DNA of 38,490 nt from Candidatus Darwinimomas equi. Its GTDB lineage: Bacteria > Bacillota > Clostridia > Lachnospirales > Lachnospiraceae. This document shows positions 1-38,490 of this stretch, in pieces (position 1 is the stretch's first letter; every line of letters begins with the position of its first letter). A model generated the notes under the pieces. The model did no database searches and was not told the DNA's origin. It saw only the letters and a list, made by a program, of their open reading frames with translations. The position numbers and the translations under genes were made by a program. The stretch is from assembly GCA_018066045.1 (NCBI GenBank), contig JAGHSD010000021.1, forward strand, positions 1 to 38,490, in the 5' to 3' direction.

Positions 1-251
1 TCGATCTCTGCACCCTGCTTACCGATAACTACACCCGGCTTAGCAACATGGATGATGACCTTAAGTCTGTCAGTGGTACGCTCGATTTCGATGTTTGATA
101 CACCTGCTGAGAAGAGTTTCTTCTTTAAGAACTCTCTGATCTTGTAATCTTCAACCAAGCAATCAGCGAAATCTGCATCTGCATACCATCTGGAATCCCA
201 ATCTTTAATTACACCGACTCTTAAGCCGTGTGGATTAACTTTCTGTCCCAT
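1..251 (-). CDS. rpsC: 30S ribosomal protein S3 (uS3), N-terminal part, cut by window edge
   Basis: S3 is a structural protein of the small ribosomal subunit near the mRNA entry channel. Only the first 83 codons are visible. The ATG at 251 opens a typical S3 N-terminus (MGQKVNPHG followed by [13 protein letters not shown]), which is diagnostic. AGGAGG lies a few bases upstream of the ATG. It follows rplV after a 12-base gap in the usual S10-operon order, so it is cotranscribed from the promoter near 4210. The rest of the gene, and presumably rplP and the following genes, lie beyond base 1. Nothing unusual is visible in this part. Confidence 0.97.
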
Positions 252-263
252 ATTGGCCTCCTA

Positions 264-650
264 TTATCTCTTGTCAAGCACGATAGTGATATTGCTCATT
301 CTCTTCTCGATTCTGTAAGCTCTACCCTGTGCTCTTGGTTTAACTCTCTTCATGATTGGACCATCGCCTGCCCAGCACTCTGCTACGTACAGGTCTGCCT
401 GGTTCAATCCCTGATTGTTCTCTGCATTTGCAATTGCCGATTTAAGTAACTTCTCAATAACGCCTGAAGCATATCTTGGGCTGTATTCAAGGATACCAAC
501 TGCTGTTGCAACATCCTTACCCCTGATAGCATCGAGTACGAAACATGCTTTCTGTACCGGAATTCTTGCATAAGAAAGCTTTGCAGATGGTCTCGTATCC
601 TTCACAGCGTTTCTTTCTCTCTTAATCCGGGATCTATGTCCTTTTGACAT
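264..650 (-). CDS. rplV: 50S ribosomal protein L22 (uL22)
   Basis: L22 is a large-subunit protein that lines the peptide exit tunnel. The 128-residue product carries the family core (ARIPVQKACFVLDAIRGKDV, then a GPIMKR..PRAQGRAYRI.KR segment). It is longer than the approximately 113 residues common in Bacillus because of a basic N-terminal extension of about 20 residues (MSKGHRSRIKRERN). From memory that extension is frequent in Lachnospiraceae L22, so it helps place the organism. The start is supported by GAAAGGAGG upstream of the ATG. It lies between rpsS and rpsC in the conserved operon order. Confidence 0.97.
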   Translation of the reverse strand: MSKGHRSRIKRERNAVKDTRPSAKLSYARIPVQKACFVLDAIRGKDVATAVGILEYSPRYASGVIEKLLKSAIANAENNQGLNQADLYVAECWAGDGPIMKRVKPRAQGRAYRIEKRMSNITIVLDKR

Positions 651-677
651 TTGTGAAACCTCCTTTCGCCTTTCTTA

Positions 678-959
678 TTATTTAGCTGATGCTTTCTTCT
701 CGTCAGCACGGTGGCCATGGTATGTTCTTGTTACTACGAACTCACCGAGCTTATGACCAACCATATCTTCAGTTACATATACCGGAACGTGCTTTCTTCC
801 ATCATGAACGGCGATCGTATGACCAACCATTGAAGGGAAGATAGTTGAACGACGTGACCATGTCTTTATGACTGTCTTCTGTCCGGACTTGTTGAGCTCT
901 GCAATCTGCTTTAATAATGAAGCATCTGCAAACGGTCCTTTTTTAAGTGAACGTGACAT
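678..959 (-). CDS. rpsS: 30S ribosomal protein S19 (uS19)
   Basis: S19 binds 16S rRNA in the head of the 30S subunit together with S13. The 93-residue product starts [10 protein letters not shown] and contains the conserved [11 protein letters not shown] and [16 protein letters not shown] segments. The open frame continues upstream to 1139, but that part only shadows the end of rplB. I set the start at the ATG at 959 because the family N-terminus begins there and a GGAGGAAAGA-like ribosome binding site precedes it. It follows rplB with a 19-base spacer. Confidence 0.97.
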
Positions 960-978
960 ATTCTTTCCTCCTCCCTGA

Positions 979-1824
979 TTATTTAGCTGATTTACCATTA
1001 CGACGATGGATGATAAGTTTATCTGACTGCTTGTGACCCTTACGTGTCTTAAGACCAAGTGCCGGCTTACCCCATGGAGTAGATGGACCCGGCCGACCGA
1101 TTCCGGCCTTTCCTTCGCCACCACCGTGCGGATGGTCATTCGGGTTCATAACAGAACCGCGGACTGTAGGTCTCCAACTCATGTTGCGCTTACGACCTGC
1201 CTTACCGTAGTTAATAAGTGAATGCTCACCGTTTCCTACGACACCGATCGTTGCGCGACAGATGATCGGAACCATTCTCATCTCTCCTGAAGGAAGACGA
1301 AGTGTTGCGTACTTTCCTTCCTTAGCCATGAGCTGTGCTGCGTTTCCGGCTGAACGAACAAGCTGTCCGCCCTTGCCCGGATAAAGCTCGATGTTATGAA
1401 TCTGAGCACCTACCGGAATCTGCTCGAGTGGTAAGCAGTTACCGACTCTTGCTTCTGCCTCAGCTCCGCTCATAACTTCCTGACCAACCTTAAGTCCTTC
1501 CGGAGCCAGGATGTATGCCTTCTCGCCGTCTGCGTAGCAGATAAGAGCGATGTTAGCTGTTCTGTTGGGATCGTACTCGATAGCAACAACCTTTGCTGCG
1601 ATGCCGTCCTTTGAGTTTCTCTTGAAATCAATGATTCTGTACTTTCTTCTTGAACCGCCGCCGCGGTGTCTTACAGTGATCTTGCCCTGATTGTTACGTC
1701 CTGAGTTCTTCTTTAAAGACTCAACGAGGTTTTTCTCCGGTGCTGACTTTGTAATCTCTGCGAAGTCATAGCCTGACATTCCTCTTCTGGACGGAGTATA
1801 GGGGCCATACTTTTTAATTCCCAT
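979..1824 (-). CDS. rplB: 50S ribosomal protein L2 (uL2)
   Basis: L2 is one of the primary 23S rRNA-binding proteins and is needed for subunit joining and peptidyl transferase structure. The product is 281 residues, the usual length. It opens [18 protein letters not shown] and ends with the conserved [13 protein letters not shown] segment and a basic tail. The open frame begins seven codons earlier at 1845. I chose the ATG at 1824 because the family N-terminus and an AGGAAGGAAA ribosome binding site both fit it. It lies between rplW and rpsS as expected. Confidence 0.97.
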
Positions 1825-1877
1825 TATAGTTTCCTTCCTGCACATAATGTTCGTGCATTTTTATTAAGTATTCAAGG

Positions 1878-2177
1878 TCACAGACCTTCTACTATGTCGA
1901 TCTCTTTGCTGTCAGCTGTAAGCTGTACGATCGCTTTCTTTGACTTTGCGGTCTTTCCGACTACCAGACCACGACGCTTTTTCTTTCCGTCGAGATTTAT
2001 CGTGTTAACCTTATCTACCTTGGTTCCCGGGAACATTTTCTCAACTGCTTCCTTGATCATAACCTTGTTTGCATCCGGATGAACCATGAAGGTATACTTC
2101 TTTGCAACCATGCCCGTCATACTCTTCTCTGTGAGAACCGGACGAAGCAGAACATCGTAATACTGAATGTTAGCCAT
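1878..2177 (-). CDS. rplW: 50S ribosomal protein L23 (uL23)
   Basis: L23 sits at the exit of the ribosomal tunnel and is the docking site for trigger factor and SRP. The 99-residue product has the family features: a PVLTEKS motif near the N-terminus, a KYTFMVHPDANK strand and a basic loop (KKKRRG). Its ATG shares one base with the stop codon of rplD (TAATG arrangement), which indicates translational coupling. Confidence 0.96.
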   Translation of the reverse strand: MANIQYYDVLLRPVLTEKSMTGMVAKKYTFMVHPDANKVMIKEAVEKMFPGTKVDKVNTINLDGKKKRRGLVVGKTAKSKKAIVQLTADSKEIDIVEGL

Positions 2178-2797
2178 TATGCATATACCTCCTCTATAGT
2201 ATTGATAACTGACTTCTCAGCAACAACTGTGTCATACTTCAGAATGTCGTATGCATTGAGTGTGAACGGAGGTGCCAGCTGAACTCCCTTAAGATTTCTT
2301 GTTGAAAGCATTGTGTTCTTTTCTCCCTCAGGGCAAACAACAAGTGCCTTCTTAACTCCGAGATTGCTGAGTGTCTTTGCCATCTTTGCTGTCTTGATCT
2401 CTGTCATTGCGAAATCATCAACAACTTTGAACTTTCCTGCTGCAACTCTTGATGAGAGTGCGCACTTAAGTGCAAGTCTCTTTTCCTTGCGGTTAAGAGT
2501 GATTGTATAGTCACGTGGAACCGGTGCGAATACTACGCCGCCATGCTTCCACTGCGGAGCTCTGGTTGAACCCTGACGTGCATGTCCTGTGCCCTTCTGT
2601 CTCCACGGCTTGATACCACCACCGGAAACTTCTGAACGTGTCTTAGCCTTCTGTGTGCCCTGACGCTTGTTTGCAAGCTGAGCAACAACTGCCATATGTA
2701 AAATATGCTCGTTAACTTCTACTCCGAATACGGCTTCATTAAGATCTAACTTGCCGCCTTCTCTTCCTTCAATATCATATACAGATACGTTAGCCAT
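2177..2797 (-). CDS. rplD: 50S ribosomal protein L4 (uL4)
   Basis: L4 is a 23S rRNA-binding protein whose extended loop reaches the exit tunnel. The 206-residue product has the GGGIKPWRQKGTGHARQGS loop, which is unmistakable for L4, followed by the RAPQWKHGGVVFAP segment. An AAAGGAGGAACTG ribosome binding site precedes the ATG. In E. coli L4 represses its own S10 operon through the leader RNA. Whether that happens here is unknown, but the structured leader upstream of rpsJ makes L4 one candidate effector. Confidence 0.97.
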   Translation of the reverse strand: MANVSVYDIEGREGGKLDLNEAVFGVEVNEHILHMAVVAQLANKRQGTQKAKTRSEVSGGGIKPWRQKGTGHARQGSTRAPQWKHGGVVFAPVPRDYTITLNRKEKRLALKCALSSRVAAGKFKVVDDFAMTEIKTAKMAKTLSNLGVKKALVVCPEGEKNTMLSTRNLKGVQLAPPFTLNAYDILKYDTVVAEKSVINTIEEVYA

Positions 2798-2818
2798 TTC
2801 AGTTCCTCCTTTCCCTCA

Positions 2819-3496
2819 TCAAGCCTTTACGGTTTCTTTCAGAGTAATAAGAGCCTTCTTCGGTCCGGGTACTGAACCCTTAACAAGAATAAGGTTCTTC
2901 TCTGTGTCGATTCTGACAACTTCGAGATTCTGAACTGTGATCTGCTTAGCACCCATATGTCCGGGCATTCCTTTACCCTTTCTTACGCGGCTCGGATCTG
3001 CTGATGAACCGTTAGAACCCTGATGACGATGGAACTTGGAACCATGAGCCATAGGTCCTCTGTGCTGACCGAATCTCTTGATAGCACCCTGATAGCCTTT
3101 ACCTTTTGAAACTGCAGTAGCGTCAACCTTGTCGCCTGCTGCAAAGATATCAGCCTTGATTTCATCCTTAACTGAATAATCAGCTGAATTCTCGAATCTG
3201 AACTCACGAAGGAATCTTCCTACAGGATAAACATCTCTCTTTGCACCGTTTGCCTTCTCAACAACTTCACTCTCGATACCAGCCTTTGCAAGCTGTCCGG
3301 CTACCGGCTTGGTTACGAGCTTAGCTCTGACGCTGCCGAATGCAACCTGAACTGCCTCGTATCCGTCGTTCTCTGCTGTCTTTACTGTAGTTACTACACA
3401 AGGACCAGCCTGAAGAACTGTTACAGGGATTAACTGACCGGCTTCATTGAATACCTGAGTCATACCCACTTTTGTTGCAAGTATTGCTTTCTTCAT
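2819..3496 (-). CDS. rplC: 50S ribosomal protein L3 (uL3)
   Basis: L3 is an early assembly protein of the large subunit that reaches towards the peptidyl transferase centre. The 225-residue product opens [16 protein letters not shown] and contains [22 protein letters not shown] and the [22 protein letters not shown] region, all standard for L3. Its ribosome binding site is TAAGGAG. A 6-bp hairpin (3524-3543) lies just upstream of that site in the 106-base spacer after rpsJ. Confidence 0.97.
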
Positions 3497-3523
3497 TTTT
3501 TCTCTCCTTACTTCCTACAAGCG

Positions 3524-3543
3524 GAGCACTGACTTTCGTGCTC
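3524..3543 (-). other. Hairpin in the rpsJ-rplC spacer
   Basis: A perfect 6-bp inverted repeat (GAGCAC/GTGCTC) with an 8-base loop lies about 13 bases upstream of the rplC ribosome binding site. No T-run follows it, so it does not look like a terminator. It could be an mRNA stability or processing element. Function is not shown by the sequence. Confidence 0.45.
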
Positions 3544-3602
3544 TTTATATTGGTAGGGTTTTTTGTTTCGTTGTTACCTTTGCTCTTTCCTTCAGCCGCA
3601 GA

Positions 3603-3914
3603 TTATTTCATCTTTATATCAACATGAACTCCTGCAGGCATCTCAAGTCTTGAAAGTGCGTCGATTGTCTTCTCACTCGGAGCGATAACATCGATGAGTC
3701 TCTTATGAGTTCTCTGCTCGAACTGCTCTCTGGAGTCTTTGTACTTATGAACTGCTCTCAAGATCGTAACTACTTCCCTCTTGGTTGGAAGCGGAACCGG
3801 ACCTGAAACCAGAGCACCTGTCTTCTTAACAGTATCAACGATCTTAGCTGCTGAACTGTCAACCAACTGATGATCATAAGCCTTAAGTGTGATTCTCATT
3901 ACCTGACTTGCCAT
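3603..3914 (-). CDS. rpsJ: 30S ribosomal protein S10 (uS10 / NusE)
   Basis: S10 is a small-subunit head protein that also acts as NusE in transcription antitermination. The 103-residue product starts [16 protein letters not shown] and includes [17 protein letters not shown] and the C-terminal [14 protein letters not shown], matching the family along its full length. The open frame extends upstream to 4172, but those codons lie in the structured leader. The ATG at 3914, preceded by AAGGAGGCGAC, is the real start. It is the first gene of the operon. Confidence 0.97.
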
Positions 3915-4201
3915 AAAAAAAGTCGCCTCCTTTTCGAACTTTCGGTTCAACAAGTGGTGACTGTACACATGCCCGTGCGTGTCCATATCGGACCCATTTT
4001 TTGCCCGGCTTAAACCAGGCGCACGTTTTCCGTTTGCGTGAGTTTCTCCTATAAAGGGGACTTGCGCATGTTTCCTGATATGCTGTACAGTGACTTGTCG
4101 CCATAATGCATAAATGACCTTCGCTCCACGAAGTTCCCTGCAAGTGCTTCGTACTTGTTGCACCCACAGCAATTTTCGTTTCGTAGCTATCTAGTCACAG
4201 C
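3915..4201 (-). promoter_or_regulatory. Structured 5' leader of the S10 operon (candidate r-protein leader RNA)
   Basis: About 287 nt of untranslated RNA are expected between the predicted start of transcription and rpsJ. The strand read as RNA can form a long-range helix. ACAAGT (4098-4093) pairs with ACTTGT (3955-3950), and ACTGTAC (4091-4085) pairs with GTACAGT (3966-3960). After a bulge, ACATGC (4071-4066) pairs with GCATGT (3972-3967). That is 19 perfect pairs enclosing roughly 90 nt. Local hairpins are also visible at 4141-4157 (CAAGT/ACTTG), 4119-4133 (CTTCG/CGAAG) and 4003-4020 (GCCTGG/CCGGGC). I do not recognise a named Rfam family. No convincing gene lies in this stretch. Confidence 0.6.
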
Positions 4202-4207
4202 TTGTCC

Positions 4208-4236
4208 ATAATAACAAAAAAAAGTGCCCTTTGCAA
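4208..4236 (-). promoter_or_regulatory. Sigma-A type promoter of the S10 operon
   Basis: The minus strand carries TTGCAA (4236-4231), a spacer of exactly 17 bases and TATTAT (4213-4208), placing the transcription start near 4201. The spacer includes a run of eight T. The -35 box lies inside the loop of the hairpin at 4218-4246, so promoter and upstream terminator share the same bases. Confidence 0.75.
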
Positions 4237-4246
4237 GCACTTTTTT
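4216..4246 (-). terminator. Rho-independent terminator after the ABC transporter gene, overlapping the S10 promoter
   Basis: Read on the minus strand, AAAAAAGTGC and GCACTTTTTT form a 10-bp stem with a 9-base loop, and the T-run extends to eight. It lies about 80 bases after the stop codon of the ABC transporter gene. Because of the A-run on one side and the T-run on the other, it could work in both directions. Bases 4249-4326 between it and the transporter stop hold nothing else I can identify. Confidence 0.75.
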
Positions 4247-4326
4247 AAATTTTTACAACTTTCCCGGGCGTGTCGCAGATATTTAGTTCCGGCTCCCGTT
4301 TTTGCCACAATATGTAGTCTTTCAGG

Positions 4327-5991
4327 CTATTTCAGTTCTATAATGCTATCGCTCATCTCAACTGCAGCCGGGCGATGCGTTACAGCCACGCATGTCACTC
4401 CCGGGATATCCTTTATATTAGAAAGAACTCTTCGTTCGGTCTGAGCATCAAGCGCTGATGTAGCCTCATCAAGTAAAATGACAGGCTTCCCACTGAGTAC
4501 TGCCCGTGCTATGGAGATCCTCTGGGCCTGACCTTCCGAAAGTCCGAGGGCATTTTCCCCGATGCGTGTATCCAGCCCGTCGGGAAGCTCTCCGACGAAC
4601 TTATCCATATCTGCGGTCTTTACGGCATTCATAAGTTCTTCGTCTGATGCCTCCGGTCTGGTAAGCAGCAGATTCTCCTTTAAAGTACCGCTGAAAAGCA
4701 TATTCCCCTGCGGGACATAGGCAAAAAGGTTCCTTGTACTGCGGTCGATCTGAAGTTCTTCGTTGCCTGTTTCTTCTATATATAATCTTCCGCTGTCCGG
4801 TCTGTATACTCCCGGCATCAGTTTAAGTAAAGTAGACTTTCCGATTCCGGACTGGCCGGTTATCGCACAGAATGAACCCTTTCTGATTTCGAAGCTGACA
4901 TCCTGAAGAACATTCTCCTGATCCTGGGCATCTTCATATCTGAAGCAGATATTCTCGCCTTTAATTGATATCATCTTTTCGTACACGGTTTCTGCATCTA
5001 CCGGAGCAATGGCACTATCCGGCGTGTCGTCAGCATTTAACTCGTAAATTTCCCTGATACGCTCCGCGCTTCCGACTGCCGCCGAATACTTCGGGATGAT
5101 TCCGGACATGCTGATGAGCGGGCTTTCTATCCTGGCAAAAAGCTGAACCATGGCTATCAGGGTACCGAAGGTCATGACCCCGGACCTGATGTTGACCGCA
5201 CACCATACCAGCACGCAGAATTCTCCGATGAGGAAAACCGCATTCAGTCCGCCGCTGGTCAGGAGGCCGAGATTCTTTCTCCTGAGCTGAAGTCTGTACC
5301 TGTCTTCAAGTGCCTGATTCTCTCTTTTCTCAATTTCCTCCGCCGCATCAAGTGCCTGGATGACGAAAAGTCTTGATATGGACTCCTGTATGAATGAATT
5401 GACTCTTGCGTTGGCTTCTCTTGTTTTCTTGTGAAGCTCCCTGATCCGGTCGCGAAGCAGCGCCGAAATAATTATCAGTACTATTCCCGCGATGCACAGT
5501 ACTACCGTCATCTTTATATCTAACTGACCCATGATTATGACCGCCGATATCAGCTGTGTTAATATCCCGAGCACTCCGGGAATCAGTGAAATCAGGCCTG
5601 AATCAACCGTGTTTACATCGGCATTCATCCTGTCCAGCAGATTTCCGCTGTGATAAGAAGAAATCTTCTGATAGTCCGTATATAAAACCTTATGCATCAG
5701 GACCGTCTTCCAGCTGCGGTCCATCCTGTAGCTGATTTTTTCCGCAAGATGCCGTCGAAACAGCCTGATGGCAAGTGATACAAGCACCATTACCGCAAGT
5801 ATGATCACAGTCAACCGGAGATCTTTTCCGTTCGCTCCGGTCGCTGCATCGATAACATCCCGCGATGCGAGAGAATACCGTACGCTGATGTATGCCCCGG
5901 CCATAGTCAGGACAGTAAGAATAACAAGCGAAGGAATATATCTCTTCACCTGCTTAAACAGCCATGAAATTGTGGAATGGTCTTTGGTCAT
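4327..5991 (-). CDS. ABC exporter, fused permease and ATP-binding protein
   Basis: A single-chain half-transporter of the type I exporter fold, expected to work as a homodimer in the cytoplasmic membrane. With the start I prefer, the product has 554 residues. A membrane domain of about six hydrophobic segments fills roughly residues 15-300. The ATPase domain follows, with Walker A GQSGIGKST (near residue 379), Q-loop in YVPQGN, signature LSEGQ (near 484), Walker B VILLDE (near 504) and H-loop histidine in THRP (near 539), all intact. There is no N-terminal C39 peptidase. The open frame reaches a TTG at 6099, but that codon sits inside a hairpin. A promoter at 6013-6041 favours the ATG at 5991, or less likely the one at 6024, and neither has a Shine-Dalgarno sequence. 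The substrate is unknown; the small peptide gene just upstream is the obvious candidate, though a lipid or drug exporter is also possible. Confidence 0.9.
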   Translation of the reverse strand: MTKDHSTISWLFKQVKRYIPSLVILTVLTMAGAYISVRYSLASRDVIDAATGANGKDLRLTVIILAVMVLVSLAIRLFRRHLAEKISYRMDRSWKTVLMHKVLYTDYQKISSYHSGNLLDRMNADVNTVDSGLISLIPGVLGILTQLISAVIIMGQLDIKMTVVLCIAGIVLIIISALLRDRIRELHKKTREANARVNSFIQESISRLFVIQALDAAEEIEKRENQALEDRYRLQLRRKNLGLLTSGGLNAVFLIGEFCVLVWCAVNIRSGVMTFGTLIAMVQLFARIESPLISMSGIIPKYSAAVGSAERIREIYELNADDTPDSAIAPVDAETVYEKMISIKGENICFRYEDAQDQENVLQDVSFEIRKGSFCAITGQSGIGKSTLLKLMPGVYRPDSGRLYIEETGNEELQIDRSTRNLFAYVPQGNMLFSGTLKENLLLTRPEASDEELMNAVKTADMDKFVGELPDGLDTRIGENALGLSEGQAQRISIARAVLSGKPVILLDEATSALDAQTERRVLSNIKDIPGVTCVAVTHRPAAVEMSDSIIELK

Positions 5992-6012
5992 TGTGTAAGT
6001 TTGTGTGGGTAT

Positions 6013-6041
6013 ATTGTAGGACATGTTGAGGAAAAAAACAA
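6013..6041 (-). promoter_or_regulatory. Promoter of the ABC exporter gene
   Basis: TTGTTT (6041-6036), a 17-base spacer and TACAAT (6018-6013) on the minus strand. The predicted transcript starts near 6006, only about 15 nt ahead of the ATG at 5991, leaving no room for a normal ribosome binding site. Confidence 0.5.
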
Positions 6042-6087
6042 TAAAAAGCAGACAGCTTATGTGCCTGCAGGATTTAAAAATGTAATT

Positions 6088-6114
6088 CGGGCCTGGCAAT
6101 AACTGCCAGGCCCG
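6088..6114 (-). terminator. Hairpin terminator between the small peptide gene and the ABC exporter
   Basis: A perfect 11-bp GC-rich inverted repeat (CGGGCCTGGCA / TGCCAGGCCCG) with a 5-base loop lies 12 bases after the stop codon of the peptide gene. On the minus strand it is followed by AATTACATTTTT, so the T-run is short and offset. It may be a partial terminator or an mRNA 3' stabiliser that sets the peptide to exporter ratio. Confidence 0.65.
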
Positions 6115-6126
6115 TATTATGCGGAA

Positions 6127-6315
6127 TTAATAATTACTCTGTTCTTCGTCTGAGCTTTCCGGGAATTGCCAAGGATTACCAAAAATAGACTTTTCTTCAT
6201 TAAGTAATACTTCGGCTCCTGCTTCTAATGAGCCACACACAACCGAAGAATAAACAAATTCAACGAATGTTGCTTCCGGATGAACATATTCTTTTTTTTC
6301 AGTATTACTCCTCAT
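6127..6315 (-). CDS. Small peptide next to ABC exporter, possible secreted or RiPP-like precursor
   Basis: The product is 62 residues if read from the ATG at 6315; the frame also has a GTG at 6321. I do not recognise a named family. The N-terminal third, with KKEYVHPEATFVEF followed by SSVVCGS, resembles the Y-x-x-P...V-E-F...C-x-S pattern I recall from many short Clostridia and Bacteroidetes ORFs of unknown function. The C-terminal half is acidic (pI low by eye), with one Trp, Pro residues and a DEEQSNY end. There is no hydrophobic signal peptide and a single Cys. It has its own strong promoter, is separated from the exporter gene only by a hairpin, and would be translated from an essentially leaderless mRNA. 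Export by the adjacent transporter, perhaps after modification or cleavage, is inference; no modification enzyme is visible in the window. Confidence 0.6.
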   Translation of the reverse strand: MRSNTEKKEYVHPEATFVEFVYSSVVCGSLEAGAEVLLNEEKSIFGNPWQFPESSDEEQSNY

Positions 6316-6323
6316 ACCCACGC

Positions 6324-6353
6324 ATTATACTACATATCATATACAATCGTCAA
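6324..6353 (-). promoter_or_regulatory. Promoter of the small peptide gene
   Basis: TTGACG (6353-6348), an 18-base spacer and a perfect TATAAT (6329-6324) on the minus strand. The predicted start of transcription (near 6317) falls two bases before the ATG at 6315, so the mRNA would be leaderless if that codon is used. The promoter begins only 12 bases after the stop of the preceding gene, with no terminator between them. Confidence 0.65.
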
Positions 6354-6364
6354 TTAACAAATTA

Positions 6365-7219
6365 CTAAAATGCCACTCCATCTTCAGCATTTGTGATATT
6401 CTTATCCCTTTCAGCAGTGTACTCTTTTCTCATTTCAGTAATCCAGTTCAGGTATTCCCGCGGAGATGGTGCAGCTTCATACAGGATCAGCTTTTCCTCT
6501 GCTGTAGTGTAATTCAGGAAATAGTCATATGTGAAATTCTCATTATTTCTGGCTGCTTCGAAAGGATTCTGTTCCGAAACGCCCCCGGAATCGTCTTCTT
6601 CTCTGTCATCTTCTTCCACAGGTGTAACAATCTCAGGGACTGTTTCATCTTCAGGCCTGTTATCCGTTGACGTTTCTTTCTCTGCTGCAGTTTCTTTCTC
6701 TGCTGCAGTTTCCTTTTCTGCTGTAGTTTCTTTCTCTGCTGCAGTTTCCTTTTCAACTGCATCACCCGATGTTTTTTCCGTACTGCTCTTTGAGGTATCA
6801 TTGAGAGTGTTTTTTCCGGTTTTACCATTTGAAGAATAATCAATACTGCTATTATCAAACAGTGCCTCTTCATCCTCGGCTTCCATAATAAACATCTCTT
6901 TTGCCTCAGCTGCGCTTTCAGTCTTCTCAGCTTCCCCTGATTTATCAATACCCGGATTACTTTCTTCTCTGCCAATTGCACTGGGTTCCACTGTATCATC
7001 CTTGGACGGAGAGATTATCATCTCCCCATCCGTAATTTCTGTTTCCCGGCAATTGCCCGAATCCCCTTCATATGAACTTCTCGGAATTATATTTTGACTC
7101 CCTGATGATTGCTGCACTACATACTCCGTTGATTCATTTTTTTCCGCACATTTATTAACGCACACTATCAGGAGTATAAAAACCGCCAGCCCAATTAATA
7201 TAATAATTACTTTTTTCAT
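6365..7219 (-). CDS. Membrane-anchored acidic repeat protein of unknown function
   Basis: A 284-residue protein. Residues 1-21 (MKKVIIILIGLAVFILLIVC) form a hydrophobic N-terminal anchor; the C at 20 follows LIV, which is a poor lipobox, so a signal anchor is more likely than a lipoprotein. The rest is hydrophilic and rich in Glu, Ser, Thr and Lys, as in a wall-spanning stalk. Its centre has five tandem copies of the hexapeptide KETAAE, encoded by 18-bp repeats. The last 65 residues (aromatic YDYFLNY, then EAAPSPREYLNW) look like a small folded domain. It starts 14 bases after the giant surface-protein gene, so it is probably cotranscribed with it and may help hold it at the cell envelope. 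That role is inference. No terminator separates it from the peptide gene downstream. Confidence 0.8.
   Translation of the reverse strand: MKKVIIILIGLAVFILLIVCVNKCAEKNESTEYVVQQSSGSQNIIPRSSYEGDSGNCRETEITDGEMIISPSKDDTVEPSAIGREESNPGIDKSGEAEKTESAAEAKEMFIMEAEDEEALFDNSSIDYSSNGKTGKNTLNDTSKSSTEKTSGDAVEKETAAEKETTAEKETAAEKETAAEKETSTDNRPEDETVPEIVTPVEEDDREEDDSGGVSEQNPFEAARNNENFTYDYFLNYTTAEEKLILYEAAPSPREYLNWITEMRKEYTAERDKNITNAEDGVAF
6672..6761 (-). repeat. Five tandem 18-bp repeats encoding KETAAE-type hexapeptides
   Basis: Five consecutive 18-base units, the first two identical on the plus strand (gtttctttctctgctgca) and the others differing at a few positions. They stay in frame, so changes in copy number would alter only the length of the stalk. 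Confidence 0.9.
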
Positions 7220-7233
7220 GGCTTACTCTCTTG

Positions 7234-7800
7234 TTATTCCGGTACCTTGTATGAATTTGAAACAATACCTGTGCCTTCTGGCAACTGAAGAACCGAAGAT
7301 CTCAGTTCTCCCGTCAAATTAACCATTTTGCCCGGAAGTTCTATTTTGTAGTTGTTATATTTAATGGCAATAAGATACGTTGTGCCCGGTTTGTCCACAT
7401 AGGACTGTCCGTATTCTTTGATCAATCCATCTGAATTTATTTTAAATCTGTGGTATTTATCACCAATATATTGTTCGCTGCAGGATTCCCATCTGATATC
7501 TGCTATCAAATCAATTCCTGATACTCCTGATGACAAGTATTTGTATCCATCCGCATTCCCAAATTCAAATCTGTATCTGAATCTCAATACATTATTGTCA
7601 ATTACACCCACTTTGCTTGAATATGTAAATGCATAATACAGTATTCTATATCCGCCGTTCTCCTTATCAAACAGAGGTACCCATCCATATCTTGATGATG
7701 TTGTCACGCGATCAGCTCCATCATCCATCAGTAAAATACCCTCTGCATCGCTTGGACTGCCGATAAGTCCCGGTGTCCTTATTAATCCAACTCCGCCGTA
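7234..7800 (-). other. C-terminal non-repetitive domain of the giant protein
   Basis: About 190 residues without solenoid repeats, rich in aromatic residues (for example FRYRFEFGNADGYKYL). The chain ends shortly after LPEGTGIV (7267-7284), which superficially resembles a sorting motif, but no hydrophobic helix or positive tail follows. I cannot assign a family; a carbohydrate- or wall-binding domain is conceivable. Confidence 0.5.
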
Positions 7801-10800
7801 CTTATTGGCAGCACTCTTATCAACTACATGACCGGAAATAAACGTGAATGATTTACAATCAACAGTATGTCCGTTCAGGTTGAACTCGATATCAGCAGCA
7901 TTCATATAATCCGTATCCGGATGAGATATATCCTTCAGCAATATGATCTGATCTCCCGGAATTGAATCATGGAACGCATATTCAAGTTTTTCGTACTTCA
8001 TATTCGTTCTTGTATTCTCAGCTTCCGCATTAACAGGATCATTGTAAACGACTTTATGCGGATACTTCGCTCTCGTTTTCTCATCCTTGTTTTCCGTACA
8101 GATATAATCTTTATCGCAGAAATCCGTCACATGCTCTTTATAAATTCCGCCTCTGAGGACTATCCTGGCATCACTGCCGGATGCTGACAGATGTCCGTAT
8201 ACTCTTGCTCCATCACTGAATATCTCGATGAGTGCTTCATCCTCTGCCTTAATATCGCCTGCTATGTCCACGCTCGGAGTTGCCCGATTTATATGAAGCT
8301 CTGATCCATACCCTGTTACGGATATCGCCACGGATTCATCCTCGGATGCAGTTGCAATCTTACCGTTGTACATATCAAGCTTCGCATAATCACTCAGGGA
8401 AATGCTTCCGGTCAATGTGTTTCCGCCTAAATCAAGCGATATCATATCTCCGCCTATCCTATTTACAGTTACATTTTCCTCGGTATCCTTAAGCAGTGTT
8501 ACTGCTGCTATATCCATAGGACGTACTCTGTATGAATAGATATCATCAAAAGGTGCCTGAAGCGAATTGTATGTATACTCTGTACCACTCTGTAATGTAA
8601 TCTTTGCAACCGGATCTTTGGCTCCGAGAGTCCACGGATAATCGGTCTTTGTAGACTTGTCCGTGTTCTCAACCCAGTCGGGTTTCTGAGGGCTCAGAGT
8701 GATATTGTATCCTGGCTGTTTACGCTTTGTTTCAATATCATTCTTTGTATCATCATCATATATACCGCTGTTTACATGCAGTTCCGGATTCCCTGACAAT
8801 ACTTCATAAACAATCTTTTTAAAGCTGCCCTCTTCATATACAGTCTCTCCGCCACCTGATTTCAGATTAATATCCGTATATGTTCCGCGATCACAGATCA
8901 GCTTTCCGCCATTCTGCTCTACTGTAAGACCGGTGTATTTTGCTCCGTTAAAAGTAAGCTCACCGCTTGCTTCAACTATGTTCAGACTATCAGTTCCCTC
9001 GATATTTACACCATGTCCGAGCAACAGACTTCCACCTTCAATACTGAACAGTTTTCCGCTTCCTGTAATAGTAGAATATGCGTTTGAATCATTTACAATC
9101 AACGGTACTTTCTGAGAACTTACTGTAATTGCAGCATTTGTCGGACTGTTTACAGTAATGGTATGCTTGTTTAGTTCAAAATAAACATCCGTTCTTTCAT
9201 CATCTGCATTAAATTCAACCCTATCACTGTCTCCTATCGTTATATCTTTCAGCAGCCAAATATTATCCGCATCTTCATCAGCGCTGGCTTTTTCAAATGC
9301 TTCTTTAAGTGATGTATGATATGTATCGGGTCTTGCTATTCCATCTATTACCTTGTAACTCACATATGCAACCGGATCCCCGAGTGTCCACGGATACAGA
9401 TCTTTTGTTAAATCATCTGTATTTGTTACCCATCCCGGCTTCAATGGATTCAGAATGATATTGTATAATAGTGCTCTCTTGGCTTCGATATACTCCTTTG
9501 TAAAGTCATCGTATACACCTCCGTTGATAGAGCATACCGGAGAGGTATTCTGAGGTTCATAGATAATATGTGCATACTTTCCGTCTGTTAATGTAATGCT
9601 GCCTGCCGACGGCTCCAGTTTAAGAGCAGTAAATGTTCCCGACTTAAACTCAGTATAACTGCCGGGGCCGTTCTGCTCAAATATCAAATCATCTGTAATT
9701 CCTTTGATGCTGATACTGTCAGCAAGTGTCAGTTCTGCTCCGTTATCAAACAGTCTTCCGGTTCCTTCTATCTCACCGTTTTTAACAGTAATATCGATTC
9801 CCTGGCCTACCGTGATTGCAGCCCTCAGAGACTCTGCTGTCAATCCTATTGAGAGTGTATGTGTACCGAGGTCAAATGTATAATTCTTCGTTCCCGGGAT
9901 ACCGTCTAACTTTTGTGCGACAGCCTCTTCTCCTGTTACTATCTGTGCATCCTTAAGCAGAGTGATCTGATAAGTAATCTGATAAGCTGCTGCATCCGCA
10001 TTGGCTGTATCAAATGCAGCTTTAACAGATGCATGATATGTCGGATTCTTTACTGCTCCGGTCACATCCGCAAGATAGTCAACCCTTGCGACAGCACCGT
10101 CCCACTTTGCATAGAGCCAAAGTGGATTCGGGTCTGTATCAGCGATAGTGCGGGTTTCAAAAATCCACTTCTCACCCCAGTCCGGATTACCTGCAGCGTC
10201 TTTGTTTACTGTTCCGTCTTTGGTGTACCATGCATCGAAGGTAACTCCTTCTTTAGTCATGGCTGCTGGTTTTATTACTCTTTCACCGATTGAAACAGTC
10301 TGATCTTCTGGTGCAGGTGTGCCACCCTTGGCATCGAATTTAACTACTCTGCCCCTGTCGATCGTCCACGGATGAGATGCCAGACCTGATTTCTTCCAAC
10401 AGTAACCTGCGGGAAGTCCTACATTGTCAAATGCAGTCTTGGCCTTCTCTGTATAGAAGCCTCCGGTTATATTTAGTTTGTCCTCTTCTGATGCAGGCTT
10501 AGGAATATTAGTTCCACCCGAAATATAACCTCCGGTGATTCCACCGGTGATTTTACCGGTCTGCGGATTATTGACATAGACAACATTTCCGTTATCACCA
10601 CCAGCTTCTACAGTTCCTCCGCTTATACTAAATGCACCATATTGATTAAAGCTGATAACATTTGTGGCGGCTGTTATTGCTCCAGCGGTAATATTGACAC
10701 CACCGCCTTTTTGAGTCTGCGAGTCATCATTTACCTTAAAGGCAGTCTTTAATGAGTATATCGTCCCCGCACCCTTGACTGAAAGTGTAGATCCACTGTC

Positions 10801-13800
10801 AACAGTAAACACTGCAGTATCTACCAAATGTTCTGAGATATCGTAATCTGCAAGATTCAGGGTCATGTCATTTTTGACATCATATGTCCCATACGGCTGA
10901 CCTGACACCGGTTGTGCATTCAGTGAAGATATAAAATTATCCAACAGTTTCACGCTGATAGAAACATCGATATAGTCTCCGGCTATTCCGTATATCGCCT
11001 TATTCGCCTCGTCTAAAGCCTCTTTAAGAGTCTTGTAATCCTTATCGATCACGACTTTGATCGGCTGATCCACCTCGGTTTTCAGTTTGCCTTCGATCTT
11101 GAGATGAACTCTATCCTTCCAGTTTGCCTTCAGATTATAAGGCTTATTGATTACTGTGGTTTCGAAATTGAAATCTGCGTTTCCGTCCTTCCAGCTTGAC
11201 AATACATAATTCTTGTCGATCGGAGTATACTCACTTGGAACCGGCTTTCTCGCTTTTCCTCCTTCATCTATCCACTGAGCATCCGGAACTTTTGAAGTTA
11301 TCTTTTTAGCATCTGTGTTTCCTGTGTCGAATGTAACCTTATACCTGTATTCTGCGGTAAACAGAGTATCCTTACTTGCTGTATAGGACTCTCCGCCCTG
11401 ATACAGAAGATTATTGGCATCACATCTCCACCCCTTGCATTCACTTCCGTTGCCCTTATTTGGACGCGCTTCAACAGTTATGACAGTTCCCTTGGGGACA
11501 TAAAATGCCTCCGGTACCGCAGATCCACCCTTGGAATCATATTCTATCCTGACCATTTCATCTTTAGGCTTATTTCCTTTTTTGCTGTTAAACAGCAGTT
11601 CGAATAAACCAGCTGTTATTGCAACAGCTGCAATAGTACATCCGGTGATAGCCAGCGTTTTCAGACTCACCATCGTCTTTGCCTTTAATAAAGCATATGT
11701 TACTGTAACCGTAATAGCTGTACCGGCAGTGATGACAAATATCTCTTTAAGTGCTTCCAGTGATCCGTGGTTCCAGTTGATATTTCCTCTCGCACTACCC
11801 GGATCTATCGCATAGTCTCCCTCACTGACACAGGTACTGGCTTCTGAAGCGCAGTCGAATTCGTCAACGCCCTGCATCTTGATACCACAGTCTTTGCCGT
11901 TGATGGTCGAATTATTAAGTTTCAGATCGACCTTTCCTCCGGTTTCCGGAGTTCCATATTCTGCTTTAAATGAATTGATACCATCATTTGTGGTTCCGGT
12001 TATGCGACTTCCGCCCTCGACCTTCAGTGTGACTGTCTTCGCTGCTCCTGACCCTGAAGCTGACGGGTTTACGGTTATTCCTGTAGTACCGGTTACCGTA
12101 GATCCTGTCACTGTCATCGCTCCGCCATCAACGCTCAGGGCTGCAGCGGCAGCGCTTGTAACAGTAAGACCACTCAATACTACCGTTCCGTCTTTGGTCT
12201 TTACAGCTGTACCGGCATTATTGATGACTTTTCCGTTTTTGACCGTTACATCTCCGCCCGTAATCTGAACAGCGCCCGAAAGCCTGCTTGCCGGATTTGC
12301 AGTGATGGTATGTCCGCCAAGATCAAGTATCAGTTTTTTGCCGGTTATCACGATCGGCTCATATACCGTTACATTATCAAGAACTTTAACTATCTCTCCC
12401 GGTAATGCCGCATCTACTGCATCCTGAATAGAAGAGAAGCTTAACTCCTTTCCGTCCCTTACTATCTTAGCGACTCTGTCTCCCCATCTTGCATAGAGCG
12501 TCATACCGGATGTGACCGCGTCACTTCCGAAGTTCCACTTTCTTCCCCAGTCAGGTGCTCCTGTTGCAGGATCCAGCGCGCCGCTCTTTGTAAACCATCC
12601 GTCAAAAATCTTTGTATCTGAAGGCTTATGAGCAAATTGCGGTTCTTCTTCTTTTGTGATTACATGACCGTGATCATAATATCTTACAAGATCCGCCGTA
12701 GAACCGCCTTCGAAGGTTCCGCCGTTGCCCTTAAATGTAACCGCATAATTATTGATACCTACAGAATAACGATATATTGCACCCGCACCATTATCTATAA
12801 CTCCGTATCCATCGTGCAGCATTCCCATGTGGCCGATCGTCCTGCCCGGATACAGCGATGATGCATCGTTCGGAGATATGCTGAAGCTTCCTCCGGTTAT
12901 ATCTCCTGCAACACCTGTCAGTGAAGATATCTGAGTAATATCATACCTCACAGCACCCTGGAAATTACCGCCTGAGATTATGATGTCCTTGCTTGTTTCA
13001 CTGACAAACTTGACCTCCAGTGCAGAACCGCTATTGTTATTGATACTTCCGTTCTTATCGCTGCTGCTGTCAAGTATACTAATCTTTCCTGCAGACTGAA
13101 CTGCCGGAGCGCTTCTGTTTACAGTAATACTCTTACCGTTCAGATCAAGTGTTATATTTCCTGCAAATTCAAGTGTCTTTGCAGTCTGTCCTGAAAGCGG
13201 ATAGCTGTTCTCAAGCTTCAGTGTGCCGCCCGTATGCTCATACGCATATTTAACGGCCTTTTCAAGATCGTTGAATGCCAGTGTCTTTGTACCCACTGTA
13301 TATATAGCCGCCATATCTGAACTGCTGATTACCTCATAAGGATATGTACCGTCTTCAGTTCTATTCAGCCATACATATCCATCAGCAAGCTTCACAGCTG
13401 TTCCATTTACAGAAGCATATGCCTCACTGTCATACAGACCTCCTGCCAGAGTGATATTTCCGGTCTTTTCCTGAGATGCAGCTGCACTCATAGCGCCTCT
13501 GATTTTGCCTGCGATTATCTCTGCATCACCCTGTCCGACAGATATTGAACCGCCCTTGAGACCGGTATTGTTGATAAGCCCGTATGCCGTCTTATCAGCT
13601 GAATCTGTTATCGTCAGCTTTCCGGAACCTGATTTACTGATGAGACTTCCACGGGCTATAGATCCTGTCAGATTCTTACCTTTCAGATCCACAGTCAGTC
13701 CTGTCTCCAAATCAAATGCAAGCGTTTCATTTATATCGCAGTTATCCAGGAGTGTAAGAGCAGCCGTTCCCTCTGTAAATGCATTTGCTGCTGCCACCGC

Positions 13801-16800
13801 ATCAGCGATAGAATTATAATTCTTCGTTTCTCCCGCATGTTCAAGAGCTGCCACGGCATGTGACCACTTTGCAAAGAGCTCTACATCACTCTTAATCTCA
13901 TTATCAAAGCTCCACTTGGTTCCCCAGTCACCTGTCGATCTTCCGTCCTTCTCGAACCATCCCTCAAACGCCAGATCCTTAACATACGGAGTCACCTCTT
14001 TTGCCTTCTGTCCGTATTCTACGGGCTGCGGATTAACTGTCACATCCTTATTGAGCGTGTTAAATGTTACTGTAAACTTCCTGATGCTTACCTGCTTCGG
14101 ATAAGCAGTCTGCGTCTCCGTATCAGTATTGTCTGTAACTTCGTATCCTTCTTTCAAGTATCCTTCAGAACTGATTACTCCGGATATCTCTTTTTTACCC
14201 GGTGCCTCGCTGTAGATACCACCGTAGATATCACCTGCAGGCTTCTGTCCCTGCTGAACATTTTCATAAACTATGCTGCCCTGATATCTTCCTGAACCTA
14301 TGCTCAGTTTCTTTGAAGGATCGCTCATACTGATCACTATTCCTGATGATGCAGTATTGCTTAAGCTTCCTTCCGCTTCTGTTCCGTCCACTGAACCAAC
14401 TCCTGTTTTGCCGTAAACAGTGAGATTTGCTCCGACAACAGATATAAGCGGCTGTCCGGCAACACTACCACTCAGTGCATAATCGTTAAGGTCTATCTCG
14501 ACATTCTTATAAAGAACATATGATGTATTCTTCTCATAGTTATTAAGAAGTTGCAGGATTCCTTCATCCTTTGTATTTGCAAATGTTACCGCATCTTCAA
14601 ATGTTGCAAAGTATTCTGTATGTTCAATCTGTTCTCCGCCCTGGCCTTCAGTCATCCATGTATATGAAGCAACCTTATCAGCATCATGTACTACGGCATA
14701 CGGATAATCCTCGGAAGTTCTGTATATCCAGTCGGAATTCTCAGCCAGAGTGATATATGTTCCCGTACTCTTTCGGTCATATTCACCGCCATTCAAGGTG
14801 ATAGTCGCATGAGCTGTATCAAGTGAACCTGTTGAGAAAGCACCCTTGATCTTGCCTCCGTTTATCGCAACCTTTGCACTCGAATTTCTGGAGCTATCAT
14901 AATATACAGCACCTCTCCTGCCGGTTATATATCCTGATGCAATAGTCAGTGATCCGTCTGCGATGCTGATAGCATCTCCTGATTCATTGCTGTTTTCTAT
15001 ACGTCCTGTCGTGACTGTGCTGTCTTTGAGGATCAGATGTCCCTTACCCAGAATCCTAAGCAGAGCACCCTCTGTATTTCCTGTTATATCGTATCCGTTA
15101 AGATCAAGTGTAAGCTCTGCTTTCTTATCATTGAATTCACTCCATGTATGCTCTCCTGCCGGTATATCGACATTTGTCATGAGCTTCAGTACTGCATCCG
15201 GATATATTGCTTTTTCTGCCGCATCTTTTGCCGCATCTGACAGGTTTTCATACTGCTTTACTACAGTCTTGCCCTCAGCATCAGTATATGATACCTCTGC
15301 CAACGCATCTGCCCATGCTGCTCTAAGTGTCAGATTTTCTGTCACTACATCCGTATCAAAGTTCCACGGTTCATCACTCCATGTCTGCTCATCAATCTTT
15401 GCATACCATCCGCCGAGAACTTTATCCGTAAATGAAGCTTTCGGACGAATATCCTGTCCGATAGTCTTTCCATATTGAACTGTTACTGATGAAGGACCGT
15501 CAAGAGTACCGCCGTTAGCATCATATGTAACCTCATAGCTGGTTTCACTAAGTAGTACTACCCTATATGGATATGCATTCTTAGTAGTTGCATCCGTATT
15601 GTCAGCAACACCATATTCCGGATTGATAAATGTCTTTTCCGGCTTATCACTGTAGATACCACCTTTGATTGCACCGGTATATCCATCAGCTATTCCGCCT
15701 GCTCCCTCATATGAAAGCTTACCCTTTATCTCTCCGCCTGATATCTCAAGCTTCATACAGTTATTCCAGAATCCTGCTGCTATTCCATCAGTGCCTGCTA
15801 TGATTCCGTCAGCGGGGGCAGTTATAGAACCGCTGATCATCTTGATGCCGTCGTAGTTGAAATCTGACCATATTGCATTGTATCCTTCGATTGCAACACC
15901 ATCTATGATAAGTGTATCATCCTTTACAGTTTCATCTCCAAACAGTGCAACTGCATATGAATTACCGGATGTACTGTTGTTGATGATTCTTCCTCTTGCG
16001 GTATCACCCGTTGAAGAATCTGTGATCTTAAGACTCGTTCCGTCTACCCTGATTACACAGTCTGTCAGGCTTCCTGAGATATTCCGTCCATTAAGATCAA
16101 GCGTGATATTCTTATCTATAACAATTGTTGACGCTGCCTCTACAGTCTTATAAAGTGTTACTGTATCTGTATCTGCATCTGATGCTGACGCGAGAGCTGC
16201 AGTCAGACTCGTATAGTATTCCGGCCTGGTCAGTCTTGTTGATATGATACTTGCTTCTGCCTCATCCCACTTAGCGTGGAGAGTTATTTCTGCAGTTACG
16301 ATATCTTTTTCAAAGTTCCACTTTTCTCCCCAGTTTCCTGATGTTGTTCCGTCCTCCTTGAACCATCCGCTGAATACCCATCCTTCAGCATAAGGTTTCT
16401 GTGGCTCAACAACCTTGGCACCATATTCTATTGTCTGTGGCTCAACTGTTACACCGTCTTTATGGGTGTGGAATGTTACCGTATACGTATTGGTGGTCCA
16501 CTTAGCATACAGAGTTGTATCCTTTGTTATGGTATCTCTTTCGAAGTTCCACGGTTCTCCCCAGTTTCCTGATTCAGTTCCATCTTCTTTGAACCATCCG
16601 TCAAAGGTATATCCTTTTTCTGTCGGATCTTCCGGCTTTACGACTTTGCCGCCGTTAGCCACATACTGAACATCATAATAAGTGTCTCCATGTCCGTTCA
16701 GTTCAAACTCAACTCTGAAGGCCTGTCCTACCGTGTATGGATAGGCTATCTTTGTAGCTTCATCTTTATTATCCAGAACACCATAGCCTTCCGCCATATA

Positions 16801-19800
16801 CGAACGTGCAGACTTGTCGCTGTAATATCCGCCTGTGATATTACCGTGATTGGTCATTGATCCTGCACCTGCATACTCTACAGAACCCTTGAAGTATCCA
16901 TCGCTGATGTTCAGTGATACAACGCTGTTCCACCATGAAAGTGATGTACTGTACTCAATACCTGAAGCACTTATATATCCACCGCTGATATTGAGAGTAT
17001 GATAATTCCAGTCGGAAACCACTCCGTTATAACCGGATATCGTTCCGCCTGTCATAGTGAATGCGTATTCATTTGTTTCATCATCAGCAGTCAGGATGAC
17101 AGCATATGAGGCAGGATCAGTGCTTGTATTTTCTATCTTTCCTTCCTTGCTGATGGATGTATCTGTAACGGTAAATCCAGCATTTTCAACAGCGATGATG
17201 TATCTGTCATCATTTCCCGACAGAGTCTGACCGTTCAGATCAAGAGTGATGCTGTGATTTACGGTCAATGCTTCCGTCACTTCAAACGGTTTAAGGAGCT
17301 TTACAGTATCTCCATTCTGTGCTGCCGCAAATGCTTCCTCAGCAGTTCTGTAATATGTCGTATTCTGTGAATCAATAACAACAGCCGCTGCCTCTGACCA
17401 CTTTGCGTGGAGAGTTACTGCTGCGGTTACGGTATCATTTTCAAAGCTCCACTGATCTCCCCAGCTTCCTGACTTTGTTCCGTCTTCTTTGAACCAGCCG
17501 TCGAAGAGATATCCGATTTCTGACGGAATTGGCGGTTCTGCTATCTTACCGCCATGTGCCACAGACTGACTTGCAATCTGTGCGCCGTGTTCATGCATAT
17601 CAAAGGATACTTCATACTTATTCTGATCCCACTTTGCGTGGAGAGTCATATTACTCTTTACAGGATCTGTAGTGAAGTTCCATGCATTATCAAACGATCT
17701 GTCCTTGAACCAGCCTCCGAATGTGTATCCTTCTTCCTGCGGCGTCTCAGGCTGTTTAGCCATCTCACCGTACGGAACTGACTGAGTATCGATCTGCTCA
17801 CCATGTCCGTTCATATTGAAGTAGACATTGTAGTTTTTCTTAGCCCACTTTGCGTAGAGAGTCATATCCGACTCTACAGGGTCCGTATCAAAGTTCCATC
17901 TGTTCGCACATTCAGGCTCCCTGAACCAGCCTCCGAATTCATATCCTTCTTCAGATACTGCCGATGGAGTCGATATGGTTGCCATCGGAATCACACTCAG
18001 AGTTGCCGGCTGTGGTTCTCCGTGTCCCTGAAGGTCAAAGCTTACTGTATAGTACCTCTCGTCAACTATGAAAGGATATGTTTTTTTATCTTCGTCGGTA
18101 TTTTCATAGAAGCGGGCCTGAGTTCCCTCCGCCAGATACTCTGAATAGTCTTTATTGAATTTACCGCCGATTATACTGAGTTTCGGATTCGCACCCATCT
18201 CGCTGATATTCCAGCGTCCTCCGGTAATAACTGCCCTATGGTTATTAAGGTCGAGTGCTCCTGCGAAATCTATGCTCTCTGCAAACTCAACTCTGCCAGA
18301 TCCAAAAGTATCCATATACAGATTTTCGATAGTAGCTCTTGAAGCGGAACTGTTGTCAAATTTAGCAACGGAACCGCTGGCGATACCTATAGTACCTATA
18401 GTACCTATAGTACCTATAGTACCTATAGTGCCACTCGTAGTTGTCGTGAATGTGTGTCCTGCCAGATCTATCGTTACGGTATATCTGTGTGATTCTTCGT
18501 CTCCTATATAAACGCTATCTTCTAATGATACCGCGTCGAGTAATGTAATCGTCTCAGTCCTGTCTGCATCTGCCAGTGCATCCCTAATGGTACGATAGTA
18601 AATCGTATCATTATTTACTCTTGATATATTTGGTACACTTGCAACACATATTGAAATATTATCTACTGACCACGGATATACTGCATCTTTGACATTCCTT
18701 ATTATTCCCTTGCCGGTTTTGATAGTTGCAAAGGTCTGGTCAGGTGAGAGATTATAGTTTCCGCCATTAATATTTATTTTACAATTGCTGTCAGCTGAAC
18801 TTTTCCCCTTCCAGCTTCCCAGTTTGAAGTTGCCTCCTGTTACATCAGCTGTGTAGTTATTATGAGTGTTATCATCATCATACATCCAAGTATCAAGTTC
18901 AAAATCACCGGAGCTGATGCTCAGCTTCTGGTTGCTTCCGTTTCCATTTGCAGAGATAATTGTGTGTCCCTTATGGAATCCTCCGTTTATTGTCAATACA
19001 TCCTTATCACATGATAACGCAGCTATTCTGTCTCCATACGTGTTGACATTATTAAGTACAAGTGAAGTATTATAGGCATTCAGCCAGAACAATGCCGTTT
19101 TGTTATTCTCATCTGCGGAGCTGACGGTTCCGTTCTGAATAGTGATTGTCTTGCCCTCACCGTGTACAGTCGGAAATCTTGACACAAGTGTCTTACCGTT
19201 AAGATCTATCGTAAAGGTCTTATCAAGATTCAACTGCTCACCTGTCGCTGAATCACCTCCGACTACGATTCCGTCTTTTAATACATATACGGTAGACCCA
19301 TCAGATGCCTTATTTACCGCTTCCGAAAGTGAAGCAAAGTATATTTTCTCTACCGACCCGTTGTTTATCCTGTATGCTTCTGCCTCTGTCCACTTTGCGT
19401 GAAGAGTTATGTCTGCTGTTACAGTATTTTCTTCAAAGTTCCACTTTTCTCCCCAATCCGAACCGGTACCATCTTTTGTGAACCATCCGTCAAACAGATA
19501 ACCCTCCGCTGTCGGATCTGCCGGTTTGGTTATATTGCCGCCATGTGCCACAGACTGACTTGCGATCTGTGCGCCGTGTCCATGCATATCAAAGCTGGCT
19601 GTATATTTTTTGATAGTCCACTTGGCGTAGAGAGTCATATTACTCTTTACAGTATCTGTATCAAAGTTCCATCTGTTTTCACATCCGGACTCTTTGAACC
19701 AGCCATCAAATGAGTAACTTACATCTGACGGAGTTGCCGGAGCTGCAAATGTATATCCGGCTCTTGCTTTCACAGGAGCTATCTCCCCGCCATGACCGTT

Positions 19801-22800
19801 GAGAACAAAGGATACTGTGTATCCCTTGTCTACCAGATATGGATAGTCATTCCTATCAGCGTAAGGATTATCGAAGAAATAGCATCCTGTCGCCAGACAA
19901 CCCTCTGAAAGTCTGGTATTAAACTTTCCTCCGGATATCCTGAGCTTTCCTGACTCAATGGATGGAAGGGACATTGTACTAATCTTCCACTTGCCGGATA
20001 TAATTTCAGTTTCACAGTCTAATAGTCTGACACTTCCTTCGACATTTACATTTTCAAATATGATCTTGCCACCCGCGGAGTTACCTGTGGTAAAGTTGGT
20101 AAATGTGCCATTTTCATTACTGCTTGTGATATTAAGTGTTGTATCCTCTGCTACCGAAATCGTTTGCTTATCTGAAGATGTAAGCTTCTTACCATTCAGA
20201 TCAAGGGTTATGGTTTTCCCTGCATCCGAGCAACTTACAGTAACGGACTCTTCCAGAATCACATCCTTGCAGAGAGTCACCGTCCTTGTCTCATGAACAT
20301 CATTAAGAGCCGCACCTATCGTACGGTAATATATATTATTCTTTGGGTTATCTGCAGGCACTGCACCCGGTACATATGCTTCACATTCCTCTGCTGATCC
20401 TACAGTATACTGGTATGGAGCATATTCAGAATCATGATTATCCGGATAATTCTTTACGATACTTGATCCATCAGCGATAGTAATCCTTGCGTCATCAGGA
20501 TCAAGGTTGAAGTCTGCAGAAAGCACAGTAGTCGTCCCATAGGATGTACTGCCTGCCGGAGTTCCCCATTCGCCAAGCTTAAACTGTCCACTAATGATAT
20601 TTCTGGTTATGTTAGTGTGACGTGGATAGTGCGTAAAGAACCACGATTCAAGCTCATAAGTTCCTCCCTCAACTTCCAGCTTAGCACGATTTCTGTCCGT
20701 AATTTGACCTGATACCAGACTGCATGCATCCACATTGGAATTTCTGAATGCTACCCCGGTCAAAGCAGTCAAATCCGAACTGAAATCGACCGGACAGTAT
20801 CCTGCTATGCTTACACTTGCAAAAGAGATCTGTGCTCCGTTTTGTAACTGGAACATAGAAAATGCATAAGGATATTTGCCGGATTCATCTTTTGCCGACA
20901 TGGTCGTCGTAATATTACCATTTTTGATTTCAACAATTGAACTTACCGGAATATCTCCAATTCTTTCTCTGTTTCCCGCATCTCTCTGTCCGCCAATTAT
21001 CAGTGTCTTTCCATTCAGGTCAAGGATGACATTCTTGCTGAACTTAATTGCCTCGTGAACTGCTGTTCCATCTTTGTCATATCCTTCTTTTCTTACGGTC
21101 AGATCCTTAAGCAGAACAACCGTATCCCGCGGTATGATTCCAGTAACATTATCAAGCGCATCTGAAAGCGAAGCATAATATATCTTCACATCCGTACCGG
21201 ATTTCTCCACATATGCTTCAGATTCTGCAATTTTAACAATGGTATACTTGTAATCAGATGCTGTATCCGGATTATTCTGTACTCCATAACCATCTGCGAT
21301 GTGCGATGCATTCGGAGCAATCTTAAACAATCCTCCGGTAATATTTATTCTGGCTGATTCGGCCTTGCTTAAGACTCCATCGTATTTACCGGCTTTTATT
21401 TCAAGTAATGCACTATCTTTGACTTCGATATCTCCTGTTATCTCTATATCAGAACGAGATACCTCTGTATCGGATGTCACTGGTTTCAGAACTCTGATTT
21501 TAGCATTTGCAGATGCGTCTGATACTGCCCGGGACAACGAATAATATCCCAGACCTTCGATGTTTTTATCTGTATCAGAATAGTTCTCTGCTGCTGCGTT
21601 TTCTTTTTTATCGACTGTGTACGGATAATCAGCATCCCCTGATCTGAACTGGCGATGAGTTGCAGAATTGCCTGCGTATAATCTGCTGTCAAGTTTATGA
21701 GTAAACAGACCGCCGGTTATCTTTCCATAGTTTCCTTCAAAACTGTTTCCAACAATAATAGAGCCTTTGAATTTACCGGAACTGATTGCAATATCTTCAA
21801 CGATATTTTGAGTATCTTTTAATGCATTCCCCTGAGCAGTAATATTCAAATTAGACAAATCAATATCATAGTATTTAAACTCTATTCCATTGTATCCTAT
21901 ATAATTTCCGGCACTGATCTTCAGGGGTATCCAACCGTTTTGATTCATTAACCTTAAAACATAGGCTGAAGAACTATCACTCTTATTTTCTATTGTTCCG
22001 GCGCTTTCTCCTGAACCTGCTGCAGAACTGTCAATTATTGAAAGCTTAATATTTTCAATGTCCAGCAAAGGTCCCGCATAGTTTCCTGTGATTGTCTTTC
22101 CGTTTAAATCAAACGTAACGGCAATACTGCTGCTTCTTTTCCATAAGAGGTTCCCTGCCGGGATAGTAATATTCTTAAGTAGTGTAACCGTGCTTCCATC
22201 ACCAGCTACATCCATTGCATCCGAAAGTGAAGCAAAATAAACTGCAGTGCTTTCACCTTGTTTCTTCAGACTGGCTTCTGCCTCTGTCCACTTTGCGTGA
22301 AGAGTTATGTCTGCTGTTACAGTATTTTCTTCAAAGTTCCACTTTTCTCCCCAATCTGAACCGGTACCATCTTTTGTGAACCATCCGTCAAACAGATACC
22401 CCTCCGCTGTCGGATCTGCCGGTTTGGTTATCTTGCCGCCATGTTCCACAGACTGACTTGCGATCTGTGCACCATGTCCCTGCATATCAAAGCTGACTGT
22501 ATATTTTTTGATCGTCCACTTGGCGTAGAGAGTTGTATTTTTTGTTACTTTATCAGTATCAAAGTCCCACTGATCTCCCCAGTTTCCTGATGATGCTCCG
22601 TTCTCAGTGAACCAGCCTTCAAATGAATGGCTTACATCTGACGGAGTTGCCGGAGCTGCAAATGTATATCCGGCTCTTGCTGTAACAGGAGCTATCTCCC
22701 CGCCATGACCGTTGAGAACAAAGGATACTGTGTATCCCTGATCTACCAGATATGGATAGTCATTCTTGTCATCATCAGGATTGTTGAAGAAATAGCATCC

Positions 22801-25800
22801 TGATTTCAAAAGATCTTTATCATCCCATGTATTGTATCTAAATTTTCCCCCGGATATCTTGAACTCTCCCTGTTCATGTTCACCCGGTGTCGGACGGCTT
22901 GCCCTGTCAATCCACCACTTACCTGATTTTATCTCCGTTTTATATTTTGTAATTCCGAGATATCCCTTGACATTTGCACCATCAAATATGATTGTGCCGC
23001 CTTTACTTCCGGAAGGTGGATAGACTGTTCCGAAGTTACGAATTGAGCCGCCTTCAATACTGCTTATTATTATAAGTGTTGTATTTTCTGCTACGGAATA
23101 TTTAGAATCCGTATCTGAGCAGTTAATAGCTTTACCGTTCAGGTCCAGGGTTATCGTTCCACCATCTGCACAGTTTGCAGCAACTGTTTCACTCAGATTC
23201 ACATCCTTGCAGAGCGTTACAGTCTTTGTAGTATGAACATCGCTAAAAGCCGTACCTATCGTACGGTAATATATACCTGCGTCTTCTTCTTTTTCATATA
23301 TGCAATGTTCTTTCGGAAATTTTGCTTCACAGTCTGCTTCTGAAAGCGTCGCAACAGACCAAGGATATTCTGAATTACCGATATTCCTGATAATGCCTTT
23401 ACCGGAAGCAATAGTAATCCTGCGGACTGTACCTTTTCCGTTATTATCTTTCCATTCAAAGTCCGGATTAAGATTAAAGCTGCCGCCACGGATCTCTAAA
23501 TCGACATGTATATAATCTTTAAAACCGGTAGGATCTTCTCCTCTGAATCTCCAGTCAGCAAGAGATGGATAATATCCTCCATCGATGACAGCTTTTCCCT
23601 TAATATTCTGGTTTTGAGGAAGTGAAGATGCTATATAGCGGATGTTATGAGTACCGCCATGAATATATAATTCAGACGGATTCGGATCCGCATGCTCATC
23701 AGTCCAAAAGATTGCAACTGAATATGCATCCAGATTCACATTGTCAAATGAGAGTTTTCCACCTTCATATATTCTGAAAAGAGTATTCCCGTCTCTTTCA
23801 CTTGAATCCTGAACTACATTACCATTGATCATGGATACTGATGCCCTGACAGGAAGATCATAGTATACATTGACTACTGCTTTCAGCTGATGATTATCCA
23901 GATTAAGCGTAATACTCTTTCCAAATTCCGAACTGTTATCGATGTTTGCATCCTTGCGGAGAGTAATTACATCTCCATCTTCAAGAAGACTGCTTGATAA
24001 TGCATTCTTCAATGTATCGATGTAATAATCAATTTTCTCACTTACATCGTACAGGATAGCTTCTCCGTCTATTTCTGTTACAGGAAGGACTATGTACGGA
24101 TAATCTTCTCCCGTAACCTTCACTCCATACCCTTCTGCAACGTATTCCTTCTTAGGAGCATTCTTGAACAATCCTCCTGTAATGCTTATTGTAGCTAATT
24201 GGGTCCTGCTAAAGACTGCATCGTATTTTCCACCTGTAATTGTGAGCACTCCTGAAGCTGCATGAATTGTTCCGGAGAAAGTGATTTTCTCGGATTCATT
24301 GGATATTACAGCATCTTTAAGTACAGTAAGTGTTGTTCCCGGTGTAGCTTCTTTTACTGCATCTATTACAGAGAGGTAATATATACCTCCGTCTTCTTCT
24401 TTTTCGTATATACAATGTTCCTTCGGAAGTTTTGCTTCACAGTCTGGTGTCGGACCTACACTATACTGATAATCGCCTGTTCCGGTCTGATCATCAGCCC
24501 AATTCTTTATAATGCTGTTTCTATTTCCGATAGTGATAAAGCTCTGGTCAGGTGAGAGGTTGAAGTTGCCGGCATTAATAACGGTATCAATATGTCTGTC
24601 TGAAGGCGAACGGGTTCCTTCCCAGCTGCCTATCGTAAAATCACCGCCGTTAATAGTTGCCTGATAATTATTATGAATCGCATCATTATCGAACAGCCAG
24701 CTTGTCAGGTTGAACTTTCCGCCGTTTATTACAAGTGTCTTTCCTGTGCCGGAATTGTTTGCAGCAATCAGCGTATGTGCGGTTATTGTATAGTCGTTCG
24801 AATTGTTTATAACAAGACCGCAATTATTAAGGTTTCCTGTCAGGCAAATCGGACTATATCCCCTGACATTGACATTATTCAGCGTAATAATATTTCTGCG
24901 TGTATCAAATCCCTGGAACTGGAACATTGAGTCTTGTTTATTATCAACATCATAAACAGCAGAATTGACAGTTCCGTTTTTTATTATCAGATAATCTTTG
25001 ACGGTTATATTTCCACTCTCATGAACAAGAAGAGTCTTGCCATTCAAGTCAAGTGTGATATCTTTTGTAAATTGTGCCTTCTCTGTTCCGGGAATATCAC
25101 CGTTTGATATAGTGATTCCATCCCTAAGCAGATGAACTGTATCATTATTATCAGCAGCACTGATTGCCTGAGTTAAAGTACAGTAATACTGTTCTTCTCC
25201 GGATTGCTTCTTTACATAAGCCTCAATATCATCCAGTTTTTTTACAGTATATTTATATATGCCTTCATCAATATTAACCCGTTTATATCCATCCGGGATA
25301 CACTCTGAATCAGGAGCCTCAGAGAAGAATCCTCCGGTAATGCTTATTCCGGCTGTCTCATCTTCACCGGTTGAAAGAACAGAATTATACCATCCGCCGG
25401 TTATGTTTACACTTCCTCCGTCTTCTGTCGAAAATGTCAGATTGCTGTATTTTCCGGCGCTGATATTTATTACAGCATCTGAGCCTTTTGCTTTCAATTT
25501 TCCACCCAGTTTTCCATTTCCGGATGTCTCAAGTGTTACATTCGCAGAAATCTCGACTGAATTATCTGTAACCTCCTGAAGGATACGTATAGTATCCCCG
25601 GATTCCGCATGTTCTGCTGCTGTGCTTACAGCCTCGGCTGCAATATCTTTATTCTTTGATGTATTTACTAATTCGGCCTTTGCCCTGGCTGCTGAATATA
25701 CTGTATACGGGTATTCTGCTGCGGTATTATCATCAGGATTAAAAAATACGCGATACTGTCTTTCTGAGTATTCTCTTTTGGTGTATTCGTAATAGCGATA

Positions 25801-28800
25801 CAGATAATTATCTCTTATCCTGTTGGTAAACATGCCTCCTTGTATTCTATAATACAGGTTCGCGTTTACGGGATAGTCTTTGTACTCGATATTTCCTTTT
25901 ATTTTTGGTATGTATGATCCGGAATCAGCTATGTTTATCTCAGCAGAAGGCGAATTAAACAATATTGCATACCCGTCAGCATTGTCTGCCAGAACAGAAA
26001 CAGCTGCACGAGCCTCATTGATAAAGACATCTGATTCATAAAGATATATCGCATTTGCTCCTTCAATGATTCCGCCGTAAATACGCATTTTTACATAAGA
26101 GCCTGATGTCGAGTAAATTGCATAGGAATTACCGGATGTCGATTTATTCCATATCTTTCCTGTTCCGGTTGAATCAGATATGTTGACATGCAGCATATTA
26201 AATGTCAGCAATCCTCCGTTATCAAATTGTCCGGATAAAGTATGTCCATTCAGGTTCAAAGAGATGGTAGTGTATGCAGGTACCCTGTTAAAATCAAGAT
26301 GCTTACCGTTTTCAAGCGTAATATCCTTTAGCAGTCTGAGCTCATCACCGCCACTCATGTCATTAACAGCATCTGATATCGAAGTATATTCTATTGTGGT
26401 ACTTCCCCTTATAATGCTGACTTCAGCCGTACCTACCATCCAAGGAAAATCTGTTTTTGTAGCAGCATCGGTATTGGATATAAAACTAAGTCCACTGTCC
26501 AGGGAATCTGCGAAAGAATTACGGGAGGTATTATCAAACAATCCTGCTTTTACGGTTATTCTGTCTTTTCCCTCTGAAACGGTTATATTCTTATATGATC
26601 CGCTTACTATATCAAGATGTCCGGATTCGGATACCTTGATATTTCCGTTGGCAAAAACGAATGATCCGAAATCGAAAGTAATGCTTTCCTTAACTTCTGC
26701 TTTTTCTTCAGCATCATATACCGATTTAAAAAGGCTGATCGTCTGATTAGAACCTGCATCTGATACCGCATCTTTTAAAGAAACGTAATATGTGTTTTTC
26801 TGTTTATTATAAGCCGCTGCATTTTCACTGATTCTCTTTACAGCATACGGGAATTCCTTATATGTACTGTCAAGGAACACTGCAAAACCCGGTTCCAGAT
26901 TATTCTTTGGTGGGTCTGCATAATAACCTCCGGATATATTTATAGAACTATTTGATTCATCAGTATTAAGCATTTTCCCGCTAATTCTGATGTTCGAGTC
27001 TTCCGGTATGATAAGAGTTCCGGATTTTTCAACAGCTATAGCTCCCGGCGCAGCCCCGTATATCGTTCCGGATTCAAGCGTAATCTTTGCTCCCTCTACT
27101 CCAAGTGCATATTCACCCTCAGTTGCTCTTAGCGAGTAGTTTCCCAGCGAAAGTATATATTCATTATTTATCCCGTTTTCTTTACGGAATACAACATGGT
27201 CTGTTACATCTTTCAGCAGTTCAATGGTTGCTCCATTATATTCAGATGATGCGTTCATCAACTTAGCAGCGGTCTGAAGATCTTCGAAGTAGCTTACCGT
27301 TCCTCCTGCGCTTGTCACCTTTACAGTAACAGGAACTATCTTATAATATTCATCATCCGATTTAACCGCCTTGTATCCTTCAGCCAGATACTTTTCAACC
27401 CGCTCGCTTTTGAAGTAACCTGCAGTAATTTTCACATCTCCGGTTCCGGTAATATTCCCATCAAAATATGCCTTAGCATTAGACAATACCGCTTCTCCGG
27501 AGATGGCGATACCACCTGTCACCTTTACTGGCATCTCGTTATTTATGAACAGCTTCGATCCGTCAGCTACAGTGATGCTGCCGTCGAGTATTCCATCTGT
27601 AAGATGCAGTTTTGTGTTACCGGAAATCACAAGGTTTTTTTTGATTGTTTTTCCGTAAAGATCTATGGAAAAGTCTTTTCCATTATCTGCATTTATTGAT
27701 TCTTCACCTAATGCATTTGTAACGATAACTACTATATCTCCGTCAGATGCCGTCGCAATCATGGCAGGAAGTGTTCCGTAGTCTTTTACTCCGTGAATCT
27801 CATCTGCAAGGACAGCCTCATTTCCTTCCGCGCTGGTTACAGTCCAATAGTCACCTTCCTTAATTGCCATATAACCGGGTGCAATATATTCAGGAGATAT
27901 CTCTTTTGCAAACTGTCCTCCGCTTATCTCAATAGAACCGTTACTTTCTGACAATGTTACCGATAATCCGTATGTCCCTCCGCTTATAGAGATTTTTGCT
28001 CCGTCCTTTGCTGAAATGCTGCCGGATTCCATGTTTATTGCAGGGATAATAACATCAGTCGAATCGCCTGATGCTACTAAACTGCCATTTAAATCTCCGT
28101 TCATGAATTTTGCGTTTCCGGATGTTGCAGTTACAGTCCCGGAAAGTGTCTTTCTATTCAGATCAACGGATACGGTTTTAGCTATTGGGAAATCTCCCGA
28201 TAGATCCTTCTGAAGACTGATCAAATCACCTTCTGCTGCTAAATCAATCGCTGCTTCAAGTGAATGATACTCCAGTCCTGTGTACATGTTCTTTACAGCT
28301 GCTTTGGATGCCGGTTCAACAGTGTAAATTATATTGTCGCTTTCATCTCTGCTTTCAAACGGAGCATTTTCACTATCTTTTACCATCCATGGTTTAAGTT
28401 TATCTGTATATGTTCCGCTGCTTAACCTCCAATAAAAGATATCCTCTGCCGGATATATCAGCTTTCCGTCTATCAGAATATTATTTCCGTTGACATAAAA
28501 GTTTGACGGAAGCGTCGTTTCGTTAAGAGCATATCCTCCCTCTGCTGCAAGCAAATTTACTTTTGAATTACCGGAAGTTGAAATATAAAAATCAACTGCA
28601 TCATTAAAAATTACATTTCGTCCCGTATATGTTCCACCTGCCAATGTACACTGACACCAGCGAATCCGTCCATCTCTGAAGGTCACGACATTGGATGCCG
28701 GCGAAAGTGATGTGTTTTCTATCCTTCCTGAAGAATCCTCAGAGCTGTCTTTTATTGTGACATTTACTCCTTCAAATTTAATCACCGGCTTATCCGGAAG

Positions 28801-30426
28801 TTCTCCCTTTATCTCATATCCCTTAAGGTCAAGGTAAACGGTTCTGTGGTCACTTCTCCATTTGCCTTGAGAATCATCTCGATTTTTTATCATAGCAGCA
28901 GTATCGGTCAGTATGATATTGGTGCTGATTTCTATGGTTTCTCCCGGCTGTACTGCATCAAGCGCTTCCTGAAGAGATGCATAATCCCTGCTGCCTATAT
29001 GTGCAACGAAATTGTTGCGGGTAATAGAGATCTCAACAATATGCTTTTCTCCTCTTTCGTCGGTATATTGTACTGTCAGTTTTCCGGATATGAAATTTTC
29101 ACCGACTGTATAGGTTGTATCTGCTCCGCTTCCCGAACTGCTCACAGCCGTACCGCCCGGATTAATATCTGTTAAACTCGACCGTACATCGGTTATTCCT
29201 GAAGGATCTGTTATATTCATTTCCTTTAGGACATCTTTTACAGAAAAACTGTTTCCACTTATCGAATATTTTATGTTACTTAAACTAAACTCAATTACAT
29301 ATGCGGAAAAACTGTCTGTGATAACAGAAAATTCAACCGGTAATGCATCACTCTGTTCTGTATTGTCATCTTTTGGAATATTTACCACAGCCGTCTCGGC
29401 TTTTGCAGAGGCATCTTCCGACGGCTCAACTACTTCAAGCTCTTCTGCCACATACGGAGTATCTATTAACCAGGTATCTTCTTCTGCCTCAGCTATACCT
29501 TCTGCAGCAGAATAATCCGATAACAACGCATCGAATTTTTCTGTTGCTTTTTGAATGTCTTTTTTGCCTGCCTTCTGATTTACATCATCGAACACCTCTC
29601 CGTCGGGGAATTCTAACTCTGATTCTATTCCTTCGGCTTCTGCCTTTTCGATCTTCTCAGCAATTTTTGTCAGTTTTTCTATACTGTCTTCTGCATGGAA
29701 TACACGTATCCCTGTCAGGTTGGCAACAGCTTCCGTAAGAGTGAATTTTATCTCCACTTCACCGTCAGGCTCGATCTCATTACCGTCTTCATCCAGTATG
29801 GTGATATCCAATATGTTTCTCTTTGTAGAAAGCTCTGATGTAAATGCGGAGGCATCAGCATTTTTCTCTGAATCACTTGCTGTTACGCTCGGGTTCGAAG
29901 TGCTATCTATATCTGTGGCAACAGGCACTCCTGCAGGCTGTGCGCCCGTTTCATCCTCGGTTCCGTCAATTATTTTTGTATTGTCAACTGCAGCTTCTAT
30001 ATCTTCGTATGTTGTTGATTCTGTTGCTATTTTTTCTACAACTACTTTTGCCGTTGCAGGAAGTACCCCTGCTTTTGCTTTTACCGTGACCACTATTCCG
30101 TCAACAGGATCTGAGCATGCTATGAAATCCTGTTCACTTTCAGCGAACCCGGTATCGTTTTCTGAGGCAATATCCGTTAATACGTTTTTTATATCTGTTG
30201 CAGTCTCCGCTGATACACTTTTGTCCTGTGCCGCGTCTTCTGTGCCGAGCGCAATATCTTTTTCGACTAATATTTCTTTTTCCGGAAGGATATCCTCAAT
30301 CATGCTTCCGAAGCTGTCTTTCGCCGTCACTTCCGATTCCGCAAAGCTCGTCATCGGTGATAAAAGCGCCATGGTAACTGCAAGAACCAACGCTATTGTT
30401 TTTTTGTAATGTGTTAAAAACTGCAT
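7234..30426 (-). CDS. Giant secreted surface protein with beta-solenoid modules and InlB-type repeats
   Basis: One uninterrupted frame of about 7,730 codons. Residues 1-31 are a signal peptide ending SFA|ES. I prefer the ATG at 30426 over that at 30432 because AAGAGAT is 2 bases from the earlier ATG but well spaced for the later one. Layout: an acidic N-terminal domain (to about residue 475), then about 29 modules with the pattern Y.SL.DA...GDT..LLKD......LDLNGKTL.G....I.GG.F (to about 7,540), typical of right-handed beta-solenoid adhesins. Mixed among them are 15 InlB B-repeat/Flg_new-like units (GY.F.GWF....WNF.TD.V....TLYAKW) between about residues 2,566 and 6,780. Two hydrophobic segments lie at 6,230-6,283. 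A C-terminal domain of about 190 residues ends without LPXTG, membrane helix or basic tail. Expected role: a very long adhesin or matrix protein; the ligand is unknown. Gene length, no frame break and sequence identity between modules argue for a functional gene. Confidence 0.92.
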   Translation of the reverse strand: MQFLTHYKKTIALVLAVTMALLSPMTSFAESEVTAKDSFGSMIEDILPEKEILVEKDIALGTEDAAQDKSVSAETATDIKNVLTDIASENDTGFAESEQDFIACSDPVDGIVVTVKAKAGVLPATAKVVVEKIATESTTYEDIEAAVDNTKIIDGTEDETGAQPAGVPVATDIDSTSNPSVTASDSEKNADASAFTSELSTKRNILDITILDEDGNEIEPDGEVEIKFTLTEAVANLTGIRVFHAEDSIEKLTKIAEKIEKAEAEGIESELEFPDGEVFDDVNQKAGKKDIQKATEKFDALLSDYSAAEGIAEAEEDTWLIDTPYVAEELEVVEPSEDASAKAETAVVNIPKDDNTEQSDALPVEFSVITDSFSAYVIEFSLSNIKYSISGNSFSVKDVLKEMNITDPSGITDVRSSLTDINPGGTAVSSSGSGADTTYTVGENFISGKLTVQYTDERGEKHIVEISITRNNFVAHIGSRDYASLQEALDAVQPGETIEISTNIILTDTAAMIKNRDDSQGKWRSDHRTVYLDLKGYEIKGELPDKPVIKFEGVNVTIKDSSEDSSGRIENTSLSPASNVVTFRDGRIRWCQCTLAGGTYTGRNVIFNDAVDFYISTSGNSKVNLLAAEGGYALNETTLPSNFYVNGNNILIDGKLIYPAEDIFYWRLSSGTYTDKLKPWMVKDSENAPFESRDESDNIIYTVEPASKAAVKNMYTGLEYHSLEAAIDLAAEGDLISLQKDLSGDFPIAKTVSVDLNRKTLSGTVTATSGNAKFMNGDLNGSLVASGDSTDVIIPAINMESGSISAKDGAKISISGGTYGLSVTLSESNGSIEISGGQFAKEISPEYIAPGYMAIKEGDYWTVTSAEGNEAVLADEIHGVKDYGTLPAMIATASDGDIVVIVTNALGEESINADNGKDFSIDLYGKTIKKNLVISGNTKLHLTDGILDGSITVADGSKLFINNEMPVKVTGGIAISGEAVLSNAKAYFDGNITGTGDVKITAGYFKSERVEKYLAEGYKAVKSDDEYYKIVPVTVKVTSAGGTVSYFEDLQTAAKLMNASSEYNGATIELLKDVTDHVVFRKENGINNEYILSLGNYSLRATEGEYALGVEGAKITLESGTIYGAAPGAIAVEKSGTLIIPEDSNIRISGKMLNTDESNSSINISGGYYADPPKNNLEPGFAVFLDSTYKEFPYAVKRISENAAAYNKQKNTYYVSLKDAVSDAGSNQTISLFKSVYDAEEKAEVKESITFDFGSFVFANGNIKVSESGHLDIVSGSYKNITVSEGKDRITVKAGLFDNTSRNSFADSLDSGLSFISNTDAATKTDFPWMVGTAEVSIIRGSTTIEYTSISDAVNDMSGGDELRLLKDITLENGKHLDFNRVPAYTTISLNLNGHTLSGQFDNGGLLTFNMLHVNISDSTGTGKIWNKSTSGNSYAIYSTSGSYVKMRIYGGIIEGANAIYLYESDVFINEARAAVSVLADNADGYAILFNSPSAEINIADSGSYIPKIKGNIEYKDYPVNANLYYRIQGGMFTNRIRDNYLYRYYEYTKREYSERQYRVFFNPDDNTAAEYPYTVYSAARAKAELVNTSKNKDIAAEAVSTAAEHAESGDTIRILQEVTDNSVEISANVTLETSGNGKLGGKLKAKGSDAVINISAGKYSNLTFSTEDGGSVNITGGWYNSVLSTGEDETAGISITGGFFSEAPDSECIPDGYKRVNIDEGIYKYTVKKLDDIEAYVKKQSGEEQYYCTLTQAISAADNNDTVHLLRDGITISNGDIPGTEKAQFTKDITLDLNGKTLLVHESGNITVKDYLIIKNGTVNSAVYDVDNKQDSMFQFQGFDTRRNIITLNNVNVRGYSPICLTGNLNNCGLVINNSNDYTITAHTLIAANNSGTGKTLVINGGKFNLTSWLFDNDAIHNNYQATINGGDFTIGSWEGTRSPSDRHIDTVINAGNFNLSPDQSFITIGNRNSIIKNWADDQTGTGDYQYSVGPTPDCEAKLPKEHCIYEKEEDGGIYYLSVIDAVKEATPGTTLTVLKDAVISNESEKITFSGTIHAASGVLTITGGKYDAVFSRTQLATISITGGLFKNAPKKEYVAEGYGVKVTGEDYPYIVLPVTEIDGEAILYDVSEKIDYYIDTLKNALSSSLLEDGDVITLRKDANIDNSSEFGKSITLNLDNHQLKAVVNVYYDLPVRASVSMINGNVVQDSSERDGNTLFRIYEGGKLSFDNVNLDAYSVAIFWTDEHADPNPSELYIHGGTHNIRYIASSLPQNQNIKGKAVIDGGYYPSLADWRFRGEDPTGFKDYIHVDLEIRGGSFNLNPDFEWKDNNGKGTVRRITIASGKGIIRNIGNSEYPWSVATLSEADCEAKFPKEHCIYEKEEDAGIYYRTIGTAFSDVHTTKTVTLCKDVNLSETVAANCADGGTITLDLNGKAINCSDTDSKYSVAENTTLIIISSIEGGSIRNFGTVYPPSGSKGGTIIFDGANVKGYLGITKYKTEIKSGKWWIDRASRPTPGEHEQGEFKISGGKFRYNTWDDKDLLKSGCYFFNNPDDDKNDYPYLVDQGYTVSFVLNGHGGEIAPVTARAGYTFAAPATPSDVSHSFEGWFTENGASSGNWGDQWDFDTDKVTKNTTLYAKWTIKKYTVSFDMQGHGAQIASQSVEHGGKITKPADPTAEGYLFDGWFTKDGTGSDWGEKWNFEENTVTADITLHAKWTEAEASLKKQGESTAVYFASLSDAMDVAGDGSTVTLLKNITIPAGNLLWKRSSSIAVTFDLNGKTITGNYAGPLLDIENIKLSIIDSSAAGSGESAGTIENKSDSSSAYVLRLMNQNGWIPLKISAGNYIGYNGIEFKYYDIDLSNLNITAQGNALKDTQNIVEDIAISSGKFKGSIIVGNSFEGNYGKITGGLFTHKLDSRLYAGNSATHRQFRSGDADYPYTVDKKENAAAENYSDTDKNIEGLGYYSLSRAVSDASANAKIRVLKPVTSDTEVSRSDIEITGDIEVKDSALLEIKAGKYDGVLSKAESARINITGGLFKIAPNASHIADGYGVQNNPDTASDYKYTIVKIAESEAYVEKSGTDVKIYYASLSDALDNVTGIIPRDTVVLLKDLTVRKEGYDKDGTAVHEAIKFSKNVILDLNGKTLIIGGQRDAGNRERIGDIPVSSIVEIKNGNITTTMSAKDESGKYPYAFSMFQLQNGAQISFASVSIAGYCPVDFSSDLTALTGVAFRNSNVDACSLVSGQITDRNRAKLEVEGGTYELESWFFTHYPRHTNITRNIISGQFKLGEWGTPAGSTSYGTTTVLSADFNLDPDDARITIADGSSIVKNYPDNHDSEYAPYQYTVGSAEECEAYVPGAVPADNPKNNIYYRTIGAALNDVHETRTVTLCKDVILEESVTVSCSDAGKTITLDLNGKKLTSSDKQTISVAEDTTLNITSSNENGTFTNFTTGNSAGGKIIFENVNVEGSVRLLDCETEIISGKWKISTMSLPSIESGKLRISGGKFNTRLSEGCLATGCYFFDNPYADRNDYPYLVDKGYTVSFVLNGHGGEIAPVKARAGYTFAAPATPSDVSYSFDGWFKESGCENRWNFDTDTVKSNMTLYAKWTIKKYTASFDMHGHGAQIASQSVAHGGNITKPADPTAEGYLFDGWFTKDGTGSDWGEKWNFEENTVTADITLHAKWTEAEAYRINNGSVEKIYFASLSEAVNKASDGSTVYVLKDGIVVGGDSATGEQLNLDKTFTIDLNGKTLVSRFPTVHGEGKTITIQNGTVSSADENNKTALFWLNAYNTSLVLNNVNTYGDRIAALSCDKDVLTINGGFHKGHTIISANGNGSNQKLSISSGDFELDTWMYDDDNTHNNYTADVTGGNFKLGSWKGKSSADSNCKININGGNYNLSPDQTFATIKTGKGIIRNVKDAVYPWSVDNISICVASVPNISRVNNDTIYYRTIRDALADADRTETITLLDAVSLEDSVYIGDEESHRYTVTIDLAGHTFTTTTSGTIGTIGTIGTIGTIGIASGSVAKFDNSSASRATIENLYMDTFGSGRVEFAESIDFAGALDLNNHRAVITGGRWNISEMGANPKLSIIGGKFNKDYSEYLAEGTQARFYENTDEDKKTYPFIVDERYYTVSFDLQGHGEPQPATLSVIPMATISTPSAVSEEGYEFGGWFREPECANRWNFDTDPVESDMTLYAKWAKKNYNVYFNMNGHGEQIDTQSVPYGEMAKQPETPQEEGYTFGGWFKDRSFDNAWNFTTDPVKSNMTLHAKWDQNKYEVSFDMHEHGAQIASQSVAHGGKIAEPPIPSEIGYLFDGWFKEDGTKSGSWGDQWSFENDTVTAAVTLHAKWSEAAAVVIDSQNTTYYRTAEEAFAAAQNGDTVKLLKPFEVTEALTVNHSITLDLNGQTLSGNDDRYIIAVENAGFTVTDTSISKEGKIENTSTDPASYAVILTADDETNEYAFTMTGGTISGYNGVVSDWNYHTLNISGGYISASGIEYSTSLSWWNSVVSLNISDGYFKGSVEYAGAGSMTNHGNITGGYYSDKSARSYMAEGYGVLDNKDEATKIAYPYTVGQAFRVEFELNGHGDTYYDVQYVANGGKVVKPEDPTEKGYTFDGWFKEDGTESGNWGEPWNFERDTITKDTTLYAKWTTNTYTVTFHTHKDGVTVEPQTIEYGAKVVEPQKPYAEGWVFSGWFKEDGTTSGNWGEKWNFEKDIVTAEITLHAKWDEAEASIISTRLTRPEYYTSLTAALASASDADTDTVTLYKTVEAASTIVIDKNITLDLNGRNISGSLTDCVIRVDGTSLKITDSSTGDTARGRIINNSTSGNSYAVALFGDETVKDDTLIIDGVAIEGYNAIWSDFNYDGIKMISGSITAPADGIIAGTDGIAAGFWNNCMKLEISGGEIKGKLSYEGAGGIADGYTGAIKGGIYSDKPEKTFINPEYGVADNTDATTKNAYPYRVVLLSETSYEVTYDANGGTLDGPSSVTVQYGKTIGQDIRPKASFTDKVLGGWYAKIDEQTWSDEPWNFDTDVVTENLTLRAAWADALAEVSYTDAEGKTVVKQYENLSDAAKDAAEKAIYPDAVLKLMTNVDIPAGEHTWSEFNDKKAELTLDLNGYDITGNTEGALLRILGKGHLILKDSTVTTGRIENSNESGDAISIADGSLTIASGYITGRRGAVYYDSSRNSSAKVAINGGKIKGAFSTGSLDTAHATITLNGGEYDRKSTGTYITLAENSDWIYRTSEDYPYAVVHDADKVASYTWMTEGQGGEQIEHTEYFATFEDAVTFANTKDEGILQLLNNYEKNTSYVLYKNVEIDLNDYALSGSVAGQPLISVVGANLTVYGKTGVGSVDGTEAEGSLSNTASSGIVISMSDPSKKLSIGSGRYQGSIVYENVQQGQKPAGDIYGGIYSEAPGKKEISGVISSEGYLKEGYEVTDNTDTETQTAYPKQVSIRKFTVTFNTLNKDVTVNPQPVEYGQKAKEVTPYVKDLAFEGWFEKDGRSTGDWGTKWSFDNEIKSDVELFAKWSHAVAALEHAGETKNYNSIADAVAAANAFTEGTAALTLLDNCDINETLAFDLETGLTVDLKGKNLTGSIARGSLISKSGSGKLTITDSADKTAYGLINNTGLKGGSISVGQGDAEIIAGKIRGAMSAAASQEKTGNITLAGGLYDSEAYASVNGTAVKLADGYVWLNRTEDGTYPYEVISSSDMAAIYTVGTKTLAFNDLEKAVKYAYEHTGGTLKLENSYPLSGQTAKTLEFAGNITLDLNGKSITVNRSAPAVQSAGKISILDSSSDKNGSINNNSGSALEVKFVSETSKDIIISGGNFQGAVRYDITQISSLTGVAGDITGGSFSISPNDASSLYPGRTIGHMGMLHDGYGVIDNGAGAIYRYSVGINNYAVTFKGNGGTFEGGSTADLVRYYDHGHVITKEEEPQFAHKPSDTKIFDGWFTKSGALDPATGAPDWGRKWNFGSDAVTSGMTLYARWGDRVAKIVRDGKELSFSSIQDAVDAALPGEIVKVLDNVTVYEPIVITGKKLILDLGGHTITANPASRLSGAVQITGGDVTVKNGKVINNAGTAVKTKDGTVVLSGLTVTSAAAAALSVDGGAMTVTGSTVTGTTGITVNPSASGSGAAKTVTLKVEGGSRITGTTNDGINSFKAEYGTPETGGKVDLKLNNSTINGKDCGIKMQGVDEFDCASEASTCVSEGDYAIDPGSARGNINWNHGSLEALKEIFVITAGTAITVTVTYALLKAKTMVSLKTLAITGCTIAAVAITAGLFELLFNSKKGNKPKDEMVRIEYDSKGGSAVPEAFYVPKGTVITVEARPNKGNGSECKGWRCDANNLLYQGGESYTASKDTLFTAEYRYKVTFDTGNTDAKKITSKVPDAQWIDEGGKARKPVPSEYTPIDKNYVLSSWKDGNADFNFETTVINKPYNLKANWKDRVHLKIEGKLKTEVDQPIKVVIDKDYKTLKEALDEANKAIYGIAGDYIDVSISVKLLDNFISSLNAQPVSGQPYGTYDVKNDMTLNLADYDISEHLVDTAVFTVDSGSTLSVKGAGTIYSLKTAFKVNDDSQTQKGGGVNITAGAITAATNVISFNQYGAFSISGGTVEAGGDNGNVVYVNNPQTGKITGGITGGYISGGTNIPKPASEEDKLNITGGFYTEKAKTAFDNVGLPAGYCWKKSGLASHPWTIDRGRVVKFDAKGGTPAPEDQTVSIGERVIKPAAMTKEGVTFDAWYTKDGTVNKDAAGNPDWGEKWIFETRTIADTDPNPLWLYAKWDGAVARVDYLADVTGAVKNPTYHASVKAAFDTANADAAAYQITYQITLLKDAQIVTGEEAVAQKLDGIPGTKNYTFDLGTHTLSIGLTAESLRAAITVGQGIDITVKNGEIEGTGRLFDNGAELTLADSISIKGITDDLIFEQNGPGSYTEFKSGTFTALKLEPSAGSITLTDGKYAHIIYEPQNTSPVCSINGGVYDDFTKEYIEAKRALLYNIILNPLKPGWVTNTDDLTKDLYPWTLGDPVAYVSYKVIDGIARPDTYHTSLKEAFEKASADEDADNIWLLKDITIGDSDRVEFNADDERTDVYFELNKHTITVNSPTNAAITVSSQKVPLIVNDSNAYSTITGSGKLFSIEGGSLLLGHGVNIEGTDSLNIVEASGELTFNGAKYTGLTVEQNGGKLICDRGTYTDINLKSGGGETVYEEGSFKKIVYEVLSGNPELHVNSGIYDDDTKNDIETKRKQPGYNITLSPQKPDWVENTDKSTKTDYPWTLGAKDPVAKITLQSGTEYTYNSLQAPFDDIYSYRVRPMDIAAVTLLKDTEENVTVNRIGGDMISLDLGGNTLTGSISLSDYAKLDMYNGKIATASEDESVAISVTGYGSELHINRATPSVDIAGDIKAEDEALIEIFSDGARVYGHLSASGSDARIVLRGGIYKEHVTDFCDKDYICTENKDEKTRAKYPHKVVYNDPVNAEAENTRTNMKYEKLEYAFHDSIPGDQIILLKDISHPDTDYMNAADIEFNLNGHTVDCKSFTFISGHVVDKSAANKYGGVGLIRTPGLIGSPSDAEGILLMDDGADRVTTSSRYGWVPLFDKENGGYRILYYAFTYSSKVGVIDNNVLRFRYRFEFGNADGYKYLSSGVSGIDLIADIRWESCSEQYIGDKYHRFKINSDGLIKEYGQSYVDKPGTTYLIAIKYNNYKIELPGKMVNLTGELRSSVLQLPEGTGIVSNSYKVPE
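10085..10350 (-). repeat. InlB/Flg_new-like repeat (last of 15)
   Basis: Pattern VKFDAKGG...F.AWYTKDG...WGEKW.FE....LYAKW, with an insertion relative to the other units. Confidence 0.8.
10555..10569 (-). other. Internal NPQTG pentapeptide in the giant protein
   Basis: An NPQTG sequence occurs in a solenoid module. It resembles a class B sortase motif but lies more than 1,100 residues from the C-terminus with no following membrane segment, so it is most likely a chance match. Confidence 0.3.
11110..11555 (-). repeat. Two divergent InlB/Flg_new-like repeats after the membrane hairpin
   Basis: Two units, the first IEYDSKGG...GWRCD...FTAEYR and the second VTFDTGN...SSWKD...NLKANWK. Both are more diverged from the consensus than the upstream copies. 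Confidence 0.65.
11585..11745 (-). other. Two hydrophobic segments inside the giant protein (putative membrane hairpin)
   Basis: Residues about 6,230-6,283 contain IFVITAGTAITVTVTYALL, a short basic connector (KAKTMVSLK), then LAITGCTIAAVAITAGLFEL followed by NSKKGNKPK. Each hydrophobic run is about 19-22 residues, long enough to cross the membrane. They separate a 6,200-residue N-terminal arm from a 1,450-residue C-terminal arm. No similar segment is seen elsewhere in the mature protein. Confidence 0.7.
12475..12755 (-). repeat. InlB/Flg_new-like repeat
   Basis: Unit VTFKGNGGTFEGG...FDGWFTKSG...WGRKWNFGSDAVTSGMTLYARW. Confidence 0.85.
13850..14085 (-). repeat. InlB/Flg_new-like repeat
   Basis: Unit VTFNTLNKDVTV...FEGWFEKDG...WGTKWSFDN...ELFAKW. 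Confidence 0.85.
15300..15540 (-). repeat. InlB/Flg_new-like repeat
   Basis: Unit VTYDANGGTLDGP...LGGWYAKID...EPWNFDTDVVTENLTLRAAW. Confidence 0.85.
16255..16718 (-). repeat. Two tandem InlB/Flg_new-like repeats
   Basis: Units VEFELNGHGD...FDGWFKEDG...TLYAKW and VTFHTHKDGV...FSGWFKEDG...TLHAKW. Confidence 0.9.
17388..18055 (-). repeat. Three tandem InlB/Flg_new-like repeats
   Basis: Units opening VSFDLQGHG, VYFNMNGHG and VSFDMHEHG, each ending TLYAKW or TLHAKW. This is the longest run of such units in the protein. Confidence 0.9.
18385..18429 (-). repeat. Five perfect 9-bp tandem repeats encoding Thr-Ile-Gly
   Basis: The plus-strand unit acctatagt occurs five times without mismatch, giving five TIG tripeptides at about residues 4,002-4,016 of the giant protein. 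The unit is itself nearly palindromic. Copy-number change by slippage would keep the frame. Confidence 0.95.
19383..19825 (-). repeat. Two tandem InlB/Flg_new-like repeats, near-identical DNA to 22283-22735
   Basis: Units VSFVLNGHGGEIAP...AKW and ASFDMHGHGAQIAS...TLHAKW. Roughly 250 bp from 19381 match the stretch from 22279 with about ten mismatches by eye, and a further block of about 125 bp near the far end is also nearly identical. Confidence 0.9.
22283..22735 (-). repeat. Two tandem InlB/Flg_new-like repeats (first in the protein)
   Basis: Units VSFVLNGHGGEIAP...TLYAKW and VSFDMQGHGAQIAS...TLHAKW. They are the closest match to the pair at 19383-19825, which points to recent duplication or gene conversion. 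Confidence 0.9.
29005..30333 (-). other. Acidic N-terminal domain of the giant protein
   Basis: About 445 residues following the signal peptide. They include a VVVTVKAKAGVLPATAKVVVE strand pair and an ITILDEDGNEIEPDGEVEIKFTL segment, which I recall from the N-termini of other large Clostridia surface proteins (ZU5-like or Ig-like beta domain; uncertain). Between and after these are Glu/Ala/Asp-rich, probably flexible or helical stretches. Confidence 0.5.
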
Positions 30427-30497
30427 GCTCATATCTCTTAAATATCTTCAAGCAACAAATCCTGGCACGAATAATTTCTCCGTACATATATCCTTTT

Positions 30498-30506
30498 ATT
30501 ATATCA
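30498..30506 (-). promoter_or_regulatory. Extended -10 promoter of the giant surface-protein gene
   Basis: The minus strand reads TGATATAAT, an extended -10 element (TG-N-TATAAT), with no good -35 box. Transcription would start near 30491, giving a 5' UTR of about 65 nt. The element directly abuts and partly overlaps the terminator hairpin of the upstream operon. Confidence 0.5.
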
Positions 30507-30548
30507 CAAAACACCTGATTTTTCATCATAAATCAGGTGTTTTGTGAT
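30503..30548 (-). terminator. Strong hairpin terminator closing the capsule/sortase gene run
   Basis: A perfect 19-bp inverted repeat (arms 30503-30521 and 30530-30548) with an 8-base loop. On the minus strand the GC core CACCTGATTT/AAATCAGGTG is followed by TTTTGTG. It lies 55 bases after the stop of the last gene of the run. The remaining bases to 30602 show nothing else I can assign. Confidence 0.75.
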
Positions 30549-30602
30549 TATTTCCGGCAGGCATCCGCCTGCCATCGTCTTATTGTATATTATCTGTATG
30601 AA

Positions 30603-31709
30603 TCAGAACATCTCGTAGAGCCTGTCCTTTAATTCATCAAGGAATCTTTCGGTTTTTTCCTGAATTCTTGAAGTAGGATCACCATCCTCCTTAATCCCGG
30701 CACCCGCAGTACCCTCAGGTAATGTGACCGGTTCGGCTATGATTCCGTCCGGATCTTCATGAATAGCGCTTATCCGGGCATTTATAGCCTCAACATCAGC
30801 CTCAAGCTGTGCGATCTTTGCACCCTCCCTGAGAGTTATCGCCTCGATCAGCTCCTTATTCCTCTCCTGTCTCTCTCCTGCCATGCATGCCGACACGATA
30901 TCGCACTCACCGGTTTTGTCTCTTGCTTTTATTACCGAGAGCATACTTGAGAAAACCTCTTCATCATATGGATACCGCTCTGTTTGCTCCGGCGGACCTA
31001 CTGCCAATGCTATACTTTCAAAATTATCGATCGCACTCAATGTCCTGTCTTTGATTCCGTCTGCCATGTACTCCTCAGTACGGATGACCGAAGCATCCGT
31101 GTCCTCGGCAATCTGCAGAGATGCATCGGCAAGTATGACTTTAATACCGTTATTGCCTGCCTGTTCGATAGCATCATCAATCTCACCCGGGTCAAAGTCT
31201 GCACTCAGATATACTGCCTCTGCCTTTGGCAGTCCCGCTTTTCCTATCTCTGAAGCAATCTTACGGATATCACCGGCCTTTCGGGGCGAGATCACTATTC
31301 CCCAGCCATCACCGGTCAGATTTTTCATATCCGCAATGCTTATATATCCCGGCTTTCCGGGAAATGCTTCCGTGGATACAGCTATATCAGCCACACATGA
31401 ATTCTTATCAAGGATTTCTTCTGCGCTTCTGATCAGATTATCATCCGGCGTCTTAAAAAGAATCGTAACTGTTGCCTGCACTCCATCCTGCTTTTTGATT
31501 CCCTCACGAATCTTCCTTATCCTGTAATTAAGATTATCTCTGCGTGTATACAGTTCATTTATCTGCTCATTGATAGTACTGTATGCCTGCTCCATCCTGG
31601 CTGCATATGCAGTTTCATCGTTGCGATCCTTTATGATAGCAATCATAAGCGCAGCAAATGCTATTAAGCATAACGCAGCAATTATTTTTTTAATGATGTC
31701 ACTTCTCAT
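30603..31709 (-). CDS. Membrane-anchored coiled-coil protein, unknown function
   Basis: A 368-residue product. Residues 7-27 (KKIIAALCLIAFAALMIAII) form an N-terminal membrane anchor, and residues about 35-75 are charged and heptad-like, suggesting a coiled coil. A middle alpha/beta domain (about 78-215) contains VTILFKTPDDN, DMKNLTGDGWGIVIS and AIEQAGNNGIKVILAD. Its strand and helix pattern faintly recalls a polysaccharide deacetylase (NodB) domain but lacks the catalytic Asp/His motifs, so I do not assign that function. A second charged helical stretch and a C-terminal amphipathic helix (RFLDELKDRLYEMF) follow. Its ATG shares one base with the stop of the S26-like gene (TAATG), so the two are translationally coupled. 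It is the last gene before the terminator. Confidence 0.8.
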   Translation of the reverse strand: MRSDIIKKIIAALCLIAFAALMIAIIKDRNDETAYAARMEQAYSTINEQINELYTRRDNLNYRIRKIREGIKKQDGVQATVTILFKTPDDNLIRSAEEILDKNSCVADIAVSTEAFPGKPGYISIADMKNLTGDGWGIVISPRKAGDIRKIASEIGKAGLPKAEAVYLSADFDPGEIDDAIEQAGNNGIKVILADASLQIAEDTDASVIRTEEYMADGIKDRTLSAIDNFESIALAVGPPEQTERYPYDEEVFSSMLSVIKARDKTGECDIVSACMAGERQERNKELIEAITLREGAKIAQLEADVEAINARISAIHEDPDGIIAEPVTLPEGTAGAGIKEDGDPTSRIQEKTERFLDELKDRLYEMF

Positions 31710-32167
31710 TATTCAGAGATCATCCCGTTTTTTAGTTTTTTTCTTATCTTGCGTATTTCCTTTGTGAATAAGCGAATCTTATCTGCCAGCTCCGCTGTCC
31801 TGTTCGGGTCAAATGAAATCAATCCCCTGTGTATCCTTGTTGCTATCCCTATCACATCCGTTCTTTTAATCGGCGCATCAGGTTTGTCACAGTTATCGCC
31901 AAGGGTCTGTATCTCATCTCCCGAAATTCTGTAAATCCTATGCATCACGGCCTGACCGTCACTGCGTTTGAAGACCACGATATCACCCGGCTTCAGTTCC
32001 CTGTAAACAGATGTGATTTCTGCCATATCCTTATCAGATCTTATCAGAGGCCACATACTGTTCCCATGTGGAATCACCCTGGCTGTGCACCCGGTTCCTG
32101 ATTGTCTCATCTCCGTCCATTCATCTATAGGCACATCCAGAAATCTCACATTCTGCTTATTACTCAT
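31709..32167 (-). CDS. S24/S26-family signal-peptidase-like protein (Ser/His type)
   Basis: A 152-residue protein from the ATG at 32167, chosen because CAGGAAAC precedes it and the frame upstream lies inside the previous gene. Motifs follow the S26 order: HGNSMWPL with the candidate nucleophile Ser37, PGDIVVFKR, VMHRI with His76 where bacterial signal peptidase I has a Lys, then LGDN near residue 90. The Ser/His arrangement is known from SipW/archaeal-type enzymes. There is no obvious membrane helix, unlike true signal peptidases. From memory, similar small S26-like proteins accompany peptide-export and RiPP clusters in Clostridia. It overlaps the SPKTG-protein gene by 8 bases. It may process a surface protein or peptide, but the substrate is not evident. 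Confidence 0.8.
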   Translation of the reverse strand: MSNKQNVRFLDVPIDEWTEMRQSGTGCTARVIPHGNSMWPLIRSDKDMAEITSVYRELKPGDIVVFKRSDGQAVMHRIYRISGDEIQTLGDNCDKPDAPIKRTDVIGIATRIHRGLISFDPNRTAELADKIRLFTKEIRKIRKKLKNGMISE

Positions 32168-33044
32168 GTTTCCTGCTGCGGACAAATACATAGAATGCAC
32201 CGAATATCAGTGCTGCTGCTCCAATTGCATATGCAGTCCAGAGCAAAGTCTGATCACCTGTCTTCGGTGAACGCCTTCCGCTCGAATCCAGAATCGACAT
32301 GTCTCCGGCACAGATGATAACAAATTCTGTCAGCTCACCGACATCAAATGAAAGGGTTCCTCCGTTCCATTTTGCTTCAACTACCTTCCATTCATTTCCG
32401 ACTCTCTGCAATACCGATACAAACTGATCCTTCAGATCCGGTCTCGCCATCTCTACATGTACTCCGGAATAGTCATCGCTATAGGTATAGTTATTGTTGG
32501 AATCTACAAGATAATATGACAAATCAAAAAGATCTGCCATATATAACTGCTCCGGAGCAAAGCCTGCCTTAACCGCCATTTCTCCCACAGCCGGAACATA
32601 CTGATCCACACGGCCATTCACCGCCTGAATCGACGCAAAGGCTGCATTCATAGCTGCGCGGGATGAACCGGATATAATAGATGCCATATCCGGATAATCA
32701 GTATATACGACCACATCCCTGATCCCATCAGAACGGTCGCCCTTATTGATAGATATCCTCAATGCACCTGACGCCTTCAATGCCTCAGCAGCCCGTGGAT
32801 CAGTGGCTCCGACCTGTTTCAGATATGATGCTGAATATTCTGTCGTTACATCAACAAGTGAAACTCCCTTTCCATTCTTATACTTGATCATGCTTCCCGA
32901 TACACCGGGACCGCCTGAACCGGAACCCGAACCTGAGCCGCCGCTTCCCCCCTGCGGACTTTTAACATACGGAACCGCTGACACCGTCATCGCACTCGCT
33001 ATTGAAAGCACTACTGCCATTAACAAAACAATTATTCTTTTCAT
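32160..33044 (-). CDS. Secreted protein with SPKTG sortase-type cell-wall anchor
   Basis: A 294-residue product with a complete wall-anchoring layout. A signal peptide (residues 1-23, cleavage near VSA-VP) comes first, then a Gly/Ser-rich linker (about 31-50) and a globular region of about 190 residues. The C-terminal sorting signal is SPKTGD, then a hydrophobic helix (LLWTAYAIGAAALIFGAFYV) and a basic tail RSRKHE. (S/N/P)PxTG motifs are established substrates of class B sortase in Clostridioides difficile, and a class B sortase gene overlaps this one by 4 bases, so it is very probably the dedicated substrate. The globular region (for example AAMNAAFASIQAVNGRV and a WKVVEAKWNGG strand) has no family I can name. 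Confidence 0.88.
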   Translation of the reverse strand: MKRIIVLLMAVVLSIASAMTVSAVPYVKSPQGGSGGSGSGSGSGGPGVSGSMIKYKNGKGVSLVDVTTEYSASYLKQVGATDPRAAEALKASGALRISINKGDRSDGIRDVVVYTDYPDMASIISGSSRAAMNAAFASIQAVNGRVDQYVPAVGEMAVKAGFAPEQLYMADLFDLSYYLVDSNNNYTYSDDYSGVHVEMARPDLKDQFVSVLQRVGNEWKVVEAKWNGGTLSFDVGELTEFVIICAGDMSILDSSGRRSPKTGDQTLLWTAYAIGAAALIFGAFYVFVRSRKHE

Positions 33045-33700
33045 CTCACCAGTTTCCCCACTACTATATATCTTTCATTTGTCCTTCCTCCGCCCATACA
33101 GGTCGAGAGGATAAGCAGGTTATCATTTACGGTCGGCGTTATGCCGCCGTTTTTAACTACTTCCATTGATCTGATATTCATCAGCTCATCAATAAATCTT
33201 TTATATCTGTTTTTATCATTAAAGTTCCTTCCATACAGAATATGGTTGGCACCCACCGGCAGTGCAATGAACAATTTGTATATGTTGGTTTTTCCGTTCA
33301 TATACACTATAGCTTCATCATGTCCGCCAAAACCTCTCTGGAATGTCTCCTGCAGATGTCCGAACATCTTGCCTGATCTCATGTTGTGTCCGTAGATGAC
33401 TGTTACCGGATCAGCAAATGTCCTGGAGTTGTATGCGCTTTCAGTATACAAAGCTCCGTTTGCATCCAGTCTCTTATCGACATTATGCGTCAGATAATAC
33501 ACATCATTCGTTGACTGACATACCGGATAATTGATATTGGTTCCGGGAATAGTAAGCCATGCATAGACATCCGGATTTTTCGCACTCTCTGCTTCCAGAT
33601 CCTTTTCTGAAGCCACTGCCTGCATTCCGCAGGATAATATCATAACCGCTGCAAGAACCAGTGTAACTGCTTTTCTAAACCACTTCATTGTCATTTTCAA
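33041..33700 (-). CDS. Class B sortase
   Basis: A 219-residue transpeptidase expected to cleave (S/N)PxTG-type signals and link proteins to peptidoglycan at the outer face of the membrane. An N-terminal hydrophobic segment (residues 10-30) acts as signal or anchor. The catalytic residues are all present: His105 in VIYGHNM, Cys201 in LILSTC and Arg210 in NERYIVVG. The NINYPVCQ.TND.YYLTHN region is typical of class B. The start is a TTG at 33700 that overlaps the gpsA stop (TTGA) with CGGAG eight bases upstream. ATG codons at 33694 and 33688 are alternatives. The next gene encodes the likely substrate. I withhold the symbol srtB because orthology cannot be tested here. Confidence 0.92.
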   Translation of the reverse strand: MKMTMKWFRKAVTLVLAAVMILSCGMQAVASEKDLEAESAKNPDVYAWLTIPGTNINYPVCQSTNDVYYLTHNVDKRLDANGALYTESAYNSRTFADPVTVIYGHNMRSGKMFGHLQETFQRGFGGHDEAIVYMNGKTNIYKLFIALPVGANHILYGRNFNDKNRYKRFIDELMNIRSMEVVKNGGITPTVNDNLLILSTCMGGGRTNERYIVVGKLVR

Positions 33701-34701
33701 TACAATATCTCCGATTTCAGATCCCTGTTAAAGAGGCTATCCACCGCATCTCCCGGAGTAATCACTCCATCCACGATTAGTCCCATCGTCTCGATGATAG
33801 GCATCTTTACTCCGTATTTTTCAGCTAATGCTCTGGCACCCGGCAGGGCATTAAGTCCTTCAACTACCATCCCAACTTCTTTGACCGCTTCGTCCACCGG
33901 AACGCCCTGACCTATAAGTATTCCTGCACGGTTGTTCCGGCTGTGCATGCTCGTGGCAGTCACTATCAGATCTCCCATTCCTGCAAGTCCGGAAAACGTC
34001 TGTATATTGCATCCCATCGTACGTCCGAGACTTGCTATCTCAGACATGCCGCGGGTCATAAGAGCTGCCCTGGTATTATCTCCGTACCCAAGTCCGGTAG
34101 ATATACCGCATGCAAGAGCCATAATATTCTTCAGTGCTCCGCAGATCTCTACGCCCTTTATATCATTATTGCGGTATGGTCTGATACAGGTTCCGGCAAA
34201 TGCTTCCTGAACTGTTTCTGCCGCCTTTTCGTTTTCACTGGCACACACTATAGTAGTAGGATAGTTTATCGCAACTTCCTCCGCATGTGTCGGTCCGGAT
34301 AATGCCACAACCGGATTGTCACCGTTCTTTCCGATGACATCCTCGATAACCTCGCTTAAAGTGAACAGCGTTCTTTCCTCAAGACCCTTGGCTGCTACTG
34401 CAACTGTCTGGCCTTTTTCAAGATGTTTCTTCAGTGTAAATGTCGTAGAACGTACGAATATCGATGGAACAACTATTATTATTATCTGAGCACCGCAAAC
34501 AGCCTCAGCCATATCACTTGTAAACAGAATCCCGTCCGGAACAACAGCTCCCGGCAGATTCCTGTGCTTATGAGTTGATTTGAGTTCATCTATCTCATCC
34601 TGCGATATCGACCACAGACTTACTTTGTTGCCGGCACGTGCGAAGGTAGCTGCAAGTGCCGTTCCCCATGTACCTGAACCAAGTATAGCAATATTATACA
34701 T
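33697..34701 (-). CDS. gpsA: NAD(P)-dependent glycerol-3-phosphate dehydrogenase
   Basis: Reduces dihydroxyacetone phosphate to sn-glycerol 3-phosphate, the backbone for phospholipid and teichoic acid synthesis, in the cytoplasm. The 334-residue length is typical. Visible features: the dinucleotide-binding loop GSGTWGTA (residues 8-15), VALSGPTHAEEVA (132-144), catalytic Lys191 in GALKNIMALACG, and the GDNTRAALMTRG substrate-binding segment (207-218). An ACAGGAGTAG ribosome binding site precedes the ATG. It is not in its more usual neighbourhood (near der/plsY) but sits between a wall-binding protein and the sortase. A link to glycerol-phosphate supply for wall polymers is possible but is inference. 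Confidence 0.96.
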   Translation of the reverse strand: MYNIAILGSGTWGTALAATFARAGNKVSLWSISQDEIDELKSTHKHRNLPGAVVPDGILFTSDMAEAVCGAQIIIIVVPSIFVRSTTFTLKKHLEKGQTVAVAAKGLEERTLFTLSEVIEDVIGKNGDNPVVALSGPTHAEEVAINYPTTIVCASENEKAAETVQEAFAGTCIRPYRNNDIKGVEICGALKNIMALACGISTGLGYGDNTRAALMTRGMSEIASLGRTMGCNIQTFSGLAGMGDLIVTATSMHSRNNRAGILIGQGVPVDEAVKEVGMVVEGLNALPGARALAEKYGVKMPIIETMGLIVDGVITPGDAVDSLFNRDLKSEILY

Positions 34702-34764
34702 TGTATTTACTACTCCTGTGTTTTCTGAAAACCATTACTTTTTCGAAATCCGGAGCAAATATGA

Positions 34765-35838
34765 TCAAACCACTATTTCGACAACACCGTTCTTGACTTT
34801 ATACTTTGTTCCGTCACCATCTTTATGCGTTCCGGATGTATAGACAACACCTTCGGAATTGAGCAGAGCCTGCTTACCGTTCTTGAGATCAATAATTTCA
34901 AGTTTAGCATCCTTATCTGCCTTTGTGAGTATTCCGTCTGTATATAGATGCTTGTTCTGAACTCCTGTAAATCCCTTGCCTGCTTTGTTTCCGCTGGTAG
35001 TAAAGTAGAATTGATACGGCTGCTCTTCGATCATGATCTCGTGCCTGCCGACCTGCATCACTCCGTCTTCTCCGAACAGATACAGACCTGTCTTGGATTC
35101 GCCGTCTCCGCATCCCTTTGCACTTTCGACTTCATCCTGAGTCTTTACATATTCGATGCCGGACACGCTTGAATTGCCTCCGTCAAATGATACTATCACA
35201 AGTCCTGTGACCATACCTCCTCTGTCATTGAAGAGATACTTTTTGCTTCCGATAGCCTTAAGGGCATTGCTTACTACTTTTCCGTTCTCTCCGGCATAAT
35301 ACCACAGCATAGTTCCGTTCTTTGCTGCTTCCGGATCAAGATTCGGATCCGGAACGGCCCGGAACCATCCTTCAGGCTGTCGGGTTCCGTCTTCTCTGTA
35401 ATAACGCCATCCTGATACATTGTCATCATCGTCCTTTACCCTTGCCCATCCGACTACCATATGTCCGTCATTGGCAAAAGCATAATTCTTTCCGTCTATC
35501 AGGCGATTCATGCACTCACTGTCGCCTGCATTGCACGTCTTCCTTCCGCCGTCTCCGAAATAAAACCAGTAATTCCTGGTCTGTCCGGCATCTGAAACCG
35601 GAAGCTGCAGCCATTTTCTTACTGCGACAGTTCCGTCAGCTTCTGCATAGTAAGCCGCTCTCTTCCATGCCTCTGCATCATCTCCCGCCGGTTTGTATTC
35701 CTCAGTGATCCATCCGGTCACATACTCTCCGTTATCATTGACCAGACATTTTTTTCCATCAACAGTTTTAAAGCCTGCCGCATAAACTGTCGTGGCAAAA
35801 AGTAATGTAAGAATAAATGCAAGTACTAATTTCTTCAC
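34765..35838 (-). CDS. Secreted cell-wall-binding-repeat protein
   Basis: A 357-residue protein with a signal peptide (residues 1-20, ending VYAAG). The rest is dominated by choline-binding-like cell-wall repeats. Examples are VTGWITEEYK, W.YFGDGGRKT, YAFANDGHMVVGWARV, GWRYYREDGTR, KKYLFNDRGGMVTG and LYLFGEDGVMQVG, each a Trp/Tyr-turn-Gly hairpin. No catalytic domain is visible, so it is a wall or polysaccharide ligand protein rather than an obvious hydrolase. The start is GTG at 35838, seven bases after a strong ACAGGAGG. It lies 32 bases after the LCP gene and 63 bases before gpsA. It contains several Cys residues (for example in TCNAGDSEC), less usual for an exported protein of this group. 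Confidence 0.87.
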   Translation of the reverse strand: MKKLVLAFILTLLFATTVYAAGFKTVDGKKCLVNDNGEYVTGWITEEYKPAGDDAEAWKRAAYYAEADGTVAVRKWLQLPVSDAGQTRNYWFYFGDGGRKTCNAGDSECMNRLIDGKNYAFANDGHMVVGWARVKDDDDNVSGWRYYREDGTRQPEGWFRAVPDPNLDPEAAKNGTMLWYYAGENGKVVSNALKAIGSKKYLFNDRGGMVTGLVIVSFDGGNSSVSGIEYVKTQDEVESAKGCGDGESKTGLYLFGEDGVMQVGRHEIMIEEQPYQFYFTTSGNKAGKGFTGVQNKHLYTDGILTKADKDAKLEIIDLKNGKQALLNSEGVVYTSGTHKDGDGTKYKVKNGVVEIVV

Positions 35839-35870
35839 AGTAAACCTCCTGTTTCATCAGTTATCATTTA

Positions 35871-36950
35871 TCATCGTCCGACAGCAGCATCATCTGTCTC
35901 TGTATTCTCCGGGTTATCCAGCGGCTCGTAGAACAAATCCAGGATCAGCTGTTTCAGTTTCGCCTCATCCGGCCAGAATTCCACAAGACCTGTCCTGGTG
36001 CCTGTGTAGTACAGATCTCCCTCCGGTACGTATATCGGAGCCCCCTTGTATTCTCCCAGCTCCTGTGCCATATTTGCCATAGTCACAGAATCACAGTTCG
36101 TGCACAAATACGGCGATATATGCTGGATCAGCTCAGTTGCTTCCTTGGCTGATTTGAATTTATCCTTGGCAATATCACTCCATGCCAGAATATACTGTCT
36201 CTGTCTTTCCATACGTGAAACGTTGGAAGGATCGGCCATGATAGAACGTGCCCTTACGTATGTGAGAGCCTCGTCTCCTGAAAGCGTTATGATCTCATCT
36301 TTCTTATAACCCAGTTCGGGGAAATCACAGATACACGGAAGTGTAACTCCGTCTACCTCATCATTGAGTACCCCTATACCGCTCATAGTCATCGCGATGT
36401 ATTTCTCGACCGGAAGTCCATACAGAAGCTCATTAACTGCATCCACCGTGTTTTTACAGCTTGTCTCTGCTCCGTCTCCATAGGAAAATGCCAGACAAAT
36501 CTGCTCCTGATTCCTTCCCACTCTGTCTCCGCTTATCGACAGTGTATTGACATAGGTCATCGTATCCCTGTTTATCTGTATAGAGAACACATCTCCATTA
36601 TCATCATTTTTCGCCAGAAGCAGCAGAAAGTCCGCCTGATGTGGATTTTCATATATATCATGCTCTCTCAGTTCTCCGAATTCATCTACACCTATGAGCA
36701 GGGTAGTCCTGATCTCTCTTTTATATCTGTACCATCTTCCGTCAATGTTGACACGGTCATCCGTGACCCTGGTATCCTCCGGTTTCCTCGTTACTATACC
36801 CTCCGGAGTATCGCCTGCAAGCGGAACCGTCTTCTTCTCCACAAACATTACCACCAGAAGTATCAGAACCATAGCAACTGCCAGTACCCCGAGTGCTGTT
36901 CCCAGTTGTATCAGTTTTCTTTTATTGAATCTGTTACCGTTAGTTCTCAT
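35871..36950 (-). CDS. LytR-CpsA-Psr (LCP) family protein
   Basis: LCP proteins transfer undecaprenyl-linked wall polymers (capsule, teichoic acid) to peptidoglycan on the outer membrane face. This 359-residue product has a basic N-terminus, one membrane segment (about residues 15-37) and an extracellular LCP domain. Visible motifs are LLIGVDEFGE (84-93), ADFLLLLAKND (107-117), INRDTM (126-131, holding a conserved Arg) and YVRARSIMADPSNVSRMERQRQYI (231-254) with the conserved Arg cluster. Its ATG overlaps the stop of the PHP phosphatase gene (ATGA). Placement after capB and cpsB homologues indicates capsular or exopolysaccharide attachment. Confidence 0.9.
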   Translation of the reverse strand: MRTNGNRFNKRKLIQLGTALGVLAVAMVLILLVVMFVEKKTVPLAGDTPEGIVTRKPEDTRVTDDRVNIDGRWYRYKREIRTTLLIGVDEFGELREHDIYENPHQADFLLLLAKNDDNGDVFSIQINRDTMTYVNTLSISGDRVGRNQEQICLAFSYGDGAETSCKNTVDAVNELLYGLPVEKYIAMTMSGIGVLNDEVDGVTLPCICDFPELGYKKDEIITLSGDEALTYVRARSIMADPSNVSRMERQRQYILAWSDIAKDKFKSAKEATELIQHISPYLCTNCDSVTMANMAQELGEYKGAPIYVPEGDLYYTGTRTGLVEFWPDEAKLKQLILDLFYEPLDNPENTETDDAAVGR

Positions 36951-37624
36951 ATGATTCTATCTTCATTCTCCGCAAATTCTTCTGCAACATCATCACCGAG
37001 ATGTGCCCGGATTACATCAAATGCTTCCTTCAGGTTCGGCCTCCTTCTTTCAGCGTCATGGCAATCGGTAGCGATAAACTGTACCGCGCCTGTCCTGATA
37101 AGCTCCAGCGCTCTTCTCCTCTGGAAAAAACTGAACAGGCACTCTGTATTAAGCTGAATCAGAATACTGTTCATATTGCAGAACTCTATAAATCTGTCGT
37201 TATTGAACTCGCTGTACCTGTTGAGATGAGCGATTATCGGCCTGATATTTCTGGATCTCAATTCCATCAGGTCATCTATCACGATTTCATTTATTCGCTT
37301 GTCTGCCAGCTCAAGCATCATAAAATCCGATCTGTCGATTTTAAGAAGCTCTATGTCGTCAGCTCTTCCTATTCCGGTAAAATATCTGACCTCTGCACCT
37401 TTTCTGATATTGTATTTACTTACGAGATCTCCCATGCTCTTAAATGCTTTGTTTCTTTTGAGCAGGAATTCTTTTGGATCAGTGCTGTCCGCGTAGAAAT
37501 GAGGTGTTGCGATAATCCTGTCGACACCCTGTGATCTCATCAACCAGCAAACCTTTTTTGCCTCCTCCAAAGAACCGCATCCGTCGTCAATTCCCGGTAT
37601 CAGATGTGTGTGTATGTCTATCAC
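36947..37624 (-). CDS. CpsB/CapC-type PHP protein-tyrosine phosphatase
   Basis: A metal-dependent phosphatase of the PHP family expected to dephosphorylate the neighbouring tyrosine kinase and so tune polysaccharide chain length. The 225-residue product opens V(M)IDIHTHLIPGIDDGCGSLEEA, with the HTH metal site and IDDG. It continues with IATPH, PIIAHLNRY and FIATDCHDAERR, all metal-ligand motifs of the family. The frame is open to 37846, but I set the start at the GTG at 37624, because the family N-terminus begins there and AAGGA lies eight bases upstream. This overlaps the end of the kinase gene by 38 bases. Confidence 0.92.
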   Translation of the reverse strand: MIDIHTHLIPGIDDGCGSLEEAKKVCWLMRSQGVDRIIATPHFYADSTDPKEFLLKRNKAFKSMGDLVSKYNIRKGAEVRYFTGIGRADDIELLKIDRSDFMMLELADKRINEIVIDDLMELRSRNIRPIIAHLNRYSEFNNDRFIEFCNMNSILIQLNTECLFSFFQRRRALELIRTGAVQFIATDCHDAERRRPNLKEAFDVIRAHLGDDVAEEFAENEDRII

Positions 37625-38490
37625 TTTCTTCTTCCTTACTGCTGTGAGGCTGTTCGCTCTGAACATTTTCATATCCATAGCCATAGCCGTAACCGTAATC
37701 ACTGGTGTAATAGCTCTTCCTGTAATTCCCGTAACCTTTTCCGGCTCCGCCTCTGTAATATTTGTATCTCTTATATCTTCTTGAATAGCCGCTGTCATCG
37801 TTATTGGCAGCATTGAAAACGAATCCAAGTGTTCTGATGCCTGCAAAATCCATCGACCTCAGAGCCTCTGCAAGCGCACCCTTCTCGGAATGATCATGTC
37901 TTATAACCATCAGCATACCGTCAATCACCTTGGACGCAACAAGCGCGTCAGCAACTACTGTAACAGGCGGAAGATCAAGTATGACGTAATCGTACATGGA
38001 TCTGAGAAAATTCATAAACTCCGCCATACGTGACGATCCAAGAAGCTCCTGCGGATTGGGCGGTATCTTCCCGGCTGTCATGATATCAAAATATCCGCCA
38101 TGCTCCTCAATAACACACATCGGATTGATAGATGTCAGAGGTCCGCTCCCGGCAAGAATCTCCGTCAAACCCCTTTTCTGTTTGATACCAAGTTTTTTAC
38201 CCAGAGACGGAAGGCGCAGATCGCACTCAAGGAGGATGACCTTATATCCATCCTCGGCAAGTGAGTAGCTGATATTGATTGATGTCAGAGACTTGCCCTC
38301 ACCTCTCATAGGACTTGTCAGTCCTATGCATCTGCATCCCGATACATCGGCAAGAGCAAAATCCAGATTCGTTCTGAGCTGCTTGCATGCCTCTCGGGCA
38401 GCAAAATTCAATGATTTTCCGATACGTTCTTTCTCGCTGCGGACCTCATCGTCGCTCTGACCGGAATAATCTTTTGAGTAATAATAATTC
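37587..38490 (-). CDS. CapB/CpsD-type bacterial tyrosine kinase, start outside window
   Basis: A BY-kinase controlling capsule or exopolysaccharide polymerisation together with a membrane activator (CapA/Wzz type), which is not in the window. The visible 300 residues include the CKQLRTNLDF helix, Walker A SPMRGEGKS, Walker A' LLECDLRLPS and Walker B VILDLPPV. The C-terminus is a tyrosine cluster (YSRRYKRYKYYRGG, then YYTSDYGYGYGYGYE), the usual autophosphorylation tail. The TTG at 38411 is not a convincing start: the frame stays open through KERIGKSLNF and further to the window edge, so the gene is partial at its 5' end. It is followed, with a 38-base overlap, by the cognate PHP phosphatase. 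Confidence 0.93.
   Translation of the reverse strand, partial: NYYYSKDYSGQSDDEVRSEKERIGKSLNFAAREACKQLRTNLDFALADVSGCRCIGLTSPMRGEGKSLTSINISYSLAEDGYKVILLECDLRLPSLGKKLGIKQKRGLTEILAGSGPLTSINPMCVIEEHGGYFDIMTAGKIPPNPQELLGSSRMAEFMNFLRSMYDYVILDLPPVTVVADALVASKVIDGMLMVIRHDHSEKGALAEALRSMDFAGIRTLGFVFNAANNDDSGYSRRYKRYKYYRGGAGKGYGNYRKSYYTSDYGYGYGYGYENVQSEQPHSSKEEESDRHTHTSDTGN

Follow-up and report, generated by a model that had tools for sequence, protein, structure and literature searches.

The window analyzed here is an entire contig of 38 kb (38,490 nucleotides) of Candidatus Darwinimomas equi, from an assembly of 1.44 Mb that is divided into 167 contigs and is 80.9% complete. A single stop-free frame on the minus strand, running from 30432 to 7234, encodes a protein of 7,732 residues with an acidic composition and a computed mass of 835 kDa and pI of 4.7. 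The probability that a stop-free run of this length arises by chance at the given base composition is approximately 1e-197. The frame and its product agree with an earlier note on this DNA, which had proposed a single intact 23.2-kb gene for a protein of about 7,730 residues and 0.8 MDa. The frame of that note stands; however, the note places the start at 30426, which is the second ATG and third codon of the frame, and the first ATG is located at 30432. Judged by eye, neither ATG is preceded by a strong ribosome-binding site. The giant gene and its parts are organized as follows:

7234–30432, minus strand: giant gene, an open frame of 7,732 codons and a stop, with dN lower than dS between modules
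30334–30432, minus strand: signal peptide region (residues 1–33), with a hydropathy maximum of 1.96 at residues 10–33
28993–30333, minus strand: acidic N-terminal non-repeat region (residues 34–480), with no family match
22738–28992, minus strand: solenoid units 1–11 (residues 481–2565), identified with the self-built profile
12487–22734, minus strand: mixed array of solenoid units 12–23 alternating with InlB repeats 1–12 (residues 2567–5982)
19376–22802, minus strand: recent internal duplication inside a super-module, 19376–19889 versus 22274–22802, with a period of 2.9 kb
11899–12468, minus strand: solenoid unit 24 (residues 5989–6178), without the usual terminal YPYxV segment
11584–11745, minus strand: hydrophobic hairpin (residues 6230–6283) of two transmembrane-like segments, identified from hydropathy
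7834–11553, minus strand: post-hairpin modules, InlB repeats 13–15 and solenoid units 25–29 (residues 6294–7533)
7237–7833, minus strand: C-terminal non-repeat region (residues 7534–7732), with no anchor motif and no homologue found

Two kinds of modules, 29 solenoid units and 15 InlB/Flg_new repeats, constitute 87% of the chain. The 32 hits of a solenoid profile built from the protein itself were merged into 28 full units and one partial unit at the C-end, because three units had each been split in two; a self-built profile also identified the InlB repeats, and both counts equal those of the earlier note. That note had called for a Pfam profile search, in which the family Flg_new (PF09479) scored 175.8 and 312.8 bits in the two halves of the protein, far above the curated cut-off of 27. 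In a scan of the whole genome, Flg_new was found in 12 places. The InlB repeats match the solved InlB B-repeat chains 2y5p and 1m9s by sequence. Matches of the giant to NCBIfam neuraminidase and internalin models were set aside, since nothing but B-repeats or Flg_new repeats is covered by them and their scores are far below the cut-off.

In a tree of the solenoid units, units 11, 15, and 17 form one group, units 8, 14, 16, and 10 a second, and units 7, 9, and 13 a third. The recurrence of unit types in order points to the duplication of super-modules of several units. The tree is poorly supported, with 5 of 65 branches starred; it therefore served to identify the super-module pattern, and no dating was drawn from it. 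The two copies of the recent duplication share 91–94% DNA identity, which means that they have already diverged by 6–9%. Within unit 17, an exact 9-bp tandem repeat of 5.1 copies (18384–18429) codes for TIG repeats, and its copy number could vary with the frame kept.

Pairs of modules for which dS was computable have dN/dS of approximately 0.2–0.4. Since dN is lower than dS in duplicated module pairs, the protein sequence has been under selection across the duplications. Exact direct repeats in the contig reach at most 83 bp, and the contig contains no exact inverted repeats of 20 bp or longer; a collapsed or chained assembly is therefore unlikely, as judged from the assembled sequence rather than from reads. 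It is very improbable that the gene is an assembly artefact or in decay. Such an origin would fit the fragmentation of the assembly and the position of the gene on a 38-kb contig; however, 7,732 codons without a stop, the shortness of the exact repeats, and dN below dS in the module pairs tested argue against it, as does the collinearity of both flanks with the genome of a sister species. Moreover, an assembly error is likelier to collapse such repeats than to invent them.

The structure of the solenoid unit has been predicted with AlphaFold2, with 22 aligned units of the giant itself as input. The earlier note had proposed that module windows be modeled; the predicted unit is a parallel β-helix with a pLDDT of 88.9. 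Structural re-alignment of the model (VIA) gave Z-scores of 16.0 for a PL6 alginate lyase, approximately 13 for pectin methylesterases, 12.4 for the serine-rich repeat protein (SRRP) adhesin of Limosilactobacillus reuteri, and 11.9 for the adhesin PfbA. Of the 189 re-aligned chains, 110 have a Z-score of at least 8, and the top ones are β-helix proteins. The PL6 lyase, pectin methylesterase, SRRP, and PfbA structures are right-handed parallel β-helices, and the same fold is predicted for the solenoid unit on the basis of the model and its re-alignment. A Foldseek search with the model returned no match below an E-value of 0.001, and a PDB sequence search returned none for the solenoid profile. 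If the units were stacked end to end, the chain would be about 0.15–0.2 µm long, which is a very rough estimate from the usual rise of a β-helix.

The best structural matches of the unit, polysaccharide lyases and pectin methylesterases, are what would be expected if some of the units were active polysaccharide lyases or hydrolases and the giant acted as a fibrillar enzyme instead of serving as a passive adhesin. The existence of fibrillar enzymes on stalks of Flg_new has been proposed (PMC9210967). However, the only near-invariant columns among the 22 units are structural, a leucine and a few alanines and glycines, and none is polar. Therefore, the units probably share no catalytic center, although individual units could be active as enzymes. 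The giant matches no Pfam enzyme-family profile, and its NCBIfam neuraminidase match is to Flg_new repeats only. An array of enzymes is thus quite unlikely.

The N-terminus of the giant resembles a signal peptide, as the earlier note had claimed, with a hydropathy maximum on the Kyte–Doolittle (KD) scale of 1.96 at residues 10–33, and is probably cleaved after TSFA. The N-terminal region that follows has no homologue in the genus, only weak matches in the family, and no match in a PDB sequence search. The C-end has no homologue in any of 98 relatives. The giant contains no sorting signal; its P-x-T-G strings (DPATG, TPETG, and NPQTG) are all internal, and the C-terminus has neither a sortase-type motif nor a terminal hydrophobic stretch. 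No known adhesive domain was found with Pfam or NCBIfam, and it is possible that the giant contains one of a kind that has yet to be described.

The giant gene is flanked by the following features:

4287–33706, no strand assigned: 29.4-kb stretch absent from the sister species (genome G300), with the S10 operon leader on one side and gpsA on the other
6365–7219, minus strand: 284-residue protein that starts 14 bases past the giant's stop, with one N-terminal transmembrane-like segment, AEKET repeats, and no family match
30498–30526, minus strand: promoter-like site ATGAAA-17-TATAAT, the second hexamer preceded by TG; a consensus match only
30503–30548, minus strand: 19-pair inverted repeat that overlaps the promoter-like site upstream of the giant, with z of −6.9 for a 191-nucleotide stretch
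30603–31709, minus strand: 368-residue protein, the upstream neighbor of the giant, with an N-terminal hydrophobic segment and no family
31709–32200, minus strand: signal peptidase I-like protein (archaeal/SipW-like), TIGR02228 with E of 1.2e-10, below the cut-off, and Peptidase_S24 over the cut-off
32160–33044, minus strand: 294-residue surface protein with a C-terminal SPKTG sorting signal, TIGR01167 over the cut-off
33041–33700, minus strand: class B sortase, TIGR03064 with E of 8.5e-32, below the equivalog cut-off, and Pfam Sortase over the cut-off

Promoter-like sites are no more numerous in the region than in shuffled sequences, and the inverted repeat may be an operator or a terminator.

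The 29.4-kb stretch corresponds to 58 bp in G300, the genome of which is 98% complete. The sequences on its two sides are collinear with G300 at identities of 91–92% (2499–4286) and 75% (33707–34694). In addition to the giant, the stretch encodes an ABC transporter, a small open reading frame, the 284-residue protein, the 368-residue orphan, the signal peptidase I-like protein, the SPKTG protein, and sortase B. Exopolysaccharide genes (LCP, CpsB-like, and CpsD-like) are located near the giant. In the third genome of the genus, other polysaccharide genes adjoin S10, and a search of the two congeners returned neither the modules nor the N-end of the giant. The neighboring sortase was considered as a means of anchoring the giant and rejected, since the giant lacks a motif whereas the adjacent 294-residue protein carries SPKTG, a motif cleaved by Clostridioides difficile SrtB (PMC4155245).

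Several other elements of the window can be described. G300 encodes a sortase B and an SPQTG protein in a separate exopolysaccharide locus; both this pair and the sortase B/SPKTG pair described here agree with C. difficile SrtB, which is known to be specific for (S/P)PXTG. The small open reading frame of 62 residues (MRSNTEKKEYVHPEATFVEF..., 6127–6315, minus strand) is preceded by an 11-of-12 promoter match (6353–6324) and followed by a strong hairpin (6114–6088); it adjoins the ABC transporter (4327–6099), and it may encode a small peptide that this transporter exports. An S10-Clostridia ribosomal protein leader (RF03136, 4095–4192, minus strand), which scores above the gathering threshold, lies just inside the collinear flank. 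The best match of gpsA (33697–34701) in the genome collection is from Streptococcus (55%), ahead of Lachnospiraceae (about 44%), which in a pattern-based search is only a lead for horizontal transfer. A protein of the choline/glucan-binding-repeat type with a signal peptide (34765–35838) is also found near gpsA in G300, at 70% DNA identity.

Within the family, 55 of the 200 genera sampled have a match to the profile of the solenoid unit. The corresponding figures are 68 of 295 genomes for the order and 35 of 398 for the phylum; these samples overlap and include the host genome. The largest other open frame with the unit encodes 5,302 residues, and the giant is the largest β-helix surface protein of this kind seen here. 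An end anchor is recognizable in 12 of 35 related open frames that were inspected. As about two-thirds are without one, a few of these being cut by the ends of the fetched stretch, the missing anchor of the giant is not unusual in its class. The related protein L086 (G521:C310, 3164–7833) is spread over three adjacent frames, possibly owing to frameshifts or assembly errors. The earlier note had called the gene the standout object in the window, which is true of its size but not of its kind, since the solenoid module is common in the family. The gene encodes a genuine, very large, modular, and probably exported β-helix/InlB-repeat protein of a kind already known; what is unusual is how large it is, the hairpin within its chain, and its location on an island. 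The earlier note does not mention the hairpin, the island with its sortase and signal peptidase-like genes, or the wide occurrence of the module in the family.

The hairpin is positioned exactly between unit 24, which lacks its last usual segment, and InlB repeat 13. Its 54 residues, from about residue 6228, have a mean KD value of 1.38, which no other stretch of the mature chain equals; the next best reaches 0.77. Shuffled sequences attain the 54-residue hydrophobicity in 1.35% of cases. It is possible, although tentative, that the two segments are inserted in the membrane and tether the giant, with arms of 6,200 and 1,450 residues that both extend outward. The peak hydrophobicity and its rarity among shuffles, the location of the hairpin at a module boundary in place of the end of unit 24, and the lack of any other anchor found in the giant argue for such a tether. 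Furthermore, the array goes on beyond the hairpin with modules of the same kinds, so both sides should be outside. By contrast, a single 19-residue window as hydrophobic as that of the hairpin is ordinary in shuffles, and the positive charges after the second segment disfavor an outside C-terminal arm. The AlphaFold model of the region is uninformative, with a mean pLDDT of 42.6 and about 25 at the hairpin. None of the 35 related open frames has paired hydrophobic segments deep inside its array; one of them (L074) has such a pair about 150–210 residues before its end. A tether of this kind refines the explanation of the giant as an exported fibre and does not exclude it.

The same stretch may instead be a buried segment, or the scar of a gene fusion, in which loss of a stop codon joined the C-terminal membrane anchor of one surface protein to another surface protein that began with its signal peptide at Met 6256. 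The residues KAK after the first segment and MVSLK at the opening of the second are as in an anchor and a signal peptide, and the two InlB repeats directly after the hairpin are the most divergent. However, the post-hairpin units form no separate group in the weakly supported unit tree, and none of the genomes searched yielded an unfused pair, which leaves the fusion doubtful. A phage origin was also considered and rejected: the unit tested has no counterpart in any phage record, and the PHROGs collection gave one marginal match, in the hairpin segment, to an entry of unknown function (E of 0.007).

Giant surface proteins are a recognized group among huge bacterial proteins (PMC11573180). The closest in kind are the clostridial β-helix/Flg_new surface proteins of the same family and order, which share the solenoid unit by profile, are often encoded by long frames, often have a signal-peptide-like N-terminus, and sometimes contain InlB repeats. 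The inspected relatives have 1–10 recognizable units, whereas the giant has 29, together with 15 InlB repeats and the internal hairpin. Giant1–5 of Apilactobacillus kunkeei have a signal peptide, 3,000–8,000 residues, and a β-solenoid domain (PMC12863079). They resemble the giant in being very large exported chains, as is predicted here, from a genome of about 1.5 Mb. However, in Giant1–3 an N-terminal β-solenoid is positioned atop mainly α-helical repeats (PMC12863079), whereas β-helix units occur throughout the giant, and the A. kunkeei proteins end in a C-terminal DUF5776, for which the giant has no Pfam match. Because of these ends and α-helical repeats, the giant was not placed with them. 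The β-helix binding region of L. reuteri SRRP resembles the unit model, as reflected in its Z-score; unlike SRRP, the giant has no serine-rich repeats (8.4% serine), no LPXTG motif, and many helix units instead of one, and neither SecA2 nor SecY2 is among the identified genes of the window. The giant has the InlB B-repeat in common with the Listeria internalin InlB; unlike internalins, it has no leucine-rich repeats in Pfam, and its NCBIfam internalin matches are far below the cut-off. Fibrillar adhesins (PMC9210967) share with the giant their great length and repeated stalk domains, including Flg_new. The giant differs from them in having no recognized adhesive domain and no recognized anchor, for which the hairpin is only a candidate. 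The best reading is that the giant would work like a fibrillar adhesin, with incomplete membership in that group.

We consider it probable, at roughly 0.6, that the giant is a very large Sec-exported chain that forms a fibre or mesh and binds carbohydrate or surfaces for attachment or as a biofilm matrix. The intact frame, modular make-up, predicted unit fold, selection on the protein sequence, and island with surface-assembly genes are the results on which this proposal builds. The chain would be exported by the Sec pathway, and its β-helix blocks, joined by InlB (β-grasp) linkers, would extend outside the cell as a long fibre or a mesh. The many faces of the helices may bind carbohydrate or other surfaces and so serve in attachment or in a biofilm matrix. 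The giant would be retained by its internal hydrophobic hairpin or by non-covalent binding rather than by the neighboring sortase. The signal peptide and acidic composition are consistent with such a fibre, as are the modules over 87% of the chain, the alignment of the unit model with β-helix lyases and adhesins, the apparent lack of a shared catalytic center, the dN/dS of about 0.2–0.4, and the nearby exopolysaccharide genes and sortase set. Fibrillar proteins use Flg_new in their stalks (PMC9210967), and a link between this domain and surface proteins associated with the gut has been drawn (PMC9723798). The absence of a known adhesive domain, sorting signal, or other recognized anchor, the orphan N- and C-terminal regions, and the lack of a Foldseek match below an E-value of 0.001 count against the exported fibre. 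A major extracellular structure, as the earlier note had put it, is plausible, but one without a known adhesive domain or a terminal wall anchor.

A more specific arrangement, in which an interior membrane hairpin carries β-helix arms of 6,200 and 1,450 residues and an island that can be exchanged encodes the protein together with a peptidase and a sortase, is unlikely; if true, anchoring of a fibre by an interior hairpin would differ from that of end-anchored fibrillar adhesins.

The solenoid unit occurs in 55 of the 200 genera of the family sampled, yet no Pfam model recognizes it; therefore, the clostridial surface proteins that contain it, a large class, are largely unannotated. The giant gene by itself provides 28 full paralogous units, which is enough for a confident prediction of their fold. 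If the giant is expressed, its size and its lack of a terminal anchor directly raise the question of what keeps very long fibres attached to monoderm cells. The gene is cleanly present in C. Darwinimomas equi and absent from its sister species, and the two provide a natural comparison for the function of the giant.
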